Of a stretch of 64,000 nucleotides of DNA, positions 1-64,000 are shown piece after piece. The position numbers and the translations under genes are program-made. This DNA is from Lantana camara (Eukaryota > Streptophyta > Magnoliopsida > Lamiales > Verbenaceae). Positions within the stretch are counted from its first letter, which is position 1; the number at the start of each line of letters is the position of its first letter. The notes under the pieces were generated by a model that was not told the origin of the DNA, made no database searches, and saw only the letters and a list, made by a program, of their open reading frames with translations. The stretch lies in NCBI GenBank assembly GCA_037501455.1, contig CM074861.1, positions 93,101,001 to 93,165,000 of the forward strand, given 5' to 3'.

Positions 1-930
1 TAATTAGGTTAGAATTCAGAATTCTTAATTTCTTTTTGATGTTTATGTTAGATATGATTATTTTGAATGCAATTCCTTTGATCTTAATGAGCTTTGATCC
101 AATTATGAGGAACTAATCTCCTAGGGTTAGGGGGTAAGGATTATGCATCTAAGGTGTTTGAATTAATGCTTGAGTAAATTTGTGTGATTCTTTGTTAGGA
201 AAACGGTATTGAATAAGCTGGTAATGGATTGGCCATCCGTGAACATGTTGTAAATTATCCGATAATCGAGAGATTGAGGATAATTGAGAGTGTTTTCTGA
301 AACATAGATCTTTTGGGCTTAAAGAAATTTAACCCTAATTTCTACAACCCGTATTTAGAATTCCATGCCAAGCCGCTAGGTTTTAAATACACTAATCTTG
401 CTTTATTCGATTAATTTGGTTACTAAGTGATTGTGAGAACAACACTTGGCTTAATTAATTAGGCATCTAGCCTTCGAAAGAAGCTAGATATAACATCGTG
501 ATTAGGTTGAAGAATCATACATCCGTACTTAAGTATTAATTTGATTACAAAAGAGCATATGATTTATCCCCGACCTGTCTTAATTAAGTGGTTAATTCTC
601 GTGTTTATTTGTTAGCTCGTGTGATTGATTTATTATTAGTTAAGGTTAATTTTGTCATAGTAGTATAATACAACCTGATTAATCTTTTCCGGTCTCTAGA
701 TTAGAAATAATCATATAAGTGGTTGTTGAATTCCCTTCCCTGTGGATACGATACCTTAAGTGTTACAATCGGATTCAGAACTTACACTTGGGTTCAAGAT
801 TTGTCTATCATAAATCAAAATTGTTTACGTGGATTTCAATTATTGGTTAGATGCAAAAAAGTAAAATACAAGATCATAACTTGCACTATTTTAAAATATT
901 TTAGTTTTTAAAACAATAACGACCGTTAGC
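1..930. other. Unassigned AT-rich sequence upstream of copia remnant
   Basis: No convincing coding region on either strand; the short frames here have no recognisable domain. The stretch is AT-rich. It directly precedes a copia gag remnant, so it may be leader or LTR sequence of that element or of another retroelement, but I do not see a tRNA-iMet type primer site (TGGTATCAGAGC) in it. No LTR end or target duplication could be defined. Confidence 0.4.
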
Positions 931-942
931 CCGCTTCAATCG

Positions 943-1905
943 ATCCTAAAGGAAAATAGACTTGAAGAGTCTAACTATGCTGACTGGAAAATGAATCTTG
1001 ACATCGTGTTTGGTTACGAGAATCTGAAACACGTGCTCGTTGAACCTTGTCTGGGGGTACTGGAAACTACAGCCAATCAGGATATGAGAAATGCTTATGC
1101 CAATTGGGTCAAGTCTAATGATTTGGCTAGGTCATATATCCTGCATCTGTCTCCAATGTTCTTAAGCATCAAATACACGAGATACCAACTGCTAGAAACA
1201 TGATGGATCATCTCCATCAGATGTTTGGAGGACAGAATCAAGCCAAGAGGCTCGAATTGATGCGGAGGCTGTTAGTTACTAAGATGTCTGAGGGATCACC
1301 TGTTCAGGATCCTGTTATGAATATAGTGGCTTGCCTAAACGAAATTGAAAGCTTTGGTGCTAAATTCGATGATCTCAATAAACAGGATATGATCCTATGC
1401 TCTCTGCCAAAGTCGTTCGACATATTCAGGCAAAATTATTCTATGAACAAATTGGATTTTTCTCTGCCTGAATTGATGAACGAACTTAGAGTGGCAGAGA
1501 GAGTATTGAAAGCTAAGGTAACTGTTCTCCTAGCACAGGCATCGACTTCCACGGCTCCAAAAGCCAACAAGTGGAAAAAGGGAAAGAGAAATGTTCTCAA
1601 TCCCAAGAAAAAGGTTCAGAAGAAGAAGGGTAAACCTAGCAAAGGGAAATGTTTCCACTGCGGAGAAAATGGGCACTGGAAGAGGAATTGTCCAAAATAC
1701 TTAGCAAGTCTTCCTGCTAAGCCATCTGGACAAGGTATATCGATATCTTGTTTAATAGAATTATGTTTAGTTGGAAGTCTACCAGAAACCTGGTGTGTGG
1801 ACTCGGGTTCAACTAATCATATCTGCAATTCGTTGAAGGGGTTCAAGCTAACCAGAAAGCTTGAAGATGGTGAGATGCAACTACTGCTTGGGGATAATAC
1901 GCAGT
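943..1905 (+). pseudogene. copia gag and start of protease
   Basis: Gag is the capsid/nucleocapsid protein that packages element RNA into virus-like particles. The reading starts before the first ATG of the open frame: a gag N-terminal motif (EESNYADWKMNL) is readable from about 943. A frame change near 1200 moves the reading into a 235-codon frame. That frame holds a basic lysine-rich stretch and a CX2CX4HX4C zinc knuckle (CFHCGENGHWKRNC, about 1650-1690). The aspartic protease active site appears as CVDSGSTNHIC near 1795-1830, with a D-S-G triad. A stop at 1905-1907 precedes the next readable block. Not expected to be functional. Confidence 0.85.
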
Positions 1906-1907
1906 AG

Positions 1908-2110
1908 GGACTGTAAATTTGTATTTTGGTGATAGGGTTTTGATACTGAAAGACACTCTGTACATACCGTGTGTTCGCAGAAATTTGATTTCTTTGAGTT
2001 GTTTAATAAATAATGGTTTCATTGTTTGTTTTGAACAAAGTTTTACCATTAAGCAAAATAAAAAGTTTATTTGCTCTAGCACGGTAAAAGATGGCCTTTT
2101 CTTATTATAA
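1908..2110 (+). pseudogene. copia protease C-terminal part, frameshifted
   Basis: After the stop at 1907 the plus strand opens again. Residues such as DTLYIPCVRRNLISLSCL fit the C-terminal half of copia protease and the linker to the pre-integrase region. Recognition rests on position between protease and integrase and on the typical 'VP..RNLIS' motif. The frame stops at 2108-2110. Confidence 0.65.
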
Positions 2111-2179
2111 CCCGATAAAAACCCTAATTCTGAGCTTAACACTACTAAGTTTGACTTACCATCCAAGAGAAAAACTCAT

Positions 2180-3130
2180 ATGCCTAACGAGGCGTACAAG
2201 TGGCATTTACGTTTTGGTCATATTAATCCAAATAGGGTACAAAGACTTCAGATGAATTGTTAAGTCCCTTGGACTTAACAGAACTACCAGTCTGTGAATC
2301 CTGCTTGGAAAGTAAAATGACCAAGAGATCTTTTAAAACCAAAGGTAATCGAGCCACAGAATTGCTTGAGTTAATTCATAAGGATGTGTGTGGTCCTACG
2401 AGTATTCAAGTAAGAGGAGGTTTTGAGCATTTAATCACTTTTAAGGATGATTACTCCAGATACGGATACGTTTATTTGATGAGATATAAGTCTGAATCTT
2501 TTGAAAAGTTCAAAGAATTCAAGGCTGAAGTTGAAAATCAAACTGGAAAATGTATCAAAGCACTTTGATCAGATCGTGGTGGTGAGTATCTGTCTACAGA
2601 GTTTCTAGAATTTCTCACTGCAAGTGGGATTAGATCTCAGCTTTCTGCACCGGGTACACCCCAGCAGAACGGTGTTGCAGAAAGGAGAAATAGAACTCTA
2701 TTGGAAATGGTAAGATCTATGATGAGTCATGCTACCCTACCAAGTTGGTTTTGGGGCTTTGCACTCGAAACGACAGCACACATATTAAACCTTGTTCCAT
2801 CCAAGTGGGTTCCTAAAACACCAATGGAACTGTGGCGAGGGCGAAAGCCCAGTTTCTCCTATCTCCGGATATGGGGAACCCCAACTCATGTGTTAAGGAA
2901 GGATCCTGACAAGTTGGAATCAAGAATAGAGGTTTGCTTGTTCATAGGTTATCCTAAAGGAACAAGAGGTGGTATATTTTACGATCCGAGAGATCACAAA
3001 GTGTTTGTGAGCACTAACGCTAAATATCTCCAAGATGATTTTGTAAATGACCACAAAGATAGAAGCAAAATTGTGTTAGAAGAAATGACAACGTCAGATT
3101 CTGAATTCCAAGAACCCGTAATAACTGAAA
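2180..3130 (+). pseudogene. copia integrase with pre-integrase zinc finger
   Basis: Integrase inserts the cDNA copy into the genome. The HHCC finger is split by a frame break: WHLRFGHINP (two His, near 2190-2225) and CESCLESKM (two Cys, near 2295). The catalytic D-D-E residues are visible: the D of HKDVCGP (about 2380), the D of SDRGGEY just after a TGA stop at 2566-2568, and the E of GVAERRNRTL (about 2680). The TGA looks like a CGA arginine codon changed by one C-to-T transition. The C-terminal GKGF-like region (CLFIGYPKGTRGGIFYDP) follows near 2935-2985. Confidence 0.88.
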
Positions 3131-3179
3131 ATGTTTTAGATACATATGATGTACTAGATACAACATATGATGTAGGGAC

Positions 3180-4125
3180 GAGTACACAACAACCTTGTCA
3201 TAGTGGGAGGATTGTCAGGGCACCTGACAAATACCTAGGATTAACACAAGTGGCTGAATCTGACGTATTAGATCCTATCACATATGATGAAGCTATAAAA
3301 GATATAGACGCTGAACGTTGGGTCAGAGCCATGGAATCTGAATTAGATTCAATGCATTTCAATAAAGTCTGGGAACTTGTAGAGGCGCTTGAGGGCATTA
3401 AGCCTATTGGATGCGAATGGGTCTATAAGAGAAAAAGGGGAATGGATGGAAAGTTTGAGACCTTTAAAGCAAGGCTTGTGGCCAAGGGTTATACCCAGAA
3501 AGAAGGTATCGATTATGACGAAACCTTCTCGCCTGTAGCAATGCTTAAGTCCATAAGAATTCTCCTTTCCATTGCTGCTAATTTTGATTATGAGATATGG
3601 CAAATGGATGTAAAGACTGCCTTCTTGAACGGGCACCTTCAAGAAGAAATATACATGGCTCAGCCTGAATGCTTTATAGCCAGAAATCAGGAGCATATAG
3701 TATGCAAGCTTAATAGGTCTATTTATGGTCTTAAGCAAGCGTCTAGATCATTGAACATCAGATTTAATGAGGCAATTAAATCCTTCGAATTTATACAATT
3801 GCCTGATGAACCATGTGTGTACAAGAGACATCATGATAGTGTTGTAACATTTTTAGTTTTATACGTGGACGATATTCTGCATATGGGGAATGATACATGA
3901 ATATTGTCAGTAGTTAAGATTTGGTTGTAAAATCAGTTTGACATAAAAGACCTAGGTGAGGCTAGTTATATTCTAGGGATCAGAGTTCGTCGTGATTGTA
4001 AGAATAAAATGATTGGTTTATCACAAGCAGCATACATAGATAAGATGCTGGCAAGATATAATATGACGAATTCCAAGAAAGGTTCATTACCTTTCAGACA
4101 TGGAGTTCATCTATCTCGGGATTAG
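3180..4125 (+). pseudogene. copia reverse transcriptase
   Basis: RNA-dependent DNA polymerase of the copia element. Visible blocks: WVRAMESELDSM at the N-terminus, WVYKRKRGMDG, ARLVAKGYTQKEGIDY, the catalytic first aspartate in QMDVKTAFLNG (about 3602-3634), SIYGLKQASR, and the LYVDDIL active site at about 3859-3880. The YVDD box is intact, unlike in two other RT copies of this window. The frame stops at 3900 just past the active site. The thumb region (DLGEASYILGI) continues in frame with a second stop near 4123-4125. No longer functional as a whole. Confidence 0.92.
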
Positions 4126-4134
4126 TGTCCCAAG

Positions 4135-4698
4135 ACCCTAGACGAGCCAGAAGAAATGAAAGACATTCCGTATACTTCTGCAGTCAGAAGCCTCATGCTT
4201 ACCGTGTTATGTACTAGGCCAGATATCTGTTATGTTGTAGGTCTAGTTAGTAGATATCAGTCAAATCCTGGACCCCAACACTGGATAGCAGTGAAGCATA
4301 TATTAAAGTACTTGAGAAGGACTCGGGATTATATGCTTGTCTATCGCAGTGATGAGCTCATTCTTATAGGGTACATAGATTCGAATTTTCAATCTGATTT
4401 CGACTCTAGGCGTTCGACATCTGGATACGTGTTTACTCTAGGAGGAGCAGCCGTGAGTTGGAGGAGTATTAAGCAAACTTACATTGCTGACTCCACCATG
4501 GAAGCCGAATATGTGGCAGCCTCAGAAGCAGCCAAAGAAGCGTATTGGTTTCGAAATTTCCTAATGGGATCTAGAAGTCATCAAGGACGAACTTATACTG
4601 ATCACATTGTACTGTGACAATGCTAGAGCTGTGGCCAACTCCAATGAACCTCGAAGTCATAAACGTGCAAAGCACATGGAGAGGAAGTTTCACATTAT
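4135..4698 (+). pseudogene. copia RNase H, 3'-truncated
   Basis: RNase H removes the RNA strand during cDNA synthesis. The block starts with an RT-connection motif (SAVRSLMLTVLCTRPDICYVV). It continues through YIDSNFQSD, a degraded version of the usual 'D-ADWAG' acidic motif, then RRSTSGYVF and STMEAEYVAASEAAKEAYW with the catalytic glutamate. A frameshift at about 4575 throws the reading to a stop at 4617, but the other frame still reads to KHMERKF near 4690. There the copia sequence ends abruptly and gypsy LTR sequence begins. Confidence 0.9.
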
Positions 4699-6937
4699 AT
4701 GACTTATATAATTGAGGGATTGAATTGCAATTTATGCATTTCACAAATTTCAAAATTGGTGAATCATGGTATATTATTTCTTCATGCTTCCAAGATCATT
4801 TTTCATTAAAAATCACCAACATATTTGCTTCTCCATTGCTTCGGTTCATTCAAGAGATAAGGGAGAAAAGATTTCATCAATTTTCATCCAAGTTTCAAGG
4901 AAATTTCAAGCTTTGGAAGCTCAATCATTCATCATCATCTTCTTTCTCCGTTTCTTTTCTTTCAAGGTGGGTGTATGCATGAATTCATGATTCTTGATCA
5001 ATTATATGGTAGCTAGGGTTCATGAATTTAGGGAATAAATGGATTATAGGTTGTTTGATACATGAATACATGATTATATCATGATTTGGTGTATGAATTC
5101 TTGAAGAATTCGGACTTGTATGATGATATGGTGCATGAACTTGAAACTTATGATTCTTGATAATTTTTCATGATTTGAATGTTTAAATGGAGTTTTATTG
5201 CACTTTGAATATGTACATATGCAAATCTCCAGAATTCTTGCATTTTATGATTGAAACTTGGTGTTTTTTTTGGTTTGTTGTTGTTGTCGAAGCCTTCCCC
5301 TGCTTCTGCTCTGTTTTTCAAGTTGCAGAAGCTAGGAACGGCCCTTCCCGCTTCAATTTGAATCAAAGCCGGCGAGCGAACCTGGGAACGGTCGTTCCCA
5401 TTTTGGCCTGCGAGCTGGACGTTCCCAGCTAAAAGCGCCATTTTATTTTATAAAACGCAGGGATGTTTTCGGAAGGGCATGGGAACGACTCTTCCCATTT
5501 TGAACTGGGACCCGAAACGGCCGTTCCCAGGCCTACGACAGAACAAAAGCTACTGCCTAAAATTGTGATTTTGGGATTTTAATCCAATCACTTCTTTGAT
5601 CCTAAATTGCTATTATATGACTGATTACATGCTAAAACAAGATGTTGTCATGATACATTGTACATTGCTCGTCATCTCGTTGCATTTTCGCTGTTTGTCA
5701 TATTTGGTCCATTTTGAGTCTAGTCTCACGTATATACGTCTTGATTGCATAGATCACGAGGCCGTAGACGAGGAGCAGGCACCCTAGAGTATATCCTTGT
5801 CATATTTTGTCACACAGGTGAGGTTTTGTTCTAGTTACATAGAACCTTTACAACTCCTATGTCCAGTTTTCGGCCAAAACGTATTATATCATAAATATTC
5901 ATTTCAAATTGTAAATGAATTCAAGCAAGCCATGATTGTTCATGATTCAAGCATGTTTTGGCGAGTACCATGATTGCACTTGGGCCCGAGGGTAGTGTAT
6001 TGAGCCAACCGGGAAAGCAAGGGCTGACAGGTAACTCTTGCACTATCCTCACAACTTTGGGATCACCCCTAAAGCCTCCAGGAGGTTTGGTGGTGGAAGG
6101 AGTCCCGTGCATGGGAGTCATGTTCCCAACGTACACCATGTCATGGATAGTTGGTCCTTGCAAACCCACTATCACCCGGAGGAAGAAGGGTTCATGAAAT
6201 TGCTAATTGCTTGCACTAATTGAATTGCATGATCACATGTTAAATAATCAAGCAAGCATGTATTGTTCACGTTGGGTGTTAAGGCTGGAGACTTGCCCTC
6301 ACTCGCCGGGCCACGTATTGAATGAAATTGATTAAATAAAATGTTAAAATTGATGGTTGTAATCTCGGGCGAAGGATAGTTATTCTTGAAACTTATATTC
6401 TTTTCATTTCCAAATCTTTACCCGAGGATACATCTTGCATGTGACTTATGTTATATATATTTATGCCCCTCACTCAGTCTTCGGTAGACTGACACCCTCA
6501 TTTTTCAGGTACACACGGTTATGCTAGGCGGGAGTCTGAGTCATGTCTTTCATTCAGCCGTGTCTAGCATCGCATTTTCCATGTATTGTTGTTCCCGAAA
6601 TTATTGTGATATGATTGTTGTTATCTTTTGGAAGGTTATGCATGTATGATATATAGGAGATGATAATGTATTGATAAATGTTAATACCTATTAGTACTTA
6701 TACTTTGGATGTATATGATGTAAATATGGTACCTATACTAATAATGATCATATAATGCTTCCGCTTTTGAAATTTTATATCTTGGATTTCATTTGGGGTG
6801 TAGTCCCGCCTAGCTAGATTGTTTTCTTGCTTGTTACCCGTTCGCTATATGTTCGGTTTATGGACGGATTATCCATTTCGTATGTGGATCGGGCTATAGT
6901 GCGGGGGATGTAGTGCCTTGGGGTATAGGTTGCTACA
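4699..6937 (+). repeat. 5' LTR of the Tekay-like element, 5'-truncated
   Basis: Nearly identical to the 3' LTR from 11030 onward, aligning from the shared octamer ATGACTTA at 4699. The first ~338 bases present in the 3' LTR (10692-11029) are missing. The LTR ends at ...GCTACA (6937), a few bases before the primer site. It contains GGGAACG...CGTTCCC inverted motifs around 5337-5535 and the conserved CAGTCT/AGACTG stem-loop at 6475-6491. The related solo LTR at 39663-42463 confirms the 3' boundary. Confidence 0.9.
6475..6491 (+). promoter_or_regulatory. Conserved stem-loop in LTR (CAGTCT-loop-AGACTG)
   Basis: CAGTCT, a five-base loop (TCGGT) and AGACTG form a perfect 6-bp stem directly after GCCCCTCACT. 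The same stem beside the same GAGGGGC block occurs in two other, diverged gypsy LTR families of this window (40076-40092; 44696-44709 and 49770-49783). The function is unknown; an RNA signal in the transcribed part of the LTR is one possibility. Confidence 0.55.
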
Positions 6938-6945
6938 TCTTAAGG

Positions 6946-6957
6946 TGGTATCAGAGC
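6946..6957 (+). other. Primer binding site, tRNA-iMet type
   Basis: TGGTATCAGAGC, the standard plant complement to the 3' end of initiator methionine tRNA, lies 8 bases after the 5' LTR end. Minus-strand cDNA synthesis would start here. A TCTTAAGG spacer separates it from the LTR. Confidence 0.95.
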
Positions 6958-7190
6958 CCGGTTGTAAAACCGAGGCTCTAGAGTCGTGTCTTGTTAGTCT
7001 AGGTCGCACAGCATAGGATTAATTGTTACTTAAGAGTCTTGCATTTATTTGAACTACGTGATTTACTTGAATTCTTGAATGTATTGAGTTACTTGATTCT
7101 TGAATTATGTGATTTATTGGCATTAGGGAATTATTTGCACTCATTTGCATTTATTAATCAACCACGTATGTGTAGTGATTTGATTTCAGG

Positions 7191-8230
7191 ATGGCTCGTG
7201 ATAGACATCACCGTGATCGTTCCCCGAGACATCGACATCATCATCATCACCGTGAGAGATCACCACCTCCTCAGGCTCAGCCCCAGGACTTTATGAACAC
7301 AGTGGTTGGGCTTATTGATCAAAGGCTCGAGGAGCTTGTTCCTCCAGCACCACCTACTCTACCAGTACCACAGTAGAACCTTATTTCTGCCATACTTCGG
7401 GAGTTTCAGAATCAGCATCCCCCTAAGTTCTATAAAGGCAATGATATTCAGGCTGAGATGTGGCTTAAGGAGGTAGAGAGGATTTGGCAGCTTATTCCGT
7501 GTGACACTCGGGAGAAAGCCCGTTGCACTATCACTCTAATTCAGGCGAGGCTTACTCATGATGGGAGAGTACTCAGATCGTGTTAGAGGCCGCCGGGGAA
7601 GTTATTACCTGGGAGGTGTTTGTATGGGAGTTCAGGAACAAATTCATTCCACCAGCTTCTCGCACCCGCAGGTTGAGGGAGTTCACTGAACTCAAGCAAG
7701 GAGGGAGATCTGTTGCTGAGTACATCGCGGAGTTTGAGAGATTATCTCGCTATGCACCCAATATAGCGAGTGATGACTTCCATAAGGCGATGCAGTTCGT
7801 ACAGGGACTTGGGCCAAACATATAGATTACCTTGGAAGCTGTTAATACGAGTATCTGGGCCAAAGCTACCACTAAAGCCTTGAAGGTCGAAGATTCAGTG
7901 AATGCAAGGAGGCCTATTCCTCATGCTGGACAGTCTTCAGGCTCAGGTTCAGGACAGGGTTCGAGTTCCGGGAAGCGGCCTATTTCTTATTCTGCACCAC
8001 CACTACAGAAGGGGCCTGGGAAGAAGTTCAAAACAACGGGACCATCTCAGAAGATTCCACTAGCGCCTGCTTTACCACCCCCACCTCAGAAACCAGGTTG
8101 TACCTACTGTGGATTGCCTACACACACTTATGATAGATGTAGGCGTTGGTTGGGATTGTGTTTGATCTGTGGGAGCAACGAGTATCGGGGTAAATGGTTG
8201 TCCGGATGGTCGGGATCCGCCACCTAGTGG
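7191..8230 (+). pseudogene. gypsy gag (Tekay-like), frameshifted
   Basis: Capsid/nucleocapsid polyprotein. It starts at ATG 7191 with an Arg/His-rich N-terminus (RHRHHHHHRERSP). An in-frame stop lies at 7374-7376 and another frame break near 7575. The retrotransposon gag core is clear in 7580-7825 (WEVFVWEFRNKFIPPASR, LKQGGRSVAEYIAEFERLSRYAP). After a stop at 7823-7825 the same frame continues through a Gly/Ser-rich linker to a CX2CX4HX4C zinc knuckle (CTYCGLPTHTYDRC, about 8098-8140). A further frame change follows near 8190, before the protease. Not functional as it stands. Confidence 0.88.
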
Positions 8231-8505
8231 TCAGAGACCACTCGTGAGAGCTCGGGCCTATACTTTGGCTGGAGAGGAGCAAGATGCAGAGATCGACCCT
8301 GTCGCAGTTGTGGAAGGTACTATCTGCATTCATGGCACGAACATCCATACCTTATTTGATCCAGGAGCTACACACTCCTTTCTTGCGCAGTTTATTGCTA
8401 TTACTTTATCTTTGCCTGCTATATGTCCTTCTATGCGCTATTTGGTTAGTTCTCCTTTTGGTAGTAGACGAGAGACAGATTAGGTATATAGGGATGTTCC
8501 AGTGA
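8169..8505 (+). pseudogene. gypsy aspartic protease, 3' part deleted
   Basis: The chromovirus protease N-terminal half is recognisable as GTICIHGTNIHTLFDPGATHSFLA (8316-8387 region). The active-site triad is usually D-S-G; here it is D-P-G, a substitution likely to abolish catalysis. The sequence continues through PFGSRRETD, a TAG stop at 8481-8483 and a RDVPV motif. It then switches directly into the RT/RNase H connection region. The rest of the protease and the RT polymerase core, including the YxDD box, are absent. Confidence 0.85.
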
Positions 8506-9119
8506 AAATTGAGGCCGTACTTAAATAGGAGAAACCAAAGAATGCCTCGGAGGTTAGAAGTTTCTTGGGATTGGCCGGATACTATAGAAGGTTCGTTCAG
8601 GATTTCTCAAAGATTGCGGCTCCGTTAACCCGGTTGACAAAGAAAGATGTCAAGTTTGTTTGGGATGAAAAGTATGACCAAAGCTTTAACTTCTTGAAAG
8701 AAAAGTTAGTCTCAGCTCCCGTGTTAGCACTTTCAGAAGGCTCAGAGGAGTATGCAGTTTATACTGATGCCTCTAAGGAAGGTTTGGGTTGTGTGTTGAC
8801 TCAGAAAGGAAAAGTGATCGCGTATGCATCCCGAAAATTGAAAGAATATGAGAAAAATTATCCTACACATGACTTGGAGCTCGCCGCCATGATCTTTGCT
8901 CTCGGGAAGTGGAGACATTATCTATACGGGACATCTTTTGAGATTTTCACTGACCACAAAAGCTTCCAATATTTATTCACGCAGAAAGATTTAAATATGA
9001 GGCAACGACGTTGGATGGAAAAGTTGGAAGATTATGATTGCACTATCAAATACCATCCGGGGAAAGCCAACGTGGTCGCCGATGCACTTAACAGGAAGGC
9101 GAGTGTATCAAATTTGTAG
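8506..9119 (+). pseudogene. gypsy RT thumb and RNase H
   Basis: Begins in the RT thumb/connection (a KIEAVLK motif, a TAG where tryptophan is expected at about 8527, then [20 protein letters not shown]). It continues through RNase [15 protein letters not shown] (first catalytic aspartate), [19 protein letters not shown] (glutamate), [11 protein letters not shown] (second aspartate) and DALNRK (last aspartate, with N where S is usual). The RNase H block alone is open for 184 codons and retains its acidic residues. The polymerase domain that should precede it is gone. Confidence 0.92.
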
Positions 9120-10133
9120 ATAAAGGAAAGTGATGAAGTTGCTCCAATTATTTTAAAGGCTCGGGTTTCTAATATTACAATTCAGCCGGAATTGAAGTAT
9201 TAACTATTTGAGGCTCAGAACAATGATCTGGTGGTACAGAAATTGGTAAGTAAGGCAAGAGAGGATTCAGAATGTCCTTTCGGGTTTGATGAGACCGGTT
9301 TGCTTCAGTTTAAAAATCGAGTGGTTGTGTCCGAAGAATTGAAATGGGTCTTGCTTGAGGAAGCTTACAAGTCAGCTTATTCAATCCACCCGGGAGGAAA
9401 TAAAATGTATAAGGACTTGAAACAATATTATTGGTGGAAAGGATTAAAGAAAGACATCGCTGAGTATGTGAAACACTGCTTGACTTGTCCAAAAGTAAAA
9501 GCTGAGCATCAGAAACCCGCGGGACTTCTACAGCCGTTACCTATTCCCAAATGGAAGTGGGAACAAGTAACGATGGATTTTGTATCCGGGTTACCCAAGG
9601 TGAGAGGTGGATTCGATGGTATTTGGGTGATTGTGGACCGATTCACGAAGTCTGCACACTTTCTACCGGTCCGGATGTCCTATAAAATTCCGAAGTTAGC
9701 CGAGATATACAACAAAGAGATTATCCGACTTCATGGGATTCCGGTGAGTATAGTTTCAGATCGAGACCCGAGTTTCACATCTAAATTATGGCAAGAATTA
9801 CAGGCGATATTGGGGACGAGACTCAAGTTTAGCACCGCATTCCACCCGCAAATAGATGGCCAGTCGGAGAGATTAATAAGATACTTGGAAGATTTACTTC
9901 GGGCCTGCGCGATGGATTTTCAGAGTTCTTGGCAAGAACAACTTCCTCTGATTAAATTTGCATATAATAACAGTTATCAGGCTTCAATCGGGATGGCTCC
10001 TTATGAACTTCTTTATGGTAGGAAATGTCGATCTCCGTTGTTTTTCGACTTGGAAGAATGGAAATGGTCGAAACAAGAAGGTGCAAAGAAAGGTGGAAAG
10101 TTAGAAAACCTTCTAAGGTCGTCCAAGCTATGA
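9120..10133 (+). pseudogene. gypsy integrase
   Basis: Open from 9231 for 300 codons. Residues in order: the HHCC zinc finger (last part HPGGNKMYKDLK...CLTC), MDFVSGLPKV with the first catalytic aspartate, VSDRDPSFTS with the second, and DGQSERLIRYLEDLLRAC with the glutamate. The D-D-E triad is complete. The KKK-like C-terminal start (GMAPYELLYGRKCRSP) is typical of Tekay/Del elements. A frameshift between 10040 and 10130 separates it from the C-terminal chromodomain-like part. The TAG at 9117-9119 separates it from RNase H. Confidence 0.92.
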
Positions 10134-10696
10134 TTGAGAAAGTTCAAATGGTGCAACAACGGATGAAAGCCGCTCAAGACAGGCAAAAGAGATATGCCGA
10201 TACTCGCCGAAGAGATCTTGAATTTGAAGTTGGTGACCGGGTATTCTTGAATGTGTCACCAAGGAAAGGTTTCACTCGGATCAAAAAAGGAGAAAAACTT
10301 AATCCTCTCTATTTAGGTCCTTTCGAGGTTTTTGAAAGAATTGGGGAAGTAGCTTATCGACTGGACTTACTGCCGAGTCTCACGGGGATTCATAATGTAT
10401 TTCATGTCTCTCAGTTAAGGAAATACTACCCCGATGAAACCACAATTCTCCCCGTTGAAGAAGTTGAATTGGAACCGAACTTGACATTTGTGCAAAAGCC
10501 GGTTAGGATCTTGGATAGGAAGTTTCAGGAGTTAAGAAACCGAAGCATTCCCATGGTTAAAGTGTTGTGGAGAAGTGACCGAACAGAAGAAGCTACGTGG
10601 GAAACCGAGAATAAAATGAAACGGTTCCATCCAGAGGTTGTTTCCTCGGGAGTAGAGAATCTGGGAACCAGATTCTTTAAGGGGGGAGAGTTGTAA
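10100..10696 (+). pseudogene. gypsy integrase C-terminal domain with chromodomain-like tail
   Basis: The integrase C-terminal region continues in another frame: MIEKVQMVQQRMKAAQDRQKRYAD, FEVGDRVFLNVSPRKG, LGPFEVFERIGEVAYRLDLLP and HNVFHVSQLRKY. The tail (KPVRILDRKFQELRNRSIPMVKVLWR, EEATWETENKM) is the chromodomain-like motif of chromoviruses, thought to steer integration to chromatin with particular histone marks. The frame closes at 10694-10696, overlapping the first bases of the 3' LTR, as is usual in this lineage. Confidence 0.9.
10675..10691 (+). other. Polypurine tract
   Basis: AAGGGGGGAGAG directly precedes the 3' LTR start TGTAACG (10692). Plus-strand cDNA synthesis would be primed here. 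Confidence 0.9.
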
Positions 10697-12097
10697 CGCC
10701 CCGGTTCCGGATTGAACAGGTAAGCACGCCACGTGTGAATTTGTGAGCGTTAGGAATTTATTTTTCTTCTTTTATTTATTATTTTCCTACATGTTATCAT
10801 AATTTTTATAAATTGCAAATCATTATATTTACGTGAAATATATGATTTCATGTCAAATTGAGAATTCATTTTATGACTTGCAAATAATTATTACATGAAA
10901 TAATTGCCGGAAGTGGTTTAATTGTCAATTTGTCCCTACATGCTCATTCTTTTAAAATTAAATGACTTCATTGCATAAGTATTTCTTGGACCTAATTGGA
11001 TTAATTACCAAACCTTCATCCTTGATTGCATGACTTACATAATTGAGGGATTGAATTGCAATTTATGCATTTCACAAATTTCAAAATTGGTGAATCACGG
11101 TATATTTTTTTCTTCATGCTTCCAAGATCATTTTTTATCAAAAATCACCAACATATTTACTTCTCCATTGCTTCGGTTCATTCAAGAGATAAGGGAGAAA
11201 AGATTTCATCAATTTTCATCCAAGTTTCAAGGAAATTTCAAGCTTTGGAAGCTCAATCATTCATCATCATCTTCTTTCTCCATTTCTTTTCTTTCAAGGT
11301 GGGTGTATGCATGAATTCAAGATTCTTGATCAATTATATGGTAGCTAGGGTTCAAAAATTTAGGGAATAAATGGATTATAGGTTGTTTGATACATGAATA
11401 CATGATTATATCATGATTTGGTGTATGAATTCTTGAAGAATTCGGACTTGTATGATGATATGGTGCATGAACTTGAAACTTATGATTCTTGATAATTTTT
11501 CATGATTTGAATGTTTAAATGGAGTTTTATTGCACTTTGAACATGTACATATGTAAATCTCCAGAATTCTTGCATTTTATGATTGAAACTTGGTGTTTTT
11601 TTTGGTTTGTTGTTGTTGTCGTAGCCTTCCCCTGCTTCTGCTCTGTTTTTCAAGTTGCAGAAGCTAGGAACGACCCTTTCCGCTTCAATTTGAATCAAAG
11701 CCGGCGAGCGAACCTGGGAACGGTCGTTCCCATTTTGGCCTGCGAGCTGGAAGGGTCGTTCCCAGATAAAAGCGCCATTTTATTTTATAAAACGCAAGGA
11801 TGTTTTCGGAAGGGCATGGGAACGACTTTTCCATTTTGAACTGGGACCCGAAACGACCGTTCCCAGGCCTACGACAGAACAAAAGCTACTGCCTAAAATT
11901 GTGATTTTGGGATTTTAATCCAATCACTTCTTTGATCCTAAATTGCTATTATATGACTGATTACATGCTAAAACAAGATGTTGGCATGATACATTGTACA
12001 TTGCTCGTCATCTCGTTGCATTTTCGCTGTTCGTCATATTTGGTCCATTTTGAGTCAAGTCTCACGTATATACGTCTTGATTGCATAGATCACGAGG
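10692..12097 (+). repeat. 3' LTR of the Tekay-like element, 3'-truncated
   Basis: Starts TGTAACGCCCCGG and matches the 5' LTR closely from 11030 to 12097. There (after GATCACGAGG) it departs from the 5' LTR, which continues for about 1.2 kb more to 6937. Beyond the break lies a 56-bp tandem duplication and then an inverted copy of the LTR start. Compared with the 5' LTR it has small differences, for example extra bases near 11751 within the GGGAACG/CGTTCCC cluster. Confidence 0.9.
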
Positions 12098-12172
12098 TCC
12101 ATATCATCATACAAGTCTCACGTATATACGTCTTGATACATACGTATATTTGGTCCATATCATCATACAAGT
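12061..12172. repeat. 56-bp imperfect tandem duplication at the LTR break
   Basis: Two adjacent 56-bp copies (12061-12116 and 12117-12172). Both begin with the same 21 bases (CTCACGTATATACGTCTTGAT) and end with the same 21 bases (GGTCCATATCATCATACAAGT); the 14 bases between differ. The first half of copy 1 is ordinary LTR, while the second half is the inverted LTR joint. The pattern fits template switching during reverse transcription or repair. Confidence 0.9.
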
Positions 12173-12925
12173 CCGAATTCTTCAAGAATTCATACACCAA
12201 ATCATGATATAATCATGTATTCATGTGTCAAACAACCTATAATCCATTTATTCCCTAAATTCATGAACCCTAGCTACCATATAATTGATCAAGAATCATG
12301 AATTCATGCATACACCCACCTTGAATGAAAAGAAATGGAGAAAGAAGATGGTGATGAATGATTGAGCTTCCAAAGCTTGAAATTTCCTTGAAACTTAGAT
12401 GAAAATTGATGAAATCTTTTCTCCCGTATCTCTTGAATGAACCAAAGCAATGGAGAAGCAAATATATTGGTGATTTTTGATGAAAAATGTTCTTGGAAGC
12501 ATGAAGAAATAATATACCGTGATTCACAAATTTCAAAATTTGTGAAATGCATAAATTGCAATTCAATCCCTCAATTATGTAAGTCATGCAATCATGGATG
12601 AAGGTTTGGCAATTAATCCAATTAGGTCCAAGAAATACTTATGCAATGAAGTCCTTTAATTTTAAAAGAATGAGCATGTAGGGACAAATTGACAATTAAA
12701 CCACTTCCGACAATTATTTCACGTAACAATTATTTCCAAGTCATAAAATGAATTCTCAATTTGACATGAAATCATATATTTCACATAAATATAATGATTT
12801 GCAATTCATAAACATTATGATAACATGTAGGAAAATAATAAATAAAAGAAGAAAAATAAATTCCTAATGCTCACAAACTCACACGTGGCATGCTTACCTG
12901 TTCATTCTGGAATCGGGGCGTTACA
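12155..12925 (-). repeat. Inverted copy of the first ~771 bases of the LTR
   Basis: Reads on the minus strand as the LTR start: TGTAACGCCCCGATTCC at the right end (12925), then the same order as 10692-11463. The two arms form a ~771-bp inverted repeat around a ~690-bp centre. Many single-base differences from the direct copy show it is either not very recent or came from a related element. It ends cleanly at the LTR terminus (…GGGGCGTTACA). Confidence 0.9.
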
Positions 12926-13368
12926 TGTTGTCGGTCCGAATTAATCGTTACAAGCTCGACACATATTGGAAGTAGAGAATTATTGAAAATTATGGATGTG
13001 TGTGTTTTGCTCGGATTATATGCACCTCGTTTGGTTGAATCATAAATAATCGTGGAGGTGTTAAGATAAGTAAACTTTGAATTATAGATTGGTGGTCATG
13101 TTTTTATTTATATAATCTATAGCATGTCATTATCTTGCCTATTGCTGATCGTGAAAGTTTAATATTTTTTAGATGTTAATCTTATTATCTATAGCATGAC
13201 ATTAGTCAATTATGATAAAAATTCTGGAACCCTTTAGGCTCACCTCATGTATTCATGTTTAATTACAGATTTATGTGCATGTCTATCATATATTTATGCG
13301 CTAAAGAAAAACAGCATGTGGGTATTTGTTTTTCCTTTGGTGCACTCATGGGTCAAGAAAAATAATTG
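12926..13368. other. Unassigned spacer between two gypsy elements
   Basis: No coding motif. AT-rich DNA between the inverted LTR and element A. Together with 24041-24733 it may once have been continuous DNA split by element A, but this cannot be shown from the sequence alone because A lacks its right terminus. Confidence 0.4.
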
Positions 13369-13948
13369 TGATCGAGCCAAATCTCCGCTTGCTGTTCGAC
13401 CGGGAAATTATGTTACGATCACTCTGTTTATTGATCGGGGAATCGCCGCCTAACTGCTCGAAATCTGTGAGGGTCGAAGGAAATGTGAGCTCGAGACCAA
13501 CTCGGGGAAGGAGGGGGTAAGACCCAGGTTGGCACTCCGACGCTCAAGTCAGGATCGAGTGATATGAGTCGAATGATTGAGCGATAAAAGAGGTAGGTGA
13601 GAAAACTTACTAAGCAATAAATGCGAAGGTTACATATATATGGTGAAGAGAGAGAAGTAATCGCCTCGACCTGTCGGTGCGGGGAGCTGATAGGTGCCCC
13701 ACTATCGCCTTGCATTTAATGCTTGGTTTCCACTCAACTGTAACTAAGATAGTGGAATAGCGTGTGGCGGGTCGAGGGGTCTGAGCCGAGCAAATTGGTC
13801 GGAGAGCCTGACTCTGGGTCGAGGACTAAGGCAGTAAAATTGTGGGCGGTAACTGGAAGACCGACCTGATGATCGAGGAGCAGCCTTCGATCGAATAGGT
13901 GGCATGTGGTGATTGGTCCGGCAGAGCAGGTGGGTGCGAGCCACGTCA
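13369..13948 (-). repeat. 3' LTR of element A
   Basis: 580 bases with TG...CA ends on the plus strand (TGATCGAGCC...CCACGTCA). It matches 23523-24040 with scattered differences. On the minus strand it is preceded by the polypurine tract, which fixes its inner boundary. Confidence 0.92.
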
Positions 13949-13950
13949 TA

Positions 13951-13967
13951 AGCCCCCCAAAACATCA
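13951..13967 (-). other. Polypurine tract of element A
   Basis: On the minus strand GATGTTTTGGGGGGCTT lies immediately before the LTR start TGACGTGG. It fixes the orientation of the element. Confidence 0.88.
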
Positions 13968-14069
13968 GTTGTTAGGGCTGATGTGGCAGTGGCGTTTCAA
14001 TTTCCATGGGTGGGACCCACCATAATCATGGCGACGTTCCACCTTCTCGATTCCCGCCAAATTCACTCC

Positions 14070-14077
14070 TATAAATA
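14070..14077 (+). promoter_or_regulatory. TATA box of antisense gene A
   Basis: TATAAATA on the plus strand, 122 bases inside the LTR, upstream of the antisense gene. Element B has the same box in the same relative place (25902). This suggests the antisense gene has its own promoter instead of using the LTR. Confidence 0.65.
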
Positions 14078-14228
14078 GTTTTCTCTGTAAATTCATTTGT
14101 TACTTTTTGCGAAAGATTTCTGAAGAGAAGCTCCGAGCTATTCAGGTCGTTCTTAGTGTCCCTTGGGCATCGACTCTCGATCGTTCATTCCAAAGGAAGC
14201 AAACTCCGATCCTTTTCATACTCAAAAG

Positions 14229-14400
14229 GTACTATTTCGACTCCGTGCTCGATTAAGTTCTTCTTCTCTGTTTTATTTTTCTCGATTGCTTCGAGGGAGA
14301 GGTTTACCACTTCTCTCTTCGAAGGATCCCTCTCACTCGATTTGCCTGAATCCGTTTCCTTTAAGAATGAAAACTTTAGCTCTTTCAATCTAAATTGTAG
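14229..14400 (+). other. Probable 5' UTR intron of antisense gene A
   Basis: AAAAG|GTACTA at 14229 and AAATTGTAG|G at 14400, one base before the ATG at 14402. Element B has a candidate intron in the same position (26038-26185). Inferred from consensus and conservation, not from transcripts. Confidence 0.6.
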
Positions 14401-14401
14401 G

Positions 14402-15451
14402 ATGTCGATAAATCGAGATGAGACCGAGCCTGTGGGGATGGATGTGGGAAACGTAAGTGTGGGGTTGAGTTCCATCTCCGATTCGAGCTCAGATTCGTTG
14501 GACTCCGGGGTATTCGTGGAGACTAGATAGACAAACCCCCAAGGAAGGGATGAGGATGTCGACGTAGTGGAGGTATCTGATCTGCCACCAGTGATGGAAT
14601 TGGAAGAGGTTGCCGTACCTCGAGCAGTCGGAGAGGAGCCATCGACCTCAGGTCGAGGAGAAGAGGAAGAAGAAGATGAGGATGAAGAAGAGAATGTTGA
14701 GCCAGAGGGTCGGTTGGTGAAGGATCCTTGAGCTATTACACCGGAGTTATCTGGGGAGAAGTTTAGGGAGATCCAGGGCTGGCTGTTCGGTGGGGCGCCA
14801 GAGTTTGGGGGCTATCGAGTTATAAAGCCCAAGCCAGGAGATAGGATGACGAACCTACCCAAGAATTGCATTGCGGTCAATTACAAGGCGGTTGAGAATG
14901 GGTTTCGAGTGCCCATTTCCAAGGAATTGCTCGAGTTCTTCAATACTCTGAGGATCAGCCCACTTCAACTGATGCCCAACTCATATGCGATGGTGAATGG
15001 GCTAAGAGCCTTGTTGAGGTGCTTGGGGATGAGGACGAACATTTTTTACCTTTCAGAGATTTTCCAAGCCTCCTTAACGACCGAGACCTCTGCGCCGGGT
15101 CCGGGATACATCCAGCTCCAATCGAAGAGCAATTATCGAGTGATACGGTCGCCAACCACCTCAAACGGTGTGGGATGGAAACAAAGATTTATTTTCATTG
15201 AGTGTGAGAAGGGATGGCCCGACTTGAAATATCCGGGGTGGAGTTGGGTTCCTCGATCAAAGCTCCCGAGGGGGAACCCGGGCTGGCCGAACACCTTGAT
15301 GGCGGCCTTGAGAGATTTGGAAAGTGTGGAGTCGAAGGATATGATCGCTCCACAAATGTTGATCGAATTGGGACTGGCGCCGGGGGTTCGCAAGTATTTC
15401 GACCCTGGTATATCGAGCGAATCCTTCGAAGCAAGATCTTTATTTGTTTGA
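14402..15451 (+). pseudogene. Antisense gene A, first coding part (Transposase_28-like)
   Basis: The plus strand starts at ATG 14402 with an acidic, Ser-rich N-terminus; a stop follows at 14528-14530. A long acidic Glu/Asp stretch is readable to about 14700. The folded domain lies in the 201-codon frame 14846-15451 (NGFRVPISKELLEFFNTLRISPLQLMPNS, then GWKQRFIFIECE). This matches the plant 'putative gypsy type transposon' family (Pfam Transposase_28), whose biochemical role is unknown. Element B has a clear homologue (26718-27311). The frame ends at 15449-15451, near a predicted intron whose acceptor is CTTTTGCAG at about 15525. Confidence 0.78.
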
Positions 15452-15525
15452 GTGTGTTGTTTCTTGTTTTTTTTTTTGTTTCACTCTTTTTATGTCAAGT
15501 GCTTGATCGATATCTTTCTTTTGCA

Positions 15526-16240
15526 GAGAGATATATCATGTCTGCCTCACTCGCTGCCAGAAGAAAGGAGATAGCCGACCTGAAGAAGGCGGCCGAGAAG
15601 AAAAAACTTCCCCCTCCGACCGAGGCTGAGATCGCGGCAGCTCAGAAGTCTACGGTCGACGCGCTGCCTAAGGTCCTCAAGATGAGGATGGCCAATACCC
15701 CCGGGAAGCGGGGAAATGCTCTAGCTGGGGTCAAGGAAGTGGAAGCCCCCCAACCCAAGAAACAAAAGACACACCGCCATTCCTCCAAGTCTGTGGTCGA
15801 GGCAGATAAGTCGAAGGAAAAGGGTCGAGAGAAGACCCCCATGCTCCCGATGTCTCCAATGTTCGAAGTCCAGGTCGGCGAGTTCTCAACTCCTCCGAAT
15901 CAAGGTCGCGAGGCTATCGTGCCTTGAAACGTCGCCAGCGTCTTGGCCGGGGTTCGAAAGCCCCCACACGGTGGTCGACTGACAGTTGCCATTCCCTGGA
16001 AGCCTAGTGAGGAAGATATGAAGCTCTTCTTTGACTACCCAGAGGTCCAAGAGCCTCGATTTCCTGGCGGTCTCTAGAGTTTAAATGATAAGGGTGAGCC
16101 TCGATGAATTGGCACGACCCCCAAGGACTACACGACGATCAGAGCCTTATCCAGCTCGATGTAGACCGAGGTCGATCACAAGGAGCGTTGGGAGCTCGAG
16201 GATGATGAGGTCGAGGCCTCTTGGGTTCAGAAATATTATG
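15526..16240 (+). pseudogene. Antisense gene A, second exon (basic linker)
   Basis: After the TTTGCAG acceptor the frame reads SASLAARRKEIADLKKAAEKKKL and a Lys/Pro-rich region with putative nuclear-localisation-like clusters (PKKQKTHRHSSK). An in-frame TGA stops it at 15925-15927; further stops occur near 16075, 16125 and 16160. A GTAAGT donor at 16241 ends the block after EASWVQKYYA. The element B homologue has the same arrangement, ending at a GTAAGT donor at 28083. Function unknown; decayed. Confidence 0.65.
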
Positions 16241-16335
16241 CTGTAAGTGCACTTTATCAAGATTCCATCCAATTTTATCCTTGTTTTTCTATCAAGTTAT
16301 AGCTCGAATTTTAATGCTCGATCTGTCTTTATTAT

Positions 16336-17100
16336 GTGGGCCAAGACTTCTTCCATGTGGCTTGGAGGAGCTGGGTTCATCGTCAAATGCGAGAGAGGGC
16401 CGAGCAACAGATTGAACGGATGAGAATCGAGCTCGAGGAGAAGGATAAGAAGTTGGCTGCGGCCAACAAAAACAAGGAAGAGCTCGATAAAAATCTTCTT
16501 GAGGCAATCAAAAAGCTATCTGACACCGAGAAGAAACTCAAATCTGCTGAGGATCGGGTCACCAGGGTAATTCAGGAAGAGGTCGAGGCGAAAAATAGGG
16601 GCCTGATCGAGGGGGAGAGGAAGGGCGCAGCCTTGGCTTTGAGCAGATGCAAACGTGGCCTCGAGGAGTCTGTCTCCGACCTCGAAAGGCGAGGTGTGTA
16701 TCGATTCATGAACTCCAAAGCTTACACTAAGGTTGTCTCGATCACGAGGTTCAAGGACCTCGAGGAGGGCTTCAACTTATGCATGGCCCAGGTACAGGCG
16801 GCCAATTACCTTTCGATGGACTATGATGAAGAGAAGGTCGGCCTGTACCAACATGACCCCCGCCCCGTAGAGCCTGTTACTCGACCACCTTCCCCCGAGC
16901 TCGGCTGGGACCAGGAGGAATTTGGTTTTGCTGTGAAACTGGCACGATCTAGATTCACAGGCGAGCCAGACAATGTATCAATGATGGAGCTTGACCTTGA
17001 AGCCTCATTCGATCCAAATGACATGTGCCCAGAGTATTTTGGGGATGCAGCGATCGTGCCTATCGAGGAAGGGACCGGAGATGGTCCAACCAGGAACTGA
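16336..17100 (+). pseudogene. Antisense gene A, last exon (coiled coil)
   Basis: Open for about 254 codons. Residues ~20-80 form a strong coiled coil (ERMRIELEEKDKKLAAANKN, KKLSDTEKKLKSAEDR). A conserved block follows (FMNSKAYTKVVS...EEGFNLCMAQV) that aligns with FCHSKAFNFAAS...KAFNLAIEQG of element B. The C-terminus is acidic and ends at TGA 17098-17100. The exact 3' splice site is not resolved (candidates between 16300 and 16350). This exon is intact as a frame, but upstream exons carry stops, so the gene as a whole is broken. Confidence 0.75.
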
Positions 17101-17624
17101 GCCAGAGAGAACATGCCAGCCCTATCTCTGTGCTCGAGAAAATTTGCTGAGAGGAGATCATACTTTTCCAGGGTTCCGACGGTCGAGGTCGGGCCCTTGC
17201 ATGTTTTAGAACTCGACTGTTAGGGTGAGTTCCCTTAGTCGTCGACTCGGGATTCATTGTAAATAGGTAGGAATCCGAGTGTTTGTTGCTCCCATTGGGA
17301 AAATCCAAATTGTAGTCAAGTGTGTGATCGAAAATAGTGTAATCGATACACTTTTGTTTTGAATTATTATGTAATTTCTTAATTTTGAGTAATTGAAGAT
17401 CAGTTTTGAGTTTTCCTTTGATGTCTTAGATAAATATTCTTGTGTTAATCGATGCATTTTGTCGAGAAAATGTCGAGGCAAGTACTCTAATCTTTCGAGC
17501 GAGTAACACTTTAATGAATACGAGCGTCGTAAAATAAAGGATACTAAGTAGCAGATCGAATAAGATACATATCGGAAAAAGGAAAAACTTTGTTTGTTCA
17601 TTGATCAAAAAGATACATAGTTGT
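17101..17624. other. Non-coding spacer between convergent pol and antisense genes of A
   Basis: Lies between the antisense gene stop (17100) and the integrase stop on the opposite strand (17625-17627). No domain in any frame. It would contain the 3' ends of two convergent transcripts. I do not see the 88-bp tandem array found in the same place in element B. Confidence 0.6.
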
Positions 17625-18700
17625 TTACAAGTAATATTTTTTCAAGTTGTGAGCATTCCATGATCGAGGCAAGGGTTTTCTATCGAGATCTTCAAGATGG
17701 TATGCTCGATTCTTGCCTATCTCGATGATACGGTAGGGACCCTCCCAATTAGCATCGAGCTTGCCCGCGTGCTTTGTAACCTCGACCTTCTTGAGGACTA
17801 AATCTCCGACTTGGAATTGAAGAGGTCGAAGGTCTTTGTTGTAAGCTTGAGTGGATGTGGCTCGATATTGTTGTATCTATATGTTCCCCTCTTCTCTGGT
17901 TTCACCTATTGTGTCGAGGTTGAAGGCTCGTAGCTCATCATTCTTTTCGTGTTGGAATTGTGCCACCCGAGGGGATTGATGAAGGATCTCGGCTGGTATC
18001 ATGGCCTCCGAGCCATACACCATTAAAAAAGGGGTTTGCCCAGTTGGAATTCTTAGGGTGGTTCGGTAGGCCCATAGGACGCCTTCTAGCTCATCGACCC
18101 AGTATTCCTTCTTTGCTTTGAGCCGTGTGCACAAGTTTTTTATGATGGTGCGATTGGTCACCTCGACCTGCCCGTTGGCCTAAGGATGTCCGACCGACAT
18201 AAATCTCTTACTGATCTTGAAATCTGAGCAATATGTCTTGAATTTTGAACTTCGAAACTGAGGGCCATTGTCGCATACTATGACTCGAGGGATCCCAAAC
18301 CTTGTAATGATATGTTTCCAAAGAAAATCTTGAAGAGCATGAAAGGTGATTTTCGAGACTACAAGCGCTTCGACCCATTTGGAGAAATAATCGATAGCTA
18401 GGATGATGAATTGCCTTTGTCGAGCCACGATCGGGAAGGGGCCTATGATGTCGATTCCCCACTGCTCGAAAGGCCAGGATGATTCGATTGGGATCATCTC
18501 CGTAGGGTGTTGGTGGGTTAAGTTGGCATGCTTCTGACATTGATCGCATCTTCTCACAAATTCGAGCACATCCTTGCGCATGGTGGGCCAAAAAAATCCG
18601 GCTCAAGATGTTTTCTGAGCAAGTGATCGCCCCCCCTGTATGATTTCGGCATGTCCCTTCATGGATTTTGGCCAGCACTTCTCGACCCTAGGACGGTCGA
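17625..18700 (-). pseudogene. Integrase of element A
   Basis: Minus strand. The second half of the zinc finger (CDQCQKH) is followed by the catalytic core: WGIDIIGPFP (first aspartate), VCDNGPQF (second). An in-frame TAG at about 18180 where CAG is expected (after SVGHP) is followed by the continuation with LWAYRTTLRIPTGQTPF. The C-terminal domain (FQVGDLVLKKVEVTKHAGKL, ANWEGPYRII, SWNAHNLKKYYL) reads on to TAA at 17625-17627. At least one more frame break lies near 17877. Recognisable but non-functional. Confidence 0.9.
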
Positions 18701-18705
18701 AGGCG

Positions 18706-19450
18706 TCATTTAGTGGGGCCGATGAAAGAACGCTTGTATAGACGACCCTCTTGGACGAGTGAGTAGCTTAGAGCACGGTGCTTGAGTCTCTTTGCTTCGA
18801 GTGGATCTTCAGGTAGGGTACCGTCTTGGAGATATAAGACTAATCCATCGAGCCCGCGGGGCTCGGCGTCGTCGATGAAGTTAACCTCTGGGATAGATGG
18901 GTTGATGGATCTTGCGGAGGAGGTCATAAACGTGATGGATCGATCCTTTGTACCAAGTGACCCACTGGCAAACTTGGAGAAGGCGTCCGCTCGGAGGTTC
19001 TGTTCTCGAGGAACCTGGGAGAGCTTGAGTTCTTTGAATTCCGATATGGCCTTCTTTGCTAAGGCTAGATATTTGATCATGAACTCTTCACGAGCTTCAT
19101 ATTGATTGCCGACTTGCCCTACGACCAGTTGAGAGTCTGTTAAGATAGTGAGCTTCCTGATGTTCTATATTTTTGCAATTTTTAGTCCTGCTAAAAGGGC
19201 TTCATACTCTGCTTCGTTGTTCGTCGCAAGATATTCAAGGGCGATGGCGTATTCGATCTGTTGCCCGCTGGTATTCGAGAGGGATACGCCGGCTCCCTCC
19301 CCTCCTCCTCCCAAAGAGGTCGAAGAGCCATCGACTGCAAGTGTCCAGATGATCTCATCGCGGGTCAGTGTCGGAGAGAGGTATTTTTTGACAAGGAAAT
19401 TGGCCAGGATCTGAGCTTGAGATGCTATTCGAGGGCGATAGGAAACCTCA
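18706..19450 (-). pseudogene. Second (archaeal-type) RNase H of element A
   Basis: Minus strand. An additional RNase H follows the ordinary one: DGSSTS at about 19330, TNNEAEYEALLAGLKIA near 19210, TDSQLVVGQVGNQYEAREE near 19110-19140, and VPREQNLRADAFSKFAS near 19000-18960. This second RNase H between RNase H and integrase is characteristic of Tat-lineage elements. A stop near 19168 and others interrupt it. The frame 19080-18706 extends through the linker into the start of integrase. Confidence 0.85.
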
Positions 19451-20064
19451 AATTGTCCAAGTTCGATCGCCCATTTGGTGAGTCTGCTTGAGACTTCAGG
19501 TTTTTCTATGACTGTTTTGAGGGGTTGATTGGTCAGAACTACAATGGGATGTGCCTGGAAGTATGGTCATAGCTTTCGTGAGGTGTGGACTTTAGCTAGA
19601 GCAAATTTTTCGATCTTGAGATATCAAACTTCTGGGCCGTGGAGAATCTTGCTAACGTAGTATATCGAGAGGTGCTTTCGATCTCGAATGGTGACAAGCA
19701 CCGAGCTGACTGTCTCAGTTGAAACAGCTAAGTACAAGTACAAGGTTTCTCTGTCGATCGGTTGTGCTAATAGAGGTGGTGACGTCAGGTATTTCTTCAG
19801 GTCTTCGAGGGACCTGTCGCACTCCGGAGTCCATTGAAGTCTTTGATGTTGCGGAGGATTTTGAAGAAGAAAAGGTTCTTCTCCGACGATAGTGAAATAA
19901 ATCGGTTTAAGGAAATTATCCGACCTACTAATCACTGGGCATCTCAGATCGAATTTGGTGTCGGGAAGAGCTATATGGCCTGTATCTTTGCTAGGTTTGC
20001 GTCGATTCCTCTTTGGCTTACCATATAACCAAGAAACTTTCCGCCCTCGACTCAGAACGTGCAT
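19451..20064 (-). pseudogene. RT connection and first RNase H of element A
   Basis: Minus strand 20064-19624 reads the thumb/connection (SRSDNFLKPIYFTI; WTPECDRSLEDLKKYL) and the start of RNase H (LYLYLAVSTETVSSVLVT, KHLSIYYVSKIL). In Tat elements this RNase H often has a degenerate acidic set. Here the first motif reads LAVS where many gypsy elements have DAS, so the leading aspartate is absent. A stop at 19624-19626 interrupts it and the rest continues in another frame. Confidence 0.85.
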
Positions 20065-20815
20065 TTCTCGGGGTTGAGTTTTAGGTTGTTCTTTCTGAGG
20101 AGGCTAAAAGTTCACTTCAGATGATCGAGATGGTCGAAGGCTTTTTCACTCTTGACGAGCATATCATCGACGTATACCTCGACTGTGCGATCGATTTTCA
20201 GCTCGAAAACTTTGTTCATCATTTTCTGGTAAGTTGCCACTGCGTTTTTGAGTCCGAATGGCATGACCTTAAAGCAATAGATCCCATTGAAAACTATGAA
20301 CGCTGTTTTTGGTTGATCTTCGATAGCCATAAAGATTTGTTAGTAGCCTTGAAAAGCATCCATCATGCTCAGTCTTTTGCACCCGGCGGTCGAGTCGACA
20401 AGTTGATCGATCCGGGGCAGGGGTAGGGATCCATCGGGCATGCCTTGTTCAGGTCGGTAAAGTCGTTGCACATACGCCATTTTCCACCTGGTTTTGGTAT
20501 GAGAATGACATTGCATAGCCATTCGACATATTGGATCGGTGTTATGTACCTAGCGTCGAGAAGCTTGTTAACTTCTGCCTCAATGATGGTGTTCTAGGAA
20601 TCGCTTTGAGGTCGAAATTTTTTCTTGATCGGCTTGTGAGATGGGTCGACCTTTAAGTGATGTTCGATCAATTTCCTGTCGACTCCCACAAGGTCGAAAG
20701 CGCTCCAGGCGAATACATCGAGGTTATCTCGAAGGAATTGTATGAGCATGCACTGTTCTTTGCCCTTTCGATCGGCTCCTATGCGAGTGATCTTCCCGGT
20801 TTGTCCAGGGAACAA
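20065..20815 (-). pseudogene. Reverse transcriptase of element A
   Basis: Minus strand, broken into three frames. They are 20815-20594 (FLRDNLDVFAWSAFDLVGVD and the start of the fingers), 20522-20340 (LPLPRIDQLVDSTAGCKRLSMMDAFQGY with the first catalytic aspartate) and 20330-20112 (VMPFGLKNAVATYQKMMNKVF and the VYVDDMLVKS active site). The YVDD box is intact, but stops and frame changes between the pieces make an active enzyme impossible. Confidence 0.92.
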
Positions 20816-20860
20816 CTGAATTTCTTCGAGTTCTTCTGTAGACTCAAGCTTTTTGTCTAC

Positions 20861-21745
20861 CTATTTTTTCCTTTTTGTTGCATGAGAGGAGCTCATTTTC
20901 TTGGAGTTCTTGGGGTCGATAGCATCAGGGTCTGCGAAGTCATCTTCGATCATTAGATCATTGATGGTGGTCGGGACTTGCTTCCACGTTGGTGGTTTGG
21001 GTTTTTCCATCGATATCGAGTAACAGGTCCATGTCGTTGGGATGTTGCACTGCAATTCTCCGACCCCAACAGGGGTGGGCAGTTTTACCATCTGGTGGTA
21101 GGTTGAGATAACGGCTCGGAATTTGATCAAGCCTGGCCGGCCGAAAATGATGTTATACGCGGACGGCATTTCGACGACAAGATATTCAACCTCGCGTGTA
21201 GCGTGACGAGGGAGTGTGCCCATTGAAGTTATGAGTCGGACTCGACCTTTCATGTATACTTCAGCTCCGTCAAAACCTGTAAGAGGTGTTTGAATTGGAT
21301 CTAAGAGTAGTTTATCATGCAACTTCATGCGAACAAGAGTCGAATAAATGATAATGTTGCTAGAACTTCCATTATCAATTAGAGTACGAGATACAACAAA
21401 GTTGGCGACGTCTAGCGTGATGGTCATAGGACAACTAGGTGTCTCGCTCGAGCGTGCCGATACGTCGATTACATCATTTTCGCTAAAAACTACTTTTTCA
21501 TTGATCCAGGAGTCTTCAGGTCGGATGTGCATCACCTCTTGGGGGTCGTAGAAACTTTGTGCTGCTGCTCGCCTTGTTTTCTTCCGGGCTGACCTAGAGT
21601 CCCCACCTGAGGGTCCCCTAGCACTCATGTCAATTTGACCAAGGTATGGCCGATTGTGGGGGTCGCGTTCGGTCGAGGGTTTGGCTTGGCGTTGCCTCGG
21701 AGACGACCTATCGTGATTTTCGTGGTTTCGAGCATGATCGTCCAT
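20861..21745 (-). pseudogene. Protease region of element A (gag C-terminus to RT start)
   Basis: A 294-codon minus-strand frame. The upstream, contiguous sequence to about 21836 reads as the gag C-terminal half-knuckle region (FHQQKGHTISEYNALREEIERLI). The retropepsin motif is LIDNGSSSNIII at residues ~122-133, with D-N-G in place of D-S/T-G, and the flap/second motif is YNIIFGRPGL. The frame ends at 20861, and RT resumes in another frame at 20815. Whether D-N-G is tolerated cannot be judged from sequence alone. Confidence 0.88.
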
Positions 21746-21836
21746 CTTCTTGACAAACTCGAGAAGGTGCCCCCCTCTGATGAGTCGCTCGATTTCTTCA
21801 CGTAAGGCATTGTACTCGGAGATAGTGTGCCCCTTC

Positions 21837-23478
21837 TGCTGATGGAAGTTGCTGAATCTATTACTCTCTCGAGTCTTAGGAGTTTCTCTTATCGGATTGG
21901 GTTTTTTGAGAAGTGCGGGATCGATGACGTTAACGATCTCGTCAATCGGTCGCGTGAGCTGTGTGAAGTGCTTTCTAGGCGTTGGGCCGACCAGAGTACG
22001 TTCTTCGGGCGAAAGTCCTGTTTGGTTGGTCGACTGGGTTCTGCCTTCCTGCCTTGGGTCGGACTACGCTGAGAATTCTCGAGCTCTTCGAGCTGCATCC
22101 AATCCCAGGCAGCTGCTTGGATGTCGGCCAAATTTTGGGGCTTTTGTAGGAAAATATACCGAGCACATTCATTGTTGATCAGGGCTTTGTGGATAATCGG
22201 CTTCAATAGATTGATGCTTGGTTCCTCCGTTCTAACCACTGCTTGCGAAAAGCGAGTGAAGAAGTCTCTAAGGGATTCATGAGGACCTTGCCTAATGGTG
22301 TACAGGTAGGTCAGAGGGAGTTTGTCTCCCTTCATGGCGGAGAATTGGGTCGTAAACCGCTTGATGAGGGCCTTGTACGTAGGTATGAATCGAGGAGAAA
22401 GTCTCGAGAACCATTTCAGAGCAGGCCCATCGAGGGTGGTAACAAAAATCTTGGCCCAGATGGATGGGGAATAGCCGAACATGCTGAGCTACATCTCGAG
22501 CCACGACACGTGTTTTTCTGGGTCGGTCGATTCGTTATATGTGGGCAGGCCGGTCGGAATCTTTTCATCAGTGGTTGTTTCGATGATCGCATTGCAGAAG
22601 GGGGATTGAGCTTTCCTATCACTGCGGTATCTCTACGGTCGCGACATATGTTAGGTCGATGGCATATGCCGAGGGGATCTGGATCGATCACGCCTGGGAG
22701 AGCGAGACTGGATGGGAGAGCGGCTATAGGATCCCTGGCTCTCTCCGTGATATCGGTTGTCCTATCGACTGAGAAGTGGTGGGATTTGGCTCCTCAGATC
22801 ATCCGACCTTACGATGTGTCCCCTATTGGATCTCCTGATTTGATTTGGTCGATCGTGGGGTCCAAGTCGGTCGAAGATCCCGCTCGAGCCATGGCGAGAA
22901 ACATCATTTTGATGGGTGCCATGTTCCCTTCTTGACTCAGACCGTCGAGGGTTATCATTCCTCCTTCGGGACTGTGAGGGTCGAGACTTTTGTTGGGAAA
23001 CCTCTCGACCCTGGCGATCAGCGGCCCTGTGTATGTGGGTGTCCGTGGGGGTCCTAGAGTCGACCTCATCCTCCAGTCGAAAGGATAGTCGCTCTTGAAC
23101 CAGCCTTCTGGCTCTCCCTTGTGCCGGTAGTGGTTGATATTGGGGCTGGTGGTGTGTAGGTTGTCCGATCCTTGCCCAATATCCTACAGGTTGTTGATAC
23201 AGCACCGGTTGGATGTATCCGGGATGATTAACCATAGGCTGGACGACTTCAACGGGTTGAGTTTGAGGACACTCCGGCATACGTGGTTCTCTCCCTTCAG
23301 CACCAGTAGCTATTGCTTCATCCTGACACGTCTTTTGGTACTTGTCCAACTCGGGCGTTGAGTAGACCAGTTGGGGCGGGATGACGGTTGGTGCAACCAC
23401 TTGTATAGGGAATTGGGGAATGATTTCTTGCCCATTTTCGTCGAAAAGGCCAGTGCTAGTGAGATTCCGAGTAGTCAT
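21837..23478 (-). pseudogene. gag of element A
   Basis: Minus strand. The likely start is the ATG at 23478 (MTTRNLTSTGLFDENGQEI), just inside the primer site; an upstream in-frame ATG at 23565 lies within the LTR and is less likely. The N-terminal part (to 22762) is Pro/Gln- and Arg-rich. A frame change and a TAG near 22492 precede the gag core (IWAKIFVTTLDGPALKWFSRL, FTTQFSA, QGPHESLRDFFTRFSQAV), open to 21889. The core is the Retrotrans_gag domain that forms the capsid. Confidence 0.85.
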
Positions 23479-23502
23479 ATCTGATAGCTTATCGTTGCGT
23501 TT

Positions 23503-23520
23503 TTCCCATAGAAGGCGCCA
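23503..23520 (-). other. Primer binding site of element A
   Basis: On the minus strand TGGCGCCTTCTATGGGAA starts two bases inside the LTR end. TGG pairs with a tRNA CCA end; TGGCGCC-type sites are usual for Tat elements. The tRNA species was not assigned. Confidence 0.8.
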
Positions 23521-23522
23521 AA

Positions 23523-24040
23523 TGATCGAGCCAAATCTCCGCTTGCTATTGGACAGAGAAATCATGCTACGATCACTCTATTTGTTGATTGGGGAATCGC
23601 CGCCTGACTGCTCGAAATCTACGAGGGTCGAAGGAAAGGTGCTCGAGACCAACTCGAGGAAGGAGGGGGTGAGACCCGGGTTGGCACTCCGACGCTCAAG
23701 TCAGGATCGAGTGATATGAGTCGAATGATTGAGCGGTAAAAGAGGTAGGTGAGAAAACTTACTGTGCAATAAATAAGGAGGTTATATATATATAGTGAAG
23801 AGAGAGAAGTAACCGTCTCGACGTGTCGGTGCTGGGAGCTGACAGGTGCCTCATTATCGCCTTGCATTTAATGCATGGTCGGCCACTCAATTGTAAGTAA
23901 GATAGTGGAATGGCGTGTGGCGGGTCGAGGGGTCTGACCCGAGCAAATTGGTCGGAGAGCCTGACTCTGGGTCAAGGACTAAGGCAGTAAAATTGTGGGT
24001 GGTAACTGGAAGACCGACCTGATGATCGAGGAGCATCCTT
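23523..24040 (-). repeat. 5' LTR of element A, truncated
   Basis: Matches 13369-13885 from TGATCGAGCC onward. The match stops after GAGGAGCA.CCTT at about 24040, about 60 bases short of the terminus present in the other LTR. A deletion or later event removed the outer end and the flank. Confidence 0.9.
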
Positions 24041-24372
24041 TGAAAATTAAATATCATGAAATTTGTTCGTATACGTCACAACTAAATGACCTTATTAATA
24101 TCTACGTGCTTTTGTTAAATTATTACTTAGACAAATTGTAAAGCATGGCTTTAAATGTCCCAGGAAACTTTTCTTGAATCTAAATAATTTTCATACACAT
24201 ACATGATTTATGTTGTAGATTAATATTTATTAAATCATAATTATGTAATTGAGGATATGTAAAAATCTACTCTGATCAGTTCTATTAGGACAAGCAATAT
24301 AATGATTTGATGAGATACTTTTTCTGCTCGGATATACTAAAGCGAATGTTAGATAATATATTTTATTTTATT

Positions 24373-24602
24373 TCGGATCCTGATTGATTAGGGCGAGCAC
24401 TTACTTCAGATCTCGACGGATTAAGACAAGACAATTAATTCGGATCTCGATCAGCTAGACAAACAATACTTCGGTTCCCAATCGCTAGGGCAAGTATCTG
24501 TTTTTGATCACGATGTATTAGAGAAAGTATTTGTTTTAGATATAATCGTATAGGGCAAGTATTTATTTCGGATCGCAATTCGTTAGGGCAAACATGATAC
24601 GA
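24373..24602. repeat. Degenerate 33-bp tandem repeat, about 7 units
   Basis: GGATC-type cores recur at 24375, 24408, 24442, 24473, 24505, 24538 and 24570, a 31-34 base period. A typical unit is TTCGGATCnCGATnn followed by TTAGGGCAAGTATTT. Units differ at many positions, so the array is old. Confidence 0.85.
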
Positions 24603-24728
24603 GCTAACAAGAAAAATGATAAATTTGAGCAGAAAAGTTTTAGCATTTTTTATTGGTATATAATTTGAGCCAGTGAATTATTTTAATTTTTATTCTCTGA
24701 CTTCGACTCGAATTAAAAGATTGAGGGG

Positions 24729-24733
24729 GAAAT
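24729..24733. repeat. Left target site duplication of element B
   Basis: GAAAT directly before LTR start 24734; partner GAAGT at 37290-37294 after the right LTR. One mismatch in five. Confidence 0.8.
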
Positions 24734-25562
24734 TGATGGGTTCTGAATATGGGTTATAGAGTTCGATCACTTTAGAATTTGTTTAAGAGGGGAAAGCCAG
24801 TTGAAGTTCGCCGGAAAATATGGGGGTTCTACCTGCTAGGACAAACACACAGACAAAGTCAGAAGGCCAAGCTGGGGGAACTGGGGGTGATTCCCAGTTT
24901 GGCTCTCCGACGCTCAAGTCAGATGACGATCTGAAAGAGAAAATGTAAGCTGAGGAAGTTACTGTAATGGAGGTTGCTTACAGAGATGGAGATGAAGAAT
25001 CCTATTTATAGTTGAGGGTCAGGGAACCTTTAGTCATTTGCATCGTGTGGTCCTAGCCGAATGTTACCCTAACACGTGGAGTTACGAGAGAAACCTAGGA
25101 GGAATATTCTCTGCAAAAGCTGGTGAAAGGTGATGTTGGCAACAGTGGTAGGTGCGCGGGCATGTACGATGTGTCAGAGAGCCGTTTGGGGAGTTGGTAA
25201 CGAGGGCTGGAGAGCACGCTCGTTGTCAACTAAAGCCTTGGTAGCCAAGGAATCCGTTAGGGGATGAGGGTCAGGGCTTGTGTAACGAATTGGAGCGGAA
25301 GCCTCCTTGAGGGAGTGTAGCGCTCGAAGAGGGCTTCTCTTGGTTGATTGGAATGTTGGCCATGTAGCGGGAATGGCGCTCATGAGAGAGCGGTCACGTT
25401 GATCATGTGTATACGTAATAGAGTTGACGCGTGTCTTTGAAGAATGCTGGCCCTTGGAGGGTTTCAGTGCTCTTGCATGACTACCGTAATCGCAGGACAG
25501 GTCTCGTCATCTTTGAAGTGCCACGTGTCCAAACGTGGGACGAGCGCATTTTGACCCCATCA
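24734..25562 (-). repeat. 3' LTR of element B
   Basis: TGATGGGTTC...ACCCCATCA, 829 bases. It is nearly identical to 36458-37289, so insertion is more recent than for the decayed copia elements. The minus-strand polypurine tract (AATTGGGGGGCAAAA) abuts it at 25563-25577. Confidence 0.95.
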
Positions 25563-25578
25563 TTTTGCCCCCCAATTC
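25563..25578 (-). other. Polypurine tract of element B
   Basis: The minus strand reads GAATTGGGGGGCAAAA directly before the LTR start TGATGGGG. Confidence 0.88.
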
Positions 25579-25901
25579 TGTAGCCCTTAGTGATAAGGGC
25601 TGTAGAATTTTATCCAATGCAATCCATCGTGCGTGTCGCTCGTATGAGGCTTTGCGTGTTGAGCAATTATCTTTCTGATCACGCCATTAATGTGGTCCTT
25701 TCGTCTGACCGCTTGTAACATCCAAGAATTAATTGCAGTCCTTTCTTCTGACCATTTGGAGCGTCTAAGCATTAAATGCTGATGCGCGTGAGGCGCGTGA
25801 GTCTTGGGAAGTACGTGACGGTTCCATAAAGTGAACAGTTTCCTAGGCGGGAAATGATTACGATTTTGAATTTTTGCCAGAATCGTACCAACTTCCACCC
25901 C

Positions 25902-25909
25902 TATAAATA
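25902..25909 (+). promoter_or_regulatory. TATA box of antisense gene B
   Basis: TATAAATA on the plus strand, 340 bases inside the LTR and 291 bases upstream of the ATG at 26193. The same box in element A lies at 14070. It suggests a dedicated antisense promoter in the internal region. Confidence 0.68.
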
Positions 25910-26037
25910 AGGGATTCTGCATCCTTTCCATCTTTTACGCGAACAAATCTTCAAAACATCCTTTTGCAGAAAAACTCTTTGCATTCCAGTTTCAGAGCAT
26001 CCCAAATCTTCCTTCAAGCTTTCCCAGAAATTTCAAG

Positions 26038-26185
26038 GTAATCTCCGATGAAACTTTCTAACTTTGCTAACCTTAGAATCGTAATTAGGATTCAACAACT
26101 CCTTAGACTTCTATCTTCCAGAAATCCCCAATTTTGTTCGAAAATCTTCCTCTCTCAAAATCACCATATCCTTCTCAAATTCCAG
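26038..26185 (+). other. Probable 5' UTR intron of antisense gene B
   Basis: TTTCAAG|GTAATC at 26038 and AAATTCCAG|C at 26185, ending 7 bases before ATG 26193. A similar intron is predicted in element A. Inference from splice consensus and conservation. Confidence 0.6.
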
Positions 26186-26192
26186 CATCACT

Positions 26193-27311
26193 ATGGCCGA
26201 ACATCACGTAGAAGAATTTACCCGTGAAGTTGAAGAGATGGCCGTCCATAATTCATCTCCTCCGGATTCCCCTAGAGACGAAGAGTTAGGCGCGGTCGTG
26301 ATGGCCATGGATGAGAGGAACCCAGGTGGGGTAGAGCACATCTTTGAAGAGATGAACTTAGTGATGGAGGCGGAGAGGCAGGGGGTGACTCTCCCGATAA
26401 CTGAGAGTGCGACTCACCCTCATCGCCATACAGTGACGGTGGCCATTGCAGCCCCGGCGCTGGAAACTGAAGAAGCAGCGGGGCGCTCCGAAAGAGCCCG
26501 TGACAAAGGCAAGGGCAAGAAAACCAAGAAAGCCAAAGGGCCCAACAAGGGTGAAGGCTCGGGCATGCAAGCGACCGACCGCACCCCAGATGAAACTCCC
26601 AGTACAATAACTTTGGGAGAAGTGAAGACAATGTTGGCACCCATTTACTAGGATGAGCGCTTCACATGGAGGATCCCTGCTAGCCACGAGCATGCCAACC
26701 GTTCGGCTCCCGGTGAGATGGTGGTCTATATGGATGCTGTCAGTTCTGGGGGCCTGAGGTTCCCCATTCCAATCCCTGTGGCCCTTATTCTGAACCACTT
26801 GGGCCTCTGCCCCTCGCAAATTGTGCCCAACGGTCTCGCACTGTTAACGAGCTTCGTGATCCTCATGAGATGCGTCGATTACGAGCCCTACCTGCGGAAC
26901 TTTAATGCTCTTCTTCAAGTGGTCAGCTCGCCCCGCTCGTCACCTAAAGCGGGCTTCTTCTATTACATTCAAGCGAAGGCCCATTTGAAGTTAATTAACT
27001 CTCCCTCCACCACCTATGGCCCGAACTGGAAGGAGAAGTTCATTTTTGTCAGGGTCCCCACAGATGAAGGTTTTGGGGTGTCATCAGATTGGATCTCGCA
27101 TGGGAAGGGTTCACTTGTGAAGAACCGCCTGGAACCTGCCTTCCCAAAGGGTTGGGCCAAAGGCCTGGCGGAGGCGTTGAGGGACGAGGGTCACCTGATT
27201 CGTGCCAAGAACTGGATAGACGATGCGGAGCTTATGTTCCTTTGCGGTCTTACTAACGACCTGCATTACCTTGACAACCCTCCCGCTCGTGACTTGGAGA
27301 GAGACGGTTAG
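26193..27311 (+). pseudogene. Antisense gene B, first coding exon (Transposase_28-like)
   Basis: ATG 26193 opens an acidic N-terminal region followed by a Lys-rich run (KGKGKKTKKAKGPNKGEG). A single TAG at 26649-26651 interrupts the frame, which then continues unchanged. The folded domain spans about 26718-27311: GLRFPIPIPVALILNHLGLCPSQ, PNGLALLTSF, KAGFFYYIQAK and GPNWKEKFIFVR. It resembles the plant Transposase_28 family, annotated as putative gypsy-type transposon and of unknown activity. The frame ends at 27309-27311 next to a possible donor at 27307. Apart from the one nonsense change it is well preserved. Confidence 0.8.
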
Positions 27312-27435
27312 ATTTTAGGGCACTAACACGTAGATAGGAATGCTAACTTGTTTATTTCTGCACTTGTAACTTGCATATGGAGAAATTTGTCTAAGGGTTT
27401 TTAACCCTCGTTTCCACCTTCTTTACATGAGCAGC

Positions 27436-28082
27436 GATTTTAGAGATGGCCGGAGGAATCAGACACGCTGCCAGGTTTGCTAACGCCAACAGGTGTCAAG
27501 CCCAACAAGAGGAACAATAACGCCCCCGAGGCCGCGGAGCGGGCAGGGGGACACTCGTGGTGGCCAGCATGGCGCCAGCTCGAGTACGGCTCCCGGCGCT
27601 CAAACTCAATGAGGCCGAGGGGATAGCCGAGTGGCCAATGTGGAGAACAGGATTGTGGTGCGGCCACCTCCTGCGGCAGATTCGAGGGTGGCTGACCCTC
27701 GTGCAATCAATCAAGTTAGGCCCCCAACTGATGCGGTGACTAGCGGGGCCCAATCGAGCCCTGACCGGCCTTCCTGTAAGAGGAAGAGGATGCCCGACAC
27801 CCTCACAATAACGGGCAAGGGAAAGCAAGTTGGTGAAGGCCCCAAGGGCGGCGGAGAAACTTCCTCTTCAGAGGAAGAGCATCTGTGGGAGTTCACCCGT
27901 CGAGGGGATAGGCACTTCTCCGGCTCTGCGGATGGGGGTGCGGTTCTGTTGAGGCCTGGGACACTCGCTCAGACTGTCAGCAAGAATTTGTACGACAAGG
28001 CCCAATTTACCGCCGACCATAGGCATTTGTACACTGAGTCCGTAGAGACGGAGGCCTATGATATGGTGCACGCCATAATCTC
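27436..28082 (+). pseudogene. Antisense gene B, middle exon
   Basis: Begins after a plausible acceptor (ATGAGCAG at about 27435) with MAGGIRHAARFANAN, matching the start of the middle exon in element A. A frame break near 27520-27630 is followed by an open stretch (MANVENRIVVRPPPAADSR from 27631). That stretch contains KRKRMP and a Ser/Glu-rich segment, ending HAIIS at a textbook donor GTAAGT (28083). No known domain. The region is probably a disordered linker. Exon borders on the left are uncertain. Confidence 0.62.
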
Positions 28083-28176
28083 CGTAAGTTCTCATTCCCT
28101 TGCAATTTCACTATCTCTGGTAGGTATTACTTTCCCCCATTCTTGCTAACACTTTCATTTTTTCGAGCCCGGGCAG
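28083..28176 (+). other. Intron of antisense gene B (94 bases)
   Basis: Donor CTCC|GTAAGT at 28083 and acceptor CCGGGCAG|C at 28176, with a pyrimidine-rich stretch before it. Removal joins the two exons in phase 0 and keeps the frame open through the last exon. Element A has GTAAGT at the equivalent place (16241). Confidence 0.8.
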
Positions 28177-29124
28177 CAAGTACTCCCGAGGGCCAAAAAT
28201 ATTCAAATGCGCGCCTCAGTTTATGCTGATCGAAAAGCCAAGTACAAGAAAATGGCGTGCGTGAATGATCCCGCTCAAATCCAAGTGGAGCTGGACACTG
28301 AGAAGGCCAAGTACGAATCCCTCAAAGAAGTGTATAGAAAAATGGAGGACGAGATGAAGAAGCTACAGGGTGACTTTGCGAGCGCGGAGAACGCTCGGAG
28401 TAGTTTGAGCGACCAGTTGGCCCAACTTGGTGAGGGTTATAAGAAGCTTGAGGCCGAGCGTGACGGCTGGAGAACGAGGGCTCAAGAGGCAGAAAGGAAA
28501 TTCACTGATACCATGAACGAATGGCCTCAAATCCTTGAGCGAGCAAACAAGGAGGCGCTCGTCAAGTTCTGTCATTCCAAAGCCTTCAACTTCGCAGCCT
28601 CTCTGCACTGCTTAGACGAGGCTCAAAAGGCCTTCAACTTGGCCATTGAGCAAGGTATTTACAAAGGTCTGATAGATCCGGCCATGCGCGGGGCGGAAGG
28701 CACGGGGCTCGTGTTCAATGAGCGAGGCGAAAAGGATGACGAAGATCCTGAGGATCCTGAGGCCAACATTGCTGAGCCGGACTATAATTTTCTGGTTGAC
28801 CTTATCCAGAATGAGTACGTTGCGGCCCATCCTCTGAAAGGAGCCTCCCAAGCGCCACTAGATAACGCTCCTGTAAACGAGCCCCAAGCGCCTGCAGCAG
28901 AGAATGCTCCTGTTCCAGCTATTGAAAACGTCCCGGCTCCCGCCAACAATGCCAACGATCCCAACGCTCCACAAGGGCCTGCCAACAACGATCCTGAGCC
29001 TCCAGTGGCCCAACACCAAGGAGAGAATGCTCCTCCTGCACAAGAGCCAGTTGGTCCAGTTCATGGTCCTGTGGCCCAAAACATTTTGGTGATCTTGGAT
29101 GAAGATGTGGCTCCTGCGGCTTAA
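28177..29124 (+). CDS. Antisense gene B, last exon (coiled coil, Pro/Asn-rich tail)
   Basis: Open to TAA 29122-29124 from the acceptor at 28176. Order of features: a coiled coil of roughly 80 residues (QVELDTEKAKYESLKEVYRK, MKKLQGDFAS, AQLGEGYKKLEAERDGW); a conserved block shared with element A (FCHSKAFNFAAS, QKAFNLAIEQGIYKG); an acidic segment (DDEDPEDPEA); and a low-complexity Ala/Pro/Asn tail with repeated ENAP-like units. No enzymatic motif is visible. A structural or RNA/protein-binding accessory role is possible but is only inference. This exon is undamaged. Confidence 0.75.
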   Translation, partial: QVLPRAKNIQMRASVYADRKAKYKKMACVNDPAQIQVELDTEKAKYESLKEVYRKMEDEMKKLQGDFASAENARSSLSDQLAQLGEGYKKLEAERDGWRTRAQEAERKFTDTMNEWPQILERANKEALVKFCHSKAFNFAASLHCLDEAQKAFNLAIEQGIYKGLIDPAMRGAEGTGLVFNERGEKDDEDPEDPEANIAEPDYNFLVDLIQNEYVAAHPLKGASQAPLDNAPVNEPQAPAAENAPVPAIENVPAPANNANDPNAPQGPANNDPEPPVAQHQGENAPPAQEPVGPVHGPVAQNILVILDEDVAPAA

Positions 29125-30198
29125 GGCTCCTCTCCTTTCGCTTTTCTTACAACTCTTACTGTTTCCGTTTAGGGTTTCCCCCTTTTGTAATAACGCTTAT
29201 GGGCCTTTGAGCCCTTATTTTGTAATATCTGGCGTAGAGCCTCAATCAAATGAAATTCCTTCTTTTCATAATGCTGTCTTAGGCCGTTTTTCTTGAATTC
29301 GGAATTTTACTTGGCGCTTACTGTGAACAAGTCTTGTCGTAATAAGATTGTGTGTAACATGCTTAGTAAAATTGCATTACTCTGATAGGCCTTTGATACT
29401 TAGAAGATTTTGTTAAATCTTGTAAAACTTGAAAAATTTTACTAAGTCTTGAGTAATCGTGAGGGTCTTATTGTGAGGTTGCCCCCATCCAAGACTTGAG
29501 TAAATTTTTGCTTTTATACTTAGGGAGATTTTGCTAAGTCCTGAGTGATTATGAGGGTCTTACTGAGAGACTGCCCTCGTTCAAGACTTGCGGAATTCCT
29601 TCTTAACCTTGGGAAATTTTGCTAAGCCTTGAGTGATTACGAGGGTCTTACTGAGAGACTGCCCTCGTTCAAGACTTGCGGAATTCCTTCTTAACCTTGG
29701 GAAATTTTGCTAAGTCTTGAGTGATTACAAGGGTCTTACTGAGAGACTGCCCTCATTCAAGACTTGTGAAATTTCTTCCGAATGACACTGCCGTTAATCG
29801 AGCGCTACTGTGCCTGTTCACATTCCAGAGTGTGCCAGCGATCCCGTTTTCGAGCGCAAGGCGTTGTGACCAACTGCCAAGGCCTACTAGGATTTTCCTC
29901 GTATTTCTCTTCCCATTCAATAGGTTAGTTGTGAGCGTTACCAATCTATCCTTATGAGGGCGTCCCCCCACGTGGAGTAGAGTGCTGGCAAGTGTAACCT
30001 ATGTGTAATAACAATGTATGTATTGGAATGGACTGGTAACCACGTTCGTAGAGACGAGGGACGTGGGTCTTATCCATTCATGTAATTAAAAAAACAGAAG
30101 TACAAAGATTCTGAAAAGAATGTATTGCAATTTACTTGAAATTTGAAGTACATAGAACCCATGAACGGGGTTGTTACATCATCGTTTCTAGAGAGCTT
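29125..30198. other. Spacer between antisense gene and integrase of B
   Basis: No coding domain on either strand. It holds the 3' end of the antisense transcript (T-rich, with TGTAATA and TAATAACG stretches near 29190-29230), an 88-bp tandem array (29431-29785) and AT-rich sequence up to the integrase stop. Convergent transcription would overlap here. Confidence 0.7.
29431..29785. repeat. 88-bp tandem array in the 3' untranslated region of element B
   Basis: Unit starts at 29431, 29523, 29611 and 29699 (spacings 92, 88, 88), each beginning with a variant of GGGAAATTTTGCTAAG and containing GAGGGTCTTACTGAGAGACT and TTCAAGACTTGCGG. The two central copies are almost identical. The 3' untranslated region of Tat/Ogre elements is known to grow such arrays, which can seed satellite DNA. 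Confidence 0.92.
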
Positions 30199-31500
30199 TT
30201 AAACATAAAACCGCCGGAGGTTACATGCGTTCCAAGGGCGAGGCAAGCGCTCACCTTGAAGTGTCTCCAGGGTGTAAGTGTTGTTAGCTCTAATCTGGAT
30301 GACTTTGAACGGACCCTCCCAGTTGGGGTCCAATTTCCCCACATGTTTGGACACTTCCACTTTCTTCAAAACCAAATCTCCCAACTGGAAAGTCCTTTCT
30401 CGTACACGCTTGTTGTACTGTTGTGCCACAATTGCTTTATATATGTGTATTTTAGCCCAGGCCTTGTCTCTTCTTTCCTCCAATAGGTCCAACTCCAGGC
30501 TTCTGTTATCTTCATTAAGCTGAGGCTCGAAATAAGCTACACGAGCGGATTCATTTACAATCTCAGCTGGTATCATTGCTTCTGACCCATACACGAGCGC
30601 GAAAGGCGTCTCGCCAGTGGCCGCTCGTGGAGTTGTGCGATAAGCCCAAAGTGCCCCTTGCAATTCTTCTGCCAATTCACTCTTTTTGCTCTCTAGCATT
30701 GTTTTCAGATGTTGCAAAATGACCCTGTTGGTAACTTCCGCCTATCCATAGGCTTGGGGGTGGCCCACGGAGGTAAAGCGCTGTTCAATCCCCAACTCTG
30801 AACACCACTCCCGGGTGTCAGCTGCTATGAATTGGGATCCATTGTCTGAAATAAGCACCCTTGGAATGCCATATTTGCATATGATGTTCTTCCAAATGAA
30901 GTCTCTTACCACCCTGAAGGTGATTTTTGCTACGGCTTCGGCCTCGGCCCATTTGGTAAAATAATCGACAGCTAAAATGACAAACTTCTTCTGTCCAACC
31001 GCGATGGGCAAGGGGCCAACAATATCAATTCCCCACTGGTCAAAGGGCCAGGAGACATCTATAGGGATCATCTGAGCGGCTGGCAGTTGAGGGAGATTGG
31101 AATGGAATTGGCACTTAGGGCACTTTCTAGAAAACTCACTGGCGTCTTGGAGAACTGTGGGCCGATAAAACCCACTTCTCAGAATTTTCTTAGCCAGGAT
31201 ACGCCCTCCTGAATGATTTCCACAGCTCCCGTTGTGAATAAGTTCGAGCGTTTCCTTTGCCTGCGAGGGCCTTAGACATCTCATCGGTGGCCCCTGAAAT
31301 GACTTCTTGAACAGCCTTCCTTCAGAGTCTATAGAAAATCGAGGGGCCTTATTTCTAATTTTTCGAGCCTCTACCTTGTCAGTGGGACAAACCCCATCTT
31401 TAAGAAATCTGATAATATCATCAAGCCAACATGGCTCATGCGGATCAATCATAGCGACCACCTCCCTGGCAATTCTCTCCTTGATCAAAGGCTCTTCCGT
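30199..31500 (-). pseudogene. Integrase of element B
   Basis: Minus strand. Zinc finger (HNGSCGNHSGG with His residues; CPKCQFH), then the core with WGIDIVGPLP (first aspartate), ISDNGSQF (second), and the expected glutamate region right after an in-frame TAG at 30742-30744 (following SVGHPQAYG). This TAG is probably a CAG glutamine codon changed by one transition. The frame continues unchanged at 30717 with LWAYRTTPRAATGETPFALV, LGDLVLKKVEVSKHVGKL and the C-terminal PRPWNACNLRRFYV, ending at 30199. Apart from the nonsense codon the domain looks complete. Confidence 0.93.
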
Positions 31501-32100
31501 TCTAAGGAATGTGAGCGAACGCTCAGAAGTGCCTTCTAATGCCGAAGTAAATTTAGATAGAGCTTCGGTACGCTCGTTCTCTGCTCGTGGAACTTGAAGT
31601 AGATGGAATTCTTTAAACTTCCCAATGATCTCCCTGGCTTTGTTCAAGTACTGCACCATGGTGGTTTCTCGAGCCTCATATGTTCCCTCAATCTGGCTCG
31701 CAATTAACTATGAATCAACATAAGCAGTAATTCTGGAAGCTCCATTCTGAAAAGCAATTTCCAATCCTTGCACAAGGGCCTCATACTCTGCCTCATTATT
31801 GGTGACTTGAAAATCCAACCTGATTGCAAAGTCTAGCTCAATCCCATTGGGGTCTCTAAGGGCTATCCCTGCTCCTCCCCCTTGAGAGGTTGAGGAGCCA
31901 TCCGTGTGCAGGACCCATAACCCCTCGTTCTCCTGGGCAGCAGGTTCTAACCCGAAACGTTCAACCAGCAGATCTGCTACCACCTGCGCTTGTATAGCTG
32001 GTCTGGGCTTGAAGCTTAAGTCAAACTGACTCAACTCAATAGCCCATTTTATCAATCTTCCCGACACGTCCGGTTTGGACAACACTTGTTTCAAGGGCTG
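31501..32100 (-). pseudogene. Second (archaeal-type) RNase H of element B
   Basis: Minus strand. Motifs: WVLHTDGSSTSQGGGAGIAL (catalytic aspartate), VTNNEAEYEALVQGLEIA (glutamate), ITAYVDS followed by a TAG at 31708-31710 where glutamine is expected, then EARETTMVQYLNKAREII and VPRAENERTEALSKF. This extra RNase H upstream of integrase is the diagnostic feature of Tat-lineage elements. All acidic motif residues I can see are present; only the nonsense codon breaks it. Confidence 0.9.
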
Positions 32101-32520
32101 ATCAGTAAAGACCATTATTGAGTGCGCTTGAAAGTAAGGCCTCAATCGCCTTGATGCACTGATGAGGGCGAACGCAAATTTCTCGATTTCCAAATACTTC
32201 TTTTCCGCCCCTTGCAACGTTTTGCTCAAATAATAAACAGGCAAATGCTTACGTTCCCGCATGGCTATCAATACCGCGCTCGTTGCCTCGGCTGAAACGG
32301 AGAGATCCATAAACAGCCGCTCACCCTCAACGGGTTTGGTCAGGAGCGGAGCGCTCGAAAGGTAAGCCTTCATGTCTTGCAGCGCTTTTTCACATTCGTC
32401 CGTCCAAGCAAAATTACGAGCGTTTCTCAAAATCTTGAAGAAAGGAAGGTTTCTGTCTGCTGAGCGTGAAATGAACCTATTCAGGGAAATGACTTTTCCC
32501 ACCAGCACTTGCACTTCCCC
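32101..32520 (-). pseudogene. RT connection and first RNase H of element B
   Basis: Minus strand: LVGKVISLNRFISRSADRNL, WTDECEKALQDMKAYLSSAP, LFMDLSVSAEATSAVLI, KHLPVYYLSKTLQGAEKKY, EIEKFAFALISASRRLRPYF and FTDQPLKQVLSKPD. The usual first aspartate motif is degenerate (DLSVS), a common state in this lineage where the second RNase H is thought to take over. A one-base frameshift near 32519 separates it from RT. Confidence 0.88.
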
Positions 32521-34333
32521 GTAGGTTTCGAGGGGAGGGGATCTCCAAAATAGCCTTGATTTTCTCAGGGTTGGCTTCAATTCCCCTCTGACTGACCATG
32601 TAGCCCAAGAATTTTCCCCCTCGTACTCCAAAGGTACATTTTGAAGGGTTCAATTTCATCCCATACTGGCGCAAGATGGAAAAAGTGCGCTTGAGATCAT
32701 CCAGATGTGAGTCCTGGCGCTCGCTCTTAACAATCATGTCGTGAACATAAACCTCCATGGATCCTCCAATTTCCTTCTCAAATATCCTGTTGACGAGTCG
32801 CTGATACGTGGCTCCAGCATTCTTGAGTCCAAAAGGCATGACTAAGAAGCAGTAAATCCCCAAGTGGACAACAAATGAAGTTTTGGGGCGATCCTCGGGA
32901 GCCATAAAGATCTGATAATACCCCTGGAAGGCATCCATCATGCTCATGAGTTCACACCCTGCGGTTGAATCCACCAGTTGGTCTATTCTGGGCAATGGGT
33001 AAGGATCCTTAGGGCAAGCCTTGTTAAGATCAGTAAAATCATTGCACATGCGCCATTTGTTTGCGCTCTTGGGCACCAACACCACGTTGCACAGCCATTC
33101 TGGGTACAAGATGGGCTCAATGTACTGAGCCTCCAGAAGCTTGTTAACTTCTTCCTCAATAACTCTTTTCCGAAAACCATGTACATCCCTATTCTTCTGC
33201 TTGATGGGCTTAAACGAGGGATCCACGTTAAGCCTGTGGACATTGACGCTCGGGTCAATCCCTGTAAGATCAGATGCTTTCCATGCAAAAACATCAATGT
33301 TTTCTCTGAGAAAGTCAATCATCATAATCTGCGAGGGTCCAGAGAGGTTGGACCCAATTTGGGTAGTTTTATCCTTGTTTCCTGACTCTAGCTCAATGGT
33401 GAGGAACTTTTCCGAGGGCTCAATCCTTACTTCTGGGCGGGGAAGTTCGAGCGCCCATTTTTTTCCTGTCAAGCGCCCATCTTCAAGGGGCTCACCACCC
33501 TCACGCTCGTCTTCCTCTGAGGAGGATTCTTCTACAGTTCCTGGCGGAGCTTTTCGAGGGAGCCTTTTGCACTGGGATCTTTCTTCTTGTTCTTTTTCCT
33601 GTTCAATTTGGCCCTCTTGCACACGCTCATCTAGATTGGGAAAGTCAACAGATTTCTTGGTGGACCCAATTTGGAAAGTTTTCTCAGCCTTGGGCTTTCT
33701 GAGGGACAACATATAACATTCCCAGGCTTCTCGCACATTGCACAATATTTCTCCAATGCCCTCGGCGGTGGGAAATTTGATTTTCTGATGGTAAGTGGAG
33801 ATGATAGCTTTGAAATCAACGAGGGCCGGACGCCCGATTATGATGTTATAGGGAATATCAATCTCCACTACTGCATATGTAACCATGAGCCTTTTGCGCT
33901 GCGGGGCTCGGCCGAATGAAGTGGCCAGACGAATTTGCCCTCGTGGGACGACCTCCGAACCTCCAAAGCCAATGAGGGCTGTTTTGAGAGGTTCAAGCGG
34001 GATGTTAGTAACATTCATCTTCAAGAACGTGGAGTAGGGCAAAACATTGACAGAGCTTCCACTATCCACTAACACCCTTTTTACAATGTGATTGTGGACA
34101 TCTACACTAACCACCATGGGGCAGTCAGAGGTTTCACCATCCCCATGGGGTGTTACAATGTGCCCTAAATCCCTATCATCAAAGCCTATTACATCGTTTT
34201 CTCTTGAGCGTGGTTCATTCGTCTCCTGAATGGCGTAGATGGGTTTGGGCATTGATAGGCGTTGGTCATAACTCCGAACGTACCGTCGCCGGGTAGCGTT
34301 AGAGTCTCCACCAGAGGAACCCCCTGCTATCAT
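32521..34333 (-). pseudogene. Protease and reverse transcriptase of element B
   Basis: A 618-codon minus-strand frame. Protease: VLVDSGSSVNVL with the active aspartate at residue 90 (canonical D-S-G), and IPYNIIIGRPALVDF as second motif. RT: WLCNVVLVPKSANKWRMC, PRIDQLVDSTAGCELMSMMD, VMPFGLKNAGATYQRLVN, then the active site reads VYVHDMIVKS. Histidine replaces the first aspartate of YVDD at residue 531 (codon at 32741-32743). That aspartate binds metal, so polymerase activity should be lost. A frameshift near 32519 ends the frame. Confidence 0.93.
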
Positions 34334-34339
34334 GTTGAT

Positions 34340-36369
34340 GACCGCGAAAGGGGTATTTTCTTGCTCAGGAGCCTTTCCTTTGCCCCGATGGCTACTCTCC
34401 GTGGGGCCTCGCCTCCGCGGGCTTCTAGAGTGCGACGGGCTCCTTCTTCTTTCCCCGGTGTGCTCGTTACAACGCTCATCTTAACGCTCCAAAATCCTGA
34501 CAAATTCCTTCAGGTGGCCCCCAGCAATGAGTCTTTGAATCTCCGCTTCCAGCTAGCGGCATTCATCCGTGTCGTGCCCCTTTTGTTCGTGGAAAGCGCA
34601 ATACTTGTTCGAGCGCCTTAGTGACTCGGTTTCCCTCATCTTGACGGGTCTCTTGAAGAGTTTCTTATCAGAGAGGTTATAGACTTCTGAGTTCGGCCTT
34701 GTGAGCGGGATGCGCTCGAAACCTCAAGGGAGCGGGGGCTATCTTTTGCGTTCCTGATGACGCTCTTTTATAACAATAACTTCCCTGCCCCGCTCCTGGG
34801 GGCGCTCGTTTCTTGCCGGGCTGTGATGTCAGGGACCATTCGTCCCATACATGTCTTTGAGCGCGAAAAACGGCTCGGCAACTTCCCTCAAGGCCATGAG
34901 GGTTCCAGGCCTTCTCTCCACAATGGCATCAGCAAACTTTTTGCTTACATACTGTTTGTGATCCATAGCCTGAAAGAGCACTGGGATCAAGAAATCCATA
35001 GATGGCCTCTCCACTTGTAAAATCTCCTTGTTGAAGCAAGCGAAGAACGAGCGAAGAGACTCGTTCTTGCCTTGCACTATGTTGTAAAGGGCAGTGGGCG
35101 CAGTGACTGGAGCCTTCAAAGAATTAAAATGGTTGAGAAAAGCGTCGGCCAACTCCTGATATGAATGTATCGAGCGTGGCGGCAGTCGCTTGTACCATTC
35201 TTGAGCCATTCCCACCAGGGAAGTGACAAAGACTTTGGCCCAGTAGTTGCTTGAGTGCTCATAGAGGTGCATCAAGTGCAGAAAATGATCCAAATGTTCA
35301 GCTGGATCAGTTGTTCCGTCGTAGCGGTTGACGGAAGTGGGGATCTTGGCCATTCTTGCTTGGGCCATCAAAACTTCTTCCACGAGGGGGGAGCCCCTCG
35401 CCAGTGGATGGTATTCATACGTGCAGAAGTTCTCCTCCTGCTCCTTGCGGTGGGGGACCCGTGGCTGGCGGTCCTTGTGACGAGCATCTCTGGCATCGGC
35501 TCGTTCATCCCTGTTGTGGGAGATCTGAGACCGCGCTCGAGAGAGCTGTCCAACCATGTTCTTTAAACCCTGTAGCTGGTCTTGTACAGCCGCCAGGATT
35601 TTAGGATTCACATCTCCTTCTTTGTCCCCTTGCTTGGTGGCTCGGGAAGCCCTTTTGGAGGCATGAGAGTCCCCTTCATTTTCATTGATTCTTTCGGTGG
35701 GCTCCCTGTTTCTGTCCACAGGGGGACGCTCGTTGTCGCCTTTGCGGGCGGTTGTGGCGGTTGCTCCCTTAGGACGGCCTGAGCCTCCCTAAGCGGGTAA
35801 GTTTATAGTCCGGCCAAAGGAGCGGCAACTTGAGTGGCCTGCCCAGAGGGGAAGTGCATGGAATGGAATCTTTCTCATGCCCCCTGGGCCGCCTGAACCT
35901 CACATTGGGCGTAAAGAGCCCTTAGTTGCTGATGAGATAGAGGAGGTAACTCCACTCCTTCAATCTCCCTGGGGATCACCACCGGAAGCTGGATCTGGCC
36001 GGCATGATAGGGTTGAACCGGCGGCACCATGACGGTGGGGGTAAGCGTGTAACCTGGCGGCGGCATCATGAAGGACTGACTTCCTGGACTCGCATGGGTA
36101 TGAACCCATTGAGTCTGGGGAGGCTGTGGAAGAGTATGGAGAGAAACACCTCTAGCGGTGCCGGAAACTGGTAGTGCTGGTGGCGCTGGTAGCGCTGGTG
36201 GTGGAATTGTAGATTCTGCAAGGGGAGTCACACCTACAGCAGGTGGTGCTCCTCCAGCGGCGACGGAAGGAGGCAGGGTTCCGCCAGTGGCGGTGGAGGG
36301 AATAATGATGTTGGCATCCTGGGAAGTGTTGTCTCCTCCTCCTACAGCTCCGCATCTCGTAGCTACCAT
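34340..36369 (-). pseudogene. gag of element B
   Basis: Minus strand. The first ATG after the primer site is 36369 (MVATRCGAVGGG), leading a Pro/Ala-rich N-terminus to a stop at 35875. A frame change precedes the second part (35719-34829), with the gag core (AKVFVTSLVGMAQEWYKRLP, YNIVQGKNESLRSFFACFN). The C-terminal part to about 34500 is readable in broken frames: CAFHEQKGHDTDEC, a half-knuckle typical of Tat gags, and AEIQRLIAGGHLKEFV just before the protease frame. Confidence 0.87.
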
Positions 36370-36435
36370 GGTTGAGAAGATTCTGGGTGTTTGTTTTTCA
36401 ACTAGCAGAAGGAAAGAAAGGGATAGAGAACTGGT

Positions 36436-36453
36436 TTCCCACAGACGGCGCCA
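36436..36453 (-). other. Primer binding site of element B
   Basis: The minus strand reads TGGCGCCGTCTGTGGGAA four bases inside the LTR end. The TGGCGCC core is shared with element A. tRNA species not assigned. Confidence 0.85.
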
Positions 36454-36457
36454 AAAA

Positions 36458-37289
36458 TGATGGGTTCTGAATATGGGTTACAGAGTCCGATCACTTTAGA
36501 ATTTGTTTAGGAGGGGAAAGCCAGTTGAAGTTCGCCAGAAAATATGGGGGTTCTACCTGCTAGGACAAGCACACAGACAAAGTCGGAAGGCCAAGCTACG
36601 GGAACTGGGGGTGATTCCCAGTTTGGCTCTCCGACGCTCAAGTCAGATGACGATCTGAAAGAGAAAATGTAAGCTGAGTAAGAAGTTACTGTAATGGAGG
36701 TTGCTTACAGAGTTGGAGATGAAGACTCCTATTTATAGTTGAGGGTCAGGGACCCTTTAGTCATTTGCATCGTGTGGTCCTGGCCGAATGTTGCCCTAAC
36801 ACGTGGAGTTGCGAGAGAAACCTAGGAGGAATATTCTCTGCAAAAGCGGGTGAAAAGTGGTGTTGGCAACAGTGGTAGGTGCGCGGGCATGTACGATGTG
36901 TCAGAGAGCCGTTTGGGGAGTTGGTAACGAGGGCTGGAGAGCACGCTCGTTGTCAACTAAAGCCTTGGTGGCCAAGGAATCCGCTAGGGGATGAGGGCCA
37001 GGGCTTGTGTAACGAATTGGAGCGGAAGCCTCCCTGAGGGAGTGTAGCGCTCGAAGAGGGCTTCCCTTGGTTGATTGGAACGTTGGCCATGTAGCGGGAA
37101 TGGCGCTCGTGAGAGAGCGGTCACGTTGATCATGTGTATACGTAATAGAGTTGACGCACGTCTTTGAAGAATGCTGGCGCTTGGAGGGTTTCAGTGCTCG
37201 TGCATGACTACCGTAATCGCAGGACAGGTGTCGTCATCTTTGAAGTGTCACGTGTCCAAACGTGGGACGAGCGCATTTTGACCCCATCA
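36458..37289 (-). repeat. 5' LTR of element B
   Basis: 832 bases, TGATGGGTTC...CCCCATCA, nearly identical to 24734-25562 with a few substitutions and short indels (for example AGTAAGAAGTTAC against AGGAAGTTAC). GAAGT follows as the target duplication. Confidence 0.95.
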
Positions 37290-37296
37290 GAAGTAG

Positions 37297-37610
37297 TGTT
37301 AGGACCATGACTTTTAGTCCCAAATTATAAACGACTAGAGATTTTATTAAGATATATTATTTATTCAATTATATAGATATTGTGATAAAGTATAACCTTA
37401 TTTGGTGGAAATTGTGATAAAATAGAATGTTATTAGTTATCAGATGTGGATGAATAAATGATTTACATAAAGAGATTGAGTTGAAGTAGGATAACTCTAA
37501 TTTCAAACTCTATAAATACGGACCCTTTGAGATATGATGATTCTACAATATAATTTGATCTCTCAATTAACCTCTTCTAAACTCTTATTACTTCGGTAAT
37601 TCATTGAGGA
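37297..37610 (+). repeat. Probable copia LTR start, exposed by element B insertion
   Basis: TGTTAGGACCATGAC directly follows GAAGTAG, and a TATAAATA box lies about 215 bases further in (near 37512). With the polypurine-like GATTGAGGGGG at 24720-24730 on the other side of element B, this forms a copia-type polypurine tract/LTR junction. The outer end of the LTR is not defined; I set it provisionally. Confidence 0.55.
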
Positions 37611-38616
37611 ATGAGGCTTAATTCTCTATTCTTCTTTATTATCTACGTAAATTATTTATTTTTTATATTGTATTTAGAAAAAAACGCAATGATGTTATAT
37701 TATAAATCATATCCAAACCCCCTAATTATATATCACATCTCTCTCTCTCTCTCTCTCTCCTCCCCTAACCACCACCGCGACGATATTCCAACATCAATTT
37801 TTCTCGATCAAATCTGGCTTCTTTCACATGGCTTGGTTTTTTATTCTCTCGATCAAATCTTGTTCTTAATTGTTTTTTGATAATTTACTTAATATTAATG
37901 TCGCCATCACTATGTTTAATTACGTCCATAATCTATTAACAATTAATTTTTTTAAACATGATCTTCAGCATTTAGAACGACAATATTCTCACTTGATATT
38001 AGAAATTTTGTTCTTTAATATTTATATTCATTCTCTCTAGTATAATTTTATTAAATTTATATTGAAACAGTAAAATTTTAATATTACGGGGTATAAAACA
38101 TTTGGTTATGTGCACCATTATTTATATAAAACATTTTTATTCCCATAAGATGTTAATTTTGTTGATGAAAAAGATTTGTGCACTTCTTGTGATCGGGTCA
38201 TTAATTAATAGAGCCCTCCCGCCACTTGTGTTTTAGGTGATATGCGACCATTTCTAGCCATATTTAAGAGCTAAATTATTTGTACATTAGTTAATAAAGT
38301 AGAAGTCAATCATGGTTTTTCAATAAATATAGTTAGAATTGATAACATTTTTTCAATAAATATAGTTAGGATTGATGACATTCTGCTTAAAATGCAAGTA
38401 GTAAATTCCACTAATGGCACATATGAAGTTTTCATGTTTTTTCCATCCAAAAAGTTAATAATGGCTTTTCAATTGTAACTTTATTAAAAATTTGAGACTA
38501 AAAATTAAAAAGGAAATAAAAGACCTACAGTGCAATGTCATGGCATATGGGAATAAAATTATATTTTGTGAAAGTTTTATATCGTTAAAAGAATTATTCA
38601 ATACCAAAATATATTA

Positions 38617-38667
<51 letters not shown>

Positions 38668-39335
38668 CACCAATCTTTCATTGTTAAACATCTCTTATTA
38701 TAATAAACGCTTTTAATTGTAGGTTTTTAAATTGAAATTCTTGGAACGTTAGTTTCACATACTTTGGCAATATGTAATTGAAATCATTTCATTTGCCACA
38801 ATTTATAATGGGAATTAATTTGTCTTTCAATTCGTCAGCATCTCTTATTATAATAAACACTTCAAATTGTATGCAAATTTGGTATCTTATATTATTAAAT
38901 TTTAACATATTAATATCAAAAGTATCCTTATTGAAATATACATATTTTTAATCAATTAAAGTCTTAATTATCCTCTATGAAGTGTCTTGTTTTAAGTTAA
39001 TAAATACTATTTTAATATTTTTAAATTAATAATTTATAATATGTATTTACGTCATTATCCCTAATTAAATTTATTAATATAATTATTATAAGGGTATTCT
39101 AATGATATATAAGTTTCAAAAAAACCAAAATTTCAATTCTTACTTTTATAATATTTATATCGGTTGGAATAAATGCATTATATATATATCGGTTGGAATA
39201 AATGCATTCCGTTTTTGTTTTATCACTTTATGTACTACGTTAATTTTAGGGGTTTTATATGATCAAACTCCCATGTTATACTTTATATATATATATATTA
39301 CACGGAACAATATATAATATTACAAGCAAAACCAA

Positions 39336-39377
<42 letters not shown>

Positions 39378-39385
39378 ATTACAAG
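37611..39385. other. AT-rich non-coding DNA with simple and short duplicated repeats
   Basis: No recognisable gene. It holds a CT run (about 37738-37760), an AT run (38619-38664), a tandem copy of TTTTTCAATAAATATAGTTA (near 38318 and 38350), two copies of CATCTCTTATTATAATAAAC (near 38690 and 38840), and a duplicated ATCGGTTGGAATAAATGCAT (near 39157 and 39187). A second AT run lies at 39340-39374. Confidence 0.7.
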
Positions 39386-39662
39386 GATATTGTCGCCGAA
39401 GCGTCGAACAATATTTAGAACTATAATGTCTAAAATTACACAAAGGAAAAGCCAATCAAAATAATAAACCAAATATAACTCAAAAAAGCTATTAAAAGGC
39501 GTAAAGAAAAGAACACCAAATTTAACGATGTTCGGTCAATTTAGCCTACGTCCTCAGACACTACTCAAAATATATTTCACTTATGAAATATTACAAAGCG
39601 AGAGAGACTTTGTTTGAATGCGCTAAGCTAGAAGGGGGAGGAGGCTATTTATAGTGCTAGCT

Positions 39663-42463
39663 TGTGGCACCCTATACGCCAAGGCACCACATCCCCCGCA
39701 CTATAGCTCGGTCCACATACGAAATGGATAATCCGTACATAAACCAAACATATAGCGAACAAGTGACAATACAAGAAACAATCTAGCTAGGCAGGACTAA
39801 ACCCCAATTCATTTAAAACCAATACATGAAAATTCACAAGCGGAAGCATAATCAATATTATTATAGGCACCATACTCATCATATATACATTAAAGGTATT
39901 TGTTTCCATCATACCATACATGCAAAATTTCTCCAAAATATAATAATAACCATAACATGATCAATCCATAAGTATCAGGAATATGAAAATGCGATGCTAG
40001 ACTCAGCTGGACGGCAAGACACGACTCTGACTCCCGTCTAGCACGCGACTACGATTACCTGAAAAGTGAGGGTGTCAGTCTATCAAAGACTGAGTGAGGG
40101 GCATAAATAATATATAAGCACAATTAACATGCAAGTTATAACCTCGGGTAAAGCATTTGAAAATGAAAATACTATAAGTTCAAGAATGACATATTTTTCG
40201 CCCGAGATTACAACTATCAAGTTTAACAATTTCTTTCAATCAATTTCATTCAATCCGTGGCCCGGCGAGTGAGGGAAATCTCCAACCTTTACACCAATAG
40301 TGAATAATACATGCTTGATTTAATTAATCACGTGATCATGCAATTCAATTATAGTGCAATCATGTAGCAGTTTCATGAACCTTTTTTCCTCCGGGTGATG
40401 GTGGGTTTGCAAAACCCAACCATCCATGACATGGTGTACGTCGGGAACTTGACTCCCACGCAAGGGATTTCTTTCTCCACCAAACCTCCTGGTGGACTCA
40501 GAGGTGATCCCAAAATGGTGAGGATAGTGCAAGAGTTACCCGTCAGCCCTTGCTTTCCCGGTTGGCTCAATACACCACCCTCGGGCCCACAGTGAACAAT
40601 ACATGATTACTCGCCAACATGCTTGATTCAGTATGATACATGACTTACTTTCAATGAACATGGCCTGCTTGCAATTCATTTAAAGGTTTTGGAAAGATTA
40701 TAGATATATCTATACCTTTTTGGCTTGAAAATTCACGTAGGGTTATACGGGTTCTAGATAACTAGCAATTAAACCTCACCTTTACCGACAAAGAAAGTAA
40801 GGATACAGCTATGGAGCTTGCTTCTCGTCAACGGGAAAAGAATCTGTGCAACAAGGACAAGTGTTCGTGAGACACGACTCGCATGAACCATTTAAGACGC
40901 ACGATAAAGTAATGATCAATATGTCATGTAATAACAATTAAATAATATCAAATAAGAGCATAATTATCAATAAACTAAGTATGTAACTCATATAAGTCAC
41001 ATACGGGAGCCAAAGAAGTGAAAAGAATGCAATAAGAGAGGTTTTGGCAAAGTTTAGCAAAAATTGACAATTTTCGGAAACGCACATGCTGTAGAAAAAC
41101 TGGAATATCATGAGTTATAGAAGTTGGAATTACGTTTTGTTTGTTGTATATGAAACTAGACACTTAGACCTTTCCGAGGATATATGGCTCGTATTCTAGT
41201 TCAAAACGAGGAGAAAATGGCGTAAGCTTGAACTTAGGTGAATGCAGTTTGTCGGTGAAGTGACGACACGAAAATAAATTGATTATATCTCACAAATGAG
41301 AAAAGATATTGAGTTGATTTCAATTGGAAAATTATTCTAGACTTCAAGAGGTTTCCTTCGGTTTAAAAATCAGTTCAATCGGAGCTCAGATGAGGGTGTC
41401 ACGGCCGTGAGAAAATTGTACTAAAAAGCAATCGTGGCCGCACAAGAAAATGGCCAACTTCTCGAGTTGTTGGTCGCGGCCGCGACTAAAAATGGTCACG
41501 AAATGGTCACGGGCGCGACCCCCAACTCCAACAGTAGCGAAAGGCTTTGGGAAAACAGGGCAAAGTTCGAATTTTTGCTCCCAAGCCTTCCCACAACAAA
41601 CCAAGGCAAAAAATCAACTCCAAACTATCATATATCATGCCTATAACTCAAGTATACCAATTAGACTTCAATTAATCCAAGAAACATGCTTAAATCATCA
41701 AGATTTTTCACTTTCAAGTTCATGTATGAATTCATCATATAAGCTCAAATTTTCCAAGAATTCATGCATCAATCCATGGTAAAATCATGTATTCATGCAT
41801 CAATCACCAAATAATCCATTTATCCAAGAATTCACGAACCCTAACTTCAAGAAATATTATCAAGAAATCACATATATGGCCATATATACCTTAACCAAGA
41901 AAGATGAAGGAAATAGATGATGGTAAGGTGGTTTATGAGCTTCAACTTATGAAATTTCTCCGGAAAATTGGATTGAAATCAAAGAAATCCCTTCTTCCTT
42001 TCTTGATGGTTCAACCGAGAGCAACAAAGAAGCAAAGTATTGGTGAAATTTTGGATGAAATGAAATTGGAAGAATGAAGAAAGCTTTTACGTGATTCATC
42101 CATTTTGGAATTTGATGAAACCTTCAAATTGCAATTAAGGATGAAAAGTTTAGAGGAAAATCAATTAAGTCCAAGAAATAATCATGCAATTTGGTCCTTA
42201 TTTTCAAATAAATGATCACTTAGGGACAAATAGACAACTAAATCACGTTCGACAATTATTTCACGTAGCAAGCATTTCCAAATCATGCAATATTTCTCAG
42301 TTTGATATGAATTCATATATTTTCACGTAACATGTTGAAATATGATTCACATAGTTATGATAAAATGTAGGAAATTAATAAATAAAAGAATTAGAATAAA
42401 TCCTAACGCTCAAAACTCACACGTGGCTTGCGTACCTGAATGTCTGGAAATTGGGGCGTTACA
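39663..42463 (-). mobile_element. Solo LTR of a Tekay-like gypsy element
   Basis: 2801 bases, minus orientation: plus strand TGTGGCACCC...GGGGCGTTACA. Flanked by a perfect 5-bp duplication TAGCT (39658-39662 and 42464-42468). It is diverged from, but clearly related to, the LTR at 4699-6937 (shared block near 39690-39760, CACCCGGAGGAAAA-type block near 40383, CAGTCT/AGACTG stem-loop at 40076-40092, TGTAACGCCCC start). No internal region remains, so it arose by LTR-LTR recombination. It lies inside the copia LTR. Confidence 0.95.
40076..40092 (-). promoter_or_regulatory. Conserved LTR stem-loop, solo LTR copy
   Basis: CAGTCT, ATCAA loop, AGACTG, followed by AGTGAGGGGC. Same stem and neighbour as at 6475-6491 but a different loop. 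Confidence 0.55.
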
Positions 42464-42579
42464 TAGCTCCTCCCCAAACTATTCTAAAAAACCAATGTGA
42501 AACAAAAACACTCTTGTCTAAAACTAGGCTTTCAATGTGGGATACAAATTATGCCACAAATCAACAAATCTCCACCTTG

Positions 42580-42896
42580 GCACAATTTCTAATCCCACCA
42601 AATACAAATGACATCATCTCTCAATCATGTTGTAGTGCCTTCAAATGTGCTCGCAGGCGCCAACTCAAAAGTGCAGGATATTAACCAAGTCTAAACAATG
42701 TTTAAACTTGGCCTTTGTCACCACCTTGGTTATCATATCTGCAGGATTCTCCGTAGTTCGAATCTTTTGAAGAACAATATGCTCTTCTTCAAGAATTTCC
42801 CGCACAAAGTGGTTCCGGACATCAATGTGCCTCATTCTTGCATGAAATGACTGGTTCTTAGCTAAATGAATAGTCTCTGATTGTCAAAATACTCCG
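42580..42896 (-). pseudogene. copia RNase H C-terminal part (downstream half)
   Basis: The minus strand reads TIHLAKNQSFHARMRHIDVR, HFVREILEEEHIVLQKI and ENPADMITKVVTKAKFKHCL, the well-known C-terminal tail of copia RNase H. It stops at 42896 where the CACTA element begins. The upstream half continues at 54043. A frame change lies just downstream of the joint. Confidence 0.9.
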
Positions 42897-43760
42897 CACT
42901 ACTAGAAAATTATCAAATAGTAACGGAAATTTAGCAAGGAAATTATTCGTGGCTATTTAGCAACAAAATTAGCGATGGATAGTAAATTCGTGGCAAAATG
43001 CTTTAGCAACGGAATTTGCTTGCTAAATTTGTTGCTATATATGAAAAAAAATAGCAACAGATTTTTTGTTGCTAAAATTAAAATAATACAAAAAATAAAT
43101 AAATTGGTACATATAGCGACGAAAATTCCGTTGTTATTTCAATTAAATTTTATTAAAAATATATATTTAATAAAAATATTTAGCAACGGATATTTTCGTT
43201 GCAATAAATAATTGATTAAAAAATTAATAAAATATTCATGATTTAGCAATGGAAAATATGTTATTACTAAAATAAACAACTAATAAAAATAAATATTTAA
43301 TATAAATAATTAGGAACGGATATTCTGTTGCTAAAAACAATTAATTAAAATTTTGATAAAATATTTATAATTTAGCAAAGGAAAATTCGTTGCTATTGAA
43401 ATAATAATCTAATAAAAAATAATATAATATTTACAAATATTTGCAACTGAAAATCCGTTGCTAAGTTAGCAACGAATTTTTCGTTGCTATATGGAAAGAA
43501 AAAGTAATAAAAATAAATAAATAAGAAAAAATATTAGCAACACAAAATTCGTTGCTCTAAACAGTTAATTAAAAAATTGATAAAATATTTATAATTTAGC
43601 AATGAAAGATCCATTGCTATAAATAGTTAATCAAAAATTGATAAAATAATTATAATTTAGCAACGAAAAAATCTGTTGCTATAAATAGTTGATAAAAAAT
43701 TTAATAAAATATTTATAATTTAGCAACAAAAAATCCCTTGCTATTTAGATTGTAATTTCT
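42897..43760. repeat. Left subterminal repeats of CACTA 1
   Basis: Many copies of TAGCAACGRA and its complement TYCGTTGCTA, spaced irregularly in AT-rich DNA, often as close inverted pairs (for example TTAGCAACGAATTTTTCGTTG near 43465). Confidence 0.85.
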
Positions 43761-44096
43761 TTAATTTGACAGAAAAATTTTATTAAAAAATTTTATTTAT
43801 ATGGTTTAATATACATATAAATATAATTATTTAAACTTTCATTCTTATTCTTTGACGTTTTCTCGCATTAAACGTCCATATACATATGAATGTTAGATCA
43901 TTACACTGATAGCCACCATTTACTTATATAATACATGAATATATGATCATATGTTTGGGGATTATATAGAATTCATATTTATATAATATAACCTTTCATA
44001 TATAAAAACCTTGAATATTTTTGTTTGATAGAAAATTTGTATTTTTTATATATTATAAGATATAATATACATTATAAATCATTAAAAGACCTGCAT
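43761..44096. other. AT-rich interior of CACTA 1
   Basis: No coding motif and no clear repeat; ends in TGCAT (44092-44096), the target duplication of the nested gypsy. Confidence 0.6.
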
Positions 44097-47000
44097 TGTA
44101 GCACCCCAAGCGGTGGGACATCACACCCCCGCACTATGACCCGACATGTGTACGAAATGGAAAGTCCGCACACGCACCAAGTCACAGCGAACGGGTGACA
44201 AACGAAAACACACACACTAGCTAGGTGGTATTTAACCGTGTTCAAAAGAAGGAATGCAAAACATGACAGTGAAAGCCAGGCAAAATACCAACTTTCAAAA
44301 ACTTACGTACATTAAACATACAGTGCAATACAGAAATCAAAATCTACTACATGGGTTCTACTAATCCGGCAAACCTGTCCTATCCTGTCCCGAACAATTA
44401 CACAACAAAACGGGTTCAACTGGCCTAGAAACCTGTCCCGAATAATCATAAAATCACAACGGGTTCATCTAATCCGAGCACCTGTCCTAACCTGTCCCGA
44501 ATTTCACACACATTCAATACATAAATACAAACCTGTAAGAACATATCTTATACAGAATTTACGAATCATAATTCAGAACAAAATACTTAACAAACTTAAA
44601 CGAACTGACACAGACTCAACATACACGACACACCGCCGTCTAGCACGAACTCCAACGACCTGAACCTATAACTAAAAACATAAAGGGGGAGGGGTCAGTC
44701 CAAAGACTGAGCGAGGGGCTACCCACACACACCCACATATATATAGAGCACAGCATGTTCCAAATGAAATGTTCGTGAATCCGGGATTAGTTTTTGCATG
44801 CCAAAACTTTAGCTCGTGATAATATATATATAGGATGACTTATCAAACAAAACGAACAAAACTTAACTTATACGTTGATCAAAGCATACGTTCAAATTCA
44901 TGCAGACTTAGCACACATATCAGAGCATATTTTATTAGTTTAAAAGTATACCAAATTTTATCTTAATTTAAGAATCTACCCCCGTTTCACGAACTTATGA
45001 CAGACAGACAGAACACTCGATGGGTACGAGTTCAAATTCCAACCAACTCCTCAGATCATTTTTAAATTCAGAGTCAAACATAAATCAAAGTCAGACATAC
45101 ATACCTCTTCTCCAGGTGATGGAAGGGTTGTACATATTCTAACCATCCATAAACAGTCGAGGGGAGTGCTCAATGCTGCTCAAACCCTCAGGACTCCGTC
45201 CTCCACCAATCTCCTGGTGGATTTCGGGTTGATCCTTTCAGACAGATGGAGACCGCACTCGGGAGTAACCCGACGGCCCAACTCCGTCCCGGGGCTCCTT
45301 CATACAAATTACCGGGGCCCAGTTCAAATTGTTCAAAGTTTCAAAAGTTCAAACCCCGCTACAGACAGACAGACAGACATATTTCATGCATATCGTACTT
45401 ATCATATCGCACGTACATATCACACACACTGACCTCAAAATCATAAAAAAACTGAGACTAAGCATACATAGGCTCATACATAGCGTTTCGTACTTTTCAA
45501 ATCAAATCATATGACAAAACCAGTAGAAAACGTACTTCGCACATATCTATATATACATAAGGCTTATATACCGCATGCATTCGAAAACGAGCATGTTACA
45601 ATGGGGTATAACTATTGCCTAACCTCACCTGGTACCAGACAAAGTTGAAGACACAACAAATGGTCCACCCCGAAACCTGCACGACCCGCTTGTCACCACC
45701 CCGGGTGCACCTGAACCAACTAGACACACAAAACACAGCACAGAACTCAGACTCAGACTCGGACAACCACACAGAGACGCACGACACATGCTCAAACACT
45801 TAAGAAATGCAATCATATAAGCAGGGTTCAAATTCATATCAATTATATGCAAAAGAAAACCTTAGGACATATTCATGAATGCACAAAACGAAATTCATAT
45901 GATGCACAGTTACAAAACAACAAACTAAATTCACATAACACCTTTCATACAAAAAGCATGTATTACAAGACCAAATAAATCATATTATAGCATGCTACGA
46001 ATTTCATTTAATTCATAAGATTACATATCAAATTCCAACTAAATCACTCAACCCTACTAAGTTCATACATTGCCTAACCAATTCATATTTCAAATAATGG
46101 ATTCATATTCAATTTAAGCAGTTAGATTTTAATTGCAAAGTTTCAAGTTCAATTATCCCAGGCATAATAACTTTTCTTAATCGGAATTATGGTTAGCATA
46201 TTTATTTATTAAAAGACAAGGTCTAATTAGTTCAAATCATACAAATTCACATACTAAGGAAAATTACACAAACACCCCTTCCACTTAAGCAAATAGCATA
46301 TATTCTACATATCGTGATTCAATTTGCGAATTACAACGTCCAAGCACATCACATTTCATACAATATATGATTTCATAAACATTGAAGTTCATATTGATCG
46401 ACAAATACAACAATCCACAATTTATTGCATTTAAGACAATTAATTCCAATTATCTAAATTACACAAAATAAATCACAACAAATCAACCGGACATCCGATT
46501 GACGAACGGAAAGTGGCGTTGAACTCATCACAACGAGGCGGACAAACTGTCCGAAGCTCGTCGGAGCACCACCACTAGAGCCGCCGGAATAGTGGTGGGC
46601 CGTCGCCGAAGCGCGCCAAAAAAATCCCAGAAAATCAGCCGTGCAAGTACTCCTCGTCCTTGTTCCAATTCCTCGATCAATTTCTGAAAATTCTAAGCCA
46701 ATCGTCTCCAATTTTAGATCTAACAATACGAAACCCCAAAATCTTCAAAATCAAATTACTTCCAAACCGGTGAACGAAAATCGAATCCGTAAAAGGCATT
46801 GCCTTACCCGTGAGGAGGTCTTCGAAACCCCTATAGTGGTCGTCGAAAAATATCCCCGGAGCTGACCTCCGCCGTTGAACCGCCGATGCAAGTCGCCGGA
46901 ACAACCACCTACGCTGCGAATTGGGCCAAACCGAGGCCGGAAATGGAATCAAAGGGCCGAAGAACCTTGGAAACCATCAAGCCCCATAGAAAAACGCCGC

Positions 47001-47772
47001 CGAAAGGCGGTGAAACTCACCGCTACAGTAACTCGCGCCACCGCCGCCGCTAGTTTCAGGCGGCGCGTGCGGTGCCATCGAGGCCCGGATGGCCGTGCCG
47101 CCAACGTCCAACGATGCGCCGGGAGCTCCTCTACCAGGGCCTGAGGCGCGTGTCGACAAAAGGCGGTCGGAACCGCCGCGAAAGGCCAGTGAAGTGGCGG
47201 CTATGCCACCCCCTCCAGGCGCGACTAAAATCCGGCGATATCTGCATCGTCGGTCGTCGTCGGGCCGAGATCTTGATATGGTTGTGACCGTTTCGTCGAG
47301 CTCTTCGAAATGGACTATTCATCGTCGAATTCCGTCGAGAAAAGGCCGAGTTTCCGGGTTGTGCATGTTTTCACACCTCGAGTGTGTGTGAACAATGGCG
47401 GGATCGCTGGAGAAGAGAGAGAGAGCCGAAGTCTGTTGCGTTTGGCATGAATTACGAGGATCCGGGTATTATATCTCGGGTCTTTGTACGTAAAAACGAT
47501 CGGAAGAAAGGGTTAACGACGTCAGAATTGGGAAAACTTAGAGTCTACGAACTCGTCTCGATACCCCGAACGCGTTAAAGGGGTCGAAATTTCGAAAACT
47601 CGATCGAACAAGAAATGACCCAAAAACCTCTAAAACGAGAAAATTACAAAAAGGCCCCTAAACTCTAAAAAAGTTCAAAATAGGGCCACGTAAAATACAA
47701 AATCACATAATTAAACACATAAAAAGGTTGAAACGTGGCGTACCTTATACGTCGAACGAACAGGATGTTACA
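44097..47772 (-). repeat. 3' LTR of the large-LTR gypsy
   Basis: Plus strand TGTAGCACCCC...GGATGTTACA. Includes the CAGTC/GACTG stem-loop (44696-44709), a short CAGACA run (45363-45379), a GC-rich, CpG-rich block at about 46490-47580, and an ~20-base segment near 46990 that the other LTR lacks. Confidence 0.93.
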
Positions 47773-48074
47773 AACTCCCCTCCTTCAAAAGGACCTGTCC
47801 TCAGGTCCGGAAGCAGGATCTTGAACGACTCTGAAACGAACTCCACTTCACACTTCCACTGCGTCACTCTAGTCTAGGCAAACTGCAGACTCCTCAGGAT
47901 ACTACTCCCTTCATAGTGTCTCGTTATCACTGAAATCCATCTAATCACTTGACTGTTGGTCACTTCAATCTCATACGATTGCCACTAGGCCACGGCACCC
48001 AACACTCGATACCGTCACATCCTTGTCGCTTACAAACTGTTGTCTGGCCACGCGCAACGCAACTGCGACAAACA

Positions 48075-48510
48075 AGAGAGAATCCCATATCTCAACACGT
48101 AAGCGAGGGAACCCCATCCCTCAACACACACAAAAGAGAGAACCCCGTCTCTCAGGCACACACAAAAGAGAGAACCCCGTCTCTCAGGCATATAATGGAG
48201 AGACCTCTATCTCTCAAACACAGAATTGAGAGAACCCCGTCTCTCAACCTAAGTCTGACAGATTCCACACCTCCTAGACATTCTAGTTTGAGAAAATCCG
48301 GCATTTCTCAAACCCCTATATTCAAGGAAATCCAACATCCCTCGAATACCTATGTACAAGAGAATCCAACATCTCTCGTGCACAAAACTCAGAAAGAATC
48401 CAGCATCTTTTTATCACGCAATATAAAGAGAATACAATATCTCTCTAACACACAAATAGGAAGAATCAACATCCCCTTAGCACGTAAACAGAGAGAATCA
48501 AATCTCCCTT
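48075..48510. repeat. Array of short GAGAGA...TCTCTC units
   Basis: About a dozen degenerate units of ~30-36 bases, each with a GAGAGAA stretch, an ACCCCGT- or TCCAACA-like centre, and a TCTCTC stretch, joined by ACACACAAA-like linkers. Two central units near 48130-48190 are almost identical. Each unit can pair with itself as a small hairpin. Confidence 0.8.
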
Positions 48511-49147
48511 TCACTCAAGCACATAAGCAAAATCAGAAAAGCACAACAATCAACGCATAGCACACTTGACAAATATATCACATAATAACATAAAGTAATC
48601 AAACTAAAGGATGCATGTATGCTCGTGCCATGGATGCTCAGTGTACCGTTCACCGTGGCAAGGAAGTTAGGATTGCCAATCTTTAACTTGAGAGATAATC
48701 AGATCCTTGATCGGTTGGGGTTAGAACTTCCTGTTCAAATTTGCATCCTTGGTATCTCTTTGAAATCCTCGGTCAACAATCTGGTAGAGGGAAGAAGTAC
48801 TATCATGTCGACTACAATTTTTAGTGTCGTGATGACACCCTACAATTCACAAATTAAACAGATATCTATGCATGCAGGTTAGTGCGTGAATACCTCAAAT
48901 AATGGAAGCAAATAAGAGCACGTAGTTAATATAGATGCAATGCAAAATTTATAAAATTGATAGCACATCAATAAAATATATTACAAAGAATCATAGTCAT
49001 AGCATATACACATTCACATAAGCTCAAACAAATTCATGCACGGAATTCAAAATTTCATGTCAAACAAATGCAATGTGCACATATTCCTATGTCATACGAC
49101 CTAGATTGACACGACACGACTCCAGAGCACCGGTTCTAAACCTAGTA

Positions 49148-49159
49148 GCTCTAATACCA
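49148..49159 (-). other. Primer binding site of the large-LTR gypsy
   Basis: The minus strand reads TGGTATTAGAGC, one base from the tRNA-iMet type TGGTATCAGAGC, 7 bases inside the LTR. Confidence 0.88.
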
Positions 49160-49166
49160 CTTAAAA

Positions 49167-52100
49167 TGTAACACCCTAAGCGGTGGGACATACTCCCGCA
49201 CTATGACCTGACACGTGTACGAAATGGAAAGTCGGCACACGCACCAAGTCACAGCGAACAGGTGGCAAACGAAAATACAGACACTATCTAGGCGGTATCT
49301 AACCCTGTTCAAAAGAAGGAACGCAAAACTTAACAGTGGAAGCCAGGCAAAATACCAACTTTCAAAAACTTACGTACATTAAACATACAGTGCAATACAG
49401 AAATCAAAATCTACTACACGGGTTCTACTAATCCGACAAACCTGTCCTATCCTGTCCCGAATAATTACACAACAAAACGGGTTCAACTGGCCCTAGAAAC
49501 CTGTCCCGAATAATCATAAAATCACAACGGGTTCATCTAATCCGAGCACCTGTCCTAACCTGTCCCGAATTTCACACACATTCAATACATAAATACAAAC
49601 TTCAACAGAACATATCTTATACAAAACTTACGAATCATAATTCAGAACAAAATACTTAACAAACTGAAATGAACAGACACAGACTCAACAGACACGACAC
49701 GACACACCGCCGCCTAGCACGAACTCCAACTACCTGAACCTGTAACTAAAAACATAAAGGGGGAGGGGTCAGTCCAAAGACTGAGCGAGGGGCTACCCAC
49801 ACACACCTACATATATATAGAGCACAACACATTCCAAATTAAATGTTCGTGAATCCGGGATTAGTTTTTGTACGCCAAAATATTATCTCGTGATAATATA
49901 TATATAGGATGGCTTATCAAAACAGAACGAACAAAACTTAACCTATACGTTGATCAAAGCATACGTTCAAATTCATGCAGACTTGGCACACACATCGGAG
50001 AATATTTTATTTGTTTAAAAGTATACCAAATTTTATCTTAATTTAAGAATCTACCCCCGTTTCACGAACTTATGACAGACAGACAGAACACTCGGTGCGT
50101 ACGAGTTCAAATTCCAACCAACTCCTCAGATCATATTTAAATTCAGAGTCAAACATAAATCAAAGTCAGACATACATACCTCTTCTCCGGGTGATGGAAG
50201 GGTTATACATACCCTAACCATCCACAAACAGTGGAGGGGAGTGCTCAATGCTGCTCAAACCCTCAGGACTCCGTCCTCCACCAATCTCCTGGTGGATTTC
50301 GGGTTGATCTTTTCAGACAGATGGAGACCGCACTCGGGAGTAACCCGACGGCCCAACGCTGTCCCGGGGCTCCTTACAAATCTCCAGGACCCTGTTCAAA
50401 TTGTTCAAAGTTTCAAATGTTCAAACCCCGCTACAGACAGACAGACAGACATATTTTATGCATATCGTACTTATCATATCGCACATACATATCATACACA
50501 CTTACCTCGAAATCATAACAAAACTAAGACTAAGCATACATAGGCTCATATATAGTGTTTCGTACTTTTCAAATCAAATCATATGACAAAACCAGCAGAA
50601 TACGTACTTCGCACATATCTACATATACATAAGGCTTATAAACCGCATGCATTCGAAAACGAGCACGTTACAATAGGGTATAACTATTCCTTAACCTCAC
50701 CTGGTACTAGACAAAGCTGAAGACACAACAAATGGTCCATTCCGGAACCTGCACGACCCGCTTGTCACCATCCCGGGTGCACTTGAACCAACTGGACACA
50801 CAAAACACAACACAGAACTCAGACTCAGACTCAGACTCAGACTCGGACAACCACACAGAGACGCAAGACACATGCTCAAACACTTAAGAAATGCAATCAT
50901 ATAAGCAGGGTTCAAATTTATATCAATTATATACAAAAGAAAACCTTAAGACATATTCATGAATGCACAAAACGAAATTCATATGATGCACATTTACAAA
51001 ACAACAAACTAAATTCACATGACACCTTTCATACAAAAAACACGTATTACAAGACCAAATAAATCATATTATAGCATGCTACAAATTTCATTTAATTCAT
51101 AAGATTACATATCAAATTCCAACTAAATCACTCAAACCTACTAAGTTCATACATTGCCTAACCAATTCATATTTCAAATAATGGATTCATATTCAATTTA
51201 AGCAGTTAGATTTTAATTGTAAAGTTTCAAGTTCAATTATCTCAGGTATAATAACTTCTCTAATCGGAATCATGGTTAGCATATTTATTTATTAAAAGAC
51301 AAGGTCTAATTAGTTCAAATCATACAAATTCACATATTAAGGAAAATTACACAAACACCCCTTCCACTTAAGCAAATAGCATATATTCTACATATCGTGA
51401 TTCAATTTGCGAATTACAACGTCCAAGCACATCACATTTCATACAATACATGATTTCATAAACATTGGAGTTCATATTGATCGACAAATACAGCAATCCA
51501 CAATTTATTGCATTTAAGACAATTAATTCCAATTATCCAAATTACACAAAATAAATCACAACAAATCAACCAGATATCCGATTGACGAACGGAAAGTGGC
51601 GTTGAACTCACCACAACGAGGCGGACAAACTGTGCGAACCTCGCCGGAGCACCACCACCGGAGCCGCCGGAATAGTGGCGGGCCGCCGCCGAAGCGTGCC
51701 GAAAAAACCTGGAAAATCAGCTGTGCAAGTACTCCTCGTGCTTGTTCCAATTCCTCGATCAATTTCTGAAAATTCCAAGCCAATTGTCTCAAATTTCAGA
51801 TCCAACAATACGAAACCCCAAAATCTTCAAAATCAAATTACTTCGAAACCGGTGAACGAAAATCAAAACCGTAAAAGGTATTGGCTTACCCGTGACGAGC
51901 TCTTCGAAACCCCTATATTGGTCGCCGAAAAATGTCCCCGGACCTGACCTCCGCCGTTGAACCGCCACTGCAAGTCACCGGAACCACCACCTACGTCGCG
52001 AATTGGGCCAAACCAAGGCCGAAAATGGAATCAGAGGGCCGAAGAACCTTGGAAACCATCAAGCCCCATCGAAAAACTAGCCGCTACAGTAACTCGCGCC

Positions 52101-52800
52101 GTCGTCGTGAGCTTCAGGTGGCGCGTGCGGTGCCATCGCGGCCCGGATGGCCGCGCGGCCAACGTCCAACGATGCGCCGAGAGCTCCTCTACCAGGGCCT
52201 GAGGCGCGTGTCAACAAAAGGTGTTCAGAAACCGCCGCGAAAGGCCGACGAAGTGGTGACAGACCTCCAGGCATGACTGAAATCCGGTAATATCTCCACT
52301 GTCAGTCGTCGTAGGGTCGAGATCTTGGTACGGTTGTGACCGCGTCGTCAAGCTCTTCGAAATGGACTGTTCATTCATCGAATTCCGTCGAGAAACGACT
52401 GAGTTCCGGGTTGTGCGTGTTTTCACACCTCGAGTGTATGTGAACAGTGGCGGGATCGCTGGAGAAGAGAGAGAGAGAGCTGGAGTCTACTGCGTTTGGC
52501 ACAAATTACGAGGATCCGGGTATTATATCTCGGGTCCTCGTATGCAAAAACGGTCGGAAGAAGGGGTTAACGACGTCAGAATTGGGCAAACTTAGAGTCT
52601 ACGAACTCGTCTCGATACCCTGAACGCGTTAAAGGGGTCGAAAAGGTCAAAAACCTCTAAAAAGAGAAAATTACAAAAAGGCCCCTAAACTCTAAATGAG
52701 TTCAAAACAGGGCCACGTAAAACACAAAATCACATAATTAAAACACATAAAAAGGTTGAAACGCGGCGTACCTTATACGTCGAACGAACAGGATGTTACA
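49167..52800 (-). repeat. 5' LTR of the large-LTR gypsy
   Basis: Plus strand TGTAACACCCT...GGATGTTACA; aligns end to end with 44097-47772 with scattered substitutions and small indels. It has a longer CAGACT-type run (about 50817-50843) than the other LTR, and lacks ~20 bases near 52078. Stem-loop at 49770-49783. Confidence 0.93.
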
Positions 52801-52814
52801 TGCATATATAATTA

Positions 52815-53230
52815 ATAATTAAAGGTTGTGTAACCCAATAATTCCTTAAAATTCATATATAATGCTCGAAATTCACATGTAAATAGTTCAATATTAAGAG
52901 AAAAGTTTTTCATTTAACATCTAACGGTTGCATAACATAATAATTTCTTAATATTTAGATATAATTCTACAAATTTGAATATAAATACATTATATTAAAA
53001 GAAAAGTTCTTCATTTAATATCTAACGGTTGCGTAACACAATAATTTCTCAGTATATAGATATAATTTTACAAATTCAAATATAAATGTTTCAAATTGAG
53101 AAAATAATTCTTCATATTAAGTTATTCAACTATGATTGCTAAATAATACAATTGTTCCTAAAAATGCAGATATTGTTCTACAAATGTATAAGTGAATACT
53201 TCATATTAACATAAAATTAGTTTTTTATTC
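52815..53230. repeat. ~100-bp degenerate tandem repeat in CACTA 1
   Basis: The motif TAACGGTTGCRTAACA recurs at about 52922 and 53022, with a weaker copy near 52818 and decayed copies toward 53230. Each is followed by AATAATTTCT, ATAGATATAAT and AAATTC blocks and TTCTTCATTTAA. Period about 100 bases. Confidence 0.75.
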
Positions 53231-53620
53231 AACTACCAACTAAATCTAATTATTTAATTATGTAAACTTTCATCTTTTTTTTTTTTTTTATATCATAAAA
53301 ACTTATACCCAAGTTGATATACATTAATATTTTATATATATATATACATGCTTGGGTTTATATAGAATTTAATATTATATAATATACGAGCTATATTATC
53401 TATTTAGTTAATACTGTATAATATAGTGTTGAATATATATTATTTAATTAAATAGAATAATATATAGTATTTAATTAAATTATTTATTATATTTATTACA
53501 AATAATCATATTTAAGTATATTTATTTTTTAACAAATAACAAATACTTAAATAAGTAATTCAAGTTAGTGTATGAATATTCCATTGTTGTTATATATATA
53601 AAAGGACATAATATCATTAA
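53231..53620. other. AT-rich interior of CACTA 1
   Basis: A T-run near 53275-53290, TA runs and AATTAAATA-type low-complexity DNA; no gene or clear repeat. Confidence 0.6.
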
Positions 53621-53624
53621 TAAA

Positions 53625-53790
53625 ATAGCTATCCAAGTTGGTTCGGGCATCAACCTTCTCCCTTGGAGATCTGAGTTCGATCCTTGGGTTGCGCGAAAAA
53701 TTTGAATAGTTAATTTGGGTCTGTGTTGGCTCGATCTGGGCTCGTGTAGGGTTGGCTCGATCGTTGCTCAACCAGCGGCGGCTAATTATG
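53625..53790 (+). repeat. tRNA-like (SINE-like) module in CACTA 1
   Basis: A box A-like TATCCAAGTTGG (53630-53641) and a box B-like GTTCGATCC (53675-53683) are 33 bases apart, followed by repeated GTTGGCTCGATC words. No full cloverleaf, so not a tRNA gene. A related module with the identical box A lies at 60600-60754 on the other strand in the third CACTA-like element. Confidence 0.55.
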
Positions 53791-53796
53791 GCTTGG

Positions 53797-54042
53797 TTCA
53801 CAACGAAAAATTCGTTGCTAAAAAATTTGTTGCTAAATCCGTTGATAGCACTTGTTTGTGATAGTTCGTTGTTAAATCTATTGCAGTAAATTCATTGCTA
53901 ATATCTGTTGCTATAGATTAACCACGAGGATTATAGCAATGGAAAATTTTCGTTGCAAAATTCGTTGCTAATCCTAATCTGTTGCTAATTTGGCCAAAAT
54001 CCGTTGCTAAATCTGTTGCTAGAGAGCATTTTTCTAGTAGTG
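53797..54042. repeat. Right subterminal repeats of CACTA 1
   Basis: Dense CGTTGCTA/TAGCAACG motifs, mirroring the left end, running to the terminal TTTTCTAGTAGTG. Confidence 0.85.
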
Positions 54043-54383
54043 CCGCAAGGTGTTTCCAATCAACTTCCAAGTCTTCAAGAAATCCTTGAAGCCAAATTGC
54101 TTCATTTACACCTTCTATAACGGCCATATATTTTGCCTCTGTCGTAGACAATACCACCGTTGACTGTAAGGTCAACTTCTAACTAACTGGCACCTTCGCT
54201 AAAGTGAACAAGTAGCCAGTTGTAGATCTTTGCTTATCCAAATCTCTAGCATAGTCAGAATCACAATATCCAACTATGTTTTGACCAAGTGCTTCATCCC
54301 GCTCAAACAATAAACCAATGTCTGTGATATCTTGAATATACCTCAGAATCCATTTCACAGCTTGCCAGTGAGCTTTTCCCGGA
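54043..54383 (-). pseudogene. copia RNase H, upstream half
   Basis: The minus strand reads TLQSTVVLSTTEAKYMAVIE, GVNEAIWLQGFLEDL and WKHLA before CACTA 1 begins; STTEAKY carries the catalytic glutamate. Removing CACTA 1 and one CCG restores the frame through a FDNQ motif in the downstream half, before an independent frameshift there. Confidence 0.9.
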
Positions 54384-55400
54384 TCATATATTTTTACTCA
54401 CTACGCCAAGAGCTTGTGAAATATCCTGCCTTGTACACACCATTGCATTCGCATATGGGACTTTTGTCATGTATTCTTGTTCTTCTTCCGTCTTCAAAGA
54501 TAACTGGCTGCTAAGCTTCAAATGAGGTGCAAGCAGAGTACCTACAGGTTTTGTATCTTGACATATACCAAACCGCTGTAGTACTTTGTTCAAATACTGC
54601 TTTTGAGTCAGCCAAAGCTTATCTCTCTGCCGATCCCTGCTTATCTCCATTCCGAGAATCTTCTTGGCTTCTCCCAAATCCTTCATCCCAAACTCTTTAC
54701 TCAATTGAGCCTTCAACTTGTCTATTTTATCTCGGCTCTTTGATGCTATCAGCATATCATTGACATATAAGAGTAAGTAGATGTAGATTCCATCTTGTAC
54801 CTGTGCAAATACACATAGTGGTCGTATTTGCTCCTTGTGTACCTTTAACCCAACATAAACTTATCAAATCATTTGGACCATTGTCTCGGCGATTGCTTCA
54901 ATCCGTACAACTATTTGTCTAGTTTGCATACCCAATTTTCTTTACCAGCAACTTTGAATCCATCTAGTTGAGACATATAGATTTCCTCATCCAAATCATC
55001 ATGCAGGAACGCGGTTTTCACATCGAGTTGAGCTAGCTCAAAATTCAACTGTGCTACCAAGGCCTACAAAATTCTAATGGAGGAGTGCTTAACAACTGGA
55101 GAAGATGCTTCATTGTAATCAACTCCCTCCTTCTGAACGTAGCAAACATCATCTTTGTCAGGAAATTCTTCTCTCTTTGCAAATACCCATTTGCATCCAA
55201 TTGTCTTCTTTTCCATCGGTATTTGTGCTAACTTCCACGTCTTATTCTTCTGAAGATATCACATCTCTTCCTCCATTGCGTCTTTCCATCTATTGTTTTC
55301 TAAGCTCTAGATAGCTTCTGAAAATATGGATGGAACATCATCAACTACGGGAAGTGCATAGGCTACCATGTCAACAAAACGAGCTGGTTTCTGAATTTCT
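54384..55400 (-). pseudogene. copia reverse transcriptase with altered active site
   Basis: Minus strand. Motifs from upstream: VKTAFLHDDLDEEIYMSQ, WVCKLDK (followed by a stop), LYGLKQSPRQW, then YVNDMLIASKS as the active site, and DKIDKLKAQLSKEFGMKDLGEAKKILGM in the thumb. The YVDD box reads YVND: asparagine replaces the first metal-binding aspartate (codon at 54759-54761), consistent with one G-to-A change. Several stops and frameshifts are also present. The open part 54755-54384 ends in TRQDISQALGVVSKNI. Confidence 0.9.
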
Positions 55401-56123
55401 TATCTTGTCCTTCTAATTGAAATTGGCTCTAGTTGCTGTTGAGGTTCTTGGTAGTAACCTTCTCCTCGTCTGACTCTTCTTCTGCCGTAAAAGAATCATT
55501 GATAGTGTTTTTCGTGTGACTTACCACTATCTTTTCAAACTCCACCTGCTCTGGTGTATACTCCACTTGCTCCGTTGCACGCTCCACCTGCTTAGGAGTA
55601 CCATTGATCCTTATTGAGTTACCTTATTCAAAATGACAGATTCGTCGAAGGTAATATTCCTGCTTATTATCATCTTCTTTGCCTCCAGACACCAAAGACG
55701 GTATCCCTTAACCCCACCTTTGAAGCTCATAAAAAACGCCCTCCTTGCTCGAGGATGCAATTTTATTTCATTCACATGATAGTATGTTGTAGAACCAAAC
55801 ACAGACAAAGAGTCATAATCTGTTGTAGATGATTGACAAAGGAGTCTTCCCACCTATTGTAGATGATGGTAAATGATTAACGAGATGTTGAGTGTATGTC
55901 ATTGCCTCAGCCCAAAACTTTCTGTCTAATCCAGCATTAGACAACATACAACGAACTGTCTCTACTATTGTCCTGTTTATACTCTCTGACACCCTATTAT
56001 TCTACGATGTTTCTCTTACTGTGAAGTGAAGAATTATGTCGTGTCATTGGCATATCTTCTGGAATGGATCGCTCTTGTATTCTCCACCATTGTCTGTTCA
56101 GAGAACTTTGATCTTTCTTCTAG
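55401..56123 (-). pseudogene. copia integrase, downstream half
   Basis: Minus strand. DNGGEY with the second catalytic aspartate lies near 56090, after a TGA stop. The expected glutamate region follows in broken frames. The frame 55853-55611 reads FGSTTYYHVNEIKLHPRARR, AFFMSFKGGVKGYRLW and the KKMIISRNITFDES tail typical of copia. The reading runs on into 59495 if CACTA 2 is removed. Confidence 0.88.
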
Positions 56124-56779
56124 CACTAAAAGAAATCCTGCAAATTTCGACGGAAAATTCCGAGGGAAAAACTCCGTCGGAATGTCCTCGAAAATTCCGA
56201 GGGAATTCCGATGGATATTCATATTTTTTATAAAAATTAAGAATCAAATGATTCCGATGGGAATACCATCGGATTTCCGTCGGATTTCGTAAAACAAAAA
56301 TTTAGAAATGATTTCGACGGGAATCTCATCAGATAACCGTCGGTCTATTTTTACAATAATATATAGAAGAATAATATCATAAATATATCCGACGGTAATC
56401 TGACGAATATCTCATCGAAATTTTTATAAAATTATATTAAATGAGAAAAAATAATATTATTAATAAATCCAATGGAATCCCCGATGAATCTACCGTCGGA
56501 ATCTTAAAAATATTTTATATTACAGAATAAATGTATATATGTTAACTGGAAAAAAGAATATAACTTTCTTTTAAAAATAGAATAATAATTAATTCCGACG
56601 GAAGACCGATCGGTTTGGCATTAGAATAAGTAAGTAAAATAATTAATTACAAAACCCACGGGTTGTTCCGTCGGATCCCGTCGGAATCGGTTAAATGAAA
56701 AAAAAAATTAAAGAAGCTGATATAAAAATCGACGGTTATGCCCGTCGGAATGCCGTCGGTGCAAGAATAAAATTCAACA

Positions 56780-57200
56780 AAATAAAAGAACAGATTGAGA
56801 ATCTGCCAAAGAAGAAACTGTGAAATGTTTTATCCCCCAAAGTTGTGTCTCTCTTCTCACAAAACCCTTCTCGCATACGACCTCGGTCCCTTGCTCCACC
56901 GCCAGCCGCCGCTGCTCAGGTTAGTTATCCTCTCTCTCTCTCTCTAATGGGATTACTCCTTGTTCATATCTGTCATCGCGACGCCTTTGCACAGATGCTG
57001 CCTCCGCCGGTCACCGCTTCGATTCCTCTTTCCTCTCTCTCTCTCTCTCTCTCTCTGACCGGGCGGTATTTCTCAATCCGGGGCGCTGCTTCTGCTCTAC
57101 CTTTGCTCCGTTGCTTGGTTTCCTCACATCAGACCCTAAGGTTAGGGTTTTGTTTCTTAGAATACCTTATGCGGAAGGTAGAAAAAATCATTTCCTTCTT
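56780..57200 (+). other. Gene-like 5' region captured in CACTA 2
   Basis: A GC-richer block with CT runs (56930-56947, 57034-57057) and splice-like signals: CTCAG|GTTAGT near 56920 and TTTGCACAG near 56993. A short Pro/Ala-rich reading (APPPAAAAQ) precedes the first. It resembles the 5' UTR and first exons of a host gene, but no ATG-initiated protein is recognisable. Confidence 0.45.
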
Positions 57201-57290
57201 ATTATAATCAATTCTATGTTATGGGTTCTGTCTAGACAAACATCAATCTTTTGTAAAATTTGATTTGATACTGGATTTTTGTTGTGTTAG

Positions 57291-57423
57291 GAGAAAGCTT
57301 TGTGATCCTCCTTACAACAAGACCGTTGATTGGGTGAAATGGTATATGTTTCGGGCTGACTAGCGTGTTGTTGCCGAAAGCCTTGCTGATAGCAATTATA
57401 AGCTTGCTAAATTTTTGTACAAG
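57291..57423 (+). pseudogene. Captured exon a in CACTA 2
   Basis: Bounded by TTGTGTTAG|G at 57290 and TACAAG|GTAATAG at 57423. One frame (from 57292) reads [19 protein letters not shown], one TAG at 57361-57363, then RVVAESLADSNYKLAKFLYK up to the donor. Codon-like composition and flanking splice signals suggest a piece of a real gene. I do not recognise the protein. Confidence 0.6.
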
Positions 57424-57662
57424 GTAATAGTTGTGTTGGTAATTAATTGAATGAGGTGCAGGGTTATTTACTGGCTTCATTCATTTAAATGTTGTCTTCA
57501 ACTTAAAGAAATGTACATAAATGTTCTTGAATTAAGACTGCTGAAGAAGGTTATATGCAGCATTTTGTTCATGTGACCTTTTGCTAGAAGTACGCTATCC
57601 AACAGATGATTGGTTTTCGATTCGTGTAGCATTAAGCATTTTGGTTGTTTTTGCTAATGCAG
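57424..57662 (+). other. Intron retained between captured exons
   Basis: GTAATAG donor at 57424 and TTTTTGCTAATGCAG acceptor at 57662; 239 T-rich bases. Its presence means the capture was from genomic DNA, not from an mRNA copy. Confidence 0.6.
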
Positions 57663-57765
57663 GTAGAGAAACACCCTCTGTTGCTTGAATTGCCAATCCT
57701 GGCACCGAGGGATTCCAAAAGACATTTTAGTGTAGCTTATTTTGGTTTGTTCTTACATTTCTAAG
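57663..57765 (+). pseudogene. Captured exon b in CACTA 2
   Basis: Continues in frame from exon a: VEKHPLLLELPILAPRDSKR and then HFSVAYFG, with the 3' border not defined; a stop lies at about 57763-57765. Protein not recognised. Confidence 0.55.
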
Positions 57766-59139
57766 CAATAGAACTTTCAAGATTTCATCATTATCAGCAA
57801 TCTTTTGCATTCAGGTAAATCTGTCCAGATCAACCTCTGTTTGGTAAGAGTGAAATCTTAGAATTTTTTCGGGTACATATCTTAATTGTCTTCTCCTGTT
57901 TGGTTGTGTTTATACATGTTGAATTCCTTGCTGTGTCTATATGTTGATTAGTTAATTTCAACATTATCCAAGTTTCAACACTCAATGATTTCGTTTGGTT
58001 TCTTCTGATTGGTTGTTTAGGATTACCTACTCTTGATTTTAGAAAGGGCTCAACAGATATTCAACTTGGTTTTTGAGCTTGAACTAATTTGACATTCATT
58101 TTTCAACTTGTTCAGCTATTCCCTGAATGAAAAGGATTGGTTGGCTGGTTCTAATGTATTATTCCTATTTCCTATGATAGACGTTTCAGGTTGAATTATT
58201 TATGGAATACATTCAATACTTTTGGTGGTTTTGTGAAATAAAACCCTCTCTCATGTGATGGTGGTGATTTTAGAATTTTAATATTATCATACATTTGTAA
58301 AATATTAAAAGCACATTTTGGTATTCTTAGAGAATGTTATTGCAACCGATGTGATTGTGCTAATTCTCTATTAGTGTTGCAGTAGCAGTATGTGGTATTC
58401 TAATATGTTGCTATTGTTTCTGAAAGCGAAAAAGCAAAGGTATAAATAATTACTTGTCAGCATTGTGATTGTTGTTCATTTGCTTACTATCTTTAGTGCA
58501 GAGATGTAGTGCAGCTTATTTTATTTCTATGTTATTTTCTGTGTGATTGTTCGGATTTGAGATAGAAAAAGGCTTGAGCTCTTTGTATGTATGATACCTA
58601 CAAAAACGATTGTCTGCAACAATGGAATTCATTTTTGAAAGTGAAAAGGGTATGAATTAGTTTCGTTACTCTATTGCCTTTTCCATGAACAGAGATGTTG
58701 ACTCTATTTAACATTGCGAAAGTTTTAATCAAATATAAAAATCTGACCAGGTGGATTTCGATTTACAGGTAGTATATGCACTCAATATTCATAGCAGATC
58801 CATTGGACACTGGAAGCAGCTTCTATTCCCATTCATGAATACTTGCTTCAAGTGGAGTCCATTTTAATTGGAGATAAATTAGCTAACGAAGATCTGATAC
58901 AAACAACACAGGCATTCAAATGTTAATTGCTTTAAGTTATTTTTGTTGTTATATTAGTTGATAGGATTGGTTTTTATATTTGAATTTGGATTTATTATCT
59001 TTCTGTTGTTGAAATTGATAATCATTTATTATGTTTTTGTTGAAGGATTTATTTGAATTTCGATTTAATCATACCCTAAATTGATGTGGCAGCTATGGTT
59101 GTAAAATAATAAATTTTTTAAATTTTTTTAATAAAATCC
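57766..59139. other. Intron-like non-coding interior of CACTA 2
   Basis: T-rich, intron-like DNA with no clear exon that I can support. It may hold the rest of the captured gene's introns. Confidence 0.5.
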
Positions 59140-59494
59140 TATGGAATTCCGAGGGAAATCCCGTCGGAATTGATTAATTTTTTTTAATTTTACCGTCAGA
59201 ATTTTTTAATTTTATATTTTTATTTTAATAAATACGACGGAATTCCGAGGGGATTCCCGTCGGAATAGTGTAATTTAATTTTTTTATATTGATTATTTTT
59301 AATAATTCCGACGGGATTTCCCTCGGAATCCCGTCGGAAATATTTTATTTTATTTAAAAAATTCGATTTTATTTTCCCTCGAAATTCCGTCGGTTTTTCC
59401 TCGGGATTTTAATTCCGAGAGAGGGTTTTCCTACGGGCTCACGTCCGTCGGAATTCCCTCGGAATCCCGTCGGAATCCTTGAAATCGAGTGTAG

Positions 59495-59617
59495 TCTCGT
59501 TCTCAACTCAAGTTTTCCACTTTAGAAAAACTCCAAGCATTTCATCTTTGTGCTTCATAGGAAATACCCAAACTCTTCTGGAAAAATCATCGATAAAGGT
59601 AACAAAGTAGGGTCTGT
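59495..59617 (-). pseudogene. copia integrase, upstream fragment
   Basis: The minus strand reads NRPYFVTFIDDFSRRVWVF and PMKHKDEMLGVF, the catalytic-core start of copia integrase, then a TAG. It lies between CACTA 2 and the third CACTA-like element. Confidence 0.9.
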
Positions 59618-59918
59618 TACTACAAAAAAAACCCGAAAACCGACGGGCATTTTACGAAGTGATTTTTGGAAAACCCGTCGGTTTTTCCGTTGGAAAAGCT
59701 GATTTCCGATGGAAAACCGACGGGATGGTGCTCGTTGGAAAATATATCGTCGGAATTGGGTCCCGAGGGGTCCGTTCCATTGGAAATATATTTCTAACGC
59801 AATTCCAACGGAAAATTATTTTTTCCAACAAAATAATTTCCAACGGAAAGCCAATGGCCGTTTTCGTCGGTTTTCCGTCGGAAAAAATCAACGGATTTCT
59901 AACGGAACAAAAATAATT

Positions 59919-59927
59919 TAATTTTTA
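59919..59927. repeat. 9-bp target duplication of the MITE, left copy
   Basis: TAATTTTTA, repeated exactly at 60452-60460 on the other side of the MITE. Confidence 0.9.
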
Positions 59928-60451
59928 GGGCTAATCACAGAAACCCCCCCATCCTTTGGGGGTTTTAGCACTTTCCTCCCTGTCCTTTTATTTTTGGCAT
60001 TAAACCCCCTAACCTTTGAAAAATATCACACTTAACCCCTTGTAACAAACTTTAACAAAGCAAATCTATACAAAGTTGATCTCAAATGTGTAGATATTAT
60101 ATATCAAATCGAAGCTCTCGACGCAAGGAACACAACAATAATCTCGAAATCAAAATCCGACAACCGACGAAGTAGAAATCATCGGTTAAAGACGACACAC
60201 GACGAACGAAGCTTTTGGCGGCCAATAGGGTTGGCTGGGGTATGGGCTTTGTTCTCCTTGGATAGACGAACACGATGGCGGTGGTCTTGAAACTTGGGTC
60301 GCTATGATGGAGGAGAAATCGATGATTAAAATTTTTTGAAGGGGTTAAGTGTAATATTTTTCAAAGGTTAAGGGGTTTAATGCCAAAAATAAAAGTATAG
60401 GGGAGAAAGTGCTAAAACCCCCAAAGGATGGGGGGTTTCTGTGACTAGCCC
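59928..60451. mobile_element. Mutator-like MITE with ~115-bp terminal inverted repeats
   Basis: 524 bases. The left end GGGCTAATCACAGAAACCCC and the right end, read inverted (GGGCTAGTCACAGAAACCCC), agree for about 115 bases with few mismatches. A perfect 9-bp duplication flanks it. Long inverted repeats plus 9-bp duplication point to the Mutator (MULE) superfamily. The ~290-base centre has no ORF. It inserted into CACTA-like element 3, so it is younger. Confidence 0.95.
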
Positions 60452-60599
60452 TAATTTTTAAGTTAACCGACGGATTTCCAACGGAATTTTCCGTTGGTAT
60501 TCCGTCGGAAATAGAATAAAAATAAATAAATTAAAAAAAATAAAAAAATTCATTTGTGAGACCTGAACCACCCCGGAAGCGAGCCACATCAACACCTCG

Positions 60600-60754
60600 G
60601 ACGAGCCACGAGCCGAGCTTGAGCCAACCCAATGCGAGAATTAATTCTCGCGATAATTGCGTATGCAGGGATTCGAACTCGGGTTTGCAAGTGATAATTG
60701 CGCACCCAGGGATTCGAACAAGGAAGAATGGTGATTCCCTTACCAACTTGGATA
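60600..60754 (-). repeat. tRNA-like (SINE-like) module in CACTA-like element 3
   Basis: Minus strand: box A-like TATCCAAGTTGG (60743-60754), box B-like GTTCGAATCC (60710-60719), a second GTTCGAATCC copy near 60670, then GGGTTGGCTC words. The box A is identical to that at 53630-53641. No full tRNA fold. Confidence 0.55.
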
Positions 60755-60760
60755 ACTTAC

Positions 60761-61205
60761 TTCTTATTAATATTATGTTTTTAAATATATTTATACACTT
60801 ATTTCAATTAACTATTTAAATACTTTTTGTTATTAATTTAAAATATAAAATTTTAAATATAAGAATATTTGAATTAAATAAAATCATTGCTAATAACTAT
60901 TACATAACGATTAATTATATTCTAAACCTATAATTATTTTTGTATATATATATATATATAAGTTTTTTTTTTAATAAAGATACATAATTAATAAAAATTT
61001 TCGTAGTTTTCATATTTTAAACTTAGTTCAAATATTATTAACACTATATACTTATTATCAAGTATTAAATTTATTAAAAATACTTATTATGTAAATTACG
61101 ATTGATAACTAGTAGAATAGTATATTAACACTATATATATATATATATGTTTTTTTTGTGTGGAAACACTATATATATGTATGTATGTATGTAAGTGAGT
61201 GTTTA
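60761..61205. other. AT-rich spacer before the LINE
   Basis: TA runs (about 60945-60960 and 61134-61148), a TATG microsatellite (about 61176-61195) and low-complexity AT-rich DNA. No gene seen. Confidence 0.65.
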
Positions 61206-61209
61206 TAAT

Positions 61210-64000
61210 TTTTTTTTTTTGGTCAACAAGAACCAACAAAACTAACTGCTGGCAGGATCTTCTTCAAGCTTTAATCCTTCTGGGGGATCCTCCCAGAAAA
61301 CTCTATCCTCAGCCATCTGCTGTCCCAACTTAGCAAGAGCATCACTAAGCCTGTTTCGCTCCCTTCTTATATGAGTCAGCTCACAAACCCAAGGTGCCGT
61401 ATGAGCTTGCGACAGTCCCCGATAATCTCTTCCAACGGGTGATCATCAAACTCACCACCTTTCACCATTTTAACCACATTTTCCGAATCACACTCCACCT
61501 CAATGAATTGATATCTCCTTTCCCAAGCGAGTTTCAAACCTTCACGCAACCCCATCAATTCCGCAGTGATAATGGAAGTCTCACCAAGCTTAATGGCAAA
61601 ACCCAACTACCATCTCCCTTCGTCATCGCGCACAACTCCACCTGCTGCCGCAGTCTTGCTGCTCTCATAGACACTCCCATCGACATTGAGTTTAAACCAC
61701 CCAGCTCTAGGCCGTTGCCAACGGGGACATTGAGTGGTGATAGTTTTTGGAGTTTTCCTCCGTTGCATATCATTTATGGCTAGAGCAAGTTCTTTTATAC
61801 AGCCCAAGATAATGTTGATAGGTTGAGCTTTCCGTTGGTAATTCCACCTGTTCCGAGCTTTCCAAATTTCCCAGATACTCGCCAGGAAGATGTGTCGCCA
61901 ATCACAATCAATCGCCAGCGAGTTGCGAAATCCACTTTTCCAAGCGTTAACTAGCCAGTCCCCATTCCCCAAACTTCTGAATTTTTCCCAATCCGCTGGG
62001 CCTACTGTGTGTTTCCAGATCATAGTGGCTGCTGGGCATTTTCTAAGTATGTGCATGGCATCTTCTCTAAGATCCCCACACTTCTGACACCTAGCATCAT
62101 CGGTCATGTGTCTGTCCTTCCTCAAAGCATTACACATGAGGCTATTATGCTTTAATTGCCAAAGAAAGCACTTGAGTTTTTGCGGTATTTTACTTCCCCA
62201 AATGTAACGCCAAGCGCTATCCGGAATGGGAATTTGCTGTAGCAACGAGAGATAGGCAGATTGACATGTATAGCGCCCCGTAGGCGTACCCCGCCATATT
62301 CGGGTATCTTGAGCCTCCGGATTATGTGGAACCGGGGTTCCAAGAATCTTGGAGAGAACTTTGGCCGGAATTGCGGTTCTGATCCTTTGAAGATTCCACT
62401 GACGATCTTCCCCCACAATCTCACTAACTAACAGATCTTTTTCCTCGTTCAAAACTGGGTGTGGTAATAAGTTTCGGAGCCGTCCCATACCGAGCCAATC
62501 ATCATCCCAGAGGTTCAGCAGTTTACCATTTCCCATTCTCCAACTGACATTGTTGCTCAACGCCTGCAAGCTACGTGTGATGCCCTTCCAGAGTGAAGAA
62601 TCAATCGCCTTGGGGGTATGACCCAGCAAATCCTCCTCCCCAAGATATTTCGCCTTAAAGATGCTGCTCCACACACTCTTATCTTCTTTGAGAACACGCC
62701 ACCCCGTCTTCGCGAGCATAGCAATATTATTTTTTCGCGTATCCTTCAGTCCAAGTCCTCCTTCGCTCTTGCGTCTTAGAACTTTGGCCCAACCAACGAG
62801 GTGAGTTTTCCGATGATTGGAGTCTGAACCCCAAAGGAAATTTCTATTAAGCTGATCAAGTTTATTGCAGACTCTTGTCGGGAACCATGTTGAATGCATG
62901 TGGTACACTGGTATGGAAGAAGTGACGGACTGTATGAGAGTCATCCGTCCCGCCATATTCAGCGTCTTTGCCTTCCATGCCGAAAGGCGCTTCTGGACCC
63001 TTTCGATCACATTGGTGAATACTTGGTTCGAGTTTCCACTCTTTCCAAGATGAACACCTAAGTATTTACCCAACTCCTCAGCCTCATCAATACCCAACAC
63101 CTGTACCATGGCCTGCCGGTGTGGAACAGCTGATTGAGGGGAAAACCAAGCTTTAGACTTGTGGATGCTGACTCTGAGCCCAGAAGCATCACAAAACCTG
63201 TCTATAACACTCTTCATTGTTTGGGCAGTCATTAAGTTAGCTTGCCCGGCAAGAATGATATCATCCGCGAAGAAGATGTGACTAACTTTCGGCCTACCTC
63301 GACACACAGAAATAGGCTTCCAGTTTCCCAACACAACAACCTCCTCGATCAAGTATCCCAAGCGCTCCATGCAGAGTACAAAGAGGTAGGGTGACAACGG
63401 ATCACCTTGGCGCAACCCACAGGTAGTAACAATTCTCTCAGTCGGCTCTCCATTCCAAAGCACCTGTGGTTGTACACATCTTACACTGTTCATAATGAGT
63501 TTAATTATTTTGTCCGGAAATTTAAAGAGTTGCAAAGTCTCTTCTAAGAATTCCCAGCTCACATTGTCATAGGCCTTCTCCAAGTCCAATTTAAGCAGCA
63601 CACCACCTGTTCTGCTCTTAGACCTTTTCATCGTATGCATCACTTCTTTGATAATAAGAAGATTATCCAATGTACTTCGACCCGGGATAAAAGAACTCTG
63701 GTGCGGTCCGACAATCCTGGAGATGAAAGGTTTGATGCGGGTAACAATCAGCTTCGTTAGCGTTTTCAGAACCACATTACAAAGCGCAATTGGTCTGAAA
63801 TCACTGGCATCTTTTGGGCTCTCCACTTTTGGAATTAAGCAAATAAAAGCTGCTCCCGCACGCATCGGAACATCACATGTTGCAAAGCAATTGTATAAGA
63901 ACTTGAACACTGACTCCCCAATAATATCCCAATACTTTAGGTAGAAGAAAACTTGGCACCCGTCGGGGCCGGGTGCTTTAAGTGGCTGCATAGAATTCAA
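61210..64000 (-). mobile_element. L1-type LINE, 3' part
   Basis: Minus strand. Reads off the right edge of the window and ends at a poly(A) tail (T-run at about 61209-61220 on the plus strand), shortly after the ORF2 stop near 61246. It contains RT, a C-terminal zinc-binding domain and RNase H. The endonuclease domain and 5' end lie outside the window. No target duplication can be checked here. Confidence 0.93.
61246..64000 (-). pseudogene. LINE ORF2: reverse transcriptase, zf-RVT, RNase H
   Basis: Non-LTR reverse transcriptase that copies element RNA at a nicked target. The frame is open at the window edge. RT motifs: KAPGPDGCQVFFY, FRPIALCNVVLKTLTK, LDLEKAYDNVSWEFL, GLRQGDPLSPYLFV, and the FFADDIIL active site at residues ~243-250. 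A zf-RVT block follows (SKIPQKLKCFLWQLKHN, CQKCGDLREDAMHIL). Then comes RNase H with NVDGSVYESSK, AELMGLREGLKLAW and VECDSENVV. After 797 codons a TAG (61607-61609) follows DDEGRW, and the same frame continues to 61376. A frameshift near 61380 precedes the tail HIRRERNRLSDALAKLG. Confidence 0.95.

Follow-up and report, generated by a model that had tools for sequence, protein, structure and literature searches.

Nearly all Retand elements that were active recently carry antisense open reading frames (ORFs) for TRP28, which is predicted to bind DNA (Vicient 2025, PMC11963269). In Grande, gene23 is antisense, has its own promoter, and gives a nuclear product, as described in the accessible part of PMC7264820. 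The core idea is already published for Retand and Grande (PMC7264820; PMC11963269): antisense TRP28 genes that have a promoter of their own and a product found in the nucleus, and that may also act through dsRNA. Among retroviruses, HBZ (HTLV-1) and APH-2 (HTLV-2) may be regarded as analogs that also lie antisense at the 3' end (PMC11963269; PMC8622228, available portions), and spliced antisense transcripts are reported for HTLV-2, -3, and -4.

The window analyzed here, a 64,000-nucleotide stretch of Lantana camara DNA, contains two elements, A and B, whose landmarks are as follows.

13369-24043, sense strand minus: element A
13369..13948 (-): 3' LTR of A, 91.4% identical by blastn to 23523-24043
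13640 (-): sense TATA in the 3' LTR of A
17625..22563 (-): decayed gag-pol of A (stretches aligned to B), from tblastx with B and Pfam RNase H domains
23523..24043 (-): 5' LTR of A, outer end apparently absent
24734-37289, sense strand minus: element B
24734..25562 (-): 3' LTR of B
25010 (-): sense TATA in the 3' LTR of B
30199..35788 (-): gag, protease, RT, RNase H, second RNase H, and integrase of B
36458..37289 (-): 5' LTR of B; LTR pair 95.9% by blastn

The outer boundary of the 3' LTR of A was placed by eye, with TG..CA adjoining the polypurine tract; B is flanked by GAAAT/GAAGT. In B, an ORF at 31708-32649 matches RT_RNaseH/RT_RNaseH_2 and then RVT_3, all above the Pfam cut-off, and RVT_3 follows the RNase H (RH) and precedes the integrase ORF (30742-31707). 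RT_RNaseH_2 and RVT_3 were found in the same order in two ORFs of A, and the integrase of A is known only through its alignment to B. We infer that RVT_3 is the additional RNase H (aRH) of the Tat clade; it is present after RH in both elements, in agreement with their earlier assignment to Tat. An aRH between RH and integrase defines Ogre/Retand, the angiosperm Tat elements, in the accessible sections of PMC6317226, and this is the arrangement found here. Moreover, the sizes of A (LTR about 580, internal region 9574, pol-3' LTR 3676 bp) and B (829-832, 10895, and 4636 bp, respectively) all lie within the Retand ranges given in the available text of PMC11963269 (LTR 315-1194, internal 7380-12869, pol-3' LTR 2933-6566 bp). 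Retand elements are further marked by an antisense TRP28 ORF that separates pol from the 3' LTR; the position and strand of the ORF agree in A and B, but PF04195 (Transposase_28) scores 18.0 bits in A (E 0.0034) and 24.6 bits in B (E 3.1e-5), both below the curated Pfam cut-off of 26.2. A and B are Tat-clade Ty3/gypsy elements that are best placed in Retand.

As in the Retand elements of PMC11963269, so far as its available text describes them, A and B have, in the space from pol to the 3' LTR, a TRP28-like antisense gene and a further antisense ORF of the coiled-coil/SMC type, and B has tandem repeats near pol; they differ in their sub-cut-off PF04195 scores, and introns are unmentioned in that text. 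Like gene23, the antisense gene lies upstream of the 3' LTR, and its putative TATA box sits where the promoter of gene23 would lead one to expect it (PMC7264820). The promoter of HBZ and APH-2 is within the 3' LTR, whereas that of A and B would be just inside it. Ogre shares Tat membership and a second RNase H that follows RH and precedes integrase, but its known intron separates gag-prot from RT on the sense strand, and its typical extra domain is a plant mobile domain (PMC6317226, sections available).

The antisense gene has the following parts, all on the plus strand.

14070..14077 (+): TATA box, A
14229..14400 (+): candidate 5'UTR intron, A; donor rank 7/144, acceptor rank 3/253; T-rich
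14401..15407 (+): exon 2, A; ATG 14402, TRP28-like domain, 2 stops
15408..15526 (+): phase-1 intron, A; ranks first among 10 in-frame pairs
15527..16242 (+): exon 3 (linker), A; 4 stops
16243..16341 (+): putative last intron, A; donor GTAAGT, end modeled on that of B
16342..17100 (+): exon 4, A; coiled coil, SKA...FNL block, stop 17098-17100
25902..25909 (+): TATA box, B
26038..26185 (+): candidate 5'UTR intron, B; donor rank 3/132, acceptor rank 13/241; T-rich
26186..27306 (+): exon 2, B; ATG 26193, TRP28-like domain, 1 stop
27307..27434 (+): phase-1 intron, B; ranks first among 15 in-frame pairs
27435..28083 (+): exon 3 (linker), B; frame broken within 27509-27612
28084..28176 (+): putative last intron, B; donor GTAAGT, acceptor weak (28167 outscores 28176)
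28177..29124 (+): exon 4, B; coiled coil, SKA...FNL block, stop included

In our preferred explanation, to which we give a probability of roughly 60%, A and B are old copies, and the two divergent Retand-type Tat elements from which they derive each had a single accessory gene in antisense orientation. That gene would have been spliced, and its product would have regulated the element. This model rests on the comparison of two elements.

The TATA box TATAAATA noted in the preliminary description is present on the plus strand, at 14070 in A and at 25902 in B. Counted over both strands, the window has 22 copies of this octamer, and its chance of falling between the LTR end and the ATG is 0.0018 in A (452 bp) and 0.0072 in B (630 bp) by order-1 resampling. 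The previously proposed 5'UTR introns likewise stand as candidates, ending just 5' of the ATGs. Between the TRP28 exon and the linker exon, we found a phase-1 intron that was missing from the earlier account. When splice sites are scored, as throughout, against an approximate consensus for plants, it is the top in-frame GT-AG pair in both elements, and a pair as good arose in 0/1000 resamplings for A and 17/1000 for B. The GTAAGT said to end the linker is present as a donor in both elements, starting at 16243 and 28084 rather than at 16241 and 28083. The acceptor of this last intron is poor in B, and no in-frame GT-AG pair was found in A within the searched range, which rules it out as a working intron of that copy. 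Of the conserved splicing plan proposed before, the phase-1 intron is common to A and B, and the last intron is weak in B and lacks an in-frame pair in A.

These results bear on the reading that there are two or three separate antisense ORFs, with the T-rich gaps as spacers and exon 3 starting at its own Met just past the gap. An ATG does lie a few codons past the phase-1 junction in both A and B, the last intron of A fits this reading, and the available text of PMC11963269 counts 104 antisense ORFs separately without using the word intron. However, the best in-frame pair has the same phase in A and B and exceeds resampling, and the gaps are not only T-rich but bounded by plant-like splice sites. 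We therefore consider separate ORFs unlikely, although the reading deserves to be taken seriously, and favor a single spliced gene.

Linked tblastx of A against B (E 8.1e-15) found significant protein similarity only in the antisense exon frames, and the antisense region showed no significant nucleotide similarity between the elements. The TRP28 exons are 29% identical over 146 aa (E 1e-16), with 0/1000 shuffles as good; for the Transposase_28-like character given to them earlier, both have PF04195 matches, each below the curated cut-off. The last exons also match (E 4e-4), with 0/1000 residue shuffles and 0/1000 heptamer-block shuffles as good, and 6/1000 shuffles as good for the stretch from the SKA...FNL block onward alone. 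This match and a heptad pattern, together with a long predicted helix, agree with the coiled-coil exon described before. By contrast, the linker exons have no detectable similarity (99/1000 shuffles as good), and the basic composition attributed to them hardly applies to B (K+R 14.0%, D+E 13.4%; in A, K+R 16.8% and D+E 13.9%). Short NLS-like motifs are predicted in the antisense protein. The AlphaFold model of the TRP28 exon was unusable (pLDDT 38.6), and sub-cut-off Pfam matches (ATP-synt_E, Exonuc_VII_L, and coiled-coil families) were not accepted as identities.

Wider searches added no relatives. No hit at E <= 0.001 was found for the TRP28 region of A (826-aa reading; 2394 word-sharing candidates) or B (371 aa; 389 candidates) in a protein collection that probably lacks these plant proteins. 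Pattern searches of viral contigs gave 3 matches for B TRP28, 1 for A TRP28, 20 for the B pol ORF, and 8 for the B RT, and of genome contigs 10 for the B RT; none was confirmed as a relative, and the RT patterns are poor, so that absence means little. An RT-motif pattern matched 0 viral contigs and one 4661-bp contig titled Streptomyces clavifer. A PDB profile search returned one chance-level match (E 0.23), and tRNA and Rfam scans returned none.

Both antisense copies are broken and now decayed, but were once coding. The antisense coding frames contain 6 stops in 825 codons in A and 1 in 867 in B, compared to 36-59 in the other forward frames. Simulated neutral decay since insertion predicts 3.9 (A) and 1.5 (B) stops, so the counts are as expected from such decay. 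The broken stretch of B (27509-27612) was excluded from stop counts and protein comparisons, and the simulation of B also excluded 27437-27508, leaving 842 codons simulated versus 867 counted. Between A and B, pN is 0.526 and pS is 0.812, the latter near saturation. The confinement of similarity to the antisense frames, pN < pS, the few stops, and the common phase-1 intron together support a once-selected antisense protein gene; the "real selected gene" of the preliminary description is supported in this past sense. The homologous gene that the sequences of A and B reveal codes for TRP28 followed by a coiled coil; a TATA box precedes it, one phase-1 intron is common to both copies, and a 5'UTR intron is a candidate.

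The same conservation weighs against the antisense RNA, rather than a protein, being functional by pairing with genomic RNA to give dsRNA and siRNA that limit copying. The convergent overlap with pol suggested earlier was not found, as the coding part is separated from pol by about 0.5 kb in A and 1.07 kb in B. Full-length sense RNA would nonetheless be complementary to the entire antisense gene, and the idea is published (PMC7264820; PMC12786077, accessible parts). Antisense-frame protein conservation and pN < pS, with no significant nucleotide similarity, point to selection on a protein; an RNA function in place of a protein is improbable, and the two effects may coexist. Finally, a captured host gene carried as passive cargo without a role for the element is very improbable: introns and a promoter are typical of host genes, but TRP28 occurs in 97% of Retand clusters without similarity outside transposable elements in the available text of PMC11963269, and the gene is conserved between two divergent families.

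In the favored model of a spliced regulatory gene, the antisense mRNA would start some 0.1-0.4 kb inward of the 3' LTR, beside the U3 of that LTR, and would be spliced by the host. Its introns would survive each round of retrotransposition, since the RNA that is copied has the other polarity and the splice sites would not be read on it. The product may form dimers and regulate the element from the nucleus, in a role likened to that of retroviral antisense proteins such as HBZ, and any dsRNA effect would be secondary. We extend this model more tentatively, at somewhat less than even odds, to Retand-type elements in general: the antisense ORFs counted separately in them may be exons of one ancient intron-containing gene that an LTR retrotransposon keeps on its uncopied strand, with the otherwise idle U3 of the 3' LTR as enhancer and the product feeding back. 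The proposal that antisense ORFs counted separately together make up one spliced gene, with introns surviving by virtue of strand, is possibly new. Such a model specifies which junctions to seek and offers a simple reason for introns surviving in a retrotransposon. If the splicing is real, a single protein would take the place of ORFs that are now annotated as TRP28, SMC-like, or unknown, and the idea that it is a regulator would be directly testable.

LTR retrotransposons are densely packed in the window. In two of them, elements A and B (Tat-clade Ty3/gypsy elements best placed as Retand), the sense strand is minus, and the plus strand holds an antisense gene in the interval separating the 3' LTR from the end of pol. 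The features are as follows.

Features of elements A and B (window positions)
13369-13948 and 23523-24043 (A): LTRs, 91.4% identical across the aligned part 13369-13890
24734-25562 and 36458-37289 (B): LTRs, 95.9% identical
13640 (A); 25010 (B), direction opposite to the antisense TATA box: sense TATA boxes, in LTRs
14070 (A); 25902 (B), plus: antisense TATA box TATAAATA
14229-14400 (A); 26038-26185 (B), plus: candidate 5'UTR intron
14402 (A); 26193 (B), plus: ATG of the exon resembling TRP28 (Transposase_28, PF04195)
15408-15526 (A); 27307-27434 (B), plus: intron, TRP28-like exon to linker exon
16243-16341 (A); 28084-28176 (B), plus: possible second coding intron, linker to coiled-coil exon
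17100 (A); 29124 (B), plus: end of coiled-coil exon

The right LTR copy of A apparently lacks its outer end. Element B has the termini TGATGGG...CCCATCA and flanks GAAAT/GAAGT (4/5 bases alike), and its gag, RT, RNase H, second RNase H and integrase lie above Pfam cut-offs, with a protease match below its cut-off. Element A carries decayed counterparts of these domains; protein identity between A and B is 38-67% in the main aligned gag-pol stretches and 29% in the TRP28 exon. Tandem repeats of ~90 bp, a common feature of Retand, occupy 29419-29778, in the gap separating B's antisense gene from the end of pol.

Outside these elements, the stretches 1131-3900 and 8529-10696 hold remnants of Copia gag-pol and a gypsy pol whose chromodomain match falls slightly below the cut-off; the LTRs of that gypsy element could be the 300-bp direct repeats found at 4774 and 11106. 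A tandemly repeated stretch (44122-52690, ~5.1 kb apart, pieces 83-100% identical) contains two ORFs with no Pfam match. Beyond the window, a Tat-like RT motif at L001:3086-3120, in a contig of 4661 bp whose title reads Streptomyces clavifer, possibly reflects plant contamination of that assembly.

The plus-strand order given in the preliminary description, from the TATA box through the candidate 5'UTR intron to the TRP28-like, linker and coiled-coil exons, was recovered in both elements. The chance of finding TATAAATA between the LTR end and the ATG is 0.0018 (A) and 0.0072 (B); the motif occurs 22 times in the window, counting both strands. Because the sense TATA boxes point the opposite way, the U3 of the 3' LTR sits amid two divergent promoters, and it may act as an enhancer of the antisense gene. 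The convergent overlap with pol proposed earlier did not hold for the coding part, which lies ~0.5 kb from pol in A, where the distance runs to the point at which the alignment with B stops, and 1.07 kb from it in B. Short, perfect inverted repeats lie beside the polypurine tract at 13962-13984 (A; arms 7, spacer 9) and 25582-25601 (B; arms 8, spacer 4), with chances within a 61-bp stretch of 0.047 and 0.010, respectively, for features picked after the fact; they could be palindromic binding sites or RNA hairpins.

A six-frame comparison of the two antisense regions yielded a single significant chain, made up of three pieces that lie in the exon frames of the plus strand (linked-set E 8.1e-15; 68.4 bits for the TRP28 piece by itself), and the runner-up set was on the minus strand (E 0.049). 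Blastn of the two antisense regions returned nothing significant (best E 0.18), and one weak match covered both TATA boxes (E 2.1). The TRP28 exons matched each other at E 1e-16 and the last exons at E 4e-4, a score equaled in 0/1000 residue or heptamer-block shuffles. For the portion of the last exons beginning at the SKA...FNL block, 6/1000 shuffles scored as well. Similarity between the linker exons was not detectable, as 99/1000 shuffles scored as well. pN lies below pS in the TRP28 (0.526/0.812) and last exons (0.55/0.82); because pS is near saturation, this amounts to no more than a sign that purifying selection acted in the past. The PF04195 profile scored 18.0 (A) and 24.6 bits (B), both below the curated cut-off of 26.2, so TRP28 is a likely, though uncertified, name for the domain. 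The last exon is helical, with a heptad contrast matched by 1/500 (A) and 3/500 (B) shuffles; AlphaFold predicted a helix at 32-132 in B (block pLDDT 60-91) within a poor whole model (mean 55.3, pTM 0.24), and the model of the TRP28 exon was unusable. Short NLS-like motifs, e.g., KKQK (A) and KRKR (B), are present.

The conserved splicing plan stood in part. The intron after the TRP28-like exon, absent from the preliminary list, was tested against every in-frame GT-AG pair within fixed ranges from the TRP28 domain to the next exon (10 pairs in A, 15 in B). The top scorer was this phase-1 intron in both elements, and in-frame introns from order-1 resampled sequence scored at least as well in 0/1000 (A) and 17/1000 (B) cases. 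The fifth codon past the junction, counting the split codon, is Met in both. The case for the last intron is much weaker: the searched range in A contained no in-frame GT-AG pair, and the B acceptor at 28176 ranked 96/241, below 28167. In its favor are GTAAGT at matching places (2 in all in A's gene, 1 in B's), T-richness in the top 4.1% (A) and 1.5% (B) of windows, and in-frame stops separating the linker and coiled-coil exons; its donors, first placed at 16241 and 28083, were one or two bases off. For the 5'UTR intron, donors were good (rank 7/144 in A, 3/132 in B) and acceptors fair (3/253 and 13/241). The highest-scoring donor in B's gene region (AAG|GTATTT, 28655), inside exon 4 directly past the FNL block, is probably due to chance.

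The antisense gene contains 6 stops in 825 codons in A and 1 in 867 in B once the frame-broken stretch 27509-27612 is excluded. In A the remaining two forward frames contain 36 and 38 stops, and in B they contain 40 and 59; the opposite-strand frames of the same exons are also below these (summed by frame, 19, 19 and 30 in A; 15, 30 and 33 in B). Since LTR divergence predicts 3.9 (1-8) neutral stops after insertion in A and 1.5 (0-4) in B, the damage fits a gene that was intact at insertion and then decayed neutrally. Neither copy can still make the full protein.

Antisense TRP28 ORFs occur in 97% of Retand clusters, with predicted DNA binding and a suggested regulatory role, and 11 of 104 antisense ORFs have SMC-type matches (Vicient, 2025; PMC11963269). 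Grande gene23 is transcribed from its own promoter and has a nuclear location, and the same study discussed dsRNA and called for study of antisense and spliced transcripts (Vicient and Casacuberta, 2020; PMC7264820). The word "intron" does not occur in the available text of either paper, and the open-licence literature titles listed yielded no description of introns in the antisense TRP28 gene. The common phase-1 intron deserves follow-up, and so, though less surely, does the exon plan as a whole. We conclude that A and B each hold a decayed copy of what is probably a real, formerly selected antisense gene belonging to a known kind. The probability that the parents' antisense gene was a spliced protein gene is about 0.68, and we favor, slightly less strongly, the full statement in which its product would also act as a regulator of the element.
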